Shown piece by piece: positions 1 to 64,000 of a stretch of 64,000 nucleotides of DNA. Position numbers and translations under genes: made by a program. A model generated the notes under the pieces. The model made no database searches, was not told the DNA's origin, and saw only the letters and a list, made by a program, of their open reading frames with translations. Position 1 is the first letter of the stretch. Every line of letters begins with the position of its first letter. The stretch covers positions 62,001 to 126,000 of the forward strand of contig CAIFEX010000004.1 in the NCBI GenBank assembly GCA_903789665.1, written 5' to 3'. This stretch comes from an uncultured Clostridium sp. Its GTDB lineage: Bacteria; Bacillota; Clostridia; Clostridiales; Clostridiaceae.

Positions 1-1262
1 ATTTCCGGATCCAGAAGTCCCGTAGGTCTCAATATCTGTTCAACTATATTTTGCGAATGTTCCAATTCATAATCAGAAGGTGTAGCACTTACAAACACCA
101 CCTGGTTTATCTTCTTTTCGAACTCTTCAAATTTGAGCGGCCTGTTGTCATAAGCCGAAGGAAGTCTGAAACCATATTTTACCAGAGAATCTTTCCTGGA
201 TCTGTCACCTGCATACATAGCCTTCACCTGGGGAAGTGTAACATGACTTTCATCTATAAACAAAAGAAAATCCTCCGGAAAATAATCCATAAGAGTCTGA
301 GGTGGAGTTCCCTTTGACCTGCCGTCCAGTATTCTGGAATAATTTTCAATTCCACTGCAGTATCCTACTTCACGCATCATCTCTATGTCAAAATTGGTTC
401 TCTGTTTCAGGCGCTGGGCCTCAAGCAATTTGTCCTGTGAAGTCAGTTCCTTGAGTCTGTCTTCCAGTTCCTCCTCTATCTTATTTATGGCTATCTCAAG
501 TTTTTCCTTTGAAGTGGCAAAATGAGATGCCGGAAATATTGAAACATGATTTCTGATTCCAATAGTTTTTCCCGTAAGCACGTCAAATTCTCTTATTTTA
601 TCAATCTCGTCTCCAAAAAATTCAACTCTTATCCCGCGATCTGTTGAGGAAGCCGGAAATATATCAACTATATCGCCTTTAACCCTGAAAGTTCCCCTCA
701 CAAAGTTTATATCATTTCTCTCATATTGTATTTCAACCAATTTTTTAAGTACATCGTCTCTGTTCTTAATCATGCCGGGTCTCAACGACAATGTCAATTT
801 TTTATACTCCTCCGGATTACCAAGTCCATAAATACAGGATACCGAAGCAACAACTATTACGTCCTTTCTCTCAAAAAGTGCGGAGGTGGCAGAATGTCTA
901 AGCTTATCAATCTCATCATTTATAGAGGCATCCTTTTCTATGTAGGTATCTGTCTGCGGTATATAAGCTTCAGGTTGATAGTAGTCATAATAGGAAACAA
1001 AATATTCCACACTATTTTCCGGAAAAAATTCTCTAAATTCTGAACACAACTGTGATGCCAATGTTTTATTATGTGCAAGTACAAGAGCGGGCTTTTGCAC
1101 CCTTTCTATTATATTTGCCATGGTAAAGGTCTTGCCCGACCCAGTTACCCCCAACAATGTTTGAAATTTATCACCTTTCAAAATACCTTTTGTTATATTA
1201 TCTATTGCTTCAGGCTGATCACCTGTAGGTTTAAATTTAGAATGTATTTTAAATTTTCCCAT
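1..1262 (-). CDS. uvrB: UvrABC excinuclease subunit B (3' end outside window)
   Basis: UvrB is the damage-verifying, helicase-like subunit of nucleotide excision repair; it is loaded by UvrA and then recruits UvrC. The first 420 codons are visible and the C-terminus lies beyond base 1. The translation begins [10 protein letters not shown] and carries the Walker A motif GVTGSGKT near residues 40-47, followed by the [10 protein letters not shown] segment and the [11 protein letters not shown] (DExx-box) segment typical of UvrB. The ATG at 1262 is chosen because AAGGATG lies just upstream, inside the end of the preceding gene, whose stop is only 3 bases away, so the two are probably translationally coupled. 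UvrA is expected next, outside the window. Nothing is degenerate in the visible part. Confidence 0.96.
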
Positions 1263-1265
1263 TTT

Positions 1266-2555
1266 CTAATCATCCTTACCTTTGTTTTTTATCTTATTTA
1301 GTACATCAGAAAATTTATTCTTGTTCAATTTTACCACCATGCTGTTATGGGGTACCTTCCTAGGCACAAACACTATCCCCAACTTTTTGTCTTCATTCAT
1401 TTTACTGTAGCTCACCTGTTCAAAATTTCCCGCTTCCTTTTTTACTTTAAACCATATAAAATTTGAACATTCTTTGATGACTTCCGCTATCTTGTCTTCA
1501 TTTTCTATTTTTTCATTATTTATCTCCACCAGTAGATCTCCGCTTTTGATTCCCATTTCACTGGCAGGGGAATTAGGCGCCACTACAAGAACCATCATAC
1601 CCTCGCTGGTGCTTACATATTTGGGAGTTCCCCTTATTTCCAGATATCTTTGAAACATTATAATACCCTCGTGGGCTATAGGCGCAAATATAACCGCCAA
1701 AAATTTTAGCCATATGTTCAAAACTGCCAGTTGAGCTATTCCAAATAGGGCAATACTGTACAATATCAATAAAACTCCTGACAAAAATGATTTTTCTTTA
1801 GTATTTCTTGTAAAAGTAACACTATTGTATCCCATCACTGCATAAAATGGCACCAGGGACAAAACCGCACTTTTCAAAACGCCGTAGGGAATAGAACTGT
1901 TTATAAGCGGCCACCAGTTAGGCACGGACACCTGCCATGAACTTCCTATCATGGTTTTATTGTGAATCATAAAAAATATAGCTACAGGAATTGTCCAATA
2001 CCTTTGAAGAGCAAATCCTCCCACTATGTTTCCCTCTTTGCTTGAAAAAACAGGAATTGAACCTGTCCTTCCATCCAATATAATCAAAATTCCTTCTACA
2101 AAATGTAATATAGCTACCATACTCATAAGTGCCACTACATCTATTTTTAAAAAATCTAAATTGGGAATGTTAAAAGTTTGAGATGACACGGTAAGTGCAA
2201 GGCTTAAAAAGCCCAATACTGCTCCCGAATAAGCAAAACATATAAATCTCACATTAAAAAACATAAAGACGATAGATGCTAAAAATATTAGGTCTACAGC
2301 CGAATTTTCATCAAAAACTATCCCCAAATATGACATGATGACACTTGCCAGTATGCCTCCAAAAATTCCTATAACAATTTGAGATATTGTAAGTTCAAAA
2401 GGAGAATTGATTCCCTCTCCAATTATCATTTTTTGCATTACAACTGTCTGTCTGTTTCTTCTATACAGTGCAAACACCAGGACAGCCAAAACCAATATCA
2501 AATAAGGTTCGGTCAATGCAAAAGCTATAGATTTCAATGTATAAAATAATATCAT
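1266..2555 (-). CDS. MinJ-like polytopic membrane protein with C-terminal PDZ domain
   Basis: The first ~300 residues are strongly hydrophobic with about eight predicted membrane segments. Residues ~315-395 form a PDZ domain (SEGMMVLVVAPNSPASEMGI, then GDLLVEINN). A lysine-rich cytosolic tail follows. In Bacillus, MinJ has the same membrane-plus-PDZ layout, links DivIVA to MinD at division sites, and sits in the same ftsE-ftsX-ctpB-minJ-uvrB neighbourhood. The topological role here is inferred from that architecture and synteny; no catalytic residues are present. The stop lies 3 bases before uvrB. Confidence 0.75.
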   Translation of the reverse strand: MILFYTLKSIAFALTEPYLILVLAVLVFALYRRNRQTVVMQKMIIGEGINSPFELTISQIVIGIFGGILASVIMSYLGIVFDENSAVDLIFLASIVFMFFNVRFICFAYSGAVLGFLSLALTVSSQTFNIPNLDFLKIDVVALMSMVAILHFVEGILIILDGRTGSIPVFSSKEGNIVGGFALQRYWTIPVAIFFMIHNKTMIGSSWQVSVPNWWPLINSSIPYGVLKSAVLSLVPFYAVMGYNSVTFTRNTKEKSFLSGVLLILYSIALFGIAQLAVLNIWLKFLAVIFAPIAHEGIIMFQRYLEIRGTPKYVSTSEGMMVLVVAPNSPASEMGIKSGDLLVEINNEKIENEDKIAEVIKECSNFIWFKVKKEAGNFEQVSYSKMNEDKKLGIVFVPRKVPHNSMVVKLNKNKFSDVLNKIKNKGKDD

Positions 2556-2584
2556 TAAAACTAATTCCCCTCTCCACGAACTAA

Positions 2585-2609
2585 GTTAGACAGAATTTAC
2601 CTGTCTAAC
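2585..2609 (-). terminator. Hairpin between ctpB-like and MinJ-like genes
   Basis: A 9-bp perfect stem, GTTAGACAG paired with CTGTCTAAC, encloses a 7-base loop in the 122-base gap. It is not followed by a clear U-run on the minus strand, so it may be a weak attenuator or an RNA-stability hairpin rather than a full terminator. Confidence 0.4.
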
Positions 2610-2677
2610 TCATCTAACTTAAAATCTCAAATATATTATAATTATATATTCACCTATCGTCAAAAATATCAAAGCAT

Positions 2678-3883
2678 TTATTTCACTTTATTTTTTGCTA
2701 TTTCCAAAGCTTTACTAAATTGTGGATCTTTATTTCTGTCATAAGGTGAATTTCTGAGAGATTCCGGGTATTCAACTTTGACATCGGGTTTTATTCCCTT
2801 CTTGTGTATATTTTCACCATTTGGAGTATAGTATTTAGATATGGTAACCTTGAGTGCAGTTCCATTGCCAGTATCCAGCACGGTCTGGACAACACCTTTT
2901 CCATAAGTTTTTTCTCCAACTAAAGTTCCAATTTTATAATCTCTCACCGCACCTGAAAATATTTCTGAAGCACTGGCTGTATTGCCGTTGGTAAGCACAG
3001 TTAAGGGCAGATTATTGAAATCACCGCCTTTTGATTTGTATTCTTTTTTATTATTATATTTATCTATCGTAGAAACTATTACCTTGTTTTTTGGCACAAA
3101 GTTGGAAACCATATCCACACATTGATCCAGAAGTCCTCCCGGGTTATCCCTCAAGTCCAATATCAGGGATTTCATGCCCTGGTTCTTTAGTTCGTCTAAT
3201 TTATTCTTAAAGCTCTTGGCAGTGTTTTCATCAAACATAGACACCTGTATGTATCCCACATTGCCCTGGAGCATTTCACCCGTCACAGTAGAAATATTTA
3301 TTTTTTGTCTGTTTACCTTCACGTCAAAATTACCTTTGTTTTTTCTGTAAAGTGTAAGAGTAACCTCCGTGTTTTCCTCGCCTTTCATAAGTGACACGGC
3401 TTTATTTAGATCTTTTCCATTTACTGTAATTCCATTTACTTTTTGAATTATGTCATTTGCAATTATTCCTGCTTTTTTGGAAGGTGAACCTTCAAACACG
3501 CTCATTACAACAATTTTATTGTTCTTAGACGTAACCTGAATTCCTATTCCGCTGTAATTGCCCTCAGTTTGAACATTGAAATCATCATATTCTTTTTTGT
3601 TCATAAATACAGTATAGGGATCATTCAACGATGAAGTCATTCCCTTAATGGCTCCCTCAACCAATGTATTGTCGTTTATAGGTCCATCGTAATATTTATA
3701 TAATTGGTTTCTAACTTCAAATAACTTTGAAAATTCTCCCATTACATTGCCCTGGGTATTTTTTATAAAATTAGTAGTTCCGAACATTGTAAGAATATTG
3801 GTCACAAGTACAATTGCTACAGTCCATGCTATCCATTTCTTTTTACTTTTCAAACTATACACCTCGTTTTCTGAAACATTCAC
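2678..3883 (-). CDS. ctpB: S41-family carboxyl-terminal processing protease, CtpB-like
   Basis: This is a membrane-anchored serine protease with a Ser/Lys dyad. There is one N-terminal membrane anchor (residues ~17-36), a PDZ domain (~110-180, with GSPSKKAGI) that gates the active site, and the S41 catalytic domain (~195-370). The motif GNTASASE places the likely nucleophile at Ser304 and YGKGVVQ the general base at Lys329; their 25-residue spacing matches B. subtilis CtpB as I recall it. In Bacillus CtpB processes SpoIVFA during sporulation, and the linkage to ftsEX and a MinJ-like gene is the same. The substrate in this organism is not known from sequence. Confidence 0.88.
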   Translation of the reverse strand: MNVSENEVYSLKSKKKWIAWTVAIVLVTNILTMFGTTNFIKNTQGNVMGEFSKLFEVRNQLYKYYDGPINDNTLVEGAIKGMTSSLNDPYTVFMNKKEYDDFNVQTEGNYSGIGIQVTSKNNKIVVMSVFEGSPSKKAGIIANDIIQKVNGITVNGKDLNKAVSLMKGEENTEVTLTLYRKNKGNFDVKVNRQKINISTVTGEMLQGNVGYIQVSMFDENTAKSFKNKLDELKNQGMKSLILDLRDNPGGLLDQCVDMVSNFVPKNKVIVSTIDKYNNKKEYKSKGGDFNNLPLTVLTNGNTASASEIFSGAVRDYKIGTLVGEKTYGKGVVQTVLDTGNGTALKVTISKYYTPNGENIHKKGIKPDVKVEYPESLRNSPYDRNKDPQFSKALEIAKNKVK

Positions 3884-3980
3884 TATATAGTATAGTATTT
3901 ATGTAAATCTTAAATAATTATAACACTAAAGAAAATAAATTTGCGAAAATATTTGTAAATACTTTTACAATAAAAAACTC

Positions 3981-4015
3981 AAAGGTTGTTTCAAAGAAAC
4001 TTTGAAACAACCTTT
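3981..4015 (-). terminator. Rho-independent terminator after ftsX
   Basis: A perfect 16-bp stem (AAAGGTTGTTTCAAAG and its complement) with a 3-base loop is followed on the minus strand by GAGTTTTTTA. It separates the ftsE-ftsX unit from the protease gene. Confidence 0.9.
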
Positions 4016-4027
4016 TCAGCCAATAAT

Positions 4028-4918
4028 TTAAACATTTAAGAACTTTCTAATGGACATTACACTTCCTGCCGCACCTATTACCATACCTGCCAGTACAAAT
4101 AGTCCAAGTGCCGTGGTAATCACATACTGCGGACTTATCAACTGCATCATTATAAATGCAGCCGATGCCTTGACATAAACCATTCTATACAGATAGTACA
4201 ATACCAGATTTGCCACAATTGCTCCTGTCATACCAATTATAATACCCTCTATAATAAAGGGCCACCTTATGAACCAATCTGTAGCTCCGATATACTTCAT
4301 TATACCTACTTCTTTTCTTCTGGAGTAAACTGTCAGCTTTATGGTGTTTCCTATCAAAAACAGTGAAACTCCTATGAGCAGAATGAATATAATGCTTCCC
4401 ACCCATTTTATGGTCCTGGTTATAGTTATAATCTTGTCTACTACGCCTCTTCCGTCCTGAATACTGTATATCCCCGGCATTCCTCTTATACTGCCAACCA
4501 CTTTGGATATGATTTCTGGCTTCTCCACTTTAACTACGTATGAACTTGGAATCGGATTGTCCTTGTCAAGTCCTTCCACCAAAGATTTATTCTGTTCTCC
4601 CAGTTGATTCTTAAATTTGCTCAACGCCTCGGATTTTGTCTCGTAATCAAGACTAACTACACCATCTATACTTTTTATCTTGTTTTCAATATTCCTTTTT
4701 TGAGGCACAGTTATTTTATCTTCCAAATAAACTTTTGCCTCCACTTTGGATTGTATCTCCACTACACCCTGTTTTATATTCAACATTGTAAGCATGGATA
4801 TCCCGAATATAAAAAGTGTAGCTGCTACTGTAGCCGCTGCTGCTATACTTATAGTCTTATTCCTCTTTAAACTTCTGAATGCATCCTTTATAAAAAAACC
4901 CATGGTACTAATCCTCAT
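4028..4918 (-). CDS. ftsX: Cell division ABC transporter permease FtsX
   Basis: FtsX pairs with FtsE and passes ATP-driven conformational change to cell-wall hydrolases outside the membrane. One N-terminal membrane segment (~22-45), an extracytoplasmic domain (~46-165) and three C-terminal membrane segments (~170-290) match the family, and the ~296-residue length is normal. The chosen ATG overlaps the 3' end of ftsE by 11 bases. An internal ATG at 4903 (residue 6) has a better placed GAGG nine bases upstream, so translation may start there. The MRIST opening resembles other clostridial FtsX proteins, so I keep the longer start. Confidence 0.93.
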   Translation of the reverse strand: MRISTMGFFIKDAFRSLKRNKTISIAAAATVAATLFIFGISMLTMLNIKQGVVEIQSKVEAKVYLEDKITVPQKRNIENKIKSIDGVVSLDYETKSEALSKFKNQLGEQNKSLVEGLDKDNPIPSSYVVKVEKPEIISKVVGSIRGMPGIYSIQDGRGVVDKIITITRTIKWVGSIIFILLIGVSLFLIGNTIKLTVYSRRKEVGIMKYIGATDWFIRWPFIIEGIIIGMTGAIVANLVLYYLYRMVYVKASAAFIMMQLISPQYVITTALGLFVLAGMVIGAAGSVMSIRKFLNV

Positions 4919-5594
4919 CGCCGTATGTACCCCCTTGCTCGTCTCTTACAATAATACCTTTCTCTATTGCTATAACTCTCTTTCTCATAGCATTTACTAT
5001 ATCACTCGCGTGGGTTGCCATTAATACCGTGGTTCCAGCATGATTTATGTCATTTATAGTTTCCATTATATCCATAGAAGTGTCCGGATCCAAATTTCCC
5101 GTAGGCTCATCGGCTATTAATACAGATGGATTGTTTACTATGGCTCTCGCAAGAGAAATTCTCTGCTGCTCTCCACCTGAAAGCTCATGGGGAAAAGATT
5201 TATACTTGTTAGCTAGTCCAACCAGGGATAATACAATAGGAACTTTTTTTCTTATTTCTTTCAAGGGTGCTTCAATCACTCTCATCGCAAAAGCTACATT
5301 CTCATAGACATTGAGAGTTGGTATCAGTCTGAAATCTTGGAAAACAACACCCAACCTTCTTCTGTATAAAGGTATCTGGCTTCTCTTGAGTTTTGTGATG
5401 TCTACATTATTAACTATCACATTTCCAGTTGTAGGTTCAATTTCTTTTAAAAGAGTTTTTACAAATGTAGTTTTACCTGCACCGCTGGGTCCAACTAAAA
5501 ATACAAACTCTCCCTTGTGGATGTTCAGGTTTATATTGGACAATGCAAATAAATTGTTGTTATAAACCTTGCTCACATTTTTAAATTGTATCAT
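4908..5594 (-). CDS. ftsE: Cell division ATP-binding protein FtsE
   Basis: This is the ABC ATPase partner of FtsX, cytoplasmic and membrane-associated. It has Walker A GPSGAGKTT (~residues 36-44), the Q-loop FQDFRLIPTLNVYENVAF characteristic of FtsE, the signature LSGGEQQR (~138-145) and Walker B VLIADEPTGNLD (~158-169). At 228 residues it has the usual length. It is the first gene of the two-gene unit that ends at the strong hairpin at 3981-4015. Confidence 0.95.
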   Translation of the reverse strand: MIQFKNVSKVYNNNLFALSNINLNIHKGEFVFLVGPSGAGKTTFVKTLLKEIEPTTGNVIVNNVDITKLKRSQIPLYRRRLGVVFQDFRLIPTLNVYENVAFAMRVIEAPLKEIRKKVPIVLSLVGLANKYKSFPHELSGGEQQRISLARAIVNNPSVLIADEPTGNLDPDTSMDIMETINDINHAGTTVLMATHASDIVNAMRKRVIAIEKGIIVRDEQGGTYGDED

Positions 5595-5725
5595 CTAAAC
5601 CTCTCCTTAATATTTTAACAAGTTTCCAAGCTTGCCTGTTACATCAAACATTATATCATAATAATATGGAAAACCAAAAGTTAATTATATGAAATTAACG
5701 ATAAACAAGCCATTCCTGGCAAAAT

Positions 5726-5764
5726 CAAAGAAGAGGTGCTTTCCAGTAAAACACCTCTTCTTTG
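5726..5764 (-). terminator. Terminator after the transketolase genes
   Basis: A 13-bp perfect stem (CAAAGAAGAGGTG and complement) with a 13-base loop is followed by GATTTTGCC on the minus strand. It lies 8 bases beyond the stop of the transketolase C-terminal subunit. Confidence 0.8.
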
Positions 5765-5771
5765 CTCAGAT

Positions 5772-6713
5772 TTATTTTAGGGACATTCCCTTTTTAACAG
5801 CCTTGACTATATCGTCACCCGTCAGTCCATAGGCTTTTAGAAGCTCATCCGGTTTTCCACTCTCTCCAAAAGTATCTTTAATTCCCACTCTTATAACCGG
5901 TGTGGGCGAATTTTCACTTAATACCTCGCATACAGCAGAGCCAAGCCCACCTATAATGCTGTGCTCTTCTGCAGTTATAACCACTCCCGTTTTTCTTGCA
6001 ATATCAACTATTGCCTCTTTATCTATCGGTTTTATCGTATGTACATTTAAAACTGACACCTTTATTCCCTCTTCAGCCAGGGTATTGTATGCTTCCAGTG
6101 CAGCATCTACCATTATTCCGGTGGCAATTATTGCCGCATCTTTTCCTTCCCGCATCTTTATGGCCTTTCCTATTTCAAAGTTATAATTCCTGCTGTCATT
6201 TATAATGGAGACCTTGGATCTCCCAAGTCTTACATAACAGGGGCCTTTTATACTGGCTACAGCTTTAACTGCAGCTTCCGCTTCAACTGCATCACTTGGA
6301 CAAATAACTGTCATATTTGGAATACTTCTCATAAGAGATATATCTTCTACGGACTGGTGCGAAGCTCCATCTTCACCAACAGTAAGCCCTGCATGAGTAG
6401 CACATATCTTAACGTTTAAATTCGGATAACATATTGAGTTCCTTATCTGCTCAAATGCCCTTCCCGTAGCAAATATTGCAAAAGTGCTTACAAAAGGTAT
6501 TTTGTCACAGGTGGATATTCCAGCTGCCACAGCCATCATGTTGGCCTCTGCTATTCCCATATCCATAAACCTCTCAGGATAGACTTTCTTAAATTCAGCG
6601 GTTTTGGTTGATTTTGAAAGATCTGCATCAAAGACCACTATTTTTTCATTTTCAGCTCCCAATTCTACAAGTGCTTTTCCATAAGCCTCCCGGGTTGCTA
6701 TTTTATTCAACAT
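5772..6713 (-). CDS. Transketolase, C-terminal subunit
   Basis: This carries the pyrimidine-binding and C-terminal domains of a split transketolase, acting with the neighbouring N-terminal subunit in the non-oxidative pentose phosphate pathway. Recognisable features are VVFDADLSKSTKT, the MGIAEANMM segment around the catalytic glutamate that activates thiamine diphosphate (~residues 53-61), and GLTVGEDGASHQ. At 313 residues it has the usual length for this half. Its ATG overlaps the TAA of the upstream subunit gene by one base (TAATG), implying coupled translation and 1:1 assembly. The split form is common in clostridia. Confidence 0.93.
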   Translation of the reverse strand: MLNKIATREAYGKALVELGAENEKIVVFDADLSKSTKTAEFKKVYPERFMDMGIAEANMMAVAAGISTCDKIPFVSTFAIFATGRAFEQIRNSICYPNLNVKICATHAGLTVGEDGASHQSVEDISLMRSIPNMTVICPSDAVEAEAAVKAVASIKGPCYVRLGRSKVSIINDSRNYNFEIGKAIKMREGKDAAIIATGIMVDAALEAYNTLAEEGIKVSVLNVHTIKPIDKEAIVDIARKTGVVITAEEHSIIGGLGSAVCEVLSENSPTPVIRVGIKDTFGESGKPDELLKAYGLTGDDIVKAVKKGMSLK

Positions 6714-7537
6714 TACTCTTCATCTCCTATATCTTTTAGTGCTCTCTCACACTGATCTATATTAGGTGCAGAACCGTGCCATCCTACCTGGTTCTCCATA
6801 AAGGACACCCCTTTTCCCTTAATGGTTTTACAAATTATAACAGTGGGACTGCCCTCAGTCGATTTTGCCTCTTCAATAGCATCTATAATCTGCTCAAAAT
6901 CGTGTCCGTCCACTTCTATAACATGCCACCTGAAGGCTTTAAATTTTTCCCCAATAGGATAGGCAGACATAACCTCTTCACAGGTACCGTCTATCTGAAG
7001 TCCGTTTGCATCTATAAAAGCCGTCAAATTATCAAGTTTATAATGGGCTGCGGCCATAGAAGCTTCCCAAACTTCACCCTCTTCCAGTTCTCCATCTCCA
7101 AGCAGTGTATAAACCCTATAATTTCTCTTATCAATCTTGCCCCCAAGAGCCATTCCAACAGCTGCAGATATTCCCTGTCCTAGAGAACCCGTAGACATAT
7201 CGACTCCCGGAACTTCATTCATATTAGGATGTCCCTGAAGCATGGATCCAAGTTTCCTAAGAGTTTTAAGTTCTTCCAGGCCAAAATACCCTCTTCTGGC
7301 AAGAGTGCTGTACAGCACCGGGGCTGCATGTCCTTTCGATAATACAAATCTATCCCTGTCCAAATCTCTAGTATTTTCAGGATCAATATTCATTTCATAA
7401 AAATATAGTGTAGTTAAAATTTCCACTGCAGATAATGAACCTCCCGGATGACCTGAACCCGCTTTCGTCAACATTTTGATTATATCTTTTCTTATGTTTG
7501 AAGCAATTTTTTTAAGTTCATCTATGTTTTTTTTCAC
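6713..7537 (-). CDS. Transketolase, N-terminal (thiamine diphosphate) subunit
   Basis: This is the diphosphate-binding half of the split transketolase. [11 protein letters not shown] (~residues 28-38), the SKGHAAP loop (~68-74) and the thiamine diphosphate/Mg motif [13 protein letters not shown] ending near DANGLQ are all intact. It transfers two-carbon ketol units between sugar phosphates once assembled with the C-terminal subunit. It is the promoter-proximal gene of the pair. Confidence 0.93.
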
Positions 7538-7641
7538 AATTTTTACCTCCTATGCTCCTAATAAAAACTTCAATTTTATTCTACCACAAAATACAAAATT
7601 TCACTTTTTGAACTAACTATATAAATCAGTATAAAACTTCA

Positions 7642-7664
7642 CCCCTGTGTTTAAAACACCGGGG
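7642..7664 (-). terminator. Distal hairpin after endoA
   Basis: A stem of CCCC...GGGG with inner GTGTTT/AAACAC pairing lies about 90 bases past the endoA stop. The minus strand then reads TGAAGTTTTA. It may serve as a second terminator behind the hairpin at 7682-7699. Confidence 0.45.
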
Positions 7665-7681
7665 CTTATAATCAACAACAA

Positions 7682-7699
7682 AACCTGAACATCCAGGTT
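7682..7699 (-). terminator. Terminator of the endoAI-endoA operon
   Basis: AACCTG pairs with CAGGTT around a 6-base loop, followed on the minus strand by TTGTTGTTG. It lies about 55 bases downstream of the toxin stop. Confidence 0.6.
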
Positions 7700-7754
7700 C
7701 TCCGTTAAAATTAAAATTATAGGGAATTATAAGCTATTGAGTTCAACTGTAAAA

Positions 7755-8105
7755 CTATTGGAGCCCAATACTTACCAAAAGTGCATTATCTACTTTCTTC
7801 ATATCACTATCTGTCATATGACCAATTTTTTCTTTCAATCTTCTTTTATCTAAAGTTCTTATCTGTTCCAGCAACACAACCGAATCCTTATTGAGTCCAT
7901 AGGCCTCTGAAGATATCTCCACGTGAGTCGGAAGTTTTGCTTTATTTATCTGGGAAGTAATAGCTGCAACAATTACGGTAGGGCTGTACTTATTACCAAC
8001 ATCATTTTGTATGATAATAACAGGCCTCACTCCTCCTTGTTCGGACCCAACTACAGGGCTTAAATCAGCATAAAATATATCTCCTCTTTTCACTATTGTC
8101 GTCAT
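7755..8105 (-). CDS. ndoA: MazF-family mRNA interferase EndoA (toxin)
   Basis: This is a sequence-specific endoribonuclease of the MazF/PemK family, which in Bacillus cuts mRNA at UACAU. It is closely similar to B. subtilis Ndo[21 protein letters not shown] at the start, [12 protein letters not shown], and the [15 protein letters not shown] and [13 protein letters not shown] blocks, with the conserved catalytic Arg and Thr in RP and AITS. I start it at the ATG at 8105 because the protein family begins there; an upstream in-frame extension reads into the antitoxin. It overlaps the antitoxin gene by 41 bases. Chromosomal copies linked to alr, as here, are a conserved Firmicute arrangement. Confidence 0.93.
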
Positions 8106-8391
8106 CTGGCAAATCACTCTCCGAAAGCTTCGCTTCATATTCTTTTAATTCTTTTATGTCACTTGCAAAGCCCATTTCTGAAAATTCAAGATTAAGCTGT
8201 GCCATTTCCCTATATCCTTTTTCCATTTCTGATATTTTATTTAGCCTTTTTTTCTCACTAATATATAATATGATAACTTCCCTAATAAATTCACTCCTTT
8301 TTTTGCAATCTTCCTTAAGTGCTTTATTAAATTCATTATATAGTGTTTCTGAGAGGTCTATTACTAATCTTTTAGAATTTGACATATACAA
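8065..8391 (-). CDS. ndoAI: EndoAI-type ribbon-helix-helix antitoxin
   Basis: This is the partner antitoxin of EndoA. Residues ~5-50 form a ribbon-helix-helix DNA-binding region ([20 protein letters not shown] followed by [15 protein letters not shown]), and the acidic C-terminal tail (DLPDDDNSE) is the expected toxin-neutralising part. AGGAGG sits 7 bases before a TTG at 8391 but 13 bases before the ATG at 8385, so I prefer the TTG start. Such antitoxins normally repress their own operon. The gene's 3' end overlaps the toxin start by 41 bases, which couples their synthesis. Confidence 0.85.
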
Positions 8392-8433
8392 ATTAATACC
8401 TCCTATTACCCTAAGCAAAATATATACAAGCTC

Positions 8434-8463
8434 ATTATAGTACCAAATCCGCAGCTCTGTCAA
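8434..8463 (-). promoter_or_regulatory. Consensus sigma-A promoter for endoAI-endoA
   Basis: On the minus strand TTGACA (8463-8458) and TATAAT (8439-8434) are both perfect hexamers separated by 18 bases. The start codon lies about 45 bases downstream. The pair is therefore transcribed independently of alr. Confidence 0.85.
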
Positions 8464-8943
8464 AAAAAAATTCATTGTCCTACGCTTGTATTTTTTTACA
8501 CGGGAGTCTTTATCTCTATAATTATTCTAATACAGCTCTTCAAATATCTTCATTTAAGCTTATTATAATTTATATGTAAAAATCAATAGATATTAATTTA
8601 ATATTGTATGTATCAATCTTTATATTTTATTGGAAAAATCAATATTAATCAGGCATTAACCAATCCAAATAATTATGTAATTCACATATTATTATATTAT
8701 ACCAATTTTTAAATTTATATTCACAATATTGTCATATATGAAATCATTGTATGTAAATATACTACATAATTATTAATTTACAATAAAAGGTTTTTGCAAA
8801 TGCACCGTATAAATTTCCATATGTAATTTTCACCTAAAACTCAAGCAAATTATTATTTTCAATCAGTCAAAAAAGCATATGACAGAATTGCCAATATCGC
8901 CTGCTTACCAGAATAGTAAGCAGACAAACATCTACCATCAAAA
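8464..8943. other. AT-rich intergenic region between endoAI and alr
   Basis: About 480 bases of very AT-rich sequence hold no coding region I can support. The only structured element is a palindrome at 8901-8923 (CTGCTTAC and GTAAGCAG around a 7-base spacer), just past the alr stop. It lacks a U-run, so it is a weak terminator candidate. Confidence 0.6.
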
Positions 8944-10110
8944 TTATCTGATCAGATAATTCTTAACTTTTACCACTTTCCCATTTTTTACATACACTCT
9001 TGGTACTCTCTTGCTCACCATACAGAGCACTTCATAGCTTATAGTTCCGAGGATTCTGGCTATATCCTCAGCATCAAATTTGAGTCCATCTTTCTCCCCC
9101 ATAAGAATAACTTCATCCCCTGGATTGACATCTCCCACATCGGTAACATCAACCATGCACTGATCCATGCATATGTTTCCAACTACAGGAGCAAATTTCC
9201 CATTTATTATGACTTTCGCCTTTCCAAATAATCTCCTGGTGTAACCATCTGCATATCCTACCGGCAAAGTAGCAATCACACTTTTTCTTCCGGCTTTAAA
9301 TTTTCTTCCATAACCTACATACTGTCCAGTTTCCAGTGTCTTTACATGAACAACATTGGCTTTCAAAGTCATGAGAGGCTTTACACTCAGCTGATTCTTG
9401 TCCACTTCAGAGGAAGGATAATAACCATAGATTATTATTCCGGGTCTGCAGGCATCACAATAGGTGTCAGGCAGTTCCATTATGGCAGCACTGTTAGCTA
9501 TATCCCTCATATTTATCTTTATATTCCTGTCCAGTAGTTTTTTATAAAACAGCTTATATTTTTCAAACTGTTCGCCAGAATAGGTTTTATCCAGTTCATC
9601 TGCAGTAGCAAAATGTGAAAACAAGCTTTGTATTTCTATATTGGGCAGCTGGCTTATCTTGTAAATTTCATCTACGCTGTTATCATTTATCAAAAATCCT
9701 ATTCTACCCATACCAGTATCCACAGCAATGTGTATCCTGGCAATCTTTCCCTTATCTGCAGCCGCCCTAGACAGCTGACATGCATATTCATAGGAAGGAG
9801 CTATGGACTCCACGTCATAATCCACGACATCATCAATAAGCGTATGCGGCACTATGCCAAGTATCATTATAGGTGACTTTATCCCATTTTGCCTAAGCTC
9901 TACGGCTTCATCCAGAACAGCCACTGCCAGCCTTTCCACTCCATTTTCAAGAAGAACCTGTGAAACCTCAACTGCCCCGTGTCCGTAGGCATCAGCCTTC
10001 ACCACTCCTATTAATTGCCTATCGCCCACTTTTGATTTTATTTGACCTATGTTATATGTAAGATTATCTAAATTAACTTCCTCCCACACCGGTCTATAAT
10101 TTCTAAACAT
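8944..10110 (-). CDS. alr: Alanine racemase
   Basis: A PLP-dependent enzyme that interconverts L- and D-alanine for peptidoglycan. VVKADAYGHGA contains the PLP-binding lysine (Lys38). The TIM-barrel continues through HIAVDTGMGRIGF and the C-terminal beta domain has VGNICMDQCMVDVT and the LPVGYADGY segment. The 388-residue length is normal. It follows a GerS-like gene, with nnr and acpS upstream on the same strand. In C. difficile an alanine racemase gene (alr2) is co-transcribed with gerS, so this copy could supply spore or vegetative D-alanine. Confidence 0.96.
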   Translation of the reverse strand: MFRNYRPVWEEVNLDNLTYNIGQIKSKVGDRQLIGVVKADAYGHGAVEVSQVLLENGVERLAVAVLDEAVELRQNGIKSPIMILGIVPHTLIDDVVDYDVESIAPSYEYACQLSRAAADKGKIARIHIAVDTGMGRIGFLINDNSVDEIYKISQLPNIEIQSLFSHFATADELDKTYSGEQFEKYKLFYKKLLDRNIKINMRDIANSAAIMELPDTYCDACRPGIIIYGYYPSSEVDKNQLSVKPLMTLKANVVHVKTLETGQYVGYGRKFKAGRKSVIATLPVGYADGYTRRLFGKAKVIINGKFAPVVGNICMDQCMVDVTDVGDVNPGDEVILMGEKDGLKFDAEDIARILGTISYEVLCMVSKRVPRVYVKNGKVVKVKNYLIR

Positions 10111-10215
10111 CTATACATCACCTCTACATATAATTGAAAGAAAATAAATAATTTTAATACATTGATTTAATTATATACCATTTCAGCAAATATTGTGAGT
10201 ACAATTACTTCAATA

Positions 10216-10824
10216 TCAATTTATTTTAAAAATATCCGCATTCATTTCCACATTTGCTTTAAAGTCGGTATATTCCACTTCTATCCTGTTTCTGCCGGTG
10301 GAATCAAATATTTTCAGGTAAGTGGGAATATTGTGTTTCAAATCTATATACAACTCAGCCCTGTTTATATTTTTATTATTACCAGGTATGTCCAAATGTA
10401 CAACCTGATATTGGAGATCATTTATCTTTTTGAAAGAATTATCGATCTTCTCGTTAGTATACAGCAGTGATATATATTCTCCTATAAAACAAAATTTAAA
10501 CAGGCTGTTAAAATTCTTTTTCATACTGTATTTATCACTGTTGTCAGTATTCTTGACAAATATCCTGTTTCCACTGTATACAATTACTCTGTCCCTGTCC
10601 AGATCAAACCTCTCTCCATATCTACTGTCATAGTACTGCCTGCCGCTGTAACTTATCTGCTGTTTATCATTCTTTATCTTTATATTCACATTACAGCTGT
10701 AACTGTCCAGGTCCTTTAAATAATATATTATCTTTTCCGTATTCTGTATATCTCTATCATGAAATAAAAAAATAGTAAGTAAAACAAAAAATACAACAGC
10801 TATACCTATTAGCAGCTTTTTCAC
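10216..10824 (-). CDS. GerS-like, LolA-fold membrane-anchored protein
   Basis: A 202-residue protein with one N-terminal membrane anchor (~4-21) and an extracellular part rich in beta strands: SCNVNIKI, QISYSGRQYYD, RVIVYSGNRIFV, RAELYIDLKHNIPTYLKIFD. The last of these is typical of LolA/LolB-like lipid-binding folds. There is no lipobox cysteine, so unlike C. difficile GerS it would be held by the uncleaved helix. C. difficile GerS is needed for the cortex amidase CwlD to act, and its gene neighbours alr2, as this one neighbours alr. The assignment rests on fold-like sequence pattern plus that synteny and is tentative. Confidence 0.5.
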   Translation of the reverse strand: MKKLLIGIAVVFFVLLTIFLFHDRDIQNTEKIIYYLKDLDSYSCNVNIKIKNDKQQISYSGRQYYDSRYGERFDLDRDRVIVYSGNRIFVKNTDNSDKYSMKKNFNSLFKFCFIGEYISLLYTNEKIDNSFKKINDLQYQVVHLDIPGNNKNINRAELYIDLKHNIPTYLKIFDSTGRNRIEVEYTDFKANVEMNADIFKIN

Positions 10825-10907
10825 GCCGTCCTCCTAGTTTTTAAAGAGCTTTATTATTAATTTATTCTACTGTATCTCCTTATATTACTATTTTTTTATT
10901 ACATTTT

Positions 10908-12413
10908 TTAACGCATCAATTCTTTTATGGAAAATGGAAGTTCCTTCAGAACATGGCCGGCATTCACACAGAACATGTATCGGGATAATTTCTCTCCGGA
11001 ATACCCATGCACAAAAGCAGCTATGCAAGCTGCCTCAAAGAGATCATATTTTTGGGCTGCAAAGGATGCTATAATTCCCGTAAGGCAATCTCCCATACCC
11101 CCTGAGGCCATGGATGAATTCCCCTCAGGGTTCACAGCTACTCTCTCTCCATCTGTAATAACAGTATTGTATCCCTTCAGGAGAACAATTACGCCGTTTT
11201 GAGCTGCAAAATTTTTAGCTACCTCTATCCTGTTTTTTTCTATATATCCTATATCAAATCCGGTTATTCTAGCCATCTCCCCAAGATGAGGAGTCAATAC
11301 TGCCTTGCACTTCTTATCCCTCAATATCTGCAAATTTCCCTTTAATACATTTACACCGTCCGCATCGATAACTACATTTTTTCCGGGAATATTCAAAATG
11401 CTGGCAACAATATCCAGCGTCCTGTCATTTGCTCCCATACCCGGTCCTATGGCAATAGCATCACTTTTTTCCACTGCTTTTTTCATACTTGAATCATCTT
11501 CCAGCTGTATTGTCATTCCCTCTACCAGTTTTGAACTCAGTATTTGCTGTATATTTTTGTAGCAGCCCAAGGTGACAAGCCCTGCACCGCTTCTTACAGC
11601 TCCCTGGGTGCATATATAAGCAGCCCCGGTAAATCCCTGGGAACCTGCTATAACAAGTACTCTGCCGTAGTCGCCTTTGTGTCCGAGTTTATTCCTCTTT
11701 TTCAACCTTTCCCCCACAAAATCTTTATCCATTATAAATTCGGGACCAATAAATTTTTTAATGGCAATTTCCGGAATCCCTATATCCTCCACTACCACTT
11801 CTCCCGTAAATTCATCGCTCCCATATCTGAGAAAACCCTTCTTATACAACTGAAATGTAACAGTTTTATCGGCCTTTACACAGTTGCCCATAGTTTCTCC
11901 CGTATTTCCGTTAAGTCCGGAAGGAACATCAATTGATACAGTATATTTGCTCTTCTCATTTATCAATGATATGACGGAATCCTGTATTCCACGTATGTTT
12001 CTAGAGATTCCCGTGCCAAATATGCCGTCAATAACTACCTGGCTTTCATCTATGCTCTCCATAAGTTCTGCTATATCTTCTAAAGAGCTAACCTTGTCCA
12101 AATCAACATGCAGGGACTTCAGTATATTAAAATTTGTCCGGCATTCTTCACTCATGCCTTCCTCTTTCCCCACCAAAAACACATGAACTTTCTTATTTAA
12201 ATTGTACAGGTGTCTTGCCACGGCAAAACCGTCCCCGCCGTTGTTCCCCTTTGTACATATTACACAAAAACTGTCATAGTTTTTTAAATCTATATTGTCA
12301 ACTACTTTTAAAGCTGCATTTTCCATTAAAATGATACTGGGTATCTTTAGCTCATTTATAGTATAATCATCTATCTTCCTGCATATCTCCACTGGTGCTA
12401 TCCTCAATCTCAT
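10908..12413 (-). CDS. nnr: Bifunctional NAD(P)HX epimerase / ADP-dependent NAD(P)HX dehydratase
   Basis: This repairs hydrated NADH/NADPH. The N-terminal YjeF_N epimerase domain (~1-215) has IILMENAA and GNNGGDGFAVARHL. The C-terminal YjeF/CARKD dehydratase domain (~225-500) has AGSQGFTGAAY, GPGMGANDRT and the ribokinase-like catalytic motif GGMGDCLTG. At 501 residues it is the usual fused form. The first ATG overlaps the upstream acpS gene by 47 bases; a GTG seven codons in (12392) with an upstream GAGG is an alternative start. Confidence 0.94.
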   Translation of the reverse strand: MRLRIAPVEICRKIDDYTINELKIPSIILMENAALKVVDNIDLKNYDSFCVICTKGNNGGDGFAVARHLYNLNKKVHVFLVGKEEGMSEECRTNFNILKSLHVDLDKVSSLEDIAELMESIDESQVVIDGIFGTGISRNIRGIQDSVISLINEKSKYTVSIDVPSGLNGNTGETMGNCVKADKTVTFQLYKKGFLRYGSDEFTGEVVVEDIGIPEIAIKKFIGPEFIMDKDFVGERLKKRNKLGHKGDYGRVLVIAGSQGFTGAAYICTQGAVRSGAGLVTLGCYKNIQQILSSKLVEGMTIQLEDDSSMKKAVEKSDAIAIGPGMGANDRTLDIVASILNIPGKNVVIDADGVNVLKGNLQILRDKKCKAVLTPHLGEMARITGFDIGYIEKNRIEVAKNFAAQNGVIVLLKGYNTVITDGERVAVNPEGNSSMASGGMGDCLTGIIASFAAQKYDLFEAACIAAFVHGYSGEKLSRYMFCVNAGHVLKELPFSIKELMR

Positions 12414-12783
12414 CCACCTCCATCACTGCACATGCTACGGCATTATCCACACCATGTGATATACTAAGATGTATTTTATAATTTCCACATTTATTTGCCA
12501 TCAATTTGGCTTTTCCCTTCAATATTATAGTAGGCTTGCCGGAAGCCGCCCTGTCTATTTCCACTTCTTTGAAGTCAAATCCTCTAAATCCGGTACCAAG
12601 TGCTTTTACCACAGCCTCCTTTGCTGCAAATCTTCCAGCTACAAATTCAGGCCTTAAATTTCTGCTCTTGAGATATTCTATTTCATTCTTGCTAAAAATT
12701 CTGTCCATAAAATTGGCATGTTTACTAATAGCTTCTTTAATCCTCCTGATTTCAACTATATCCACTCCAATTCCAAATATCAA
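12367..12783 (-). CDS. acpS: Holo-[acyl-carrier-protein] synthase
   Basis: This transfers 4'-phosphopantetheine from CoA to ACP in fatty-acid synthesis. GIGVDIVEIRRI carries the Mg-binding aspartate (Asp8) and FVAGRFAAKEAVVKALG the conserved glutamate. LSISHGVDNAVA closes the fold. The acidic C-terminal extension (VDEIEDSTSGD) runs through the overlap with nnr and lengthens it a little past the usual ~120-130 residues. acpS-nnr-alr linkage is a common Firmicute order. Confidence 0.94.
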   Translation of the reverse strand: MIFGIGVDIVEIRRIKEAISKHANFMDRIFSKNEIEYLKSRNLRPEFVAGRFAAKEAVVKALGTGFRGFDFKEVEIDRAASGKPTIILKGKAKLMANKCGNYKIHLSISHGVDNAVACAVMEVDEIEDSTSGDMQEDR

Positions 12784-12883
12784 AATATTACACCTCCATT
12801 CAATAACTTAATTATACAGCAATTATCAAATTTTATATTATATTTATTTATTTAATATAATATATAATAAATTAAATTCACAC

Positions 12884-12904
12884 AAAAAAAGAGGATTTCT
12901 CCTC
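12884..12904 (-). terminator. Terminator after the DUF6514-like gene
   Basis: GAGGA pairs with TCCTC around a 4-base loop and runs into seven U on the minus strand, 7 bases past the stop of the small gene. Confidence 0.8.
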
Positions 12905-12910
12905 CTTTCT

Positions 12911-13258
12911 CTAATAAGCTATATAATTTATCTGTTTATCAAAATCCAGGATATATTCATCTACATAGTCCCCAATTACATCAACCAGGTGTATAGGAGA
13001 TACCTGATGATCATACAGCAGCTTCAACAGCTTATGTACTTTATACCTTTCAGGACTTATATTTTCAATGCACTCTCTCTCTACATTTACCAATTTGTTA
13101 TTCAATATATCCTGTCTCTCAACTTCAATCCCATAGGATTGGACTTGTATAAATTCATTTCTGCATGGAATTGAAATACTTTTTTTAAGCATCCTGTAAA
13201 AATATGCGTATTTTTTATCCCCCACTATTTTATTAAAGCTAAAATTCTCAACTATCAT
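12911..13258 (-). CDS. Small clostridial protein, possibly DUF6514 family
   Basis: A 115-residue soluble protein of unknown function. It opens MIVENFSFNKIV, then KYAYFYRMLKK, a central beta-rich part (QSYGIEVERQDI) and a C-terminal helix-rich part (KVHKLLKLLYDHQVSPIHLVD) ending in aromatic residues. The pattern resembles the DUF6514 family of clostridia, from memory only. AGGGGG lies 8 bases before the ATG at 13258 but only 2 bases before an in-frame ATG at 13264, so I use 13258. It is transcribed alone and ends at a good terminator. Confidence 0.6.
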   Translation of the reverse strand: MIVENFSFNKIVGDKKYAYFYRMLKKSISIPCRNEFIQVQSYGIEVERQDILNNKLVNVERECIENISPERYKVHKLLKLLYDHQVSPIHLVDVIGDYVDEYILDFDKQINYIAY

Positions 13259-13532
13259 AAACATTTCCCCCTGTAATTATTAGCTAATATCATTGACTCA
13301 AAAATATATTACCACATAGTTGCAAAAAAATATGTCAGTTCATGATTAGCTGGATTATAAATTATCTCTTATATATGACAATAAAAATCTTTCATCTAAC
13401 CAGTTAAAAGTATAAATATACTTTTATACTATATATTAACAGTTTTTATTGAAGTTTGCTGTCGAAATTTCATGTATGTTGACTATCTGTTTTTATAAAT
13501 TTAACATTTGAGCAGGCCGCAGCCCCATCAAC

Positions 13533-14237
13533 TTATCTGCAGAACCTGTGTTTTCCTATGATTTTTATGAGAGGCCTCGACCATATCCACGAGCTGGTAG
13601 CCGTTGCAGGATTGAAATAATATATGGCCCCATCAGAAGGATCCCAGCCATTTAACGCATCTCTGGCCGCATTTATAGAACTTTGTTCCATATTTGCATG
13701 TATCTGACCGTCCACTATAGCTGTAAATGCTCCCGGCTGATATATGACCCCGGGTACAGTGGAGGGAAATCTTGGATCTCTTGTCCTGTTTAATACAACA
13801 GCACCTACGGCAACCTGACCTTCATATGGTTCACCTCTCGCCTCCCCGTTTATCAGGCGCGCTATAAGTATTACACTCTGGTTACTGCTTTCACTTCCGG
13901 AAGAAGTACTTCCACTGGAAACATTTATGCCCAAGGCTGCCAATGTGGCATCCCCCGCCACTCCGTCGGAAGTCAAACCATTCTTGGATTGAAAATATTT
14001 TACGGCAGTGTAGGTCTGGTACCCATAGGCCCCGTCCACACTTCCATTATAATATCCCCAGTTTTTAAGTTTTGTCTGTATCTGTGTCACCACGTTTCCC
14101 TTAGAGCCATAGGAATATGCTATAGCTTTCACCGCGTTGTCATAGGGAAGTAAAAACAAAGAAGTGGATATATATGTGAACAATATGGCAAGTATCATTG
14201 CCAATCTTGTTTTAAAATTCACAGACTTTCCGCCCAT
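13533..14237 (-). CDS. sleB: Spore cortex-lytic enzyme SleB
   Basis: This is a lytic transglycosylase that degrades spore cortex peptidoglycan during germination. It has an uncleaved or signal-type N-terminal hydrophobic segment (~12-30), a peptidoglycan-binding domain 1 (~42-105, with QIQTKLKNWGYYNGSVDGAYG and LTSDGVAGDATLAALG), a Ser/Gly linker, and the SleB hydrolase domain (~125-234). The catalytic glutamate is in ARLINGEARGEP; GAVVLNRTRDPRFP and AIYYFNP are also family hallmarks. In Bacillus SleB is exported across the inner forespore membrane and is held inactive until germination. No ypeB partner gene is adjacent here. Confidence 0.92.
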   Translation of the reverse strand: MGGKSVNFKTRLAMILAILFTYISTSLFLLPYDNAVKAIAYSYGSKGNVVTQIQTKLKNWGYYNGSVDGAYGYQTYTAVKYFQSKNGLTSDGVAGDATLAALGINVSSGSTSSGSESSNQSVILIARLINGEARGEPYEGQVAVGAVVLNRTRDPRFPSTVPGVIYQPGAFTAIVDGQIHANMEQSSINAARDALNGWDPSDGAIYYFNPATATSSWIWSRPLIKIIGKHRFCR

Positions 14238-14347
14238 ATGACCATCTCTCCTTTAGTATTTAAACTTGTAATTTACCTTTACGTGAACATAGTTTATGCA
14301 CAAATACAATAAAAAATACATAGGGAATAGTCAATAAAAAGCAAAAT

Positions 14348-14403
14348 AAATGTGTTTCAACAAGACCCCGTTTAATAATCACAAGCCTTGTCAAAACACA
14401 TTT
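14348..14403 (-). terminator. Long hairpin terminator after the MgtE-like gene
   Basis: A 17-bp nearly perfect stem (AAATGTGTTT...CAAG with its complement) closes a 22-base loop and is followed by TATTTTGC on the minus strand. It lies about 50 bases past the stop of the Mg-regulated gene. Confidence 0.7.
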
Positions 14404-14451
14404 CCCGTGCAATATTTTTTTAGAAAGCCATCTACAGCAACTTCCACAGAT

Positions 14452-15714
14452 TTACCCAACCATTCTCAACCTCTTTTTCCAACTAGGTATCAACACATCT
14501 TCCACAATATCATTTATTACCACTATACCGCATAATTTTTCCTCATCATTCACTACAGGAATGGAAAGTAAATCGTACTTGGAACAATTTTCTATAGCCT
14601 TGCTTATATTTTCATTGTGATTTACACTAATTACATCATTTTCCATAATTTCTTTCAATTTAGACTTACCGTCGGACAGCAAAAGACTTTTTAAGGACAC
14701 AACTCCCTGAAGTCTTTCCTTATCATCTATAATATATACATAATAGGAAATTTCATCTTCCGGATCAATTTCTCTAAACAGCTCAACAGTTTCATCGACA
14801 GTTATATTTATATTGAAGGAAATAAAGTCTTTCTTCATAATACTTCCAATTGTTTCTTCCTTATAATTCATAAGAGTCTTCACTTCATCGGCATCTTTTT
14901 TTTTCATGTTCAAAAGCATTTTTTCTGCCGTATCCTCATCAACTTCGTCCAAAATATCTGCAATCTCATCCTTGGGCATGTTAAACAATACCTCATCTCT
15001 TTTAGATTCACTCAGATTTTCCAGAATATTCGCCTGTATTTTGGGCTGTATTTCCTCAAGCGTATCTGTCGCCAAGTTTTCATCCAGATTTTCAAATACC
15101 TTTTTCCTGTAGTTTACATCCATGTCTTCCAGTATATCTGCCAAATCCGCAGGATGAAGTTTTGACAATTTCTTATAGGGAACTGAAAGCTTTAAATTGT
15201 TGTTTACCATATCCAGAGCTTCTACATTGTCCCAGATTATAAGACTATCTTCTGCTTTTCTGTTAAATATGCCATAAAATTTTTTTATAATATTTTCGAT
15301 GCCGAATCTTCTTCCGAGAGCCAAAATACCTGTATCAACAGCTACAACCCTGTACTCTCCCGCTATCTTTGCAATCCTCAAATCATTGACTCTTACCAGC
15401 TTTTTTCCATTTATGTCCACAATCTGCTTATCCAAAAGATGTTTTGACAAAAGGTATGAATAACTCTGAACTATTATTCCCCTCATGCCCTCAACTTTAA
15501 TAGTAACTTTATTGTTATCTTCGTAAAAATCTATATTCTTGCATTCACAATCTGATATTTCCGAGCCATCCTTTATCCTGTACCCTATAGCTCTTGGCAT
15601 TCCATGATCAGTAGATACATATATATCTACAAGTTTCCCAACGTACTCGTTGAATTCATCATAGACTTTCCTATAAAGAACTTTGCTCAAGAAGAAACTA
15701 GTTAATTTTTTCAT
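14452..15714 (-). CDS. MgtE-type cytosolic domains with PRC-barrel, no membrane channel
   Basis: The 420-residue protein has PRC-barrel-like segments at ~10-165 (VYDEFNEYVGKLVDIYV, then VVDINGKKLVRVNDLRI), an MgtE N-terminal superhelical domain at ~180-285 (KLHPADLADILEDM, repeated acidic helices) and a CBS pair at ~290-412. In full MgtE transporters these parts are the Mg2+-sensing cytosolic gate and are followed by five membrane helices; here the protein ends directly after the second CBS domain (WKKRLRMVG). It therefore cannot form a channel by itself. An M-box riboswitch in the leader supports a role in Mg2+ homeostasis, perhaps gating or regulating another transporter. That role is inference. 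Confidence 0.8.
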   Translation of the reverse strand: MKKLTSFFLSKVLYRKVYDEFNEYVGKLVDIYVSTDHGMPRAIGYRIKDGSEISDCECKNIDFYEDNNKVTIKVEGMRGIIVQSYSYLLSKHLLDKQIVDINGKKLVRVNDLRIAKIAGEYRVVAVDTGILALGRRFGIENIIKKFYGIFNRKAEDSLIIWDNVEALDMVNNNLKLSVPYKKLSKLHPADLADILEDMDVNYRKKVFENLDENLATDTLEEIQPKIQANILENLSESKRDEVLFNMPKDEIADILDEVDEDTAEKMLLNMKKKDADEVKTLMNYKEETIGSIMKKDFISFNINITVDETVELFREIDPEDEISYYVYIIDDKERLQGVVSLKSLLLSDGKSKLKEIMENDVISVNHNENISKAIENCSKYDLLSIPVVNDEEKLCGIVVINDIVEDVLIPSWKKRLRMVG

Positions 15715-15907
15715 AAATATTCCTCCTTTAACTTACGGAGAAATATTCAAACCAAAAATTAAACAGTATCTATTCAAAGTTAAAGTTTAGGAATTTACTC
15801 AAATATTCCTCCGCAGATATTTATTAAATTTTGCAATTTGTAAAAAGTCACACCGACCTCCATAAGGTCCGTTATCCATATTAACTACACCACCTAAATT
15901 AAAAATT

Positions 15908-15930
15908 TAAAAAAGAGCCCTTTCGGCTCT
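15908..15930 (-). terminator. Riboswitch-controlled terminator in the Mg leader
   Basis: AGAGCC pairs with GGCTCT around a GAAAG loop and is followed by six U on the minus strand. It sits between the M-box aptamer and the gene. The aptamer's 3' strand (GCTAAAAC) can also pair with GTTTTAG at 15940-15946, which gives a plausible switching element. Confidence 0.85.
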
Positions 15931-15956
15931 CCACATAAACTAAAACTTTTTTCGTC

Positions 15957-16100
15957 CGAGTTTTAGCACTATATAGCTTAAGATAAAAATTAATCCAGCT
16001 GCATTAGATAAAACCTTAATCCGGTAATATCTGTTGACCCATTGGCATCTCTCGATGTTTCCGGGCATCAGCATCTGTCTATATAGGAGCCTCACCTAAC
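15957..16100 (-). promoter_or_regulatory. M-box (ykoK) Mg2+ riboswitch
   Basis: Read on the minus strand the leader matches the M-box consensus in order: GTTAGGTGAGGCTCCTATAT, then TGCTGATGCCC, GCCAATGGGTCAACAG, TTAAGGT, TAATGCAGCTGGAT, CTTAAGCTATATAGTGCTAA. M-box RNAs bind Mg2+ and turn off downstream genes when Mg2+ is ample. A terminator follows at 15908-15930, and the controlled gene is the MgtE-like protein at 14452-15714. A second small hairpin (GACCT/AGGTC) lies at 15855-15869 in the remaining leader. Confidence 0.95.
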
Positions 16101-16537
16101 ATAATAATGCAAGTACATAGTATTATCTTTTATACTATAATTATATTACAAATTCGCCAAAATGCAATAAGCAAATGCTAAATTTATTTATTTTTTGCAC
16201 GGCAATACCCCTTTACCTTGCCTCACTCATGTTAATTGCAAATATCATGCTTTTTGATTTAAATTTCTCTATACATCCATTATATACTAAACATTCATTT
16301 TTGGTACAGTCAGGTCACCCCTGTCGATGACATTTCTGTTAGATCAGTGCAGAAAAGTTCCGAGAAAAGCAGGATGGGCAGGCTTGCCTCCATCAAACAC
16401 GCCAGGTGGACAGGCAACCCACTGGAAAATGCCGAGAAAAACAAGGTGGACAGGCAACCCCCGGGGGTCATGAACAAATCATGAACAAAAAATGAATAAA
16501 CTGTAAATAGAACTCTGCAGTCATTAACTCCCTATGT
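16101..16537. other. Intergenic region with GC-richer repeated units
   Basis: No gene is visible. From ~16355 to 16460 the sequence becomes GC-richer and holds three imperfect copies of a unit seen best as TGCCGAGAAAAACAAGGTGG followed by ACAGGCAACCC. The 17-base string AGGTGGACAGGCAACCC occurs exactly at 16404-16420 and 16444-16460; a degenerate copy is at ~16358-16386. A CCCCCGGGGG palindrome follows at 16458-16467, then ATCATGAACAAA-type repeats. Confidence 0.7.
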
Positions 16538-16543
16538 TATAAT
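16538..16543 (+). promoter_or_regulatory. Putative -10 element for ygiQ
   Basis: A perfect TATAAT lies 36 bases before the start codon. The matching -35 position (CTGCAG at 16515-16520) is poor, so the promoter is weak or assisted. Confidence 0.45.
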
Positions 16544-16579
16544 GAAACCAACAGAAAAAACAGGAATGGAGAATGTAAA

Positions 16580-18406
16580 TTGCATCTAAATAAAAATTTT
16601 TTACCCATCAGCAAAGAAGATATGAAATTGAACAACATAAAGCAACTGGATTTTATATTCATAACAGGAGATGCCTATGTAGACCATCCCTCCTTCGGCA
16701 CCGCAATAATATCCAGGATTTTAGAGAGGGAGGGGTTTAAAGTTGGAATAATAGCCCAGCCAAACTGGAAAAGTGCAGATGATTTCAAAAAGCTTGGAAA
16801 ACCAAAGCTGGCATTTTTAATTAACTCCGGAAATATGGATTCCATGGTGAACCATTATACTGCCTCAAGGAAAAGAAGGCATGAGGATCTTTACTCCCCA
16901 GGAGGAAAATCTGGATACAGACCCGACAGGGCAGTCATAGTATACTGCAACAGGGCTAGAGAAGCCTACAGGGATACCCCCATAATAATAGGAGGAATAG
17001 AGGCCAGCTTGAGAAGGTTTGCCCACTACGATTACTGGAGTGACAAAATAAGAAGAAGCATACTTGTAGATTCCAAATCCGATTTGCTTATATATGGAAT
17101 GGGGGAAAAATCCATAGTACAGATAGCAAATCTGCTGAAATACGGCATGGATATACACGATATCAAAGATATAAGGGGAACTGTGTATTCCTCAAAAGAT
17201 AAAAACTGTCTGAAAAACTACATAGAGGTACCTTCCTTTGAAAAAGTACTGGAAGATAAAAAATCCTATGGAGAAAGTTTCAAGCTGGAATATCAGGAGC
17301 AGGACGCAATAAGAGGTAAAACTCTGGTACAGAAGCATCGAGATCACTATGTCATTCAAAACCCTCCCCAGTATCCATTGACAGAAGAAGAAATGGATAT
17401 AGTATACAATCTCCCCTATACCAGAACCTATCATCCCGTGTACAAAAAATTGGGAGGAATACCTGCAATTAGAGAAGTGCGTTTTTCCATCACCAGTCAT
17501 AGAGGATGTTACGGCGGTTGTTCATTTTGCGCCCTGACTTTTCACCAGGGGAGAACTGTACAGAGCAGAAGTGAAAAATCAATAATAGATGAAGCAAAAC
17601 TTCTCACAACATTAGATGATTTTAAGGGATACATACATGATGTGGGGGGACCTACCGCAAATTTCAGGCACAGGGCCTGCAAAATCCAGGAAAAAGTGGG
17701 AGTGTGCAAAAACAGGCAGTGCCTATTTCCCACTCCATGTAAAAATCTCATTGTAGATCACAGGGAATATTCAAATTTATTGAAAAAAATAAGAAAAATA
17801 CCGGGCATAAAAAAGGTATTTATCCGATCTGGAATAAGATATGACTATTTGATAGAGGATAAAAACACAGATTTCTTCACGGAATTATGCAAATACCACA
17901 TAAGCGGCCAGCTGAAGGTAGCTCCTGAACATGTGAACGGCAAAGTTCTGGAGCAGATGGGAAAGCCTGGAATGGACGTATACAACAAATTTGTAAAAAA
18001 ATATTTCGAGATAAACAAAAGGCTTGACAAGAAGCAGTACCTGGTACCCTATCTAATGTCCAGCCATCCCGGCAGCGACCTGGATGCAGCTATAGAACTG
18101 GCACTTTATATAAAAAAAATGGGATACACACCCGAACAGGTTCAGGATTTTTATCCCACACCGGGAAGCTTATCCACAACCATGTACTACACTGGCACAA
18201 ATCCTCTAACCGGCAAGAAAGTCTATGTTCCGAAAAAGCAGAAAGAAAAGAACATGCAGAGGGCTCTTTTACAATTTGCCTTTCCAAGAAACTACAAGCT
18301 GGTAAAAGAGGCCTTGATTGCAGCAGGCCGTGAAGACCTGATAGGAAATGATCATAAATGCCTCATCCGGAAAAATCCGCCCAGGACTGGAAAAAGGCAT
18401 TCTTAG
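16580..18406 (+). CDS. ygiQ: YgiQ family radical SAM protein (UPF0313)
   Basis: A 608-residue radical-SAM protein of unknown substrate. [13 protein letters not shown]-type sequence (here [13 protein letters not shown]) near residue 30 and [18 protein letters not shown] are family hallmarks. The [4Fe-4S]/SAM motif is [11 protein letters not shown] with Cys310, Cys314 and Cys317; the CxxxCxxC spacing is intact. LKVAPEH and [11 protein letters not shown] lie in the C-terminal half. The start is a TTG with GGAG eight bases upstream; the next ATG is 15 codons in. It is a single gene on the plus strand between minus-strand units. Confidence 0.95.
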
Positions 18407-18423
18407 CAGATCTTTCCTGCGGA

Positions 18424-19089
18424 TCAGCCGGAAGCGACTCTCTTTTTGATTTTATTTAGAACATAAATAAAAACGGCGATCCAGCTCATATCACCCAGTA
18501 TGGGCTGTACTAATATATTTACATTCAAGAACCAGGCTATTAATTCCGCTGAAGTTACAGCTGCAGCAAATACCATCATATATATGCCAAATCTGTTCGG
18601 ATTGTTTTTGCCCATGAACCCCAGGGAAAAAAACAGCACCAGAGTATTGAACAGCACATATGACCAGTATATGTATGAGTCTTTTGGAAAATTCATCGTA
18701 TACCCCCATACAAATGGATACTGCTGCACATTCTTTACCACGGCCCCACAATTGTATACGGTAAAGCCGTACAGTACACATAACAGTGCAGATAATATGA
18801 AAATATAATGAAACTTGATATTGTCCCTTCTCATAAAAATATAAATCAAAGTAAGCGCTATCATGGGTACGGCAATTAAATTTAGGAAAAAAGGCATCTT
18901 AAGCATATATAAATATTTTATATTGTTGTCCAAAAATAAAATAAGGATACAGATATATCTGAACATCATGGCTGTCAAAATAAAGAAGGCCATGATTTTT
19001 ACTTTACTTGGTAAAAGCTTAGTCCAAACAAGTCCCTTCACAATCATTACAAACATAATAGGCAGCAGACAAATATAAATATAAAACAC
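18424..19089 (-). CDS. Seven-helix membrane protein of unknown function
   Basis: A 221-residue, very hydrophobic protein with about seven predicted membrane helices separated by short loops, one longer loop (~118-140, VVKNVQQYPFVWGYTMNFPKD) and a short basic C-terminal tail (NKIKKRVASG). The layout resembles the N-terminal seven-helix sensor region of some histidine kinases, but no signalling domain is attached. I do not recognise the family. The GTG start has GGAG eight bases upstream. It converges with ygiQ, with only 17 bases between the stops. Confidence 0.65.
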   Translation of the reverse strand: MFYIYICLLPIMFVMIVKGLVWTKLLPSKVKIMAFFILTAMMFRYICILILFLDNNIKYLYMLKMPFFLNLIAVPMIALTLIYIFMRRDNIKFHYIFILSALLCVLYGFTVYNCGAVVKNVQQYPFVWGYTMNFPKDSYIYWSYVLFNTLVLFFSLGFMGKNNPNRFGIYMMVFAAAVTSAELIAWFLNVNILVQPILGDMSWIAVFIYVLNKIKKRVASG

Positions 19090-19169
19090 CAGGTACTCTC
19101 CTTCTCACAGCATTCTAATTTATATCTATTAATGTTGCTAGCTTTATATTACTGTTTTCAAATAAAAAT

Positions 19170-20078
19170 TTATATATTTACCTTGGGCTTTGAGCCCATG
19201 TTAACTCCCAGAACTTTCATTCCACCTTTTATGCATTCTATCGTAAGCGGGAAATCAGGTCCCCTTTCACCGTCTATATCCGTAACTATACCTTCATCGC
19301 ACTCTACCTGTATTTTATCAGCTTTAAAATATATGAGACTTTCAGTGTTTTCCAGATGATCTCCCCTCAGCATTTTTATAAAAAGGGTAATAATATCCTT
19401 CATTACCCCGGCTTTTACAATTATGACATCCAACAGTCCGTCATCTATTCTGGCTTTATAGGCAAGATTTAAATTTCCAGCGGTTTGGCCGTTGAATGCC
19501 AGCATAAGGTACATGTCTCCGTCAAAAAAAGCTGTCTCAGATTTAACCTTCACTTTGAGTTTCCTCAAATTATGAAGCTGTTCCAGACCTTTAACATAGT
19601 AAGCCAATTTTCCTATGGTGTTTTTTAAATTTACATCGGTCTTTTGCGACACATCTGTAAATAACCCCGTGCTGGCCACATTCACAAAATATTTGTCATT
19701 TACCTTTCCCAAATCCAAATTCTTAGGTTTGCTGTTTATTATCTGCTCACAGGCCTTAGATATATTTCCTGGTATGCCTATAAATTTTGCAAAATCATTG
19801 GCAGTCCCCACTGGAAGAATAGCTATCGGTATATCTATGTCCAGTTTTTTCATGTAATTCACTGCAGCATCAACTGTTCCGTCTCCACCTGCTACTAATA
19901 TGTATTTATAGGTTTCATCCACATCCCCAAAAGCATCTTCCATGTTGACATCAAAACTAATTCTAAAAGGAATTAGTTCATATCCATATTTTTGGTGTAT
20001 TCTGATCACTTCATCTATGTTAGACATTATAGCATTTTCTCCCGAATATGGATTATAAATAAATTTTACCTTATTCAT
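19170..20078 (-). CDS. Diacylglycerol kinase family lipid kinase (YegS/DgkB-like)
   Basis: A soluble or peripheral lipid kinase of the DAGK catalytic family. NPYSGENA near the N-terminus and the nucleotide-binding GGDGTVDAAVNYM (~residues 64-76) are diagnostic. LPVGTANDFAKF (~92-103) is the conserved substrate region, and GDRGPDFPLTIE-type sequence (DGERGPDFPLTIE) closes the second domain. In Firmicutes DgkB recycles diacylglycerol to phosphatidate during lipoteichoic acid synthesis; that exact substrate is not proven here. At 302 residues it is typical. Confidence 0.88.
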   Translation of the reverse strand: MNKVKFIYNPYSGENAIMSNIDEVIRIHQKYGYELIPFRISFDVNMEDAFGDVDETYKYILVAGGDGTVDAAVNYMKKLDIDIPIAILPVGTANDFAKFIGIPGNISKACEQIINSKPKNLDLGKVNDKYFVNVASTGLFTDVSQKTDVNLKNTIGKLAYYVKGLEQLHNLRKLKVKVKSETAFFDGDMYLMLAFNGQTAGNLNLAYKARIDDGLLDVIIVKAGVMKDIITLFIKMLRGDHLENTESLIYFKADKIQVECDEGIVTDIDGERGPDFPLTIECIKGGMKVLGVNMGSKPKVNI

Positions 20079-20157
20079 ATTGAACTCTCCTATTTATATA
20101 CCTATATTTAATAAAATTTCTACTTATATCACCTGATATTATATCACCTAAAGGAAT

Positions 20158-20192
20158 AAATCCACAAGATTACCGATAATTCCTGTGGATTT
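20158..20192 (-). terminator. Hairpin after the CBS-domain gene
   Basis: AAATCCACA pairs with TGTGGATTT with further inner pairing (ATTA/TAAT). The minus strand continues TATTCC, so the U-run is weak. Confidence 0.5.
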
Positions 20193-20217
20193 ATTTACAA
20201 ATTATTAAATTATAACT

Positions 20218-20640
20218 CTAGGACATACTTGGTTTAGATATATTGCTCAGTGCATCTCCGGCATGATTATTGGACTTGGAGTTAGTGGCCAAATCACCGA
20301 GTGAAACCATTCCCACCAGGCAGTCATTTTCAACTACAGGTATTCTCCTTATCTGCCTTTCGCTCATCACTCTGGAAGCATCTTCCACATTCATATCCGG
20401 AGAGCCTGTTACGGGATTTGAAGACATTATATCCCTGACTTTTCCCGACTTGTAGTCTCCGCCTTTAACCGAGGATCTTATGGCAATGTCCCTGTCTGTC
20501 ACAATTCCTATAATTTTATTGTTATCGCATACTGGAACGGCCCCTATATTATTGTGCCGCATAATCTCAGCTGCCCTTTCAATAGTGTCATCGGCATTCA
20601 AGCTAACTACCAATTTGGTCATTATATCCTTAACTTTCAT
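20218..20640 (-). CDS. CBS-domain pair protein
   Basis: A 140-residue protein made of two CBS motifs: residues ~1-60 (VKDIMTKLVVSLNADDTIERA to IIGIVTDRDIA) and ~70-125 (VRDIMSSNPVTGSPDMNVEDA to LVGMVSLGDLA). Such stand-alone Bateman modules bind adenine nucleotides and often act as energy or ion-state sensors. The C-terminal ~18 residues are low-complexity Ser/Asn. It follows the TVP38-family gene on the same strand with a 57-base gap. Confidence 0.88.
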   Translation of the reverse strand: MKVKDIMTKLVVSLNADDTIERAAEIMRHNNIGAVPVCDNNKIIGIVTDRDIAIRSSVKGGDYKSGKVRDIMSSNPVTGSPDMNVEDASRVMSERQIRRIPVVENDCLVGMVSLGDLATNSKSNNHAGDALSNISKPSMS

Positions 20641-20697
20641 TTATAAACACCCCTTTGTAATTTAGATTACATAAAATATTATGTCCTAAATCAGAGG

Positions 20698-21375
20698 TTA
20701 TTTTGCCTGTAAATTATTGGTATCCTTGGATTTTTTCTTATGTATGTACAGAGAACAAGAGGCTATCGCAAACAAGACCACTATGGGAAGTATGAATTTG
20801 ACTGAAAAGGGATCTGCCAGATTTTTCCCCATAAGAGAATAGGCTACCATCTCAGGCAGGGTTCCCAAAAGTGTTCCAAAAATAAAATCCCTGTATTTCA
20901 TCTTTGTAAGTCCCGCCGCATAGCTCAATGGATCATATGGAAATACAAATGACAGCCGCATTATGGTCATAATTCTAAATCCGTACTGTCCTATATTTTT
21001 GTCCAATATCAAAGCCTTTCCCCTTAAAATCCTGTTTACAAAAGAGCGTCCTAAAAATCTTGACAATAGGAAAGCTACGGTAGCAGATCCAAAACATCCA
21101 ATCATACTCAGCAAAACAGCTATATGGGGATTAAATATGTTTCCAGCAATAATGGACATAAGTGATGCCGGGAATACAATCAGCAATGGTCTTAATGTAT
21201 ACATGACAACGAACATAATGGCAGAAAATTTCCCATAGCTTTGTATATAACTTTTAATTTTATACACATCTATATTGAATATTTTATCTTTATAGATAAA
21301 CAATAATATCAGGATGCATAAAACCAAAAGGGCAAATATTATAAATTTTACAATATTTTTATCATTAATCTTCAT
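20698..21375 (-). CDS. TVP38/TMEM64 (VTT domain) family membrane protein
   Basis: A 225-residue membrane protein of the DedA/VTT superfamily with about five or six helices. The core has FPASLMSIIAGNIFNPHIAV, the GSATVAFLLSRFLGRSFVNR segment and FPYDPLSYAAGLTKMKYRDF, which are the family's conserved re-entrant loop and RF/GxxxP regions. Members move lipids or lipid-linked carriers across membranes; the substrate here is unknown. It lies in a stretch of lipid-related genes (DAG-kinase family, pssA). Confidence 0.88.
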   Translation of the reverse strand: MKINDKNIVKFIIFALLVLCILILLFIYKDKIFNIDVYKIKSYIQSYGKFSAIMFVVMYTLRPLLIVFPASLMSIIAGNIFNPHIAVLLSMIGCFGSATVAFLLSRFLGRSFVNRILRGKALILDKNIGQYGFRIMTIMRLSFVFPYDPLSYAAGLTKMKYRDFIFGTLLGTLPEMVAYSLMGKNLADPFSVKFILPIVVLFAIASCSLYIHKKKSKDTNNLQAK

Positions 21376-21598
21376 GAATTCCCGACTATCCTTTTTTATA
21401 AATACTTTAAAGCCAAATTAAAATTTGAAAACACACTTTTAATAAAAATTTATAAATTTCCAATAAAAAAGAATTATTTACTTAACTATTTTTATGAAAT
21501 GAGTTATAATTAGCTTATGTAATTATATACTTTTTACTCAATTTAAACAATAAAATTTCTATAAAATAAATTTATGATATTTAAGGAGTGAACCATTT

Positions 21599-22126
21599 AT
21601 GGTTAAAATCAAAATAGCTAAAAGTACTGTTCCAAATGCATTTACGCTTGCCAACCTTAGCTGTGGTATAATATCTTTACTGATGTCCTTTGAAGGAAAA
21701 TATATATTGGCCGGCTCATTTATACTGCTGGCGTGTTTAGCTGATAGATACGATGGAAGAGTTGCAAGATTCCTAAAAGCATCCAGTGATTTGGGTAAAG
21801 AGCTTGATTCACTGGCGGATCTAGTTTCTTTTGGTGTAGCACCTTCAGTTCTTGCTTTCAATCTCTATAATTTTTTCACCATGGGTTTATTGGGTTATGT
21901 ACTGGTATTACTGCTTCCAATATGTGGTGCGTACAGGCTGGCAAGATATAATGTAACTGAGTTTGACGGACAATTCTTTGGTATTCCAATAACTTTTGCA
22001 GGTATGTTCATGGCACTTTACTGTCTGATTACATTGAGACATCCTCTTCCTCAGGAAGTTACAATCTTACTTTTAATAGGTCTTTCCTACCTTATGGTGA
22101 GCAAACATAGGTTTAAAAAATTTTAA
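21599..22126 (+). CDS. pssA: CDP-diacylglycerol-serine O-phosphatidyltransferase
   Basis: A membrane enzyme of the CDP-alcohol phosphatidyltransferase class making phosphatidylserine. The signature DG-x2-AR-x8-G-x3-D-x3-D is complete: DGRVAR at ~45-50, then GKELDSLAD. About six membrane helices make up the rest. NAFTLANLSCGIIS near the start and SFGVAPSVLAF after the motif identify the PssA subgroup. At 175 residues it is a short bacterial form. AAGGAG lies 11 bases before the ATG. It is divergent from the TVP38 gene. Confidence 0.9.
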   Translation: MVKIKIAKSTVPNAFTLANLSCGIISLLMSFEGKYILAGSFILLACLADRYDGRVARFLKASSDLGKELDSLADLVSFGVAPSVLAFNLYNFFTMGLLGYVLVLLLPICGAYRLARYNVTEFDGQFFGIPITFAGMFMALYCLITLRHPLPQEVTILLLIGLSYLMVSKHRFKKF

Positions 22127-22164
22127 CTTTTGATATTCATTATAGAGAAGAATAGGTGTATGGC

Positions 22165-22530
22165 TTATTCTTCTTTTGTATTCTCATCATACACTTCATC
22201 TAAATTATTCAAAAACAGCTCTTCATCTATTTCGGTTTCTATATACTGGGCTTTCATCTTTCCGCTGATGATTTCAGTTCTCATTTTACAGTATTGTTCA
22301 TACTCCGCAGTAGATTTATCTATAACACCTATAAGTTTGTCAATCACATCGCCTAACTTATCCACTCTATGAAGGGCATCCTTTATTTCCTTTTTATGGG
22401 CGGAAGCTATGGAATTCAGTTCTCCTGCTCCCCCTATAAGAAGTCTGTAGCAATTGGTCAATTTAGACAATAAATCCGTCAGGTTGTTTACATCACAATA
22501 GTACTCTTCAATTATCTTTCTATGGGACAT
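22165..22530 (-). CDS. Small coiled-coil protein of unknown function
   Basis: A 121-residue, highly charged, mostly helical protein with heptad-like spacing (NLTDLLSKLTNCYRLL; DALHRVDKLGDVIDKLIGVIDK) and an acidic C-terminus (EIDEELFLNNLDEVYDENTKEE). I do not recognise a family. AGGGTG six bases before the ATG at 22530 decides the start; an upstream in-frame TTG at 22548 has no ribosome site. It converges with pssA. Confidence 0.6.
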   Translation of the reverse strand: MSHRKIIEEYYCDVNNLTDLLSKLTNCYRLLIGGAGELNSIASAHKKEIKDALHRVDKLGDVIDKLIGVIDKSTAEYEQYCKMRTEIISGKMKAQYIETEIDEELFLNNLDEVYDENTKEE

Positions 22531-22604
22531 GCTTATCACCCTGCCCAAAATTCATGATACATTCAACTATACTATTTATATTAAAATTATAATAAATTAT
22601 AACT

Positions 22605-23192
22605 TTATACCTCTCTCGCCCTGACCTTTACAGAAAATATTTTTTCGAACAGATCAGATTTATCATTCAGCTTCAAAAATATTTTTTCCAGATTATTTCC
22701 CCTCATATCAATGTATAAACATTTTTCTTTTAAATCTATATTTTCAATGGAAGTATTTAATTTATGTGTATGATCCAGGGCATCAGATACCCTGAGAATA
22801 GCTATCAGTTCTAAGAGTTTTCTCTTTTTTGCCTCCTCATACAGGCCAATATCACAATCCAAATCCTTCCTGTGGCTTCCTGCAACTATGGACAAGCAAT
22901 GCCTCAACTCCCAGGGAACATTCTTAAAATTCTCCTCCTGCAATATTATATATTTGGTATGCCGCTGGTGATTTGTCTTGTTTATAAAACATCCTACGTC
23001 ATGCAAAATTGCACTGCAGCTCAAAAGACTTCCAAAGGTTCCCCTTAAATAAGAATTTTTATTCATTACATCATATATTCGTACAGCAAAATTCTCCACT
23101 TTGATCTCATGTTCCATAATATTCTTCACATTGTACTTTTCTGCTGTTTTTAGCACATCGCCAATCTTCATATAATCATATATATTGAGCAT
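22605..23192 (-). CDS. HD-domain phosphohydrolase of the polyphosphate locus
   Basis: A 195-residue HD-superfamily protein. AILHDVGCFI (~62-71) supplies the HD pair, with upstream His (~28) and downstream HTKY, GSHR and RVSDALDHTH positions that fit metal ligands. The fold resembles the C-terminal HD-like domain found in Ppx/GppA proteins, but here it is separate. It follows ppx on the same strand with a 65-base gap. Substrate is unknown; nucleotide or polyphosphate binding is inferred from context. Confidence 0.78.
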   Translation of the reverse strand: MLNIYDYMKIGDVLKTAEKYNVKNIMEHEIKVENFAVRIYDVMNKNSYLRGTFGSLLSCSAILHDVGCFINKTNHQRHTKYIILQEENFKNVPWELRHCLSIVAGSHRKDLDCDIGLYEEAKKRKLLELIAILRVSDALDHTHKLNTSIENIDLKEKCLYIDMRGNNLEKIFLKLNDKSDLFEKIFSVKVRAREV

Positions 23193-23257
23193 ATAAAAAT
23201 CCTTTCATTTAATTTATACACTAAATATAATATGACAGTATTTCATCTGCTATGAAC

Positions 23258-24760
23258 TCATTTTACCAGAAGAACTTTGCCAAATACCTTGTAAAAATAA
23301 TCTTTGCACTCGTCAATCATACCTATCTCCAGTTGAGACTCTCTCTTTGAAATTATATTCAAAATGATTTTTTCCTTTTCAGTCCTGATGTCTATATCCG
23401 TCACATTGCCGTCGTAGGCCCTGTCAAGTGATCTTGAAATATAAAATATCAGGGATAATTTTTTTATCATTCCAACATCCTTGGTATCCAAAATTTTTCC
23501 AAAATAATCAGACTTTTTAATTTTGCTCTCTTCAAAGTCAGACACAACAAAAGCTGCCATTATCTGTTCCCTGTGAGTGAGTCCGTATATCTTCAGATTT
23601 TTAATAATATAGAAAGAATATTTTCTCTGGCTGCCGAAACCCAGTGAAATTCCACAGTCGCTCAGCATAATTGCAGATTTTAATACTTTATAATCATCGT
23701 CTTTCATAGGTAATACATCTGAAAAAGCCGAACACAATTTCTCGGCAAAATGCCACACCAGCTTCAAATGATCTTTTGGCAGCCCATAATTATTGACTAT
23801 ATTGCTCAGGGAAAAATTAAGTATGTTCTCGACAAGGGGAGGATAATTTTTTATAAGTTTGCTGTAGATTATCCCCTGTCTCAATCCATTTTCACTGATA
23901 CACAGTTTATCAGTGCTGCAGTATTTCACTACACCGGCTATGCAGCAGATAGCACCTATGAATATATCCGCCCTGTCTTTGGATATTCCCTTAACTTTCC
24001 TGTATTGAGAAATTTCCATATCTTTTAAAGAATTATAAATATTTGCAACATCTTTGGAAGAGATCATATAATTATGAGAATTACTAAAAGGATAATTGAT
24101 TTTGTTTCTATGTATTTTAGCAACAGTCCTCTGGCTTCCTCCAATACCTACAAGTGTCATGCCCTCAGCTTTTTTAAGCCATTTTATCCCGTCAAAACTA
24201 GACACCAGGAAAGATTCCAGTTCTTTTAATTTTTTCTGTTTGTTCCCTTTAAATGATAAAAATTTATCAGTTAGGGTAATAGCACCCATCGGAATACTTA
24301 TACATTCTTCCATCTTTCTGTTTTTAACCAGTATGAATTCAGTGCTGCTTCCACCTATATCCATTAAAAGAGCAGAGTCAACGTCAATGCTGTTGACCAC
24401 TGCAAGGTAATCAAAATACGCTTCCTCATTCCCTGAAAGTACCCTTATGTCAATTCCTATTTCCTCTTTTACCCTGCTTATAAACTCCTTTTGATTGGAG
24501 GCCCTTCGTACTGCCTCTGTTGCAACTGCTGTTATTTCGGTCACATCATATGAACTGCACAGCCTTTTAAAATGGGACAACGTAATAATTGCCGCTTCAA
24601 TCTTTTTTTCATCTATGGCCCCTTCAGCTGTCATATCCCTTCCAAGCCTTACTATGGATTTCAATTCATCCACGAGCTGATAATTTCTCCCATTAATGAC
24701 TTTTACAATAAGAAGTCTCATGGAATTAGAACCAATGTCTATTACAGCTAACTTTTTCAT
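23258..24760 (-). CDS. ppx: Exopolyphosphatase / guanosine pentaphosphatase (Ppx/GppA)
   Basis: This hydrolyses terminal phosphate from polyphosphate and/or pppGpp. The ASKHA-fold N-terminal half has AVIDIGSNSMRLLI (5-18), SGNEEA with the catalytic glutamate (Glu112 or Glu113) and DIGGSSTEF (134-142), all intact. GIGGSQRTVAK follows. The C-terminal ~190 residues are the helical HD-like domain (MLSDCGISLGF). At 500 residues it is the long form. It is divergent from the degenerate paralogue and ppk1 on the other strand, with a PhoP-box-like repeat row between. Confidence 0.92.
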   Translation of the reverse strand: MKKLAVIDIGSNSMRLLIVKVINGRNYQLVDELKSIVRLGRDMTAEGAIDEKKIEAAIITLSHFKRLCSSYDVTEITAVATEAVRRASNQKEFISRVKEEIGIDIRVLSGNEEAYFDYLAVVNSIDVDSALLMDIGGSSTEFILVKNRKMEECISIPMGAITLTDKFLSFKGNKQKKLKELESFLVSSFDGIKWLKKAEGMTLVGIGGSQRTVAKIHRNKINYPFSNSHNYMISSKDVANIYNSLKDMEISQYRKVKGISKDRADIFIGAICCIAGVVKYCSTDKLCISENGLRQGIIYSKLIKNYPPLVENILNFSLSNIVNNYGLPKDHLKLVWHFAEKLCSAFSDVLPMKDDDYKVLKSAIMLSDCGISLGFGSQRKYSFYIIKNLKIYGLTHREQIMAAFVVSDFEESKIKKSDYFGKILDTKDVGMIKKLSLIFYISRSLDRAYDGNVTDIDIRTEKEKIILNIISKRESQLEIGMIDECKDYFYKVFGKVLLVK

Positions 24761-24851
24761 AACTCGTCTCCTTATATAAAATTATAACCAATATAATATA
24801 TTTATTATACTATATAAGTTTCAAAAATATTTAACAAATATTTGCAACTAC

Positions 24852-24890
24852 CTTTAAGCTTATGTTATTTGCATGTTAAAATCTTGTTAA
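24852..24890. promoter_or_regulatory. Putative PhoP box: 11-bp-spaced TGTTAA repeats
   Basis: In the divergent gap the plus strand has CTTTAA (24852), TGTTAT (24863), TGTTAA (24874) and TGTTAA (24885), starting exactly every 11 bases. The complement is TTAACA, the B. subtilis PhoP half-site (TT[ACT]A[CT]A with 11-bp period). A TATAAT follows at 24920-24925 for the plus-strand genes. Phosphate control of polyphosphate genes would make sense; binding is inferred. Confidence 0.6.
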
Positions 24891-24983
24891 GATCAAGGTA
24901 TTCCCCACCCTTAATAAAGTATAATTTAATTGTCTATAATATATAGATGCCAGACTTTAAAATTTGCATTGGAGTTGATTCAA

Positions 24984-26525
24984 ATGAAAAATACTAAATC
25001 CTCACAGACGGTAACAGCCATAGATGCAGGTTCCAATTATTTGAGAATGAGTATCGCCGATATAGATCCCGGCGGCCGCATCAATATTCTAGAAGATCTA
25101 ATCAAACCTACAAATATAGGAAGAGATACCTTCTCAAAAGGTAGGATATCTGTAGATACCATTCACAATACCTGCAATGACATAAAAGGCTTCACACAGG
25201 TGATGAAGGATTATAAAATAAGAAATTGCAAGGCCGTATGCACCAGCGGAATACGGGAAGCTGAAAACAAGCAGTATATTTTAGAGCAGGTAAAATTAAG
25301 AACGGGAATAAAAATAGAAGATATAAATGTATCACAAGAGCGTTTCTACATGATGAAAGCCCTAAAATACAATATATCTGAATTCAATTTCTTTGATAAA
25401 AAAACCACATTGGTGATAAGTATAACAACGGGTTCGGTAGAAGCCTCGATCTTTGAAAATAACAAGTTGAAATTTACGGAGCACATTCAAGCAGGATCCC
25501 TCAGGTTGAAAGAGACTTTTATAGGACTGGAAAATAAAATACTGGACTTTTCCAATTTAATGACAGAATACATAGAGAGCAAGCTGTACTGGATAAGGTC
25601 CAATACAAAACATTTGAAAATAGAAAATCTCATAATAATTGGAGGCGAAATACATACAATTGTGAATCTAATCAATCTCCGGGGCAATAATTCCAAAATG
25701 AAGAATGTGATACTTAAAAAAGATTTCAAATCGCTGTACAATGAAATCAAAGGCATGACGGAAGAACAAATAATTTTTAAATACAAAATAAGTACCCAGA
25801 AAATAAAACTTCTGCTCCCCACAGTACTCCTGTTTAATTGTTTTCTTGAAATGGCAAATACGGATGTGATATACAATCCCGATATAACTTTAAGGCTCGG
25901 AGTACTCCAGGATCTTTCGGATAACATCTACAATCTGCCGCGCAGGATAATGCTCACAGATGATATTTTAAGCTCCACAGATCACATTGCCAAAAAATAT
26001 GGTATTGACAAAACTCACTCGGATTATGTGGGAAAAATCGCACTCTCAATATTTGATCAGACTTCAAGAATTCACAAGATGGGGGAACCGGAAAGGCTGT
26101 ACCTTCAGGTATCCAGCAAGCTGCATGATGTAGGGCAATTCATAGATACAGTAAACCCTGAAATTCAATCCTACAATATAATAATAAATCAGGACATAAT
26201 GGGATTTTCATACAGGGAATTGAACATAATAGCCAGCATAGCCAAATATCACTGGGACATAATACCAAAAGAAACAGATTATAATTATTCGATCTTAAAT
26301 TCCAAAGACAAGATGATTACATCCATGCTGTCCGCCATTTTAAAATTATCCGAAGCACTTGATACATCCCATCTGCAGAAAATAACGGATATAAAACTTA
26401 CAAGAAGCAGCGATACATTATTTTTCAATATAGCATCAAAAAAAGACATAAGCCTTGAAGAATGGGCTTTTAATGGTAAAGCAAACTTTTTCCAGGAAGT
26501 CTTCGGCTTAAAACCAACAATTTAA
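24984..26525 (+). CDS. Degenerate Ppx/GppA-like protein with HD domain
   Basis: A 513-residue paralogue of ppx. The first phosphate loop survives as AIDAGSNYLRMSIAD (12-26). The catalytic block is changed to SQER (117-120), where Ppx has SGNEEA, and the second phosphate loop D-G-G-[GS]-S is replaced by ISITTGSVE (145-153). The C-terminal part keeps a good HD motif (SKLHDVGQFID, ~390) and LKLSEALDTSH. It probably lacks normal polyphosphatase activity and may act as a sensor or regulator, or as an HD phosphohydrolase. The ATG at 24984 has GGAG nine bases upstream; an earlier in-frame start has none. ppk1 follows 13 bases downstream. Confidence 0.8.
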   Translation: MKNTKSSQTVTAIDAGSNYLRMSIADIDPGGRINILEDLIKPTNIGRDTFSKGRISVDTIHNTCNDIKGFTQVMKDYKIRNCKAVCTSGIREAENKQYILEQVKLRTGIKIEDINVSQERFYMMKALKYNISEFNFFDKKTTLVISITTGSVEASIFENNKLKFTEHIQAGSLRLKETFIGLENKILDFSNLMTEYIESKLYWIRSNTKHLKIENLIIIGGEIHTIVNLINLRGNNSKMKNVILKKDFKSLYNEIKGMTEEQIIFKYKISTQKIKLLLPTVLLFNCFLEMANTDVIYNPDITLRLGVLQDLSDNIYNLPRRIMLTDDILSSTDHIAKKYGIDKTHSDYVGKIALSIFDQTSRIHKMGEPERLYLQVSSKLHDVGQFIDTVNPEIQSYNIIINQDIMGFSYRELNIIASIAKYHWDIIPKETDYNYSILNSKDKMITSMLSAILKLSEALDTSHLQKITDIKLTRSSDTLFFNIASKKDISLEEWAFNGKANFFQEVFGLKPTI

Positions 26526-26538
26526 GGAGGCTCAATTT

Positions 26539-28671
26539 ATGAGTAAATTTAACAAAAGTAAAAATTTTATAAATAGAGAGTTAAGCTGGATAGAATTCAA
26601 CAAAAGGGTGCTGGAAGAATGTAGAGACACAAATCACCCTCTCTTTGAACGCCTGAGATTTCTCTCCATCACCTGTTCCAACTTGGATGAATTTTTCATG
26701 GTAAGAGTTGGTTCACTCATGGATCAGATAAAGGCAGGTTTCAATAAGAAAGATCCTGCAGGTCTGACACCAAAAGAACAACTGGTAAAGATACATTCAA
26801 ACGTGACAAAATTAGTGTCAAAACAGTGCAGTTATTACAACCGTTCTTTAAAAATAGCCCTGGGAAAAGAGAATATAAAATTTCTGAAGCCGGGGGATTT
26901 GAATGAAGAACAGCGTGAATTCGTAAAAAATTATTACCGTAGAAATGTTTTCCCTGTCCTGACTCCAATGCTTCTAGACAGCAGCAGCGCCTTCCCTCTC
27001 ATATTAAACAAGAGTTTGAATATAGGACTTATCATTGAAAAAAATGGGGAAAAGTCCTTTGCCACTGTGCAGGTACCTTCGGTGCTTCCCAGAATAGTAG
27101 TGCTGCCAGGTGAGGCGGATTTTGACATAATACTTCTGGAAGACATCATAAAAACCAACCTGAAAACCCTTTTTGGAAGCGACAATATACTTTCCTGCGG
27201 GTGTTACAGAATAACGAGAAATGCAGATATGACCGTTGACGAAGAGGGAGCTGAAGATCTGCTCGAAGCCATAGAAGAATCCTTAAAGCAGCGTAAATGG
27301 GGAGCCGTAGTGAGGCTGGAAATTGAAAAGGGAATAAACAAGGATATAGTGAGGACACTCGAAAAAGAGATGGAAATATCCAAAATTCAGGAATATGCTT
27401 TGAATGTGCCTCTGGATCTAACTTTTTTAAATAAGCTCATATCCATAAAAAAGTACAAGTACTTGTGCTATGAACCCATAAAACCGGTAAATCCCCTGAA
27501 AAATATGGAATATGAAGATATCTTCTCCGTCATATCCAGAAAAGACATACTTCTAAGCCACCCCTACGAATCCTTTGAACCCGTTATAGAATTTATAAGG
27601 CAGGCAGCAGAAGATCCTTCAGTACTTGCCATAAAGCAGGTGCTTTACAGGGTCAGCGGAAACTCTCCCATCGTAAAATCACTTATAAGAGCTGCTGAAA
27701 ATGGAAAACAGGTCACAGTACTTGTAGAACTAAAGGCAAGGTTTGATGAAGAGAACAACATAATATGGGCTAAACAGCTGGAAAAAGCAGGATGCCATGT
27801 TATTTACGGACTGGTAGGGCTCAAAGTTCACTGCAAATTAATACTTGTTGTCAGAAAAGAAAAGGACGGGATAAAAAGATACGTCCATATGGGTACCGGC
27901 AACTACAATGACGTAACTGCAAAAATATACACGGATCTGGGTCTTTTCACGACGAACCCCTATTTCGGCCAGGACGCTTCCGTAATATTCAACATGCTTT
28001 CAGGTCATTCCATACCGAAAGAACTCAAGAAAACCTGTATAGCACCGCTTAACCTGAGGGAAAGGTTCCTGTACCTCATAGAACACGAAAGAGACAACGC
28101 TTTAAACGGCAAGCCGGCCAAAATAATTGCCAAAATGAACTCACTTGTAGACAGACATGTGATTGAAGCATTGTACGACGCTTCCTGTGCAGGAGTGAAG
28201 ATCCGGTTAATTGTAAGAGGCATATGCTGTCTGAGGCCAAACATAAAGGGTGTAAGCGAGAATATAAGCGTGATAAGCATTGTAGGAAGATTTCTCGAAC
28301 ACAGCAGAATATATTACTTCTACAATAATGGAGAAGAAGATCTATACCTGTCCAGTGCAGACTGGATGAACAGGAACCTGGACAGGAGAGTTGAACTCTT
28401 ATTTCCCATAGAAGATGCGGATGTAAAAAATAAATTGAAAAGGATATTGAACACCCAGTTAAATGATACGATCAAGGCCAGAATGTTAAACAGCGACGGT
28501 TCCTATTCCCATATAGATAAGCGCGGCGGGAAAAAAGCCCTGGACAGCCAAAGAGTTTTTTACGAAACAACATTGGACGCACATAACAACTCCTTAAACA
28601 GGACGGAACGTTCCAAGAAAAAATGGCGGGAAGAAGGTTTTCAGGTACGCCCTCGCCAGCCCCAAAACTAA
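26539..28671 (+). CDS. ppk1: Polyphosphate kinase 1
   Basis: This reversibly transfers the gamma phosphate of ATP to polyphosphate at the membrane. The four-domain protein starts with FINRELSWIEFNKRVLEE (N domain), passes through the head domain and then two phospholipase-D-like C domains. HMGTGNYND holds the autophosphorylated histidine (His450) and FLEHSRIYYF the second conserved histidine (His588); RLIVRGICCLRP binds phosphate. The 710-residue length is normal; the last ~40 residues are a basic low-complexity tail. AAGGAGG lies 10 bases upstream. It is the second gene of a two-gene operon. Confidence 0.97.
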   Translation: MSKFNKSKNFINRELSWIEFNKRVLEECRDTNHPLFERLRFLSITCSNLDEFFMVRVGSLMDQIKAGFNKKDPAGLTPKEQLVKIHSNVTKLVSKQCSYYNRSLKIALGKENIKFLKPGDLNEEQREFVKNYYRRNVFPVLTPMLLDSSSAFPLILNKSLNIGLIIEKNGEKSFATVQVPSVLPRIVVLPGEADFDIILLEDIIKTNLKTLFGSDNILSCGCYRITRNADMTVDEEGAEDLLEAIEESLKQRKWGAVVRLEIEKGINKDIVRTLEKEMEISKIQEYALNVPLDLTFLNKLISIKKYKYLCYEPIKPVNPLKNMEYEDIFSVISRKDILLSHPYESFEPVIEFIRQAAEDPSVLAIKQVLYRVSGNSPIVKSLIRAAENGKQVTVLVELKARFDEENNIIWAKQLEKAGCHVIYGLVGLKVHCKLILVVRKEKDGIKRYVHMGTGNYNDVTAKIYTDLGLFTTNPYFGQDASVIFNMLSGHSIPKELKKTCIAPLNLRERFLYLIEHERDNALNGKPAKIIAKMNSLVDRHVIEALYDASCAGVKIRLIVRGICCLRPNIKGVSENISVISIVGRFLEHSRIYYFYNNGEEDLYLSSADWMNRNLDRRVELLFPIEDADVKNKLKRILNTQLNDTIKARMLNSDGSYSHIDKRGGKKALDSQRVFYETTLDAHNNSLNRTERSKKKWREEGFQVRPRQPQN

Positions 28672-28715
28672 AATGTGATAGATTTCCGGTTTCATCCGGA
28701 AATCTATCACATTTT
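28670..28715. terminator. Bidirectional terminator between ppk1 and the surface module
   Basis: A perfect 20-bp stem starts inside the ppk1 stop codon (arm AAAATGTGATAGATTTCCGG) with a 6-base loop, TTTCAT. A-runs flank both sides, so it works on either strand and separates two converging units. Confidence 0.92.
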
Positions 28716-28728
28716 AATATTCAACACC

Positions 28729-29967
28729 TTAGTTCCTAAATATACTGCCGGACTGCTCCTTGAACATCTTGTAGGATTCCAGCGCCTCAGCACCTTGTTC
28801 AGTGGCAAAAGCATCATACCCGGCCTTCTGCCTGTCATAGCTGAATCCTCCATCAACCTTGTAGCTCAAAAGTATGTCTATCAAATTTTTGCCGTTTTTA
28901 GTAAATTCACTGCCGGCAGGATCTATTCCATTACTGCAAAGAGCTATGATAACTTCGGATAAACTCTGGCTGTTTGCCGAACCCATAATGGAGGAATATT
29001 CTCCACTGCTGTCCTGCATAGAAGAAAGTCTTGAAATTCCACTGTCTATAACCTGTTTCACATCTTCCCTGTTTTTATAAGGTGCCAGAGCTGTAAGGGC
29101 CATGGCCGTCATATCCGGATCCGCTTTAGCTTCACTGCTTGGATCATAGTTCCAGCCATTATCTGCCGTCCTTGCAGCTATTATTTTATCTATAAATTTA
29201 TCTCTGGTAAAAAGTGCATTGTCCGGTACGTCATAATTTCCGGAATTCAAGGCCATAAGTCCGTATACATATGCATTTATGCCCTGGTTGTTCATGTCCG
29301 CATTATTATATACTTTTTCCACTAAATTCTTTCCCTCAAAATTTGCAGGATTCTGTCCTATAGAAGATAACACAATTGTCATTCTCTCATAATCCATGGG
29401 AGTAAGGGAACCTTCCTGAGCCGAATTCAACTTATTTTTAAGGGATTCAATGTAACTCGAAGGAACTTCTTTTCCGTCTTTATACACCAGCAATGCCTGC
29501 CAGTCATCTTTAATCCCGTCTTTCAAAATTTTGTCCACGGTGCCGTCAAGTAAACTATCCACCTGGGATTTATAATTATAATCCTGGGAAGCAGGCTTGA
29601 ATTGGAAAGTACATTTTGCAGTATTTTTCAAATATCTATTTCCTATGGAATGAACTCTGCCGCCTACATTTAAAGTATAGGTTTCTCCCTGCTTATAGCC
29701 GTCTTCCGGTGCAATCACTTCTACCTTGTTGCTGTCCAGTAATTTTATACCTGCATTCACGGCATTTCCACTGCTGTCTGTTACAGTAATGGAATTTTTG
29801 GTCTCTTCATCAAAACCTACAGGCCTATTGAACTTTATAGTCCATGTTTTATTGGGATCAGTTATGGACTTATCTACGGAAGCAGCTTTTACCAGCAAAG
29901 GCTGAGCTGCTAAAACTGAAGCTACAGCCGTACTCAAAACAGCATATTTTATTCTTGATCTTAACAT
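28729..29967 (-). CDS. Secreted Ig-like + alpha/alpha-barrel protein (intrinsic-factor-like), copy 1
   Basis: A secreted protein of 412 residues with a signal peptide (1-28, cleavage near VKAAS). A Big_5/SbsA-type Ig-like domain covers ~30-137 (TWTIKFNRPVGFDEET, then GETYTLNVGGRVHSIGN). An alpha/alpha-barrel of the prenyltransferase-repeat type covers ~150-405 (TADNGWNYDP, ADPDMTAMALTALAPY, RLSSMQDSSGEYSS, ATEQGAEALESYKMF). The same fold forms the cobalamin-binding N-terminal domain of intrinsic factor and transcobalamin. Unlike the copy at 43357-45231 it has no CWB2 cell-wall repeats. It is the last gene of the ecfA-ecfS-DUF4430 module. A cobalamin ligand is inferred from the sister module. 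Confidence 0.75.
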   Translation of the reverse strand: MLRSRIKYAVLSTAVASVLAAQPLLVKAASVDKSITDPNKTWTIKFNRPVGFDEETKNSITVTDSSGNAVNAGIKLLDSNKVEVIAPEDGYKQGETYTLNVGGRVHSIGNRYLKNTAKCTFQFKPASQDYNYKSQVDSLLDGTVDKILKDGIKDDWQALLVYKDGKEVPSSYIESLKNKLNSAQEGSLTPMDYERMTIVLSSIGQNPANFEGKNLVEKVYNNADMNNQGINAYVYGLMALNSGNYDVPDNALFTRDKFIDKIIAARTADNGWNYDPSSEAKADPDMTAMALTALAPYKNREDVKQVIDSGISRLSSMQDSSGEYSSIMGSANSQSLSEVIIALCSNGIDPAGSEFTKNGKNLIDILLSYKVDGGFSYDRQKAGYDAFATEQGAEALESYKMFKEQSGSIFRN

Positions 29968-30015
29968 TACATTTCCCCTCCATTTATAATTATTTTAAAA
30001 GATGTAGTTTAATTA

Positions 30016-30723
30016 TTACATACCATTTTTAACATATTTCCACATTACAGAGTCCCCGTTTTTCAATACATACTGTCCACTCCCCACATTGGACTTTGTA
30101 AACTGGGATTGTCCTTTCTTTTTAACATAAAAACACCATCCGGACATCGGTCCCTCTGCTCTCTCCTTCAATCCACCTATATCTGAAAAATAAATTGTCG
30201 AGCCGCTTCCCCTGGTAGTATAACTCATTTTAGCCGCATCAAGGGCTTTTTGAGTCGCATATCCCACAGTTTGCCCATCTACGCCTTGTATACTTTTCTG
30301 GAAAATGACCTTATTTCCGTGAACTGCATCAATTATCTCAAGAGAGGACTGGTTATCCGATTTCTGAGAGTTAACAGCAGATGTACCGGAATTTTTAGAA
30401 GAACTTCCCTTATTTAAAGAAGTTTGTCCATTTTTGCCATTCGACTTTGAAACACCCTTGGAACTACTGGAACCTGATGCATTAGATAATTTACCGGATG
30501 CAGCGGAGTTTTCTCCATTTTCACCGGCACCATTAGCACTGCCTTGATTTTCCCCACCAGTTTGAATTGTACCACTGGATTTATTTGGAGTCTTTTCGGC
30601 ACTCATCTGTTTGTTTGAAATAGTGCTCGTATATATACTCTGAGCTTTAATTGCAAGGGCGAATATAACAACACATATCGCCACAGCAGCAATTATTATA
30701 AATTTTTTCTTTTTGCTTTTCAT
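30016..30723 (-). CDS. Membrane-anchored DUF4430 (transcobalamin C-terminal-like) protein, copy 1
   Basis: A 235-residue protein with a basic start and one anchor helix (~7-26), a long Ser/Gly/Asn-rich linker (~40-125) and a C-terminal DUF4430 domain (~130-235). The domain shows GQTVGYATQKALDAAKMSY, GSTIYFSDIGG, GWCFYVKKKG and a final GDSVMWKYV. In transcobalamin and intrinsic factor this small beta domain clamps cobalamin from the opposite side to the alpha barrel. The linker would let it reach into the wall from the membrane beside the EcfS protein, whose gene is 17 bases upstream. The exact ligand is inferred. Confidence 0.8.
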   Translation of the reverse strand: MKSKKKKFIIIAAVAICVVIFALAIKAQSIYTSTISNKQMSAEKTPNKSSGTIQTGGENQGSANGAGENGENSAASGKLSNASGSSSSKGVSKSNGKNGQTSLNKGSSSKNSGTSAVNSQKSDNQSSLEIIDAVHGNKVIFQKSIQGVDGQTVGYATQKALDAAKMSYTTRGSGSTIYFSDIGGLKERAEGPMSGWCFYVKKKGQSQFTKSNVGSGQYVLKNGDSVMWKYVKNGM

Positions 30724-30740
30724 CAGTATTTCTCCCCCAT

Positions 30741-31430
30741 CTATTGAATTATCTTACTTATGATAAGTCTTCTCTTATAACGCCGCAGTATCGGTAAAAA
30801 CCTCTTGTAAAATACAATTGAAAATACAAAGGAACTTACCCCGTGTATTATATCAAAAGTCAATCCTGAGGCATAGGCGGCTAAAATAGTTTTTAAATTC
30901 ACAGGTTTTATAAAAGTCAGTATATACTGTATATTCATGATCCAGTCAAACATAAAACCAAATAGGAAACACAAGATGGAAAATTTAAGAGTTGAAATCT
31001 CTACACTCCTTTTTCCCAATATTCCTGAAATAATCCCAACAAGTCCCCATGAAAACATCTGCCATGGAGTCCAGGGACCCTGCCCAAAAAATATATCCGA
31101 TAAAAATGCAGTAGTACTTCCAATCAAAAATCCCTCATAGGGTCCGAACACAAAACCGGAAATAGCTACCAGGAAGGTAACAGGCTGTACATTTGGTATA
31201 AGAGCAAATATTATCCTGGAAATAGCTGCAAAAGCACTTAAAGTAGCTATAATGGCAATTTCCTTGGTACCTGCATGACTTTTTTCAAAATAAAAATAAC
31301 TCATAAAAAGGATTGCAAAAACACCTATCATACACACAAGTGAAATTCCGGTCTGAAAACTGCTTTTAACTGTAAGTACCATAAGTACTGCAATTATAAG
31401 GGAAGTGACTATTATAATTGATTTTTTCAT
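30741..31430 (-). CDS. ECF transporter S component, copy 1
   Basis: A 229-residue substrate-capture membrane subunit of an energy-coupling factor importer, with about seven helices. Conserved blocks are KEIAIIATLSAFAAISRIIF, IPNVQPVTFLVAISGFVFGP and GSTTAFLSDIFFGQGPWTPW. It is a close paralogue of the protein at 46059-46748. The ATG at 31430 overlaps the ecfA stop by 4 bases and has AGGTG upstream; the earlier in-frame GTG is not used. Specificity cannot be read from the sequence; cobalamin or a corrinoid is predicted from the riboswitches and transcobalamin-like partners of the second module. Confidence 0.88.
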   Translation of the reverse strand: MKKSIIIVTSLIIAVLMVLTVKSSFQTGISLVCMIGVFAILFMSYFYFEKSHAGTKEIAIIATLSAFAAISRIIFALIPNVQPVTFLVAISGFVFGPYEGFLIGSTTAFLSDIFFGQGPWTPWQMFSWGLVGIISGILGKRSVEISTLKFSILCFLFGFMFDWIMNIQYILTFIKPVNLKTILAAYASGLTFDIIHGVSSFVFSIVFYKRFLPILRRYKRRLIISKIIQ

Positions 31431-33061
31431 ATTGAACACCTTTCCAGAGCTTCCTTTAGGGTAAATATACTATTATCCCTGTCTCTCAGCAGTTTGTTCA
31501 TAGAAGTCGTATAAAATATCCCGTCTCCCAGTACTTTTTTCTTATCTCCATCTGCCACGATGCTTCCATTGAACATGATCATATATCTTCTGCAAAAATT
31601 ACTGGCAAAATCCGTGTCATGAGTTACAAGCACAATAGAAGTGCCTTTTTTGTTTAAATTCTGAAGCAATTTCCCCAATTTATATTTCAGACCGCTTTCA
31701 AGGCCTCTTGTAGGTTCATCCAAAAAGACAACGTCAGGTTGTAATACAAGTACAGAGGCTATAGCCACTCTCTGCTTCTGGCCCCCGCTTAAATCTCTCG
31801 GATTCTTATCCTTCAAGTCATATATCTCAAGTTCCCTCAAAATATTTTCCACTACTTTTTCATCGTATATTCCATAATTGTCCATAGTAAATCTGACTTC
31901 ATCATAAACACTATTCTTTGAGAGATAGTCATTGGGATTCTGTGATACATAGCCTATATGCCTGGCTATCAGTCTTATATCCATTTTTGCAGCATCTTTT
32001 CCGTAAATCTTTATAGTACCTTCATATTTTTTAAGTCCCAGAATGGTTTTAAGAAGCGTGCTCTTTCCGGCACCGTTGGCCCCCATTATTGCAATAAATT
32101 CACCCTTTTTTACAGTAAAGCCAACATCCTTCAATACCTGTTTGGAACCATATTTGCAATTAAGTTTTTTAACGGAAAGAATTTCATTTTTGTCACCCTG
32201 AATTTCATCTGCAGCAACTTCATTTTCCGGTTTCACATTCAGTGAGCTGTTCAATATTTTCACCCGGGCATCTTTAAAATTATCGGGCATATTCTCAAAA
32301 CCCATTTTCTTGAAAAATTTGAGATAATCAGGCATAAACATAAACTGCCTTTTGTTACAATTATAATAAAAATCCTTTTTATTTTCAAACAATTCCAAAA
32401 TACCATTATCCATCACGGCTATGGAATCCACAGTGTCAAACCACCTGTTAACCCTCTGTTCTATCACTATTATGGTTATTCCCAGCTCTTCATTTATTTT
32501 TTTCACAATATTCAGCATTTCCTCTGCAGAAGAAGGATCCAGCTGTGAAGTTGGTTCGTCTAATATTATACAATCCGGCATATACACCAGGGCAGAGGCC
32601 ACTGCTACTTTCTGTTTTTCCCCTCCTGACAGAGAAGCTATATCCCTGTCGGCAAGGTGAAGTATTCCTGAAAACTGAAGAGCCTCGTAGACCCTCCTCT
32701 TTATTATATCTTCTTCAACCCCTATATTCTCAAGTCCAAAAGCCACTTCCCTATGAACTTTGTTCATCATAAGCTGTATTTCAGGATCCTGAAATACCAT
32801 GGTTACCTTTTCTGCTCTCTCCCTGTGGCTCATATCTTTCAAAGACCTTCCGCCTATTTTTATTTCTCCCCCTATGCTTCCGCCGTAAAAATTGGGCACC
32901 GTTCCCGCTATGGCCCTTGCAAGGGTTGATTTTCCCGAGCCCGATCTGCCCGTTATCATCAAAAAGTCATTTTTCTCAAGATGCAGATTAACATTTTTCA
33001 GGGTTTTTTCCCTCTCCATGGGATAAGCAAAATTCAAATTGTTAATTTCTATATATGCCAT
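31427..33061 (-). CDS. Fused ECF transporter ATPase (EcfA-EcfA), copy 1
   Basis: A 544-residue fusion of the two ECF ATPases, which are separate proteins in most Firmicutes. Domain 1 (~1-230) has GRSGSGKSTLARA, LSGGEKQKVA and CIILDEPTSQLDP. Domain 2 (~295-530) has GANGAGKSTLLKT, LSGGQKQRVA and VVFLDEPTRGLE. The ~60-residue linker is charged. The start is the ATG at 33061, preceded by AGGAGAGGGAA; an in-frame ATG 18 bases upstream lies inside that ribosome site. No intact ecfT gene is present in this copy. Confidence 0.92.
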   Translation of the reverse strand: MAYIEINNLNFAYPMEREKTLKNVNLHLEKNDFLMITGRSGSGKSTLARAIAGTVPNFYGGSIGGEIKIGGRSLKDMSHRERAEKVTMVFQDPEIQLMMNKVHREVAFGLENIGVEEDIIKRRVYEALQFSGILHLADRDIASLSGGEKQKVAVASALVYMPDCIILDEPTSQLDPSSAEEMLNIVKKINEELGITIIVIEQRVNRWFDTVDSIAVMDNGILELFENKKDFYYNCNKRQFMFMPDYLKFFKKMGFENMPDNFKDARVKILNSSLNVKPENEVAADEIQGDKNEILSVKKLNCKYGSKQVLKDVGFTVKKGEFIAIMGANGAGKSTLLKTILGLKKYEGTIKIYGKDAAKMDIRLIARHIGYVSQNPNDYLSKNSVYDEVRFTMDNYGIYDEKVVENILRELEIYDLKDKNPRDLSGGQKQRVAIASVLVLQPDVVFLDEPTRGLESGLKYKLGKLLQNLNKKGTSIVLVTHDTDFASNFCRRYMIMFNGSIVADGDKKKVLGDGIFYTTSMNKLLRDRDNSIFTLKEALERCSI

Positions 33062-33092
33062 ATTCCCTCTCCTCGCCATTTAATACCGGCAG
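33042..33092 (-). pseudogene. Remnant of the 3' end of ecfT
   Basis: Upstream of and overlapping ecfA copy 1, one frame reads LPVLNGEEREYGIYRN and then stops. The intact ecfT of the second module ends ILNSEEREYVVYRGK at the same place. Upstream of this the frame hits a stop (TGA at 33093-33095). Part of the similarity could be kept by the ecfA ribosome site, so a deletion scar is likely but not proven. Confidence 0.55.
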
Positions 33093-33130
33093 TCAATAAA
33101 ATATCATTTTATTAAAATTTTTTGCAAATA

Positions 33131-33152
33131 AAAAGACCCATCAGGGTCTTTT
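33131..33152 (-). terminator. Terminator after the CoA-transferase gene
   Basis: AAAAGACCC pairs with GGGTCTTTT around a 4-base loop; A and T runs on both sides allow termination on the minus strand. It isolates ECF module 1 from the upstream gene, leaving only ~70 bases for the module's own promoter. Confidence 0.85.
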
Positions 33153-33262
33153 ACTTATATTATACTCAATATAATTATTTATATTTATCCCTCTATTTTT
33201 AAGTATAAAATATAAATTTTACTCAGTCAATAGATATCAGCTGTATAACCCAAAGCCTTTTT

Positions 33263-34630
33263 TTACTTTGCCCTGGTCTTTTCTCCGTCACCTTTTTTCC
33301 CTAAAAAAAATCTTTTATCATAATAGCTGGAGTTAAATCTTTTCTCAAATTCCCCTATCAATTCATCTCTGAATTTAGGGTGGGCGATATTTATAAGTTC
33401 CCTCGCTCTCTCCTTTAGGGATTTACCTCTAAGATCCGCAATTCCATATTCAGTCACCACATAATGTACATCATTCCTTGAAGTAGTGACCCCTGCACCT
33501 TCGCTCAAAAAAGGCACTATTTTCGATATTGTACCCTTCTTGGCCGTAGAAGGTATTGCTATGATTGACTTACCGTCTTTAGCCCTGCTGGCCCCTCTCA
33601 TAAAATCAACCTGGCCTCCAACTCCGCTTATCTGCTTTAATCCTACACTTTCGGCAGTTATCTGTCCCATCAAATCTACCTCTACACAGGAATTTATACA
33701 TACCATCTTATAATTTTTCATGATAATTAAAGGATCATTTACATAATCTACAGAATCGGATTCAATCATCGCATTATCGTTTACAAAATCGTACAATTTC
33801 TGAGTTCCCATAAGGAAAGTCACAACTATTTTCCCCGGTTTGAGAGTTTTCTTCTTATTAGTTATAACTCCGGATTCAACCAAATCCACAATTCCATCAG
33901 ATATCATCTCAGAATGTATTCCCAAGTCCTTTTTATTCTTTAAAAATGAAAGTACAGCATCGGGAATAGCTCCTATGCCGAGTTGAAGAGTCGAACCGTC
34001 CTCTATCAGGGAAGCACAATATTCTCCTATCTTTTTCTCCACATCTCCTATTTTGGAAGGTGCCATCTCAGCTACAGGATGGTCATTCCTGACTATATAG
34101 TCTATATCAGAAATGTGTATGAAAGAATCTCCCAAAACCCTCGGCATGTTTTCATTGACTTCGGCAATTACAATTTTTGCACATTCCGTTGCAGGTTTTA
34201 CAAAATCATTTGAGATTCCAAAACTACAAAATCCGTGATTATCCGGTTTGCTTACCTGAATCAGCGATACATCCAGAGGAATATATCCTTCTTTAAAAAG
34301 TCTGGGCATTTCGTGGAAAAAACATGGAATGTAATCTGCCCTGCCGGAATTGACAGCATCTCTTACACCCTTGCTTACAAACAGTGAATTATAATGAAAA
34401 TATTTTTCCATACCTTCTTGTACATATTCTCCATCAGATCTAGGCAGCATACTGTAAAGATGCAAGCTTTTATACCTTTCCCTGTTTTTAACGAGTGCAT
34501 GAAGGAGCATAACAGGTTCCGCACATCCGGTTCCAAAAACTATATTATCACCTGGATTGATTTTGGATACGGCTTCATCGGCACTTAACAATTTACTCTT
34601 ATACAAATTTTCCAATTTCAAAGACATCAT
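33263..34630 (-). CDS. Acyl-CoA:acetate CoA-transferase (Cat2/butyryl-CoA transferase family)
   Basis: A family I-type CoA-transferase of 455 residues, related to 4-hydroxybutyrate and butyryl-CoA:acetate CoA-transferases. GIGAIPDAVLSFL precedes IHSEMISDG, where Glu241 is the expected covalent CoA-thioester residue. GGQVDFMRGA and VVTEYGIADLRGKS follow, as in the family. The ATG at 34630 has AAAGGTGG seven bases upstream; an in-frame TTG at 34648 overlaps that site and is not used. It is a separate unit, bounded by the hairpin at 34970-35014 upstream and 33131-33152 downstream. The acyl group cannot be told from sequence. Confidence 0.88.
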   Translation of the reverse strand: MMSLKLENLYKSKLLSADEAVSKINPGDNIVFGTGCAEPVMLLHALVKNRERYKSLHLYSMLPRSDGEYVQEGMEKYFHYNSLFVSKGVRDAVNSGRADYIPCFFHEMPRLFKEGYIPLDVSLIQVSKPDNHGFCSFGISNDFVKPATECAKIVIAEVNENMPRVLGDSFIHISDIDYIVRNDHPVAEMAPSKIGDVEKKIGEYCASLIEDGSTLQLGIGAIPDAVLSFLKNKKDLGIHSEMISDGIVDLVESGVITNKKKTLKPGKIVVTFLMGTQKLYDFVNDNAMIESDSVDYVNDPLIIMKNYKMVCINSCVEVDLMGQITAESVGLKQISGVGGQVDFMRGASRAKDGKSIIAIPSTAKKGTISKIVPFLSEGAGVTTSRNDVHYVVTEYGIADLRGKSLKERARELINIAHPKFRDELIGEFEKRFNSSYYDKRFFLGKKGDGEKTRAK

Positions 34631-34969
34631 TTTAAAACCACCTTTCAAAAATTTTATCGAACGCCCTCAATTTGTTTCAAAATTCAAAGCTTAAATATGT
34701 ATATCAAATAACGAAAATTTTCGGATAAGACCGAAAATTAATTAACTTTGATATTTGAATACGCGCCCTAACAATTTTTACTTAATCCCAAAAATAATTT
34801 GATATACTTTTAACAATTAATAATAAAAGAACTCCTATTTCCTAAGGTCTGTGCTTACACAACATTACTTCTAAGTCATGCAATCTCCCCCTAAAAACAA
34901 TTAGTGGACATACCTTTCCTAGTTTTCAGTATATATCAAAATTTATCACAGGTCAACAATATTCAAAAC
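34631..34969. other. Leader/promoter region of the CoA-transferase with nested inverted repeats
   Basis: No gene is visible. A nested inverted repeat spans 34701-34754: outer ATATCAAA/TTTGATAT and inner AATTTTCGG/CCGAAAATT around a 6-base loop. A third TTTGATAT-type site is near 34798. These could be operators or a 5'-UTR hairpin about 70 bases before the start codon. Confidence 0.5.
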
Positions 34970-35014
34970 AAGGTGAAGGAGAATATGCTTTAAAAAACAA
35001 ATTTCCCTCACCTT
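34970..35014 (-). terminator. Terminator of the LarA-like/IclR operon
   Basis: AAGGTGAAGG pairs with CCCTCACCTT around a loop of about 25 bases; the minus strand continues GTTTTGAA. It lies just past the stop of the DapA-like gene. Confidence 0.65.
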
Positions 35015-35037
35015 AAAGATCCGCTGTCTGTATGATA

Positions 35038-35919
35038 TTACAGTATGATTTTTTCAATTTTCTGTTCTATTTTTTTAGTTATCCCTATGTCATAATTCTT
35101 CAGTGATACATTCATATCCAGACTCAGTGAAATTTTCACAGCTTCCTTAATCCCCACTATGAATGGATCCACTAGGTTATACAGTTCCATAAGCTCATTT
35201 ATTTTTTTCTGACAACTCAGTACTTTGTTAAAATCTCTGTTTAAAAACGCCCTGTAGGTATCAATAAAAAATTTAGCCTTTACATTAGTAAGTCCGCCTA
35301 TTATGCCCGATCCGCCGCAATTCAGATTAGGTATCAAGTATTCATCAAATCCAGAAAATATAGAAAAATTTTTTCTATGGGGTCTGACTTTTTGGACATA
35401 CCCTCTTACATTGCTTATAGAATCAGTAGTATCCTTTATACCTACAATATTTTCAAATTCAGTTACCAATCTAAGTACAAAGTCTGGGGACAGATTTATT
35501 CCCGTTCTATCCGGGAAATTATATAACATAATCGGCAGATCAGTATTTTGTGCTATATCAGCATAATATTCATGAACATACTCTTCATTCAAATTGAAAA
35601 AATACGGAGTTATGACCAGAACGGCATCTGCACCACATTTTTTAGAATACTCATTTAATTCTATAACATCCTTTATATCATTACTTCCCGTTCCAACTAC
35701 AAGATTTGTCCTGCCATGAACAACTCCACTTATAAATTTTATATAGTCCTTCTTTTCTTCCAGCGAAAGATTAAAAAATTCTCCCACACTTCCCAGAGCC
35801 AAAATACCGTCTATTCCGTCTGAAATCAATTTTTCAGTCAGAATACCCTGATTCTCTGTATCAATTGTCCCATCATCATTAAAAATAGTAATCATAGGTG
35901 TAAATATTCCCTTAAACAT
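35038..35919 (-). CDS. DapA-family class I aldolase/lyase
   Basis: A 293-residue TIM-barrel enzyme of the dihydrodipicolinate synthase/N-acetylneuraminate lyase family that forms a Schiff base with a 2-oxo acid. Lys162 in VGIKDTTDS and Tyr133 in YNFPDRTG are the catalytic pair; Arg138 (RTG) is kept. The GSVGEF motif replaces the GTTGES of true DapA, with Val45 where a proton-relay Thr is normal, so lysine biosynthesis is less likely than cleavage or formation of a pyruvate-derived aldol. It is the last gene of an operon with a 2-oxopentenoate hydratase-like enzyme, so a pyruvate-releasing aldolase step is a reasonable inference. Confidence 0.85.
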   Translation of the reverse strand: MFKGIFTPMITIFNDDGTIDTENQGILTEKLISDGIDGILALGSVGEFFNLSLEEKKDYIKFISGVVHGRTNLVVGTGSNDIKDVIELNEYSKKCGADAVLVITPYFFNLNEEYVHEYYADIAQNTDLPIMLYNFPDRTGINLSPDFVLRLVTEFENIVGIKDTTDSISNVRGYVQKVRPHRKNFSIFSGFDEYLIPNLNCGGSGIIGGLTNVKAKFFIDTYRAFLNRDFNKVLSCQKKINELMELYNLVDPFIVGIKEAVKISLSLDMNVSLKNYDIGITKKIEQKIEKIIL

Positions 35920-35944
35920 TGTATTCTCTCCTTTTTATAACCAT

Positions 35945-36730
35945 CTAATTGTTACAGTGCATTTTATATCCAAGAGTTTCAGAAATTTTCACAGCCACAT
36001 ATTTAATATCCTTCGAAATAAGATCCACCCTTTCGTCATTCATTCTGCTGGTAGGCCCAGATATGCTGATTGAGCCCACAGATACGTTCTTATAATTCAT
36101 TATCGGTGCAGCTACACATTTTAAACCCACTTCTATTTCCTCATTATCAATACAATATCTTTTCTTTCTTATCTTCTCCAGCTCCAGTTTTAGCTCGTTC
36201 AAATCCGTAATAGTATTCAAGGTAAACTTATGAAATTTTATATTTTTCACAATATCTTTTATGTTATCTTCAGGCATAAAGGCAAGCACGGCTTTTCCCA
36301 CTCCCGTACAATATATGTATGCCCTTTTTCCGACTTGTGAGCTCATTTTAATTGCCTTTTCACCCTCCACTTTGTCTATATATATTACCTGATCTCCATC
36401 ACGCATCGCCAAATGAGCAGTTTCCCCATATTTATCCACCAGCTTTTTAAGATAGGGAAGTGAACTTGTTCTCAAATCCATGCCATATTCGACCAGCTTA
36501 CCCAATTCAAAGAGCTTTAACCCCAATTTATATTTTCCATTTTCAGGATTTTGGCATAAATATCCTCTATTCTCCAGGGTATTTAAAATTCCAAAGGTAG
36601 TACTTTTATGAAGATCCAACCTGTTGGCAATCTCAGTCACACCCAATTCACTTTCTTTTCTGGAAAAGCACTCCAATATTCTTAGAGCCCTATCCACTGA
36701 TTGAATTAAATTTGACTTACTTTTCGGCAT
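35945..36730 (-). CDS. IclR family transcriptional regulator
   Basis: A 261-residue regulator with an N-terminal winged helix (~8-70, SVDRALRILECFSRKESELG, then LHKSTTFGILNTLENRGYL) and a GAF-like effector domain (~85-255, AYIYCTGVGKAVLAFMPED and GLKCVAAPIMNYKNVSVGSISISGP). It sits within the operon it probably controls. The candidate operators are the palindrome and direct repeats at the operon promoter (41454-41509). Confidence 0.93.
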   Translation of the reverse strand: MPKSKSNLIQSVDRALRILECFSRKESELGVTEIANRLDLHKSTTFGILNTLENRGYLCQNPENGKYKLGLKLFELGKLVEYGMDLRTSSLPYLKKLVDKYGETAHLAMRDGDQVIYIDKVEGEKAIKMSSQVGKRAYIYCTGVGKAVLAFMPEDNIKDIVKNIKFHKFTLNTITDLNELKLELEKIRKKRYCIDNEEIEVGLKCVAAPIMNYKNVSVGSISISGPTSRMNDERVDLISKDIKYVAVKISETLGYKMHCNN

Positions 36731-36817
36731 CGAACATCATTCCCTTCCTCTAAGCTATATATGTTTCTATTATACTTTTCATTTATAAAATTGTCAGCCG
36801 GCAATTCATTTTATAGA

Positions 36818-38257
36818 TTATTTTTTCAGTACAGATACATCTACGCCTCTCTGGCGAAGCCATTTGGGAAGCAGTTCCTTATCCACCCTTCTGCTTACCC
36901 CGGGAGCTTTCTCAAGAAGTAATTTTGCAAGGGGCTCGCTCACATTCAAAGCTCCCATTGCCCCGTCAAATACAATCACATTTTTAGTTTCCGCAGCAGT
37001 ATAAGCAAAATTCATGGCAGTTTCAAGATCCTTCACAAGAGCTGCATAATTCATGTAATTTAAATTCAGGGGATCGCGGTTAAACAATTCTGCCTGTTCG
37101 TTTCCTACAACCAGAGTAGGTATGTGCTGTGCAAAGAAAGCAGATGGATAACCTGTCCATGCATAATTGTGGATACACATCTTTATTGCAGGATTTATAG
37201 GAGGAATACTGTCAAGCAGCGGTTTTCCGTTTTTACCATAAAATGCCTCTGTGTACCAGGTATATGGCGGCATGGGCTTATTCAAATCATACAGATCCGT
37301 ATTTGCCCCTGCAAAATTGGCATATATTACCCCTCCTGAAAATACATAGGGAACAGGACATGGAAAATCAAGTACGGCTATGCACTTGTCTATTTCACCA
37401 AATAAAGTCATTATTTTACCGTACTGCTTGCACCCTATAAGAGTTACTTTATCATTCAGTCTGTACAGATCATTATCCACATCCACCCCTACAATTCCAT
37501 TTGGTGCCACATCCAGAAAAGCTGCAAATGCAAACTTTTTTTGTACAAAATCCGAATCGAATAAGGCTCTTGCTACAAAATTTGCACCTCTCGGTCCAAG
37601 GTTTTGATGATATGTGGACCTAGTTTCGATACGTGCATAGGACATTCCAAACGGCTTTAGAGCCTTATCCACCTGACGGTGAAAATGAACCTCTCTGACA
37701 TCGCTGTGATGTGTATGCACTATCCAATCAGCATCATAGACCCTTTTAAGTCCATATAAGGTACCTATTTCAGTTTTTATAGGGATTCCTTCATCTACGG
37801 GTGCCACTCCTACTGCCTTCCCGTTGAAATACTTATCCAACCCATATCTTTTTATATACTCCTCAGTTTCACGAAAACGCATTCCGACACCTGCACGAAG
37901 ACGTATGTCCCTACAGCCAGTCCTTTTTTCTATCACATCTTTTATGGTCTTCAAAAGTTCTGCATAAGGCCAACCGCCCAAAAGGGTGAAACCATGATGG
38001 GAAGCTAGAATATTCACTGAATGTTCAGGCTTTATCATACTCATATTCACTTTCATAAGAGCCTTATAGGCAGCTTCTTTCACTTTTTCTATGCCATTTT
38101 CACCTGGAAAAATCACATCCGGCAAATCGGGAAACAGCTCCTTCAAATAAACCGAAGTCATGCCCGGAAGATCTGCAGCTCTTGTCTTTACTAAAGAGGG
38201 ATCTACACCATACTGCGACACTTTGGGAGATATTGGGGTAATTGCATGTCTCATCAT
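36818..38257 (-). CDS. LarA-like nickel-pincer racemase/epimerase homologue
   Basis: A 479-residue protein I assign to the LarA superfamily by reading it against L. plantarum lactate racemase from memory. A gapless alignment around EVHFHRQVDKALKPFG places His191, Lys201 and His217 on LarA His174, Lys184 and His200, the base, cofactor-attachment and Ni-binding residues; the 10- and 16-residue spacings are identical. LarA His108 falls on Met126 or a neighbour (GVGMRFRETEEYIKRYG), so one acid/base residue is missing. The protein is ~55 residues longer than LarA. Its ATG overlaps the ferredoxin gene by 4 bases. LarB and LarC are encoded at 60.9-62.9 kb. Substrate is unknown; a 2-hydroxy acid fits the neighbours. 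Confidence 0.65.
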   Translation of the reverse strand: MMRHAITPISPKVSQYGVDPSLVKTRAADLPGMTSVYLKELFPDLPDVIFPGENGIEKVKEAAYKALMKVNMSMIKPEHSVNILASHHGFTLLGGWPYAELLKTIKDVIEKRTGCRDIRLRAGVGMRFRETEEYIKRYGLDKYFNGKAVGVAPVDEGIPIKTEIGTLYGLKRVYDADWIVHTHHSDVREVHFHRQVDKALKPFGMSYARIETRSTYHQNLGPRGANFVARALFDSDFVQKKFAFAAFLDVAPNGIVGVDVDNDLYRLNDKVTLIGCKQYGKIMTLFGEIDKCIAVLDFPCPVPYVFSGGVIYANFAGANTDLYDLNKPMPPYTWYTEAFYGKNGKPLLDSIPPINPAIKMCIHNYAWTGYPSAFFAQHIPTLVVGNEQAELFNRDPLNLNYMNYAALVKDLETAMNFAYTAAETKNVIVFDGAMGALNVSEPLAKLLLEKAPGVSRRVDKELLPKWLRQRGVDVSVLKK

Positions 38258-38871
38258 TTATCCTCTCCTTTCTTACATCCATCAATAATCTTATCCAATA
38301 CTTTTCTATCCTCTTCAAAATAGAAACCTCGGGATGAATATTTTTCTTTAACTTCCTTTGATAAATCCCATGCAGTAGCTGTTTTACCGTACCACTGCCA
38401 TCCTCCTTCAACAGGTTCAAGTTTATATCCTGCAGCATCCAAAAGCCTTAGTATCGGCTGTATACACTCTATTGTACATCCTGTACGGATCCCGGTTTCA
38501 AGAGAAATTTCCTCAGGAGTTTTCGCACCTTTTAAAATAGCCGCAGCTACTTCTTCCGCCCTAACTCCCACACAGTAACAGATAGTCTGTTCCGGATGGA
38601 GATGTGCTTTCACACAGAGATCTATTATATCTTTGTAATCAACACTTTTCACATCTACACCAACTTCAAATGCCTTATCCCTTTTTGTCATGGTTATGGC
38701 ATTAAAAAGGCACCTTTGTTCACAATTTGCACAGCCTCTGCATCTATCGGCATCAACCACAGCTTTACGCTGTTTAACCTTTATTGCAAGGACAGGGCAC
38801 ACCTTTTCACAAGTATGACATGCCTTACACCTGTCATTATTAACTCGGGGTAAAAGCGTAACTTTCTTCAT
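38254..38871 (-). CDS. Two-[4Fe-4S] ferredoxin with BFD-like [2Fe-2S] domain
   Basis: A 205-residue electron-transfer protein. Two clusters are bound by CKACHTCEKVCP (~18-29) and CRGCANCEQRC (~44-54). A BFD-like domain follows at ~97-150 with CYCVGVRAEEV and GIRTGCTIECIQP. The remaining ~55 residues are unassigned. Such proteins usually serve FAD-dependent dehydrogenases of amino or hydroxy acids, but no flavoprotein gene is in the operon. It is translationally coupled to the LarA-like gene (ATGA overlap). Confidence 0.85.
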   Translation of the reverse strand: MKKVTLLPRVNNDRCKACHTCEKVCPVLAIKVKQRKAVVDADRCRGCANCEQRCLFNAITMTKRDKAFEVGVDVKSVDYKDIIDLCVKAHLHPEQTICYCVGVRAEEVAAAILKGAKTPEEISLETGIRTGCTIECIQPILRLLDAAGYKLEPVEGGWQWYGKTATAWDLSKEVKEKYSSRGFYFEEDRKVLDKIIDGCKKGEDK

Positions 38872-38896
38872 TGTATTTATTACCTCCTTGGTATAA

Positions 38897-39670
38897 TTAA
38901 ATAAATTTTATACTCACACTTCCAAGCCCATAAAAAGAAACGGTAAATACGTCCCCTGCTTCGGCTTTTTCCGCTGCAGTAAAGGCACCTGAAAGGATGA
39001 TCTCACCTTTCTCAAGTGCAATATCAAATGTGCTGAGCTTGTTTGCAAGCCATGCCACAGCTGCCGCGGGATTTCCCCAAACTTCTGCACCTACACCGCT
39101 GTTTACCATCTCTCCGTTCTTTTCATACATCATACCGATAAGCTTCAAGTCAATGTCTTTTATAGAAGCCATTCTACTTCCAAGAACCAGCCTGGCACTG
39201 GAGGCATTATCAGAAATAGTATCCGGAAGTTTAATCTTCCAGTCCTCAATACGGCTGTCCACAATTTCAAATGAGGGAAAAATCCCTTCTGTAGCCCTAT
39301 ACACATCCGCAATAGTTACTCCCGGTCCCCTGAGAGTATCCTTTAAAACAAAAGCCAGTTCTCCTTCAACTTTCGGTGCAATGAGATCACTACGCTTTAA
39401 AGTGTCACCTTCCAAAACAAGCATATCATCCAATAAATGTCCGTAGTCCGGTTCATTCACCCCTAGAAGTTTCTGCATTCCACGGCTGGTAAGTCCAATT
39501 TTTTTCCCTATCACCTTACGACCCTGAGAGAGCTTCATATTAACTCCTGCAAGCTGTATACGGTATGCATCTTCAATACTCAGGCCAGGATATTTCTCTG
39601 TAAGTGGTGCTATAGGGGTTCCAGCCAGCTCCGATTCTAAAAGTTTTTTTGCTATTTCTTCATAGTTCAT
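38897..39670 (-). CDS. 2-oxopent-4-enoate hydratase / 4-oxalocrotonate decarboxylase family protein
   Basis: A 257-residue member of the fumarylacetoacetase-like MhpD/XylJ/XylI group. GRKVIGKKIGLTS, EPDYGHLLDDM, PKVEGELAFVL (metal-binding Glu residues) and PSFEIVDSRIEDWKI are all present. Family members hydrate 2-oxo-4-enoic acids or decarboxylate 4-oxalocrotonate with a divalent metal. With the DapA-type enzyme downstream, the pair could take a 2-oxo-enoic acid to a 4-hydroxy-2-oxo acid and then to pyruvate plus an aldehyde. That pathway is inference. Confidence 0.88.
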   Translation of the reverse strand: MNYEEIAKKLLESELAGTPIAPLTEKYPGLSIEDAYRIQLAGVNMKLSQGRKVIGKKIGLTSRGMQKLLGVNEPDYGHLLDDMLVLEGDTLKRSDLIAPKVEGELAFVLKDTLRGPGVTIADVYRATEGIFPSFEIVDSRIEDWKIKLPDTISDNASSARLVLGSRMASIKDIDLKLIGMMYEKNGEMVNSGVGAEVWGNPAAAVAWLANKLSTFDIALEKGEIILSGAFTAAEKAEAGDVFTVSFYGLGSVSIKFI

Positions 39671-39695
39671 ATTTTCATCCTCCTTCTGGTAATTC

Positions 39696-40577
39696 TTATT
39701 TCATTTTATCTATCCATCGCCGGCGCAAGGCACTGGCAATGGTTTCTGCCAACAGATTTTTGTCAAGCCCGCTTTTTATTCCCTTTATCAAAGCATTACA
39801 GCCCAATTTTGCTTCTTCATGGGGACCTGGTAAAGCTACTACATAGCTCATTCCAACTTTTCCCACTCCAATCCGAACTCCCTCTTTATGATGCCTGTGA
39901 TAATCCGGCTTAAATTTCAGAATCCAGGGCGTGCATGCATTTTTATCTATTCTCAGTATGGCTTCCACGCTGAAATCCTTATTTTCAGCTCCAACTCCGC
40001 CTGTAGTTACAATTAATCCGTATCCTTCTTCAAGGGCCCCTTCTATACCGTTTTGAGCAGCTATTACATCATCCCTCAAAGCTCCCCCAAATTTCACTTT
40101 ATATCCCAGATCCTCCAGTGATTTCATGATATAGGGAGAGTTAGTATCCTCTACTTTCCCATCTATGATCTCCGTACCGGAAGCAAATACTTTAGCACGT
40201 TTTGAAACTGCTCTTTTAACTTGTTCAGTAAGCTTTTCTGATTTTTTCAAAACACTATCCGCTTCCTCAGGGTCAAGTGCAATAAGCCCGAGTATTCCTT
40301 CAGAATGTACTGAAACACTACTTCCAAGTCTCACCCCGTGGACTTCGGCCAATTTAGAAAGTATTTCCTCCTCCTTCCCTATAACTGACTCGGCTTGAAC
40401 TTTACGCTTCATGATATCAAAGGCCAAAAGCCCGGGTCTCACATCCACCACCATAATTTCTGCGGTGGTCATGCCAAGTACTTTTGAAACTTTTTGTGCG
40501 ATTTCATCAAGATTAGCATTTTTTAGATGCACATCCTCAATCCAAAAATTAGTTTTTTCAAGTAAATCCCATTCCAA
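39696..40577 (-). CDS. CinA-like / molybdopterin-binding-fold protein
   Basis: A 293-residue protein. The N-terminal ~125 residues are unassigned (LLAFDIMKRKVQAESVIGKE). The C-terminal part has the MoCF/CinA fold: FASGTEIIDGKVEDTNSPYI, YGLIVTTGGVGAENKDFS and VVALPGPHEEAK, which match CinA (GTEL-, ITTGGLG- and LPGPP-type motifs) better than MogA. CinA proteins act on pyridine nucleotides. It lies 23 bases after the QPRTase-like gene, another pyridine-nucleotide family. Function is unknown. Confidence 0.7.
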   Translation of the reverse strand: MEWDLLEKTNFWIEDVHLKNANLDEIAQKVSKVLGMTTAEIMVVDVRPGLLAFDIMKRKVQAESVIGKEEEILSKLAEVHGVRLGSSVSVHSEGILGLIALDPEEADSVLKKSEKLTEQVKRAVSKRAKVFASGTEIIDGKVEDTNSPYIMKSLEDLGYKVKFGGALRDDVIAAQNGIEGALEEGYGLIVTTGGVGAENKDFSVEAILRIDKNACTPWILKFKPDYHRHHKEGVRIGVGKVGMSYVVALPGPHEEAKLGCNALIKGIKSGLDKNLLAETIASALRRRWIDKMK

Positions 40578-40600
40578 ACAAACTCATCCTTTCAAAATTT

Positions 40601-41419
40601 TCATTTAATAACATCCAGGCTAAAATCAAGCATAGGTGCATCTATAATGGCCCTGCCCACATCGACAATATCAGCACCGCATTCTTCTATGATCTCTATA
40701 TCTTTCAGATTCACTCCACCAGAATAGGCTATTTTGATATTTTCAGGATCTTTATATTTTGACAGTGCAGCGGCAACGGACTTCAAATCATCTATACTTC
40801 CAGTATCGACCATGAGTATCCCTGCTCCAGCTTCCACAGCCCCGGCTGCCTCCTGTACTATAGGTTCTATTTCACCCCGGAGTTGTACAACTATTATCCT
40901 GCTGCTGTCATATCTTCTGGCTTTTTTAACAGCACTTTCAACACAGCCTAAAATTCTGACATAATTCTTATCGAGATACACAAAAGGACTATCCGTTATA
41001 CGGGTTCCTATCCCCCCGGATACAACAGAGAGACGAATATCTTTTCTGTCTTCAAAAGGCACTTTCTTAAAGGCCCCGCATACAATCTTCATATTGTTGG
41101 CCGCCTTTTGAGAAAATTTAGATGCAGCAGTGGCAATTCCTGAAAACTTTCCAATTGTTCCCAAAAACATCTCCTCGGATTTGACAACCTGTTCCGCTTC
41201 CCCCCTCCCTGAAAATACACAATCACCTGCTTCAATCTTATATCCTTCCGGATATATTTTTTCCCTTTCTACTTTTAATTCATCCGAAATTTTTTCAAGT
41301 TTAGCACTTCCGGAAAAAATTCCGCTTTGCTTGGAAAATATTTTAAAATTCCACTTCTGATCCTTCACACCGGAAAAGAGATATTTTCTAAGTTCCACAT
41401 CTACCTTCCTCCTTTTCAC
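40601..41419 (-). CDS. Quinolinate phosphoribosyltransferase-like (NadC/ModD) protein
   Basis: A 272-residue protein with the NadC layout: an N-terminal beta domain (GDCVFSGRGEAEQVVKSEE, then FLGTIGKFSGIATAASKF) and a C-terminal barrel (AGAGILMVDTGS, AYSGGVNLKDIEIIEECGADIVDVGRA). The NadC catalytic TRKTTPG becomes FKKVPFE and the HR pair becomes TR, so ordinary quinolinate turnover is doubtful. ModD-type relatives exist with unknown roles. It is the first gene of the IclR-regulated operon. A related pyridine or aromatic-acid substrate is possible but unproven. Confidence 0.7.
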   Translation of the reverse strand: MKRRKVDVELRKYLFSGVKDQKWNFKIFSKQSGIFSGSAKLEKISDELKVEREKIYPEGYKIEAGDCVFSGRGEAEQVVKSEEMFLGTIGKFSGIATAASKFSQKAANNMKIVCGAFKKVPFEDRKDIRLSVVSGGIGTRITDSPFVYLDKNYVRILGCVESAVKKARRYDSSRIIVVQLRGEIEPIVQEAAGAVEAGAGILMVDTGSIDDLKSVAAALSKYKDPENIKIAYSGGVNLKDIEIIEECGADIVDVGRAIIDAPMLDFSLDVIK

Positions 41420-41453
41420 TGAAAGTACGAAGATTTTTTAGTTATTGTTGTTT

Positions 41454-41509
41454 GTACTATATTATAGTACACCGTTCTTATTAATTTCTAAAAAAATACA
41501 TCGTTTTCA
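41454..41509 (-). promoter_or_regulatory. Promoter with overlapping palindrome and direct repeats
   Basis: The perfect palindrome GTACTATATTATAGTAC (41454-41470) overlaps the -10 hexamer TATAAT of the minus strand (41466-41461), ~35 bases before the first gene. No good -35 is present. Direct repeats TACACCGTTCTTA (41468-41480) and TACATCGTTTTCA (41497-41509), 29 bp apart, lie upstream. This looks like a regulator-dependent promoter, probably for the operon's IclR protein. Confidence 0.55.
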
Positions 41510-41627
41510 TTTTTTAATGCAATCAATATACTTTGTGCTATATAGTCGTACAGTGTTTTATATTAATTTTATTTATGTTCATTATAGGTTATTATTTTCA
41601 ATATGTCAATAATTTAACTAGTATAAA

Positions 41628-41667
41628 AAATTCAGATACAATGATAGTGATCACCATATCTGAATTT
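41628..41667 (-). terminator. Terminator after the HlyD-like gene
   Basis: AAATTCAGATA pairs with TATCTGAATTT around an 18-base loop, followed by TTTATAC on the minus strand. It overlaps the region just after the stop of the HlyD-like gene. Confidence 0.75.
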
Positions 41668-41670
41668 CCG

Positions 41671-42387
41671 CTATTTTTTCTTACTATTCGCATTATTATT
41701 GACGACAACGTGGATTTTTACCGATGCATTGTCTCCCAACGTAAACTTGCTCTTCAAATTGCTTGAGCCATCAAATTTTATCTTTACAGGTACTTTTTGA
41801 ACTACTCTCTTGTATTTCCCCTTCTCCGAATAGGAATTTGATTTCAACGCATTCTGGGACATCTGACCTATGGATTCAATCCTTCCTTTGAATTTCTGAG
41901 ATCCGAATTCGTCTATAGATATGTCAACGGTCTGTTTTTTCTGCAGCCTTCTGACCTGGGTCTCATCTATATTTGCAATTACATAATAATTATCTGGATC
42001 TGCCAAAAGTGCAATGGTCTTGTCCGGAGACAGATTATCTCCCACGGCAGCCTGCTTTTTTACAATCAAGCCGTCAATAGGTGCCCTTATAAGAGACTTA
42101 TCTACCCCTGAGTCAGGAAGATTTCCCAAATCCTGGCGGGCTATTATCTGATCTTTCAGAACTATGTCACCTTCATCTACATCAAACTCCAATAATTTCC
42201 CGCTAATCTGGGGGCTCACATTGATCAAATCAGCAGCAACCTTTGCATCATCAGTGGAAACATAATAAATATGCTCGTACACATAATGGGAAATCAAGCC
42301 AACTGCCACTGCTATAACAGCTATGATAACCCCTAGAGTCACCTTTTTTCGGTTTTTCTTTATAAAAGAAATTATATCAAACTTCAT
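41671..42387 (-). CDS. HlyD/EmrA-type membrane-fusion adaptor
   Basis: A 238-residue protein with one N-terminal membrane helix (~17-38), a split biotinyl-lipoyl-like domain (VSPQISGKLLEFDVDEGDIVLKDQ, then LIRAPIDGLIVKKQAAVGDNL) and a beta-barrel domain (ANIDETQVRRLQKKQTVDISID). The usual coiled-coil hairpin between the lipoyl halves is nearly absent, which makes it short for the family. No pump gene (MFS, ABC or RND) is adjacent. It follows the lipoprotein adaptor by 19 bases. Confidence 0.8.
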   Translation of the reverse strand: MKFDIISFIKKNRKKVTLGVIIAVIAVAVGLISHYVYEHIYYVSTDDAKVAADLINVSPQISGKLLEFDVDEGDIVLKDQIIARQDLGNLPDSGVDKSLIRAPIDGLIVKKQAAVGDNLSPDKTIALLADPDNYYVIANIDETQVRRLQKKQTVDISIDEFGSQKFKGRIESIGQMSQNALKSNSYSEKGKYKRVVQKVPVKIKFDGSSNLKSKFTLGDNASVKIHVVVNNNANSKKK

Positions 42388-42406
42388 ATAAACCCCACCT
42401 TTTCTA

Positions 42407-43168
42407 TTACTTCAATCCAACTTCCGCAAACATACCTGGTTTTAAAAGTTGACTCTTGCTATTCAGGGTGACTTTTACAAGTACATCTGAACTCTCAGAA
42501 TCAAGCTTGGAATTTATGACAGCTATTCTACCCGAAAGCTCATCATCGGATATATCAGGTATTTTCACAGCTACACTTTGTCCAACTTTAATTTCATTTA
42601 AGATGCTAGCTGGGGCATATGCATTTACATAGAGATTTTCCGTATTGACTATGGAAACAATGGGTTTGCCTGCAGTTACCGTACTTCCTACATTTAAATT
42701 TCTCGAGCTCACCGTACCCGAAATAGGTGACGTAATAACAGCCGAATCAAGTTCCTTCTGGTACTCATCCAGTTTGGATTGGGCCTGAGAAAGCTGGGAT
42801 TGATATCCACCAGCATCGGAAGAACCTGAACTTGCACTGCTCTGGGCATTAGACAATCCCTCTTGTGCTGCACTCACCTCTGACTGTGCCTCATCCACTT
42901 TATTCTGAAGTTCTGTAGTATCCAATTTGGCCACTATATCTCCAGCATTTACCTTTTTACCCAAATCCACAGGTATTTCGGCAACTTTTCCAGCAATATT
43001 CGAACTCACATCTATGCTGTCATTTGTTGCGATTTTCCCGCCCATGATATATACAGTGCCAGTATTTGGTTCGTCTATAGTAACAGACTTGCTGCTGGTT
43101 TTATTTCCGGAACTGCATCCGCAAAAAAGCAGCCCTACGACTAAGCAAAATAAAATAGCTCTTTTCAT
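42407..43168 (-). CDS. HlyD-family adaptor lipoprotein
   Basis: A 253-residue membrane-fusion protein with a lipoprotein-type signal (cysteine near residue 17-19 in LLFCGCSSG). It has lipoyl halves (VSSNIAGKVAEIPVDLGKKV and AVITSPISGTVSSRNLNVGS) separated by a helical hairpin (QNKVDEAQSEVSAAQ to QAQSKLDEYQKEL), then a beta-barrel domain. Such proteins link membrane pumps to the wall or exterior. The export partner must be encoded elsewhere. First gene of a two-gene unit. Confidence 0.82.
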   Translation of the reverse strand: MKRAILFCLVVGLLFCGCSSGNKTSSKSVTIDEPNTGTVYIMGGKIATNDSIDVSSNIAGKVAEIPVDLGKKVNAGDIVAKLDTTELQNKVDEAQSEVSAAQEGLSNAQSSASSGSSDAGGYQSQLSQAQSKLDEYQKELDSAVITSPISGTVSSRNLNVGSTVTAGKPIVSIVNTENLYVNAYAPASILNEIKVGQSVAVKIPDISDDELSGRIAVINSKLDSESSDVLVKVTLNSKSQLLKPGMFAEVGLK

Positions 43169-43307
43169 TTGAACCCTCCTTACGAACTATAGTTATTGTA
43201 TCAAAATTTATTTACATTCACCATTTATTTTATTCCATAAAGGCTTTTACTTCAATAGCACTGCAGGAAATACTGCAATTACCTGCGAATGGAAAATTCC
43301 TCTAAAA

Positions 43308-43344
43308 AGCACTCCCATCAACAACTTGTATGATAGAGAGTGCT
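43308..43344 (-). terminator. Terminator at the end of the large surface/ECF operon
   Basis: AGCACTC pairs with GAGTGCT around a 23-base loop and is followed by five U on the minus strand, just past the stop of the last surface-protein gene. Confidence 0.75.
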
Positions 43345-43356
43345 CCACTGTATCCA

Positions 43357-45231
43357 CTATTTAAACTTATATATCCCCGTGCCTGTATTGCTCTCAAACA
43401 TATTGTAGGCCTCAAGTGCCTGAACGGCTTGTTCTGTTGCCATGGCATTATATCCTGAATCCTTTGTATGGCCGAATCCTCCGCCAGGTACTTCAAAACT
43501 CAAGAGTGCGTCCAGCGCCGTCTTCCCGTTTTTGGTGAAAGCGGCACTTGCAGGGTCTATTCCATTTGCACAAAGTCCCATTATAACCTGAGAAATACTT
43601 TCGCTGTTGCTTACATTATAGGAAGAGAATCCACCGTCGCTGTCCTGCATCGAGGAAAGTTTGTCTACTGCTTTATCTACAGCATCCTTTACCGCAGCTT
43701 CGTCTCTATAAGGTGCCAGAGCTATAAGAGCCATACCGGTCATATCCGGATCTGCACTGTCTTCTGCATAAGACCAGCCATTGTCGGCAGTTTTGTTTTC
43801 CAGAATTTTATCTATAAGTTTATCTCTTGTCCAAACAGCACCTGAAGGTGTTTCAAAGTTTCCGGAATCAAGGGCAATAAGTGCAAATACATAGGCATTT
43901 ATCCCCTGATCATCAATTCCAGTATTGTTGTATATCTTCTCTATAAGATTGTAGCCCTGAAAATTGGCAGGATCTTGTCCCACTGCCATAAGTGCCAGGG
44001 TAATTCTCTCATAATCCGTAGGTTTTGACAAGTTCCCTTTTGCAGCAGCTATGCTGTTTGAAAGGTTTGTAAGATAGCTTGACGGCACCGATGCACCATA
44101 TCTTGCAACTGCCAGTGCCTGCCAGTCATCCAGGTTCCCGTCTGAAAGTATCTTATTTACTGCAGCACTTAATGAACTGCTTACAACAGGGGATTTCCCC
44201 TCATACAGATCTACAATTTTAGTCAGGATGGTATCAGGTACTACAATAGTCCCTCCTAAAGCTGTAAGAGCAGTATCTTTCTCCATATTTGACACTATGA
44301 AGCTGGCGGTGTCGTCGGAAATATCTTTATATATAAGCACCATGGGAGCAGATTCCCTGGCTGCAAGTACCGAACCCGAGAGGGCATCTGCAAATTCATT
44401 TCCAGCAGGCCCGTCTCCTTCTGCTATATATACATTTTTAAAATTCAGATCTGATTTGAAATTTTGCAGTATCGCAAGGTTTGTCGCAAATCTCGTGGCA
44501 CCACCGATTCTCTGTGCATTCGGAAGAGAAGTCTCCAAGCTGTCACTTATGGAGGCAGTTCCGCCGATTACATAGGTTTTGCTTATATTCCTGCCTTTGA
44601 TGTAACTGCTTGTAGCATCCGGCAGGACATCCCTTTCGGATAAAAGTATGGGCATACCCTTGCTGGCAGCTATTGGTGCTATGGAAAGGCTGTCTGCATA
44701 TCCGGCCCCAGAAGCAACCACTATATTGCTTATATTACCTGAATCTCCAAGCTTCCTGGCTATTTCAACAGAAGTTTCATATCTGTTTCTGCCTCCCAGC
44801 CTTTCAGGCTTGATTCCAATGTTCTCCAGCTGAGATATTACATTGTCAGACAGGGAAGCCGTTCCTCCTATCACAAACGCATTTGCAGCTTTAAGTCTCT
44901 TGAGTTCATTTATTGTATTTTCATCCAGAGAATCCTGTCTGGAAAGAATTACAGGTGCATTGTACTTTTTAGCCAGGGGAGCTGCACAGAGAGCATCGGC
45001 ATAACCGTATCCCTGGGCTATAACTACGGTATCTGAACCGTCTTTCCAGCCTTCCTGACTTATCTTAAGTGAAGTTTCAATTCTGTCGCTGCCGTAAATT
45101 CTGTTTTTGGATACACTCACACCTGAGTTTGCAGAAGGTGCCGCATCAGCACGGGCGTCTACGGCAAACCCAGATACTGCAATGCTGGTTGTAAATAAAC
45201 ACACAATAAGTTTGCTAAAAATTTTTTTCAT
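43357..45231 (-). CDS. CWB2 cell-wall protein with alpha/alpha-barrel (intrinsic-factor-like), copy 2
   Basis: A 624-residue secreted protein with a signal peptide (1-29). Three CWB2 cell-wall-binding repeats (~43-335) show the recurring pattern GSDRIETSLKIS, VVIAQGYGYADALCAAPLAK and AFVIGGTASLSDNV. An alpha/alpha-barrel covers ~345-620 (TADNGWSYAEDSADPDMTGM, KLSSMQDSDGGFSS, ATEQAVQALEAYNMF). CWB2 repeats hold C. difficile wall proteins on an anionic polymer. The barrel is the fold that binds cobalamin in intrinsic factor. It is the last gene of the operon, 21 bases after the DUF4430 gene, and is a paralogue of the protein at 28729-29967 with a different N-terminus. Confidence 0.8.
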   Translation of the reverse strand: MKKIFSKLIVCLFTTSIAVSGFAVDARADAAPSANSGVSVSKNRIYGSDRIETSLKISQEGWKDGSDTVVIAQGYGYADALCAAPLAKKYNAPVILSRQDSLDENTINELKRLKAANAFVIGGTASLSDNVISQLENIGIKPERLGGRNRYETSVEIARKLGDSGNISNIVVASGAGYADSLSIAPIAASKGMPILLSERDVLPDATSSYIKGRNISKTYVIGGTASISDSLETSLPNAQRIGGATRFATNLAILQNFKSDLNFKNVYIAEGDGPAGNEFADALSGSVLAARESAPMVLIYKDISDDTASFIVSNMEKDTALTALGGTIVVPDTILTKIVDLYEGKSPVVSSSLSAAVNKILSDGNLDDWQALAVARYGASVPSSYLTNLSNSIAAAKGNLSKPTDYERITLALMAVGQDPANFQGYNLIEKIYNNTGIDDQGINAYVFALIALDSGNFETPSGAVWTRDKLIDKILENKTADNGWSYAEDSADPDMTGMALIALAPYRDEAAVKDAVDKAVDKLSSMQDSDGGFSSYNVSNSESISQVIMGLCANGIDPASAAFTKNGKTALDALLSFEVPGGGFGHTKDSGYNAMATEQAVQALEAYNMFESNTGTGIYKFK

Positions 45232-45252
45232 ATTAATCCCTCCAAATTTAAT

Positions 45253-46038
45253 TTAAAAACTGCCTTTCCCCCAATCCATTCCATAGCCATCGTTAATACC
45301 ATCTGCAAGATATCTCCATACGACCACATCTCCAGTATGCCATACCCACTGGCCGCTGCCTATGTTGGGTTTGTGAAAGACGCTGTCTCCCTTTTTCTTT
45401 ACGTAGTAACACCATCCTGAGAGTTTTCCTGCTTTTTTCTCTTCAAGTCCATCTATAGCGGCAAAATACAATGTAGAAGCAGATCCCGTCGCCTTATAGC
45501 TTATCTTGGCACTGTCCAAAATCCTCTCCGTTATATATCCCACTGTCTGACCGTTCATACTGCTGTCGATGTTCCTCGAAATGATCATCTTGTTTCCATG
45601 AACGGTATCTACTACCTGAAAAGTTGCACTGCTCTCCGGATCCGAAGCGCTCACCTTCACTATACCATTCGAAGTTACAGTAGAAGGATTGCTGGACTTT
45701 GAAGAAGTATTTCCTGATCCGCCTTTTTTTGATTTTGTAGAAGAATTTATAGAAGATTTACCTTTTTTGCCCGCAGAAGATGAACCTATTCCAGCAGAGC
45801 TATTCGCCGCATCAGTGTTTTTTACATTTTTCCCATCCTTATTTGCCTTTGCGGTGTTTCCCGATATGTTCCCGGCCCCTGAAGATTTGTCCTGACTTTC
45901 CTGGGCACTCATCTGCTTGTTGGTAAGTGTGTTTGAATATATTGAATTTGCTTTTAGGCCAATGGCAAACAGTACGGCAAATACGGCAAAAGCCACCAAA
46001 GCTATTATATATTTTTTCTTGTTTTCCTTGATTTTCAT
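45253..46038 (-). CDS. Membrane-anchored DUF4430 protein, copy 2
   Basis: A 261-residue paralogue of the protein at 30016-30723. It has a basic start, one anchor helix (~9-28), a Ser/Gly/Lys-rich linker (~40-130) and a DUF4430 domain (~140-250) with MNGQTVGYITERILDSAKISY, STLYFAAIDGLEE, GWCYYVKKKGDS and GDVVVWRYLADG. The layout puts a transcobalamin C-terminal-like domain on a flexible stalk outside the membrane. It is coupled to EcfS (20-base gap) and to the barrel protein downstream. Confidence 0.82.
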   Translation of the reverse strand: MKIKENKKKYIIALVAFAVFAVLFAIGLKANSIYSNTLTNKQMSAQESQDKSSGAGNISGNTAKANKDGKNVKNTDAANSSAGIGSSSAGKKGKSSINSSTKSKKGGSGNTSSKSSNPSTVTSNGIVKVSASDPESSATFQVVDTVHGNKMIISRNIDSSMNGQTVGYITERILDSAKISYKATGSASTLYFAAIDGLEEKKAGKLSGWCYYVKKKGDSVFHKPNIGSGQWVWHTGDVVVWRYLADGINDGYGMDWGKGSF

Positions 46039-46058
46039 AATTCAAAAACCACCTCCTA

Positions 46059-46748
46059 TCACTTCATATAACTGATAATCAATTTTCTCTTGTACCTTTC
46101 AAATACATGTAAGAAACCGTTGTAAAATATTATGGAAAATATAAAGGAACTTCCCCCATGAAGCACATCAAAAGTCAGCCCGGACACATATCCTCCTATG
46201 AATGTCCATAAATTTAAAGGTTTGACAAAACCAATTACGTACTGAAGATCCATAATCCAGTCAAACATGAATCCAAAGAAGAAGCATGCCACGGAAAACT
46301 TGAAAGCTGAAACTTTCTTTCCCTTCTTCCCCCAAAATCCGGCTATGATTCCGACGAGCCCCCATGAAAACATCTGCCAGGGAGTCCAGGGACCTTGTCC
46401 AAAAAAAATATTGGACAAAAAAGCTGTGGTGCTCCCCACCAGGAATCCATCATAGGGTCCGAAAACAAATCCTGTAAGTGCGACAAGGAATGTAACAGGT
46501 TTTACATTCGGTATGGGGGCAAAAATAATCCTCCCCACAGTGGCAAAGGCACTTAAGGTAGCTATGATCGCTATTTCCTTGGTACCTGCATTGCTCTGCT
46601 CAAAGTAAAAATAACTCAGGAAAAGTATTACAAATACCCCTACCATGCACATGGTAGAAATTCCAGTCTGGAAATCACTCTTTACAGTAAGCGCCATGAG
46701 AACTGCTATTATGGCAGCTGTAACCGCAATTATGACCTTTTTTATCAT
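46059..46748 (-). CDS. ECF transporter S component, copy 2
   Basis: A 229-residue integral membrane substrate-binding subunit with about seven helices and the same conserved blocks as copy 1 (KEIAIIATLSAFATVGRIIF, IPNVKPVTFLVALTGFVFGP, FFGQGPWTPWQMFSWGLVG). The ATG overlaps the ecfA stop by 4 bases. With EcfA and EcfT from the same operon it would form a complete importer. The substrate is predicted to be cobalamin or a corrinoid because the operon lies downstream of a B12 riboswitch and its surface proteins resemble intrinsic factor. Confidence 0.88.
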   Translation of the reverse strand: MIKKVIIAVTAAIIAVLMALTVKSDFQTGISTMCMVGVFVILFLSYFYFEQSNAGTKEIAIIATLSAFATVGRIIFAPIPNVKPVTFLVALTGFVFGPYDGFLVGSTTAFLSNIFFGQGPWTPWQMFSWGLVGIIAGFWGKKGKKVSAFKFSVACFFFGFMFDWIMDLQYVIGFVKPLNLWTFIGGYVSGLTFDVLHGGSSFIFSIIFYNGFLHVFERYKRKLIISYMK

Positions 46749-48373
46749 ATCTCACACCTTCTAACAGCATCTTCCAGAGTAAATATGCTTCTGTCCTTTT
46801 CCCTGAGGAGCTTATTCATTGAAGTGGTATAGAATATACCGTCCCCCAGTACCTTTCCCCTGCTGCCATCTGCCACAACAGTACCGTTGAACATTATCAT
46901 GTATCTCCTGCAAAAACTGCTGGCAAAATCCGTGTCATGAGTTACAAGTACGATTGTAGTTCCCCTGTCATTTAACTTTTGAAGCATCCTGCCGAGTTTG
47001 TCCTTGAGGGCACTTTCAAGTCCCCGGGTAGGTTCATCCAGAAGGATCATGTCAGGCTGGAGCACAAGTATTGTGGCTATGGCCACTCTCTGCCGCTGTC
47101 CGCCGCTCAGATCCCTCGGGTTTTTGTCTTTAAATTCATATATTTCAAGTTCCTTTAGAACATTTTCCACAATTTTTTGATCATATATATCATAGTTGTC
47201 CATAGTAAACCTGACTTCTTCATACACACTGTTCTTGGACAGGTAATCGTTGGGGTTCTGTGATACATAACCTATATGCTGGGCTATTTCCCTTATGCTC
47301 ATTTTTCTTATTTCCTTTCCATAGAGTTTCACGCTGCCGCTGTAAGCCTTAAGACCCATAATGGATTTTAAAAGAGTACTTTTCCCCGCACCGTTTGCAC
47401 CCATTATGCTTATGAACTCTCCCTTTTTTATCTGGAAATTCAGATCGGAGAGAACCTCCTTGGAACCATATTTACAGCCCATTTTTTTCACGGAAAGTAT
47501 GGCCGGCTGATCTTTTTCGGCAGCCGCCGCCTCTTCGTGTTTTTCCATCTTAATCGGCGTATTCAGGACTTTGACCCTGGCATCTTTAAAATTCCGCGGC
47601 ATATCTTTAAAGCCAAGCTGTTTAAAAAATTTCAGGTAGTCTGGCATAAACATATACTGTTTCTCGCTGCAGTTGCAATAAAAATCTTTTTTATCCTTAA
47701 ACAGCTGCAGGCTGCCCCTGTTCATGACAGCTATGGAGTCCACAGTGTCAAACCACCTGTTAACCCTTTGTTCTATGACTATTATGGTTATCCCCAGTTC
47801 CTCATTTATTTTTTTCACAATATTCAGCATCTCTTCTGCAGAAGAAGGATCCAGCTGGGACGTAGGCTCGTCCAGTATTATGCAGCTTGGCATGTATACA
47901 AGAGCTGAGGCCACCGCAACCTTTTGCTTCTCACCGCCGGAAAGGGAAGTCACGTCCCTGTCTGCCAGATCGAGTATTCCCGTAAACTGAAGCGCCTCAT
48001 AAACCCTCCTCTTTATAATTCCTTCATCCACCCCTACATTTTCAAGTCCGAATGCCACTTCCCGGTGAACCTTGTTCATCATAAGCTGTTTTTCAGGATC
48101 CTGAAAAACCATGGTTATCTTCTTTGCCCTCTCCTGATGGCTCATCTTGTCTATTGCCTTACCGTCTATTTTTATCTCTCCGCCTATGGTTCCGCCGTAA
48201 AAATTGGGGACAGTTCCGACTATGGCCCTCGCCAGGGTTGACTTACCGGATCCGGATCTCCCGGCCACCAGCAGAAAATCGTTTTTCTCCAGAGACAAAT
48301 TCACATCCTTAAGTGCTCTTTCCTTCTCCAGGGGATACGTGAAATTCAAATTATTTACCTCTATATACGACAT
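46745..48373 (-). CDS. Fused ECF transporter ATPase (EcfA-EcfA), copy 2
   Basis: A 542-residue fusion of two ABC ATPase domains. Domain 1 has GRSGSGKSTLARA, LSGGEKQKVA and CIILDEPTSQLDP; domain 2 has GANGAGKSTLLKS, LSGGQRQRVA and MILLDEPTRGLE. It powers the EcfS/EcfT pair. The gene overlaps the 3' end of ecfT by 23 bases and has AGGAGAGGGAA before its ATG, as in copy 1. Sequence similarity to copy 1 is high throughout. Confidence 0.93.
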   Translation of the reverse strand: MSYIEVNNLNFTYPLEKERALKDVNLSLEKNDFLLVAGRSGSGKSTLARAIVGTVPNFYGGTIGGEIKIDGKAIDKMSHQERAKKITMVFQDPEKQLMMNKVHREVAFGLENVGVDEGIIKRRVYEALQFTGILDLADRDVTSLSGGEKQKVAVASALVYMPSCIILDEPTSQLDPSSAEEMLNIVKKINEELGITIIVIEQRVNRWFDTVDSIAVMNRGSLQLFKDKKDFYCNCSEKQYMFMPDYLKFFKQLGFKDMPRNFKDARVKVLNTPIKMEKHEEAAAAEKDQPAILSVKKMGCKYGSKEVLSDLNFQIKKGEFISIMGANGAGKSTLLKSIMGLKAYSGSVKLYGKEIRKMSIREIAQHIGYVSQNPNDYLSKNSVYEEVRFTMDNYDIYDQKIVENVLKELEIYEFKDKNPRDLSGGQRQRVAIATILVLQPDMILLDEPTRGLESALKDKLGRMLQKLNDRGTTIVLVTHDTDFASSFCRRYMIMFNGTVVADGSRGKVLGDGIFYTTSMNKLLREKDRSIFTLEDAVRRCEI

Positions 48374-49253
48374 ATTCCCTCTCCTCGCTATTTAAAATTA
48401 TGGTTACAGTAATTGCTATTATAAAAATCAAAATCAAAGCTATACCTATATTAAAAAAGTTTACAGCAGTCACGCCGTCGTATATGTCAAATTTCACCCA
48501 TTCCTTAAACTGGGCCACGCCAAAAAGTACCATGAGGGCAATGCTGAGCCCTATCACCTGCCAGTCCCTGCTTTTAAGTTTCTGCCTTTCATACACACTC
48601 CTGTGTCCGCTCAAGAATCCCCTCACATAGGCAGATTCACCTATATTGAAGGATCCCTCCATTGAATCCTCCAGAAGTACGGACATTACCGGAATATAAC
48701 TTGCAGCTTTTTCCCTGGCCTTTTTCTTGTCAAATACCACTCCCCTTATCTCATAGATTTCCTTGAGGCTTTTAAATCTGTTTTTAAGGCTCGGCATAAG
48801 TTTAAAACTTATCATGAGCATGAGGGTTGACTTGGGCATTATGGAAGAAAAATAGGAAACCGCCCTGTCTGAATCGATCATGAGTTCAAGTATCAAAAAC
48901 AAATATATAACCGCCAGAAATTTAAAACACATTATGATCGCATAAATTGCAGCCTCCAGCGTGAATCTCTTGTGGAAAAGGTAGAAGAGAGTCGTACTTC
49001 CGGAACTTACAAAAAGTACATTCAGCGCTATTATAAAAATTGCAATTGGAATAAAATAATAAATGGCCGTCTTAAATTTCCTCTTTTCCCTGCAAAACAG
49101 TATTATTCCCACCATAAATACATACACCGAGGCAAGCACCACAGGATTGTCCGTAGAAAATATAATTATCATCATGGAAAGGAACACCAGTGAAGCAGTC
49201 AGCACGTGATACTGCTTGAAATCTATATAATGTCTTATTTTTTCACGTTCCAT
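48351..49253 (-). CDS. ecfT: ECF transporter transmembrane component T
   Basis: A 300-residue EcfT protein with N-terminal helices, a cytoplasmic coupling region and one or two C-terminal helices. The two coupling motifs that dock into the ATPases appear as YEIRGVVF (~168) and AYVRGF (~213), each with the conserved Arg-Gly. It bridges EcfS and the fused EcfA. It is the only intact ecfT in the window, so it may also serve the ecfT-less first module. Confidence 0.9.
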   Translation of the reverse strand: MEREKIRHYIDFKQYHVLTASLVFLSMMIIIFSTDNPVVLASVYVFMVGIILFCREKRKFKTAIYYFIPIAIFIIALNVLFVSSGSTTLFYLFHKRFTLEAAIYAIIMCFKFLAVIYLFLILELMIDSDRAVSYFSSIMPKSTLMLMISFKLMPSLKNRFKSLKEIYEIRGVVFDKKKAREKAASYIPVMSVLLEDSMEGSFNIGESAYVRGFLSGHRSVYERQKLKSRDWQVIGLSIALMVLFGVAQFKEWVKFDIYDGVTAVNFFNIGIALILIFIIAITVTIILNSEEREYVVYRGK

Positions 49254-49281
49254 CTTTTTTCACTTCCTTTTATAACTGCTT

Positions 49282-49312
49282 AAAGAATGGCGGAAAAATC
49301 CCGCCATTCTTT
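49282..49312 (-). terminator. Hairpin between the surface-protein gene block and ecfT (attenuator-like)
   Basis: AAAGAATGGCGG pairs perfectly with CCGCCATTCTTT around a 7-base loop, in the 75-base gap between ecfT and the CWB2-DUF4430-Big_2 gene. On the minus strand it follows ecfT's upstream neighbour... that is, it lies downstream of no gene other than the start of this one; in transcription order it comes after 49329 and before ecfT. The U-run is weak, so partial read-through to ecfT is likely. Confidence 0.5.
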
Positions 49313-49328
49313 AAAGGATTTTATAGAT

Positions 49329-51617
49329 TTATTCTACCATAAATTCGGGTATTTCTATTTTGCTCGTGCTGGATGATCTTATATACCCATGATATTTACC
49401 TGGTGCAAGAACCGTAGTTGAATCCATGATTCCCGTAGATTCAGGAGATTGATCTATATATGCAAGATTTCCGTCTCCATCATAAAGTTCAAAAGTAATA
49501 TCATCTGAAGTATTCTCACTTTTGGCATAAATATTCACAGTCTTATCTGTTCCCTGGGAAATGGTCAAATCAAGTCCTCCCTCATGAACTTCCTGAATAA
49601 TTTTTCCCGGAGACTTGTCTTTTACCTTTACAGTACAAGTATCAGTTTTTCCTCCATCTGAGGTCTTAACTGTTATAACCGCAGTACCTGCCTTTTCACC
49701 AGTGACAAGGCCATCCGAATTCACAGATGCTATAGAATCGTCACTGCTGGACCAGGTTAATTTCTTATTGGCGGCATTTGACGGAGCGACAGCTGCTTCA
49801 AGCTTTTCGGTTTTTCCAACCTCCAAATCTGTACTGGATTTGTTCAAAGTTACACCTGTTACCTTGTCGGGGTTAACCGCCCCTGATACCGTGACATCAC
49901 AGACGTCTTCATTATCTGAAGCATCGTAATTTACCTTAAATCCCTTCGTATTGTCTATGGACTCTGCAGTTATAGCCGCCGTTCCGGAGCCAACTGCCTC
50001 AACTTGTCCGTCATCATCCACTGTTGCCACCGACTCATCGCTGCTGCTCCAGACTATATTCTTGTCCGTAGCATCAGAAGGACTTACAGCTGCACTTAAA
50101 GTTTCGGAGTCACCCTTATCCATATCAAGGCTGCTTTTATTTAGTTTCACTGAATCCACATCTCTAAAACAAGTTGTATCATTGGCACCAAGTACATAGA
50201 TCCAGTGTATGCTCTCCCCTCCATGAAGGGTTTCCTTTTCATCACCACAGCTGTATTCCGGGAAGTTTCCGTTTACACTGTACTTCCAGCCGCTCTGGTT
50301 GGATTTCCCGCCTCCCCGGGGCCTGTCAAATTCCCTTTGTCCGTTTATACTCTGCACATAGATCTGGGAACCAGTACCCTCGTAGTAAATGGGAATACCT
50401 TTATCATCAAGGGTTTTCTTTAAAACATCAAAAACCGTATCACCCTTGTTAAAAGAAAGGTTGGACTTGTTTACAATATTTCCCTTATATCCGTCAATTA
50501 CAAGCGACACATGTTCACCATCGGGGACAGGAGTAACAGGTACAACAGGACCTATACCTTCATTGGGGTTCTCGCCGTTATACAAACTCTCAATAGCATT
50601 TGGAACTGCATCAGGTACTACAAGAGTTCCCCCAAGTGCTGTAAGCACAGTCTTGTCAGACATATTCCGAGTTATAAAATCCGCTGTATTTTGAGTTACA
50701 GTCTTGTAAATAAGCACCAATGGTGCAGACTTCCGGGATGCCAGGACTCCTCCCGAAAGAGCATCAGCAAATTCATCCCCATTGGATCCATCCCCTGCCG
50801 CTATATAGACATTGCTAAAATCAAGATCAGATTTGAAATTCTGAAGTATATCAAGATTAGTATCAAATCTGGTAGTTCCTCCGAGTCTCTGGGGATTTGG
50901 AAGAAAATTTTCAAGTCCCGTCGTGATAACTTCAGTGCCGCCCAATACATAAGTCTTATCTATATTTAAACTCTTTATGTAGCTTTCAACTTTCTCGGGA
51001 AGACTGTCACTTTCCGTAAGAAGTATCGGCCACCCTTTTGCCGCAGCTATGGGTGCCATGGAAAGGCTGTCTGCATACCCGGCCCCGGAAGCAACCACTA
51101 TATTGCTTATATCACCTGAATCTCCAAGCTTCCTGGCTATTTCAACAGAAGTTTCATATCTGTCCAGGCCGCCTATTCTCTCAGTATCCACATCAATGTC
51201 TTTAAGCTGGGCTATTACATTGTCTGATAGAGAAAACTCCCCCCCTATAACGAAGGCTTTTTTTGCATTGAGCCTTTTAATTTCAGCTATGGTGTCACTG
51301 CCCAGCGCATCCTGCCTGGAAAGGATTATAGGTGCATTGTACTTCTTGGCAAGAGGTGTTGCACAGAGAGCATCGGCATAGCCGTAGCCCTGGGCTATAA
51401 CCACTGTGTCCGCACCATTTTTCCAGCCGTTTTGACTTATCTTGAGTGAAGTTTCTATTCTGTCACTTCCAGAAAGCCTCTCTTTGGTTATGGATACATC
51501 AGCACCTGCAGACCTGGATCCATTTTGACCGGAAGCATATACATTCCCTCCAATACCGGATACTGCAATACCTATGACAAATAAGAAAGTTATAATCTTG
51601 CTTAAAATCTTTTTCAT
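49329..51617 (-). CDS. CWB2-DUF4430-Big_2 cell-wall protein
   Basis: A 762-residue secreted protein with a signal peptide (1-28). Three CWB2 repeats span ~35-330 (closely similar to those at 43357-45231). A DUF4430 domain lies at ~370-480 (GDTVFDVLKKTLDDKGIP, GSQIYVQSINGQREFDR, GWKYSVNGNFPE, GESIHWIYVLG). Two Big_2 Ig-like domains follow (~495-580 and ~585-665, WSSSDESVATVDDDGQVEAV; WSSSDDSIASVNSDGLVTGE), then a C-terminal beta domain (~675-762). AGGGGGT four bases before the ATG at 51617 fixes the start. It would present the transcobalamin-like domain in the wall, not at the membrane. Confidence 0.82.
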   Translation of the reverse strand: MKKILSKIITFLFVIGIAVSGIGGNVYASGQNGSRSAGADVSITKERLSGSDRIETSLKISQNGWKNGADTVVIAQGYGYADALCATPLAKKYNAPIILSRQDALGSDTIAEIKRLNAKKAFVIGGEFSLSDNVIAQLKDIDVDTERIGGLDRYETSVEIARKLGDSGDISNIVVASGAGYADSLSMAPIAAAKGWPILLTESDSLPEKVESYIKSLNIDKTYVLGGTEVITTGLENFLPNPQRLGGTTRFDTNLDILQNFKSDLDFSNVYIAAGDGSNGDEFADALSGGVLASRKSAPLVLIYKTVTQNTADFITRNMSDKTVLTALGGTLVVPDAVPNAIESLYNGENPNEGIGPVVPVTPVPDGEHVSLVIDGYKGNIVNKSNLSFNKGDTVFDVLKKTLDDKGIPIYYEGTGSQIYVQSINGQREFDRPRGGGKSNQSGWKYSVNGNFPEYSCGDEKETLHGGESIHWIYVLGANDTTCFRDVDSVKLNKSSLDMDKGDSETLSAAVSPSDATDKNIVWSSSDESVATVDDDGQVEAVGSGTAAITAESIDNTKGFKVNYDASDNEDVCDVTVSGAVNPDKVTGVTLNKSSTDLEVGKTEKLEAAVAPSNAANKKLTWSSSDDSIASVNSDGLVTGEKAGTAVITVKTSDGGKTDTCTVKVKDKSPGKIIQEVHEGGLDLTISQGTDKTVNIYAKSENTSDDITFELYDGDGNLAYIDQSPESTGIMDSTTVLAPGKYHGYIRSSSTSKIEIPEFMVE

Positions 51618-51668
51618 ATTAACCCCCTCAAAAAACTTAATCGTAATTATCAATCAGACAGAAATGAA

Positions 51669-53645
51669 TTATTTACCAGATCCGGCAGGCATATCTATAA
51701 CATTTGAAAGAGGTTTCATACCTTCAATACTGTCCCAGACAAAGGTCTTTATTTTATATATACCTTCTTCCGGTATTTTGAGCATATTGCTCAAAGTAGA
51801 TGACCTGCCCGCTTCAACTTTCTGTTCTCCGGATACATAAGTTATGAATTTGCCGGTTTCATCATAAAGTGCAGTTATAAGCGAAACGTTCTGAGAAGAA
51901 TCTGACACATTCTTTGCCTTTACAGATACTTTCTTATAAGATGCATCAGGATCACTTATTTCAACAGTTTGTCCCACTTTTCTTTCTGCCGCAGCCAGTT
52001 TATCTTTCGTACTCTGGGCAATAGATGCCTGTTTTGCACTGCCAAGTGCATCATAGAGAACCTTTGCCGCATTGATTTTTTCTTCATCTTTAGAAGTTAT
52101 GGCATCGGGAAGTGCCTCTATGGCGTTATTTACAGGTACGGTAGAATTTTCAACATCCCTGCAGTCAAATATGGAATTCCTTCCTTCATAGGCCCTTACA
52201 AGAGAATCCAAGCCACGACACATCTGTGTGGGCTCATAGGTGGCACTGTCATAGGTTGACCATTTGTTTAGAGCTGCATCTATCATAGTTTTACCGCATT
52301 TAATATATTTTTTATCAAAAATATTTACATTATTGCTGAATTTCCCATCTTCTGTTTTATTCTTCCCATTTCCTTCTGCGGCCATTCCAATAGTCATATA
52401 TACCTGGGCATTTGTCCATGAATTGTTATAATCATTGCCCATACCACCCCAGAAGGATCCAAGATAAGTTTGAGAATTTGAAAAATGATCAAGCCAATAT
52501 TCTACAGCTTGTTTTACATCATAATATTTATCTTCCTCTTTTGCATTTGAATCATAATATGCTGCAAGTGGCTGCATCTGCATAGTTCCCATATCAGGAA
52601 CAGCATTTGATAAAATAGTAGAACCGTCCGCTGCTGTATTACCACGTGCGAGATCAGCTAAAGAATGTATCTTATCTTCTATATCATTTTCATCAACATG
52701 TTTTTCATCCTTGGGTACACTGTTTATATAATCCTGTGAAGTCAATGCCAATATAGCATATTGTCTTGCAAATGTCTGACTAGATGCATTTAAGTAATCT
52801 TTGTTCGAAATAATATCAATCAAATTAGAACCATCATAAGTTATATCCCTTGGATCATAGCCCACAGCTGTAACTGCTAAAGCTAACTTTTCCCATTCCG
52901 TCATCTTTACATCCTGAGCTTTTATACCTTCAGCTTTCATCCTCCTTAGTTCATCTTTTACAGCTATAATCCAATCATCACAATATTTTTCACTTACACC
53001 TTTATAACCAGAACGTGCAGAAGAAAACATTTCCCATGTATTATTTTTCAATTCAATACTGCCTTCACCTCCATCAAAACTTGCTTTACTACCGCTCCAA
53101 TTAAAGGAAGGTACAGATCCAACCCCAATCTTTAATTTACCATAAAGCATGTTTTCTGCTTCTTTTGCCTCTTCAATTTGTCCTTCTTCATCTATTGCAG
53201 GTGTTGAATTATCAATCAAATTTCCTACAGCCGATACATTCTTTAACACAAATTTATACCTGCCATTTTCAACAGATTCGGGAGTGATTTTTACTTTACT
53301 TGGATCAATATTCAAGGGATTCACAGGAACAACCCCAATAGTAGGTGCATTAAAAACTACATCTTTACTGCCGCTATATGTGGCTTTAACATTATATTGT
53401 TTTAGTAAATTTTTATATTCACTAGATTCAGGAACAACTTCTATATCTTCTAACTTCAAGCTTGTCTTGAGGTTGTCTTCTACACTCTTATTTGTATCAT
53501 AGACTTTGTCTTCTGCCGGTATTTTTACATCTACATCAATTTCAGTCGGTGTTGCAGTATCTGCCAGAGCCACACAAGGCGCAAATATTCCAAATGAAAA
53601 CAGAAGCACTACTGCAAGGACTACCTTTTTCCACAACTTTTCCAT
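51669..53645 (-). CDS. Large secreted alpha/alpha-barrel surface protein
   Basis: A 658-residue protein with a signal peptide (1-28, ALADT). An N-terminal beta-rich region (~30-200) leads to a helical repeat region (~215-500) that resembles the barrel of the other surface proteins: KLALAVTAVGYDPRDITYDG, FARQYAILALTSQDY, MQPLAAYYDSN, WGGMGNDYNNSWTNAQVYMT. Here the barrel carries longer insertions. A C-terminal Ig-like module (~560-650) with SLITALYDETGKFI and IKTFVWDSIEGMKPLSNVI also occurs in the LRR protein. A cobalamin-binding role is inferred from fold and operon. No cell-wall repeat is visible. Confidence 0.7.
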   Translation of the reverse strand: MEKLWKKVVLAVVLLFSFGIFAPCVALADTATPTEIDVDVKIPAEDKVYDTNKSVEDNLKTSLKLEDIEVVPESSEYKNLLKQYNVKATYSGSKDVVFNAPTIGVVPVNPLNIDPSKVKITPESVENGRYKFVLKNVSAVGNLIDNSTPAIDEEGQIEEAKEAENMLYGKLKIGVGSVPSFNWSGSKASFDGGEGSIELKNNTWEMFSSARSGYKGVSEKYCDDWIIAVKDELRRMKAEGIKAQDVKMTEWEKLALAVTAVGYDPRDITYDGSNLIDIISNKDYLNASSQTFARQYAILALTSQDYINSVPKDEKHVDENDIEDKIHSLADLARGNTAADGSTILSNAVPDMGTMQMQPLAAYYDSNAKEEDKYYDVKQAVEYWLDHFSNSQTYLGSFWGGMGNDYNNSWTNAQVYMTIGMAAEGNGKNKTEDGKFSNNVNIFDKKYIKCGKTMIDAALNKWSTYDSATYEPTQMCRGLDSLVRAYEGRNSIFDCRDVENSTVPVNNAIEALPDAITSKDEEKINAAKVLYDALGSAKQASIAQSTKDKLAAAERKVGQTVEISDPDASYKKVSVKAKNVSDSSQNVSLITALYDETGKFITYVSGEQKVEAGRSSTLSNMLKIPEEGIYKIKTFVWDSIEGMKPLSNVIDMPAGSGK

Positions 53646-53794
53646 TTCCTCTCCCCCTTATTATTAAGTTCAATTTACAATCTACAATCAACAATTAAAA
53701 ATGTGAAACAACGCTCTTAATGAATTCCCACCATATTCTATCGTTACTTCAACATTTTTAACTGATCATTATAATAGATTAACCGCTATACACT

Positions 53795-56700
53795 TTAAAA
53801 TATTATCTCACAATTTGGAAGTGATTTTTTTAAATCCTGCTGTTTACTTTCGTTTATTGTTATTCCATACAACTTAAGACTTGTTAAATTCGTTAAGCCT
53901 TTTAATGAATTTAAATCAGTTATTCCAGAATTTCTTGATAAATCAAGAGACTGTAAATTAGTCAATCCACCCAATGGAGTTATATCGCTTATCTGATTGT
54001 ATCCCAAATCGAGGTTTGTTAAATTGGTTAAATCTTTCAATATACTTACACCAGTTATTTGATTATGACTTAAATCAAGTGATTTCAAGCCAATTAATTT
54101 TTCTAGTGGAGTAATATTACTTATCTCATTACTATATAAGAAAAGGCTCTGTAATTTAGTCAGGTTGCTCAGTGCACTTATGTTCTTTAATTTTTTACCA
54201 TTTCCTTGTCTTAAATCGAGTAACTGTAGATTAGTTAAATTCTCCAGTACATCTATATTGTCCAGTTGAGTATTACTTAAACTAAGAGACTGTAGGCCCG
54301 TCAATCCACTTAATGGAGTTATATCACTTATTGGATTATCATTTAATTCAAGAGACTTCAAACTTTCCAATTCACTTAAACCACTTATATCAACTAACTT
54401 GTTACCATTTAAATTAAGATCCGTTAAACTTGTTAAACCCTTTAGTTCATCTGCCTCATCTATTTTTTCTATTTCATTACCACATAAATTGAGAGTCGTA
54501 AGAGCACTTAACCCCTCCAATCCACTTATATCAGTTATTTGATTTCCCATTAAATCAAGTAATTTCAAGGCAGATAAATAATCTTTGAGTGGAGTTATAT
54601 TACTCACTTTATTATTCTGCAAGTTAAGAGACTGTAAATTCTTCAAACCACTTAATGAACTTATATCAGATATTTGATTATAGCTTAAATCCAAGGTTGT
54701 TAAATCTTTCAGATTACTCAGTGCACTTATATCACTTATTTTGTCATCAGTTCCCCATTGAAAATTTTTATTTAAAAGTAAAGTTTGCAAATTAGTTAAT
54801 CCTTCTAGTCCTTCTAAATCATCATTTATGGGATTATTACTTAAATCAAGATACCTTAAATCTTTCAGCTGACTTAATACACTTGTACTCTTCAATTTAG
54901 TAGCTCCCAATTTAAGTATCTGCAACTTAGTTAAATCTTCCAGCTCACTTAAATCACTATTAATATTCCATCCATTTCCGCTTAAATCAAGTTCTTTAAG
55001 GTTTTTCAAATCTTTTAATCCACTTGTATTGATAAATTGTCCGCTATCAAGACTAAGCGTTTGTAAATTAAGACATTGTAAATTTTTCAAACCACTTAAA
55101 AGGCTTAAATCATTTATTGTAGTTCCACTTAGATTAAGAGATTCCAATTGTGGCAATTCATTCAATAAACTTATACTCTTCGTATTTAAATTTCTATTGT
55201 CGGCTAAATTAAGAGTTTTAAGTGAAGTCAAATTTTCAATTCCCCCAAGATCCACTATGTTTTTTCCCCTGACATCCAATTCAGTTATTTTATCTACATC
55301 ACTTTTATGTAAGGTTCCAGTAGGTTTCTTTATATCATCTCTTACAGCTTTTTCTAAATCTGAATCGGTAAAAGTTACTTCGCTGTCATCATCACTACTT
55401 CCACCATCTATAACAGATATAGTTTTAACATCGGAAAGAGGTTTCATATCCTCCAGGCCATCCCATACAAAAGCCCTCAATTCATAATTTCCCGTATCCG
55501 GAATACCTATAGTTCCAATCAGAGAAATCTGTCCTCCCTGTTCAACATCTTCCTTGTTGCTTGTACACTTTATAAAGTTATTATTATCTTTATCAAACAG
55601 CCCCAGCATGAGTGAAACTGGCTGTTCTTCACCAGAATTATTCACAGCCTTTACAATTACTTTAGCATCATCACCCAATTTAAAAGAAGTTTTACCTTCA
55701 GGCAGCTCAGTACTTATCTCTATGGGACTGGCACTACTATCGGTGACTATTACAGTACAAGTGGCAGTTTCCTTTCCATCTCCTGCAGCCGCAGTTATTA
55801 TCGCCGTACCTTTGGACACTGCAGCTACATTCCCATCCTGGTCAACTGTGGCTACTTCGGGTTTATTACTTGTCCATGCCACTTCCTTGTCAGTGGCAGT
55901 TTCGGGAGTAACAGTTGCCGTGAGCTTATCGGTACTTCCTTTTTCCAAAGTTGTATTTGTTTTATTAAGATTTATCCCGGTTACAGGTACGTCTTCATCG
56001 GTAACTGTAACAGTACAAAATCCACTGTAGGTATCGTCGGAAGTCTTGGCATATATAAATGCAGTACCAGGACTCACCGCTGTAACCTTCCCATTTTCAT
56101 CAACTGCAGCCACTTCATTATTACTACTTCCCCAATTAACAGTCTTACCATCTGGAATCTGCAAAATAATTGCTTCCTCTCCTCCAGTCTTTAAAGTCAG
56201 TTTATCCTGAAGCTTGGCATCCTCGCCATATAGAAATACTACTCCTGAGGTATCCCCCCACTCTGACTCATCTTCAGGCTTAAAGTTTGTCCCCCGAGTA
56301 TCCACTACAAGATTTATATCTCCACTAAAACAATTTACTCCAAAGCTTGCTACAGAACTAGGAGTTTTTATATACTTCAATGAGGTACAGTCTTTAAATA
56401 CATCATCCCCAACATTCAACAATCCATCATCCAAATTAACTTCTTTAATGCCTGTACAACCATTAAATGCATAACTTTTTATACCAGTAACTCCTTTCGG
56501 AATAGTTATGGAAGTCAAACCAGTACAATTTTCAAAAATTCCAGTAGGGATAATACCTATGTTATCTGGTAAAGAAATTGACTCCAGCGTGGCACATCCC
56601 AGAAAAGCAGAACGTGATGTAGAAAAATAATTATAATAAATCCCAGTGCAACCGCTGAAGTCTAATTTCTTAGGTACTGTCCAGTCAAAATATTTTTTAT

Positions 56701-57091
56701 TAAATCCTTTACTAGTAATAGCTGTATTATTTGATAAATTTATACCGGACACTCCAGTTAAATATTTCATAATTGGCATATCCTCATCTTTAATATCAAG
56801 ATCTGACAGGTCAATATCTCCTGTAATAGATGCAAGGTCAGATGTAGTTAAATCTCCCGTATAGCCGCTGCCTTTATTGGCCGCTTCTGCCAATTTGGTT
56901 TTTAACTTTGCATTATTTATGGCGACAGCTTCTTCTCCACTATCTTCAGTATTCTGCTCACTCACCGCAGGTGTATTGGAATTAAGGCTTTCTGCATAGA
57001 CAGTATTAAGCCTTCCTGTGTCTGCTGCGACAAATGATACGGAACATACTGCAGATATACACAGCAGCATCTCGATTTTCTTCCTCAGCAT
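53795..57091 (-). CDS. Giant leucine-rich-repeat surface protein with Big_2 domains
   Basis: A 1098-residue secreted protein with a signal peptide (1-32). It contains BspA-like LRR_5 repeats (~95-290, SLPDNIGIIPTGIFENCTGL), two Big_2 Ig-like domains (~300-455), an Ig-like module shared with the 658-residue protein (~465-565, RAFVWDGLEDMKPLSDV) and over twenty internalin-type 21-22-residue LRRs (~590-1095, for example LTSLKTLNLADNRNL, ISDISSLSGLKNLQSLNLQN). The C-terminus ends in the repeats with no LPXTG or CWB2 anchor. LRR proteins bind other proteins, so it could be a scaffold or adhesin. It is the first gene after B12 riboswitch 1, which is unusual. Confidence 0.88.
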   Translation of the reverse strand: MLRKKIEMLLCISAVCSVSFVAADTGRLNTVYAESLNSNTPAVSEQNTEDSGEEAVAINNAKLKTKLAEAANKGSGYTGDLTTSDLASITGDIDLSDLDIKDEDMPIMKYLTGVSGINLSNNTAITSKGFNKKYFDWTVPKKLDFSGCTGIYYNYFSTSRSAFLGCATLESISLPDNIGIIPTGIFENCTGLTSITIPKGVTGIKSYAFNGCTGIKEVNLDDGLLNVGDDVFKDCTSLKYIKTPSSVASFGVNCFSGDINLVVDTRGTNFKPEDESEWGDTSGVVFLYGEDAKLQDKLTLKTGGEEAIILQIPDGKTVNWGSSNNEVAAVDENGKVTAVSPGTAFIYAKTSDDTYSGFCTVTVTDEDVPVTGINLNKTNTTLEKGSTDKLTATVTPETATDKEVAWTSNKPEVATVDQDGNVAAVSKGTAIITAAAGDGKETATCTVIVTDSSASPIEISTELPEGKTSFKLGDDAKVIVKAVNNSGEEQPVSLMLGLFDKDNNNFIKCTSNKEDVEQGGQISLIGTIGIPDTGNYELRAFVWDGLEDMKPLSDVKTISVIDGGSSDDDSEVTFTDSDLEKAVRDDIKKPTGTLHKSDVDKITELDVRGKNIVDLGGIENLTSLKTLNLADNRNLNTKSISLLNELPQLESLNLSGTTINDLSLLSGLKNLQCLNLQTLSLDSGQFINTSGLKDLKNLKELDLSGNGWNINSDLSELEDLTKLQILKLGATKLKSTSVLSQLKDLRYLDLSNNPINDDLEGLEGLTNLQTLLLNKNFQWGTDDKISDISALSNLKDLTTLDLSYNQISDISSLSGLKNLQSLNLQNNKVSNITPLKDYLSALKLLDLMGNQITDISGLEGLSALTTLNLCGNEIEKIDEADELKGLTSLTDLNLNGNKLVDISGLSELESLKSLELNDNPISDITPLSGLTGLQSLSLSNTQLDNIDVLENLTNLQLLDLRQGNGKKLKNISALSNLTKLQSLFLYSNEISNITPLEKLIGLKSLDLSHNQITGVSILKDLTNLTNLDLGYNQISDITPLGGLTNLQSLDLSRNSGITDLNSLKGLTNLTSLKLYGITINESKQQDLKKSLPNCEIIF

Positions 57092-57202
57092 TTCAATCTC
57101 CCCTCCTTAAAATTCAATTTACAACATAAAATCCACAATTAAGATTACCTGTAACAGCAAAAATACCTCACGCTGTGGGGGTATTTTATAATTATAAAAA
57201 TA

Positions 57203-57235
57203 AAAAATGGGGAGCTCAGAGAGTTCTCCATTTTT
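57203..57235 (-). terminator. Terminator controlled by B12 riboswitch 1
   Basis: AAAAATGGGGAGCTC pairs, with two mismatches, with GAGTTCTCCATTTTT around a short loop; the minus strand continues TTTATTTTTATAA. It lies between the aptamer and the LRR-protein gene. Confidence 0.75.
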
Positions 57236-57315
57236 ACTTAAATGTAACTGTTTACCCAAAAAATATAAAGGCAAACAGTCTAGCAATCTATGTAATGTCT
57301 TCCCCTCCGAAAGAA

Positions 57316-57468
57316 TTGACAAAATACCAGGCAGGCCTTCTGGCTTGGATTCATTTTACTCCCCCGTCTTCCCGGATATATAATCCAGTGACATGTTGGG
57401 GTTTCATCTTCCATACAGCAACGGTGGGCTGCAGTGGCTACGATTCCACTTTTCCTTTTAACTGTCAA
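57316..57468 (-). promoter_or_regulatory. Cobalamin riboswitch 1
   Basis: On the minus strand: P1 TTGACA/TGTCAA ends, AAAGTGGAATCGTAGCCACT, GCAGCCCACCGTTGCTGTA (GCxGCCC-CGCxxCTGTA core) and the B12 box AAGCCAGAAGGCCTGCCTGG (57346-57327). Cobalamin riboswitches fold on adenosyl- or methyl-/aquo-cobalamin and normally switch genes off when B12 is ample. The downstream genes are the LRR protein and then probably the whole surface/ECF operon. Confidence 0.95.
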
Positions 57469-57687
57469 ATATAGCAGCACCTGATATAATATATTAAATT
57501 TTCATAAATTATTTAATTCTCTAATTTTTAGTATAAAATATAAATTTACCAAAGTCAACATTATTTTCATTTTATTTTAACAATTTATTCTTGATCTTAC
57601 ATAAAACTTATATGACATTGGCTGTATGCTTACTGCATATAGTTAACTATAAAATCACAAATTAATATACAAAATAATATCTCATAA

Positions 57688-57721
57688 AAAATAGATTGAC
57701 CCACGAGGATCAATCTATTTT
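57688..57721 (-). terminator. Terminator after the 290-residue DUF4430 gene
   Basis: AAAATAGATTGACCC pairs with GGATCAATCTATTTT (one G-U wobble) around a 4-base loop, with U-rich flanks. It ends the upstream unit, so the LRR operon depends on its own promoter and riboswitch 1. Confidence 0.85.
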
Positions 57722-57742
57722 ATAGCCAGTTATTTGTTTTAA

Positions 57743-58615
57743 CTACAGACCAGAAACCGCCATATTAGCTCCAGTTGATGCAGGTGATAACCCCTTAATT
57801 GCTTCATCAACCTGATCTTGTGTAGCCTGCAGTGTCTGTAATGTTGTTAATGCTGCTTTATAGTTTTCATCATTTTTGTTTTCATAATTAGCCATATCTC
57901 TTATAAGATCTGATTTACTTACTCTTTCAAAGAGTGGTGCAACATATACTGAAGTATCCCAGTTGTAGTAACCATCATCAGTAACTTCAGTTGGTAAATA
58001 TGCTGAATTTGCTATTCCAAGATCTGCACCCATTGCTGCCGAGAACTCCCAACGTATTACAGCATTATCTGGAACATTGGATAAAGCAGTTGCTGCAGTA
58101 TAATAAGTTCCATTACTACCATAAGTTTGCGAATCATTTACTGTAAATGTCCAACCAGATACTCCGTCACATTCTTTTTCTCTAAGCCAGCCTGTATCAG
58201 TTATAATTGGCTGATGTAATATATCATTTTTAAAAATAACACCCTTTGTTACAGTATCAAGCTTATCATAAAATTTAGATGGATAATTAGCTTGAAAATC
58301 AGCCTGATTATCTGAATTATCCTGGAATGCTTTTATATACGCATATTGACCCGTAGTTGCATCTATACCAATATTGGGATCAGCCTGTTTCGTTGCATCT
58401 AGTATAGTTTTAGAATCATCCAGTGTAACCTTTACCGGTTTTATAAGTGGGGATTCTCCCAAAACATTCTTCTCCACGTCCACGTAAACTGTTTTCTCAG
58501 AAGCTGCCGCCGCCTGCGCATTGTTTGTAAAAGAAGGTGCTACAACTACCCCAAGTGCCATTACCAGTACGCTTAGAACAAATGCAAATGCTTTATTTTT
58601 CAAAATTTTAAACAT
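57743..58615 (-). CDS. Secreted DUF4430 (transcobalamin C-terminal-like) protein under tandem B12 riboswitches
   Basis: A 290-residue exported protein with a signal peptide (~1-38, NNAQAAAA). The mature part begins with a beta strand (KTVYVDVEKNVLGESPLIKP), then a DUF4430-like domain (~55-205): SKTILDATKQADPNIGI, GVSGWTFTVNDSQ and VPDNAVIRWEFS. A C-terminal helical tail (~225-290, KAALTTLQTLQATQDQVDEA) has FIVAR-like helices. No wall anchor is seen. TTG and ATG codons are adjacent at the start; GGAG is 7 and 10 bases away respectively, and I use the ATG. It is a single-gene unit with two cobalamin riboswitches in its 740-base leader. Confidence 0.8.
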   Translation of the reverse strand: MFKILKNKAFAFVLSVLVMALGVVVAPSFTNNAQAAAASEKTVYVDVEKNVLGESPLIKPVKVTLDDSKTILDATKQADPNIGIDATTGQYAYIKAFQDNSDNQADFQANYPSKFYDKLDTVTKGVIFKNDILHQPIITDTGWLREKECDGVSGWTFTVNDSQTYGSNGTYYTAATALSNVPDNAVIRWEFSAAMGADLGIANSAYLPTEVTDDGYYNWDTSVYVAPLFERVSKSDLIRDMANYENKNDENYKAALTTLQTLQATQDQVDEAIKGLSPASTGANMAVSGL

Positions 58616-58722
58616 CAACTAAGATCTCCTTTCAATTATTTTTCTACCCCTAAACTCCATGTTAAATAGAAAGTGACCTGTTATCATATACCTTATATAA
58701 CATCACCCCCTTAAAATATAAA

Positions 58723-58766
58723 AATCACAGTCCTCTTTTCCTGAAAGTGATTTTGAGGCTGTGATT
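58723..58766 (-). terminator. Terminator of B12 riboswitch 3
   Basis: AATCACAGTCCTC pairs with GAGGCTGTGATT (one mismatch) around a ~19-base loop; the minus strand continues TTTTATATTTT. It lies between riboswitch 3 and the DUF4430 gene. Confidence 0.8.
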
Positions 58767-58880
58767 CAAATATAAACTATTAAAAAGGCATGTCCATTTA
58801 TGCAAAATTATAAATCCTAAGCTTGTCCCCTTATTGCCTTTAGCTCATAATCACTTTTTCATGGAAAGTTATTTATGAAA

Positions 58881-59055
58881 TATCCAGGTTAAGATTTCTG
58901 ACTTATGGCTTTTTCAAGTATGTCTCCGGTTTATTCAAATTTATCTGAAAATTTTGGAGGTATTACTTTGAAATTTCCCATTTACAGCGGCCCGACCGCC
59001 CAGGTTTCTCACCTGGTTTCCCTTTTATAACCCGCTTTGGCAGGTTACCTGAATA
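58881..59055 (-). promoter_or_regulatory. Cobalamin riboswitch 3 (proximal, atypical)
   Basis: On the minus strand: P1 TATTCAGGT/ACCTGGATA, core AAAAGGGAAACCAGGTGAGA, AACCTGGGCGGTCGGGCCGC, CTGTAAATGGG, and a B12-box-like AAGTCAGAAATCTTAACCTGG (58904-58884). The box deviates from the AAGCCAGGAGACCTGCC consensus, so ligand preference may differ from the other two. Its own terminator follows at 58723-58766. Confidence 0.8.
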
Positions 59056-59075
59056 AAAAAACACATCTGTTAAAA

Positions 59076-59100
59076 ATAAAAGACCCTCTTTCGAAGGTCC
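59076..59100 (-). terminator. Terminator of B12 riboswitch 2
   Basis: GGACCTTCG...GGGTCT hairpin followed by TTTATTTTT on the minus strand. It lies between riboswitch 2 and riboswitch 3, so each aptamer has its own terminator. Confidence 0.75.
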
Positions 59101-59187
59101 GCACATATCAAAATCAATATATTTTCCACCTGACATTTAAATGAAAACATATCCGATATACGTCTTTCCTTCCAAAAGAACTGAACA

Positions 59188-59354
59188 TATCACCAAACAG
59201 GTAGGTATACTGGCTTGGAATCATCTTACTCTCCGACCTTCCCAAAGAACTCTGTCTTCAGTGGCACTCCTGGATTTCATCTTCCCTACAGTAGTGGAGG
59301 CTGCAGTGGTTTTTGACCACTTTCCCTATTGATTCTTAAAAAGCCTGTCTGATA
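59188..59354 (-). promoter_or_regulatory. Cobalamin riboswitch 2 (distal)
   Basis: On the minus strand: P1 TATCA...ACAGG with CCTGT...TGATA, core AATAGGGAAAGTGGTCAAAA, CCACTGCAGCCTCCACTACT, GTAGGGAAGATGAAA, and the B12 box AAGCCAGTATACCTACCTG (59216-59198). It is the first of two cobalamin riboswitches before the gene at 57743-58615. Confidence 0.93.
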
Positions 59355-59660
59355 AGTTATTATTTTATCAATTTCATAATATATCAACTTATGTTATTTG
59401 TCAACATATATTCAATATATTTTATAATATATAATTATATTCAAACATTTACATATTAATCCTTATACCTTTATTCTCTAATGATTCTTATTCAAAAACT
59501 GTATTTGCTGATAATTACTTTTTTACATTTTCCATCTTTACCTAATTTTAGATCTGGAATTAAATTAAATACATATACTACATGTAAGAAATTTTTATTG
59601 GCAGTAAGCCTATTTATTGTATCCAACTGGTAATTTAATTCAAAATCAAATTAAAAAAAC
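59355..59660. other. AT-rich intergenic region upstream of the B12 riboswitches
   Basis: No gene is visible. The region should contain the promoter for the riboswitch-2 transcript, but the sequence is so AT-rich that I cannot pick one reliably. Confidence 0.5.
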
Positions 59661-59694
59661 AAGGGCTAACAGCCGCCAAAGCTTTTAACCCTTT
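59661..59694 (-). terminator. Terminator after the broken PD-(D/E)XK-type gene
   Basis: AAGGGCTAACAGC pairs with GCTTTTAACCCTTT and is followed by GTTTTTTTAA on the minus strand. Confidence 0.8.
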
Positions 59695-59719
59695 ATTTAT
59701 ATATTTCAAATCAAAGCCA

Positions 59720-60098
59720 TTAAAAATATCTCTCTAGATCCTTAATTTTCTCTAAATCAAATATATCCGTTGCAATAGATTCAATCTTCTCCTTTGAAAG
59801 TTTTCTTATCTTTTCTTCATAATTCTCCGGCAGCCCATTAAATTTTTTTCTCAGCTGTTTAATAAGTAGATCTGCTTTCCCCTCTTCTCTGCCTTCTTCT
59901 TTTCCCTTTTGTGTATAGTATATTTTCCTTATTTCATCCACAGACATCTTAGATACACCTTCCTGTGATTTCTTGAATTCTTCATATTTATCTTCAAAAC
60001 AATTCTGGAAAAACAAGCTCTACTATTTCAGCTTCAAAAGCCTCCAATATAGTTTTCCATGCTGCATCAAAATCGTGTATCCTTGTCAAAATTTTCAC
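59720..60098 (-). pseudogene. Remnant of a PD-(D/E)XK nuclease/Rpn transposase-like gene
   Basis: Two frames are needed. A 34-codon start beginning at a GTG (60098) with AAAGGTG nearby reads KILTRIHDFDAAWKTILEAF and ends at a stop after VFPELF. The next frame continues EDKYEEFKKSQEGVSKMS to the end (KGKEEGREEGKADLLIKQLRK, DIFDLEKIKDLERYF). This C-terminal pattern is typical of the Rpn/PDDEXK transposase-like family. Most of the nuclease core is missing, so it is a deleted, frameshifted relic. Any TTG-initiated 98-residue product would lack the active site. Confidence 0.7.
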
Positions 60099-60173
60099 AC
60101 CTTTGTCCCTTAGTATTAACCAACTCCTTATTATTTATTTTATCAGAATATCCCGTAATAAGCCATTAAAAAT

Positions 60174-60238
60174 TAAAAAATAAGGGCCATCAGACCTGGC
60201 AGTTTTCAGCTGAAAGCTGTCAGGCCTTCTAACCCTTT
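60174..60238 (-). terminator. Terminator after the XRE regulator
   Basis: A long imperfect hairpin, AAGGGCCATCAGACCTGGCA pairing with its partner ending in AACCCTTT through an AGCTG/CAGCT top, is followed by TATTTTTTAA on the minus strand. Confidence 0.75.
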
Positions 60239-60276
60239 ACGCAAAAATCAAACTGCTGGGAATATTCCTACGGGTA

Positions 60277-60666
60277 TTACCCCATGTAAGGCAGAATCAA
60301 TTTCACCATGTTTTCTATTAGATCCAGTTCCTTTTTGGAACATCTCTCAAGGAGTTTGTATAACACATCGTCGCCCTCCGCCTTTGGCAGTTTATATTTT
60401 TTAATTCTCTCCCTTATTATCATGTCCTTCGTCTGCTCCCTATGTTCTCCATATATCAAATAATCAGTGGTAACGTGAAGGCAATTGGCTATTCTTACCA
60501 GAGCCGTAAGGCTCATCTGCCTTTCTCCACGTTCCAATTGTCCTATATAAAGCGTAGAGAGATTTACCATCTCAGCAAATTTTTCTCTTGTTAAATTCAA
60601 CTCTTCTCTTTTTTCACGGACTCTGCGACCTACTTCCCGTTCGTCAATTGATTCATCGTTCTTCAT
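60277..60666 (-). CDS. XRE-family helix-turn-helix regulator
   Basis: A 129-residue regulator with an N-terminal Cro/CI-type helix-turn-helix (~11-66, VREKREELNLTREKFAEMVN, LSTLYIGQLERGERQ, LVRIANCLHVTTDYLIYG) and a short helical C-terminal part (~85-129) ending ENMVKLILPYMG. The target is not apparent; no adjacent gene shares an operon with it. Confidence 0.9.
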   Translation of the reverse strand: MKNDESIDEREVGRRVREKREELNLTREKFAEMVNLSTLYIGQLERGERQMSLTALVRIANCLHVTTDYLIYGEHREQTKDMIIRERIKKYKLPKAEGDDVLYKLLERCSKKELDLIENMVKLILPYMG

Positions 60667-60886
60667 TTGTCTTCACTCCTGTCTTTAAACCTCTTACTTT
60701 AACTTTATACATAACAATCGATTAATTAAATAATCCATATGCTTAAAATTTATATATGCTATCAGCATATATAGCCGGCATTTATCAGCCACTATATATA
60801 TTATTTTCAAAAATAAGGCTGTAAAGTTTGTCAGATTATACAGGGAACCGATAAGGCTTTTTGTGCAATAAAAATACAAAAAAAAC

Positions 60887-60916
60887 TAATACCCCGGAAT
60901 TTATTTCCCGGGATAT
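60887..60916 (-). terminator. Terminator of the larB-larC operon
   Basis: ATACCCCGG pairs with CCGGGATAT around a ~10-base loop and is followed by a long U-run (GTTTTTTTTGT) on the minus strand. Confidence 0.88.
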
Positions 60917-60929
60917 TTTACAAAATCAT

Positions 60930-62114
60930 CTATATCATATTCTGTCCAACAGCAGCCCGTTTTACAATATCATACACCTCTTTAACAGGTATGCCACATT
61001 CTCTCGCCCTTTCACGGCATTCCTCGTATTCAGGAGATATATTTGAAACTCTATCGCCATAAAATGCAACCTTTACAGAGAATTCTCCCAATTTTGTACT
61101 TATTTTCTTTATTTCATAGGGCAGCATGTATTTGTGAAAATTAAACACTTTCACCCCAATGGTGGTGGTCTCTTCAAATATAACCTTCAACACATTGTCC
61201 ATGTTTTCATCACAGGTATTGACACACAGTATATTGCCAATTCTGTTTTTTTTCATGAAAGCCGTCTGCATATATACATCCGCTGCTCCTGCTGAAAACA
61301 ATCTCTGAGATATATACTCGTAAAACTGGGGATTCATGTCGTCTATATTGGCCTCTATTTTTACCGCTTTTCCCTCTCTTACCAGGTTGTTTTTTATACC
61401 CTGTTCCAGCTGTCCCACGTAAATCCTAAGCAGGTTTGGTATTTCAAGATCCCTGTCTCCTGCTCCGCATCCGCAGCTTTCCACATTCATAGGGGGTATT
61501 TCACCAAAATTACTACAGAGAGTTGAAATGACGGCAGCACCTGTAGGGGTGACGAGTTCCTTTTCAACCCCTTTCGAGTATATTTTTATGCCGTGAAGCA
61601 GCTGTACCACGGCAGGTGCCGGCAGAGGTATGATACCATGGGCACATTTTGTAAATCCCGTGCCTATATGTATCGGGGAACAGTATATCTTCTCAATTCC
61701 CAAAAGATCCAGTCCGGCGGCGGCACCGCATATATCAATTATGGAATCCATCGCACCTACTTCGTGGAAATGCACAGCTTCCACACTGGTGCCGTGCACT
61801 TTCGCCTCTGCCTCTGCAAGATTAGTAAATATCTTTATTATATTTTCCTTGACTTTTCCCTTGAAACCGCTTTTTTGCACGATGCTCTTAATGTCATTCA
61901 AATTTCTATGAACATGTCCTTCATTTACAACAACCTGAACTTTTGTACCCTTTATTCCATTTTTCAATACATGTCTTGATCTCAAATCAAAAGGAAGGTT
62001 GAGTTTCATAAGTTCAGACTTTAAAGTTTCCAATTTCAATCCGGAATCCACAAGTGCCCCTAAAATCATATCCCCACTTATTCCGGCAGTACATTGAAAA
62101 TAAGCAATCTTCAT
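60930..62114 (-). CDS. larC: Nickel-pincer cofactor biosynthesis protein LarC (nickel insertion)
   Basis: This inserts Ni into the pyridinium-3,5-bisthiocarboxylate mononucleotide to finish the nickel-pincer nucleotide of LarA-type racemases. The start MKIAYFQCTAGISGDMILGAL, EAVHFHEVGAMDSIIDI, PLPAPAVVQLL, ELVTPTGAA and ANIDDMNPQ are family hallmarks. In L. plantarum the protein needs a ribosomal frameshift between larC1 and larC2; here it is one continuous frame of 394 residues. GAAGGT seven bases before the ATG fixes the start. It lies 34 bases after larB. Confidence 0.93.
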   Translation of the reverse strand: MKIAYFQCTAGISGDMILGALVDSGLKLETLKSELMKLNLPFDLRSRHVLKNGIKGTKVQVVVNEGHVHRNLNDIKSIVQKSGFKGKVKENIIKIFTNLAEAEAKVHGTSVEAVHFHEVGAMDSIIDICGAAAGLDLLGIEKIYCSPIHIGTGFTKCAHGIIPLPAPAVVQLLHGIKIYSKGVEKELVTPTGAAVISTLCSNFGEIPPMNVESCGCGAGDRDLEIPNLLRIYVGQLEQGIKNNLVREGKAVKIEANIDDMNPQFYEYISQRLFSAGAADVYMQTAFMKKNRIGNILCVNTCDENMDNVLKVIFEETTTIGVKVFNFHKYMLPYEIKKISTKLGEFSVKVAFYGDRVSNISPEYEECRERARECGIPVKEVYDIVKRAAVGQNMI

Positions 62115-62148
62115 AATTTTTACCTTCTTTCACACCATAAGGTGCATG

Positions 62149-62895
62149 CTAAAGCTTATTTATAATACTCGCAAGATAACCTGCACCAAAGCCATTGTCT
62201 ATATTCACCACACTCACACCGCTGGCACAGCTGTTGAGCATGGAAAGGAGTGCAGTTACCCCTCCGAAATTCGCCCCGTATCCCACACTTGTAGGAACTG
62301 CGATAACTGGCTTGTCTACCATTCCTCCTACCACACTTGCAAGGGCTCCTTCCATTCCAGCAATAACCACAACTACTTTCGCCTGTCTTATAATATCCAT
62401 TTTATTGAACAGCCTATGTATTCCTGCTACTCCCACGTCAAAAACCTTTTCTACCTTATTGTCAAATATTCTGGCAGTTTCAAATGCCTCTTCAGCTACG
62501 GGTATATCCGAAGTACCAGCCGTAACTATGGCAATATAGGAATCCGTTTCCTTCTGCTCCTTTTGCCTTATGGTTATGGTCCTTCCGGATTCGTTGTATT
62601 TTGCAGAAGGGCAGAGTTCCTTCACTGCCCTGTACATCTCCATGCTGGCCCTGGTTCCCAGTATATTGTTTCCCTTGGTAAGCATAAATTTCACAATTCC
62701 CCTCACCTGTTTTACAGTTTTCCCCTCGCAGTATATGACTTCGGGATATCCGACTCTTATTTCCCTGTGGTTATCTATCATGGCATATCCCAAATCCTTG
62801 AAAGGCAAATCTTTTAATTTTTCCACGCCTTCATCTACATCTATTTTCTTTTCTCTGATATCTTTCAACAATTTTCTTAAGTCAGCTTCATCCAA
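62149..62895 (-). CDS. larB: Nickel-pincer cofactor biosynthesis protein LarB
   Basis: This carboxylates and hydrolyses nicotinic acid adenine dinucleotide to pyridinium-3,5-biscarboxylic acid mononucleotide, the first step to the nickel-pincer cofactor. The C-terminal half resembles PurE ([63 protein letters not shown]). GAGGTG six bases before a TTG at 62895 makes [20 protein letters not shown] the likely N-terminus, matching other LarB proteins; longer in-frame starts lack a ribosome site. The sulphur transferase LarE is not in the window. Confidence 0.92.
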
Positions 62896-63003
62896 TTTTT
62901 TCACCTCATAGACAAAATATATTAAACTCAAACACTGCCTCGAGTATAATTATATTGGTAGTACCAATAAATTTCAACTGATTATCCGGCGGGGACCGGA
63001 CTT

Positions 63004-64000
63004 TTAGCTTTCAAATTCACTTCCGCCTATAAATTCCCTCAAAATAGAATTAGGAGGGACAAATTTTTTATCCACCTCCTTGAAAAAGTGGAGGAAACTT
63101 TTAAGTCTCAATGCCTCATAGTACACCGGGCTGGAGCTGTCTATCCTTTCCAGCTGCTCAAGGGCATAATTTTTCAGTACACAGAGCTCATACACCAGTG
63201 TTGAATTAAACATCACATCTGCATTTTCCTGAAACACAAATATGTTCTTCTCCTCTCCCCTCTTTACTGAAGGCCACATTTTAAGGGTGTCCTCACCGCT
63301 GTATCCCCTGAAAAGATGATCCCTCACCATCCTCCTTATAATCCTCACGTCCGTGGTGGCTATCCTGTTGTGATCATCCAGGTTCAGCTGGGTAAGTGCA
63401 CTTATATATATTTTGAATTTATACTTTCTCGGTATTTCACGGGTAAGCGCTTCATTTAGGCCGTGTATGCCCTCAACCACAATTATACCGTTAGGGGGCA
63501 GTTTTATCTTTTTCCCAACCCATTCGCGGACCCCCTTTTTAAAATTAAACACCGGGATTTCAATTTCCCTGCCTTCCATAAGAGACTCCAGATGCTGGTT
63601 GAAAAGTTTCAGATCCAGGGCATACAGTGATTCAAAATCATAATTTCCATTCTCGTCTTTGGGAGTATATTCCCTGTCCACAAAATAATCATCCAGTGAA
63701 ATGGGAACAGGTTTCATTCCATTTACCCTCAACTGAACCGAGAGCCTCTTTGCAAAAGTAGTCTTCCCGGAAGAAGTAGGGCCTGCAATCAATATGATTT
63801 TCACGTCTTTCCTCTCATTTATCATATCTGCTATATTTGCTATCTTCTTTTCATGGAGAGCTTCCGCCACCCTTATGATATCCACCATTTCACCGTCATC
63901 CACCTTGTCGTCCAAGGAGCCGACATCTCCTACATCGAGTATATTGCCCCACCGTTCCGTCTCGTAAAATATCCTGCTCAATTTTTTATATTCCATAAAT
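63004..64000 (-). CDS. Uridine kinase-like nucleoside kinase (5' end outside window)
   Basis: The C-terminal ~332 residues of a P-loop kinase related to uridine kinase/phosphoribulokinase. Walker A GPTSSGKTTFAKRL, SLDDYFVDREYTPKDENG, VVEGIHGLN and RRMVRDHLFRGYS are present. Clostridial members are ~550 residues with an N-terminal TGS/ThrRS-like domain; the frame here stays open to base 64000, so the ATG at 63996 is internal and the gene is cut by the window. The physiological substrate of this long form is not established. Confidence 0.88.
   Translation of the reverse strand, partial: FMEYKKLSRIFYETERWGNILDVGDVGSLDDKVDDGEMVDIIRVAEALHEKKIANIADMINERKDVKIILIAGPTSSGKTTFAKRLSVQLRVNGMKPVPISLDDYFVDREYTPKDENGNYDFESLYALDLKLFNQHLESLMEGREIEIPVFNFKKGVREWVGKKIKLPPNGIIVVEGIHGLNEALTREIPRKYKFKIYISALTQLNLDDHNRIATTDVRIIRRMVRDHLFRGYSGEDTLKMWPSVKRGEEKNIFVFQENADVMFNSTLVYELCVLKNYALEQLERIDSSSPVYYEALRLKSFLHFFKEVDKKFVPPNSILREFIGGSEFES

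Follow-up and report, generated by a model that had tools for sequence, protein, structure and literature searches.

Organization of the locus

The window, by which we mean the whole 64,000-nucleotide stretch analysed here, comes from a Clostridium-like bacterium and carries a B12-riboswitch-led gene cluster lying on the minus strand throughout (Table 1). The three cobalamin riboswitches and one-strand gene set of the original prediction were recovered, as were its genes for secreted barrel and DUF4430 proteins, EcfS, fused EcfA and EcfT (Pfam, iterated profiles and hhalign). Its wall-bound, membrane-bound and free partner proteins are likewise borne out by CWB2 repeats, a hydrophobic anchor and secreted forms. 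Spacing and strand suggest that the long gene set is an operon. The small gene at 57743-58618 is probably its own transcription unit and is followed by a hairpin and T-run (fold z -5.3; absent from the pattern-scan list).

All three riboswitches exceed the curated RF00174 cut-off of 31.5 bits. They lie upstream of the cluster genes, as had been proposed, and their placement can now be refined: riboswitches 1 and 2 stand in tandem before the small gene, and a single one leads the long operon. A genome of the same genus (G147) likewise has a tandem pair. The evidence for a hairpin and T-run is clearest behind riboswitch 1 (59100-59081), where scan and fold agree. Behind riboswitch 2 such an element falls within 58715-58765 (fold z -4.4), and behind riboswitch 3 at 57236-57196 (z -3.0 folded alone, outcompeted by another hairpin in a longer fold); neither is in the scan list.

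A second, paralogous cluster at 28729-33079 had been overlooked. Its leader resembles the riboswitch leader of G147 (84% over 56 bp; E 1e-13 in a 1,768-base search) and leader 3 of the window (82% over 49 bp), and Rfam finds no RF00174 match in it. The leader hairpin has a fold z of -4.7; the scan lists it on the plus strand only, the minus-side T-run being short. Rfam matches to ssnA, rli51, snoZ185 and MIR5048 around this cluster fall under their gathering scores and were disregarded.

Table 1. Features of the two clusters in the window
Feature	Position	Strand	Basis
Wall-bound CWB2 x3 + alpha/alpha barrel (toroid)	43357-45231	-	Pfam; iterated profile
N-terminal hydrophobic anchor + linker + DUF4430	45253-46038	-	Pfam 2.1e-4; hydrophobic segment at residue 7
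EcfS, CbrT-type S component	46059-46748	-	Pfam ECF S component; profile to 6fnp_A
Fused EcfA-EcfA' ATPase	46745-48373	-	two ABC ATPase domains (Pfam); ECF ATPase models
EcfT (CbiQ family)	48351-49253	-	Pfam
Wall-bound CWB2 x3 + DUF4430 + Big_2 x2	49329-51653	-	Pfam
Secreted alpha/alpha-barrel protein, C-terminal beta-sandwich	51669-53645	-	iterated profile + structure model
Secreted LRR / Big_2 protein	53795-57091	-	Pfam
Cobalamin riboswitch 3, long-operon leader	57313-57499	-	RF00174 96.2 bits, E 1e-22
Promoter-like TTGACT-17-TATACT, riboswitch 3 leader	57558-57530	-	pattern scan
Secreted DUF4430-like (beta-module) protein	57743-58618	-	profile + hhalign
Cobalamin riboswitch 2 (tandem, downstream; weaker match)	58870-59067	-	RF00174 46.7 bits, E 1.5e-8
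Cobalamin riboswitch 1 (tandem, upstream)	59183-59363	-	RF00174 93.9 bits, E 4.7e-22
Promoter-like TTGACA-17-TATTAT, first unit	59376-59404	-	11/12 consensus bases; consensus match only
Paralogous secreted barrel protein	28729-29967	-	barrel 54% identical
Paralogous membrane-tethered DUF4430 protein	30016-30723	-	1.2e-8; profile search
Paralogous EcfS	30741-31439	-	71% identical to first EcfS
Paralogous fused EcfA	31427-33079	-	profile search
Paralogous leader	33079-33262	-	promoter 33230-33202 + hairpin 33152-33131 kept, aptamer absent

Importer and extracellular modules

A profile of EcfS (A2) matched CbrT (6fnp_A) in the PDB with an E value of 1.8e-25 over profile positions 51-223; one further match, at 0.0019, reached E <= 0.01. 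CbrT carries both cobalamin and cobinamide, according to the available text of PMC5997447. EcfT and two ATPase domains lie beside EcfS, as a CbrT-type importer needs, and a protein search of the host genome gave no match to a second EcfT at E <= 0.001.

The module assignments differ in strength from protein to protein. The DUF4430 domain of 49329-51653 is recognized by Pfam (E 1e-13), and that of the membrane-tethered protein (45253-46038) scores 22.1 bits, below the cut-off of 23.8. For the small gene at 57743-58618 the Pfam search returned no family; an iterated profile (2e-7) and hhalign (probability 95.9, E 5.5e-9, against 1.0 for a control with the barrel profile) place its product with DUF4430. 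The toroid domain of 43357-45231 matches SQHop_cyclase_C at 3.7e-5, under the Pfam cut-off, and the barrel profile at 5e-116, but this protein was the profile's seed. In 51669-53645, for which Pfam gives no barrel family, the barrel is found by iterated profile (2e-40) and also in the predicted model. Profile searches found neither module in the LRR / Big_2 protein; could it be a scaffold or a docking protein? The two clusters together hold four DUF4430 ORFs, three barrel ORFs and no fusion. Unlike the transcobalamin / intrinsic factor family, then, no window protein joins barrel and beta-grasp in one chain, and the description "intrinsic-factor-like", in the sense of a single two-domain protein, is not supported for the window; fusions do occur in relatives. 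A kinship between the two modules was also considered and rejected, as hhalign of their profiles shows no relation.

The folds themselves appear to be of the kinds found in transcobalamin, less clearly so for the barrel. Against the PDB, the DUF4430 profile matched 3u7z first (0.0029), then transcobalamin-2 (0.0045) and transcobalamin-1 (0.053). The toroid fold also matches transcobalamin, but this match is not specific to B12 carriers: terpene cyclases score equally or higher. A profile of the secreted barrel (51669-53645 and six relatives) retrieved no B12 carrier from the PDB, its best rows (0.05) being unrelated proteins or squalene-hopene cyclase. With the structure predicted for the barrel protein at 51669-53645 (mean pLDDT 71.7; N-terminus and linker of low confidence), Foldseek gave no row at E 0.001 and placed transcobalamin 2bb5 at rank 13 (E 0.011). 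The top rows for a fused-protein model (pTM 0.65) were a complement convertase chain and FN3 domains.

Recurrence in relatives

The named loci are the best 80 of 581. In 66 of them DUF4430 and barrel ORFs lie near EcfS, many of these loci being simple, without CWB2 or LRR, and the two modules are fused in 49 of the 66 that have both. Where a named locus has EcfT and EcfAA, a small DUF4430 protein is present in 71/75 and a barrel as well in 64/75. A same-strand riboswitch occurs upstream of EcfS in 55 of the 80 (best 80 of 581), "upstream" meaning anywhere upstream on the EcfS strand within the available stretch. A second set of 39 EcfS-bearing stretches was picked from 37 genomes, out of 87 in the order that gave a match. 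Among these stretches, a set that overlaps in organisms with the 80 loci (best 80 of 581), both modules share the stretch with EcfS in 36 and a same-strand riboswitch lies upstream in 28; a fortieth picked stretch, L055, is without EcfS and was left out. For three of the 80 named loci (L099, L100, L123), in which the scan yielded no ORF for EcfS, its position was taken from tblastn.

The riboswitch model used, R1, was built on 20 sequences from these loci and holds 13 base pairs only. It recovered all three window riboswitches, 14/14 hits in eight loci and 7/7 in six (Rfam-checked), some of the riboswitches so recovered belonging to its own training set. An upstream match is lacking in 25 named loci. 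In 17 of these the stretch before EcfS is shorter than 9.4 kb; in L106, L113, L129, L133, L145, L148, L150 and L151, with at least 9.6 kb, Rfam finds no cobalamin riboswitch. System genes run to the stretch edge in L129 and L150. Seven named loci are without DUF4430 and barrel, six of them with less than 2.7 kb upstream of EcfS; L148 is without both, though its upstream stretch (at least 9.6 kb) is not short. L064 (G220) stops about 2 kb upstream of its own EcfT.

Markers of corrinoid demand and B12 synthesis

Within the genus, the six genomes with EcfS have 8-15 RF00174 matches each (nine in the host), against 1-3 in the seven without. A strong match to the acetogenic corrinoid protein CdhD (E < 1e-80, a cut-off chosen after viewing the list) is present in 6/6 of the former and 0/7 of the latter. 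Across the order, EcfS is found in 14 of 16 strong-CdhD genomes versus 73 of 209 others (Fisher 4.6e-5, uncorrected for kinship), which suggests where the system pays. The B12-synthesis marker CbiD is present in the host (E 1.2e-98) and in every one of the 13 genus members searched. Missing B12 synthesis was rejected as the reason for the system, as no association appeared among 225 genomes.

Discussion

We consider it likely that the riboswitches, gene order, domain content and CbrT relationship observed here belong to a system that scavenges cobalamin/corrinoids, falls in the bacterial transcobalamin-like class (DUF4430 + alpha/alpha toroid) and has a dedicated ECF importer of the CbrT type. 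Import of this type, as originally predicted, is well supported because of the riboswitches, the CbrT-related EcfS and the wide recurrence. When cobalamin is scarce the riboswitches would allow transcription through, and when it is plentiful the terminators would halt it. Capture of corrinoid in the wall would fall to the DUF4430 (beta) and barrel (alpha) modules, both secreted and CWB2-anchored, which would pass it to the membrane-tethered DUF4430 protein beside EcfS; the EcfS/EcfT/EcfAA complex would take it into the cell. The direction of control and the order of the relay are inferred, and cobalamin binding by either module is putative.

Other explanations must be weighed. The transporter could move a metal, cobalt or nickel, with B12 control acting as feedback on cobalt supply, as in cbiMNQO. 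Its EcfT is of the CbiQ family, CbiM matches EcfS weakly (8.6e-4, under the Pfam cut-off), the nickel cofactor genes larC/larB lie close by (60930-62931), and in our reading host riboswitch C3:90906 precedes a CbiM-like ORF. Set against these are the match of EcfS to CbrT and the lack of any metal S component in the same PDB search at E <= 0.01. CbiM/NikM metal S components bear an N-terminal Met-His metal motif, and no such dipeptide occurs in the first 12 residues of any of 127 EcfS ORFs (mechanical starts; fragments and repeated organisms counted). We also know of no role for DUF4430 or barrel partners in metal import, and find this explanation very unlikely.

It is somewhat less improbable, though still unlikely, that the surface proteins are B12-controlled adhesins or S-layer-like proteins, for instance for attachment to B12 producers, and that ECF alone moves B12. 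CWB2, LRR and Big_2 domains are frequent in surface proteins, and the LRR protein has neither module; against this, many of the 66 loci that pair both modules with EcfS do so without CWB2 or LRR, and DUF4430 is the transcobalamin beta-domain family (profile search; available text of PMC1796856). The barrels might instead be enzymes of the terpene-cyclase/toroid class, or surface corrinoid modifiers, rather than binding halves. Squalene-hopene cyclases and drimenyl diphosphate synthases are their best sequence and structure matches, and an invariant Asp (D152 of A3, 53 sequences; D203 of A10, 7 sequences) falls on the cyclase DVDD stretch in the HMMER alignment. The family reads D-P-D-I-T there, however, by our reading without the final Asp, and the barrels are secreted or wall-bound, linked to cobalamin riboswitches and, in relatives, commonly fused to DUF4430; we give this alternative hardly any weight.

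Returning to corrinoid scavenging, one tentative elaboration, which we hold possible and somewhat doubtful, is a split transcobalamin, in which cobalamin would glue a free beta-half to a wall-bound alpha-half before a beta-to-beta handover to EcfS; pairing of the separate-chain modules around cobalamin is itself putative. If so, the halves would be spread over wall-bound, secreted and membrane-tethered proteins and form a B12 relay across the Gram-positive wall; this relay would be elaborated in bacteria that have the acetogenic corrinoid protein and a great need for corrinoids despite carrying a B12-synthesis marker. On how corrinoids pass a thick Gram-positive wall, and on how animal B12 carriers originated, there is a prediction from 2007 and, in the literature searched, no experiment. 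The window and its relatives offer a testable set: small alpha and beta modules encoded separately, an EcfS homologous to a B12 S component of solved structure, and riboswitches from which the regulation can be predicted. The paralogous leader without aptamer lends itself to comparison with the riboswitch leaders.

Comparison with known systems

The vertebrate carriers transcobalamin, intrinsic factor and haptocorrin share the fold type of the window DUF4430 modules and apparently also that of the barrels. In the available text of PMC11107200, cobalamin goes first to their beta domain, the alpha domain then closes, and association of the domains requires cobalamin. Animal carriers are single-chain and enter via receptors, whereas the window system has several chains, low sequence similarity to them and an ECF importer. 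The S component of ECF-CbrT from Lactobacillus delbrueckii (PMC5997447, PDB 6fnp) is homologous to the window EcfS; the available text mentions no extracellular partner, whereas in the window EcfT and fused EcfA share an operon with such partners. BtuFCD-type importers share corrinoid import and riboswitch control with the system proposed here and belong to another transporter class. A Pfam search of the nine cluster proteins gave no BtuF-like family; in our reading of ORF starts, the host has BtuF/C/D-like ORFs behind riboswitch C11:12313.

As the original prediction had stated, we found no experimental description of such a system in the literature searched. The novelty it implied does not hold: in the available text of PMC1796856, Burroughs et al. 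(2007) predicted Gram-positive transcobalamin-like proteins with CbiO/CbiQ for B12 scavenging, in hosts usually missing key B12-synthesis enzymes. The general scheme is thus not new, and by its sequence the window is an elaborate case of it. The traits of their transcobalamin-like SLBB clade are present, namely secreted or surface DUF4430-type beta-grasp domains and CbiO-like and CbiQ-like genes together with alpha/alpha toroid proteins (an operon by spacing and strand), as are paralogous extracellular proteins within one operon. Beyond what that text describes, the window has its alpha and beta modules on different chains (49/66 named loci, best 80 of 581, have them fused), CWB2 anchoring, and cobalamin riboswitches both singly and in tandem; the main text of the paper does not use the word "riboswitch". 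Further additions are a host with CbiD, against the tendency of hosts noted there, co-occurrence with the acetogenic corrinoid protein, and a paralogous cluster with promoter and hairpin kept in its leader but no aptamer.

Riboswitches and organisation of the main cluster

The original prediction placed three cobalamin riboswitches upstream of same-strand genes for surface proteins and an ECF importer, and this arrangement is borne out by matches to the Rfam model RF00174 and by nine minus-strand genes lying 3' of them (Table). The first gene lies behind the tandem pair of riboswitches 1 and 2; because a hairpin and T-run (fold z -5.3) come 3' of it, it looks like a separate transcription unit. 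The remaining eight genes, which span 57091 to 43357, come after riboswitch 3 and, with the ORFs as listed, lie 15-149 bases apart or overlap. A terminator-like site 3' of riboswitch 1 was found by both scan and fold, and one 3' of riboswitch 2 by fold; 3' of riboswitch 3 a hairpin with a T-run forms if that segment is folded by itself (z -3.0), whereas a different hairpin is preferred in a longer stretch. The terminator scan of the cluster strand listed the site behind riboswitch 1 and none behind riboswitches 2 and 3. The tandem-plus-single layout is common to the window and to locus L057 of genome G147. Upstream of the riboswitch region lie larC and larB, genes for the nickel-pincer cofactor, with two small ORFs in between, one of them HTH-like by reading.

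Positions of the features discussed, in window coordinates unless a locus or contig is named
Feature	Position	Strand	Remark
larC + larB	60930-62931		
HTH-like ORF	60277-60666		
Riboswitch 1	59183-59363	minus	RF00174
Riboswitch 2	58870-59067	minus	RF00174
First gene	57743-58618	minus	DUF4430 by profile only
Riboswitch 3	57313-57499	minus	RF00174
LRR protein	53795-57091	minus	
Upstream barrel protein	51669-53645	minus	
Large DUF4430 protein	49329-51653	minus	DUF4430 clear
Small DUF4430 protein	45253-46038	minus	slightly under Pfam cut-off
Downstream barrel protein	43357-45231	minus	
Catabolic-looking set	33263-41419		
Second cluster	28729-33079		28729-33262 with leader
Second-cluster barrel	28729-29967		
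M-box magnesium riboswitch	15940-16110		148 bits
420-aa gene	14452-15714		same strand as M-box
Host riboswitch	L001:7525-7696		before 505-aa ORF
S-component-like ORF	L001:5014-5604		after 505-aa ORF
Host riboswitch	L005:1479-1656		
Riboswitch array	G224 C39:72265-141602		

Proteins of the proposed capture system

A profile of EcfS built from 32 family members matched the S component (PDB 6fnp) of ECF-CbrT, a characterised transporter of cobalamin and cobinamide (PMC5997447), at 1.8e-25, with one further PDB match at E <= 0.01 (0.0019); the stretches common to the alignment include IPNVQPVT and SNIFLGxGxWT. The best PDB matches of the DUF4430 profile were 3u7z (0.0029), transcobalamin-2 (0.0045) and transcobalamin-1 (0.053), which are weak taken alone. 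The downstream barrel protein, the second-cluster barrel and the upstream barrel protein form one family, the last joining weakly by direct comparison (2.6e-4). The profile of this family matched squalene-hopene cyclase at 6.2e-25 and transcobalamin-1 at only 0.008, and among 53 members scanned, 46 hit the SCO2321 family of NCBIfam, while a squalene cyclase model was hit by 27. A beta-sandwich segment is common to the LRR protein and the upstream barrel protein (2e-29 with the barrel protein's profile) and is perhaps a shared docking domain; DUF7490 matches are weak and under cut-off.

A second, paralogous cluster

The second cluster repeats EcfAA (the fused ATPase), EcfS (71% identical to the first), a membrane DUF4430 protein and a barrel, and has neither EcfT nor CWB2 proteins. 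A protein search of the host genome (E <= 0.001) found no second EcfT of the same family, and therefore the second S component would use the first EcfT or a different one. The leader of the second cluster carries the promoter of leader 3, the leader with riboswitch 3 (TTGACT-17-TATACT), and resembles it (82% over 49 bases) as well as a riboswitch leader of G147 (84% over 56 bases, E 1e-13 in a small search). The hairpin is kept (z -4.7); between promoter and hairpin the aptamer is absent, with no RF00174 match. The plainest reading is that the second cluster arose by deletion from an operon with a riboswitch in its leader. Next to it lies a catabolic-looking set with CoA-transferase, DHDPS-like, IclR regulator, ferredoxin/BFD, FAA-hydrolase-like, molybdopterin-binding-like and quinolinate phosphoribosyltransferase-like genes, and a 479-aa protein that had no Pfam match at 1e-5. 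Elsewhere in the window, an M-box lies 5' of a 420-aa gene.

Recurrence in other genomes

The search for EcfS covered 225 genomes of the order Clostridiales, with matches at E <= 1e-20 in 87. We took 40 stretches from 37 of these, and the 39 with an EcfS ORF carried DUF4430 and barrel ORFs (36), DUF4430 only (2) or neither (1); an upstream same-strand riboswitch lay within the stretch in 28/39, directly before EcfT in 15. The best 80 of 581 relatives in a scan of named genomes include Clostridium, Caloramator, Moorella, Desulfotomaculum, Desulfosporosinus, lactobacilli, Paenibacillus and Bacillus, as well as metagenome bins labelled Actinomycetota and Thermoplasmata; both modules were present in 66 of these 80 loci, DUF4430 only in 7 and neither in 7, with an upstream same-strand riboswitch in 55. 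Both sets were selected by EcfS and overlap in organisms, and hence are not independent samples. Frequent gene orders are riboswitch, EcfT, EcfAA, EcfS, DUF4430/barrel fusion and small membrane-tethered DUF4430, and riboswitch, barrel/DUF4430, DUF4430, EcfT, EcfAA, barrel and EcfS. In 9 sources, counting the window and L082, which rests on a 0.022 match, riboswitches stand in tandem with under 400 bases between them.

Five lactobacillus-type loci with EcfT-EcfAA-EcfS, DUF4430 and barrel (L106, L113, L133, L145, L151) have no cobalamin riboswitch by Rfam, and their regulation must differ. Two loci with the gene order EcfT-EcfAA-EcfS-fusion-DUF4430 (L056, L073) had no match to R1, a riboswitch model built from 20 sequences of the surveyed loci, and their genomes had none to RF00174 under stricter filters that lose weak matches. 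One locus (L064) has EcfS without DUF4430/barrel partner or riboswitch. Around one EcfS-DUF4430 locus (L047, contig C39 of G224), at least nine cobalamin riboswitches lie in about 70 kb, an extreme expansion of this regulon.

Possible corrinoid demand and the host regulon

In the host genome (3.03 Mb, 63 contigs) RF00174 matched nine times at E <= 0.001, every time above cut-off. The genes behind the six outside the main cluster were named by our own reading, from position and neighbouring ORF starts rather than a family search: a CbiM-like cobalt transporter; a 505-aa ORF followed by an S-component-like ORF, perhaps another cobamide-related importer; B12/tetrapyrrole-synthesis-like genes; hemA-hemL-like genes; BtuFCD-like genes; and a methylmalonyl-CoA-mutase-like set, an apparent B12-dependent enzyme and not transport or synthesis.

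CdhD belongs to the corrinoid protein of the Wood-Ljungdahl pathway. In the genus, six genomes with EcfS (the host, G147, G148 and G142 included) carry 8-15 riboswitches each and match CdhD strongly, and seven without EcfS have 1-3 riboswitches and a CdhD match that is weak (6.3e-14 or worse) or missing. Across the order, EcfS occurs in 14/16 strong-CdhD genomes (G115 and G116 are the exceptions) versus 73/209 others (Fisher 4.6e-5, kinship ignored). Auxotrophy is made a less likely motive for capture by the B12-synthesis marker CbiD being present in 13/13 genus genomes and by the lack of association, across the order, between EcfS and a missing CbiD (p 0.15). Likelier motives would be a demand that exceeds what the cell makes itself, competition, or the salvage of corrinoids made by others.

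Relation to known B12 carriers

The cluster in the window is a real, recurrent operon, probably for cobalamin/corrinoid uptake, and the proposal that it captures B12 or corrinoids for an ECF importer is probably right, given the riboswitches, the CbrT match and the recurrence. Its novelty was overstated: Burroughs, Balaji, Iyer and Aravind (2007) had predicted B12 scavenging by secreted transcobalamin-like beta-grasp proteins of Gram-positives, frequently accompanied by alpha/alpha toroids and encoded alongside CbiO-like and CbiQ-like genes in operons, and proposed that the animal versions were acquired from such bacteria (PMC1796856). The word "riboswitch" is absent from the main text of that paper. 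No experimental work on such a system in bacteria appeared in the literature searched, most subscription papers lying outside its scope, which leaves absence unproven.

The window's cluster is an elaborated, split variant of the class predicted in 2007. Where named loci have both modules, at least one ORF combines them in 49/66, and in 17/66, as in the window, no ORF does. In animal carriers the beta domain takes cobalamin first and alpha-beta association needs cobalamin (PMC11107200), so that a split version is mechanistically reasonable, and we infer that the alpha and beta halves of the window pair with each other. The animal B12 carriers have both halves on one chain.
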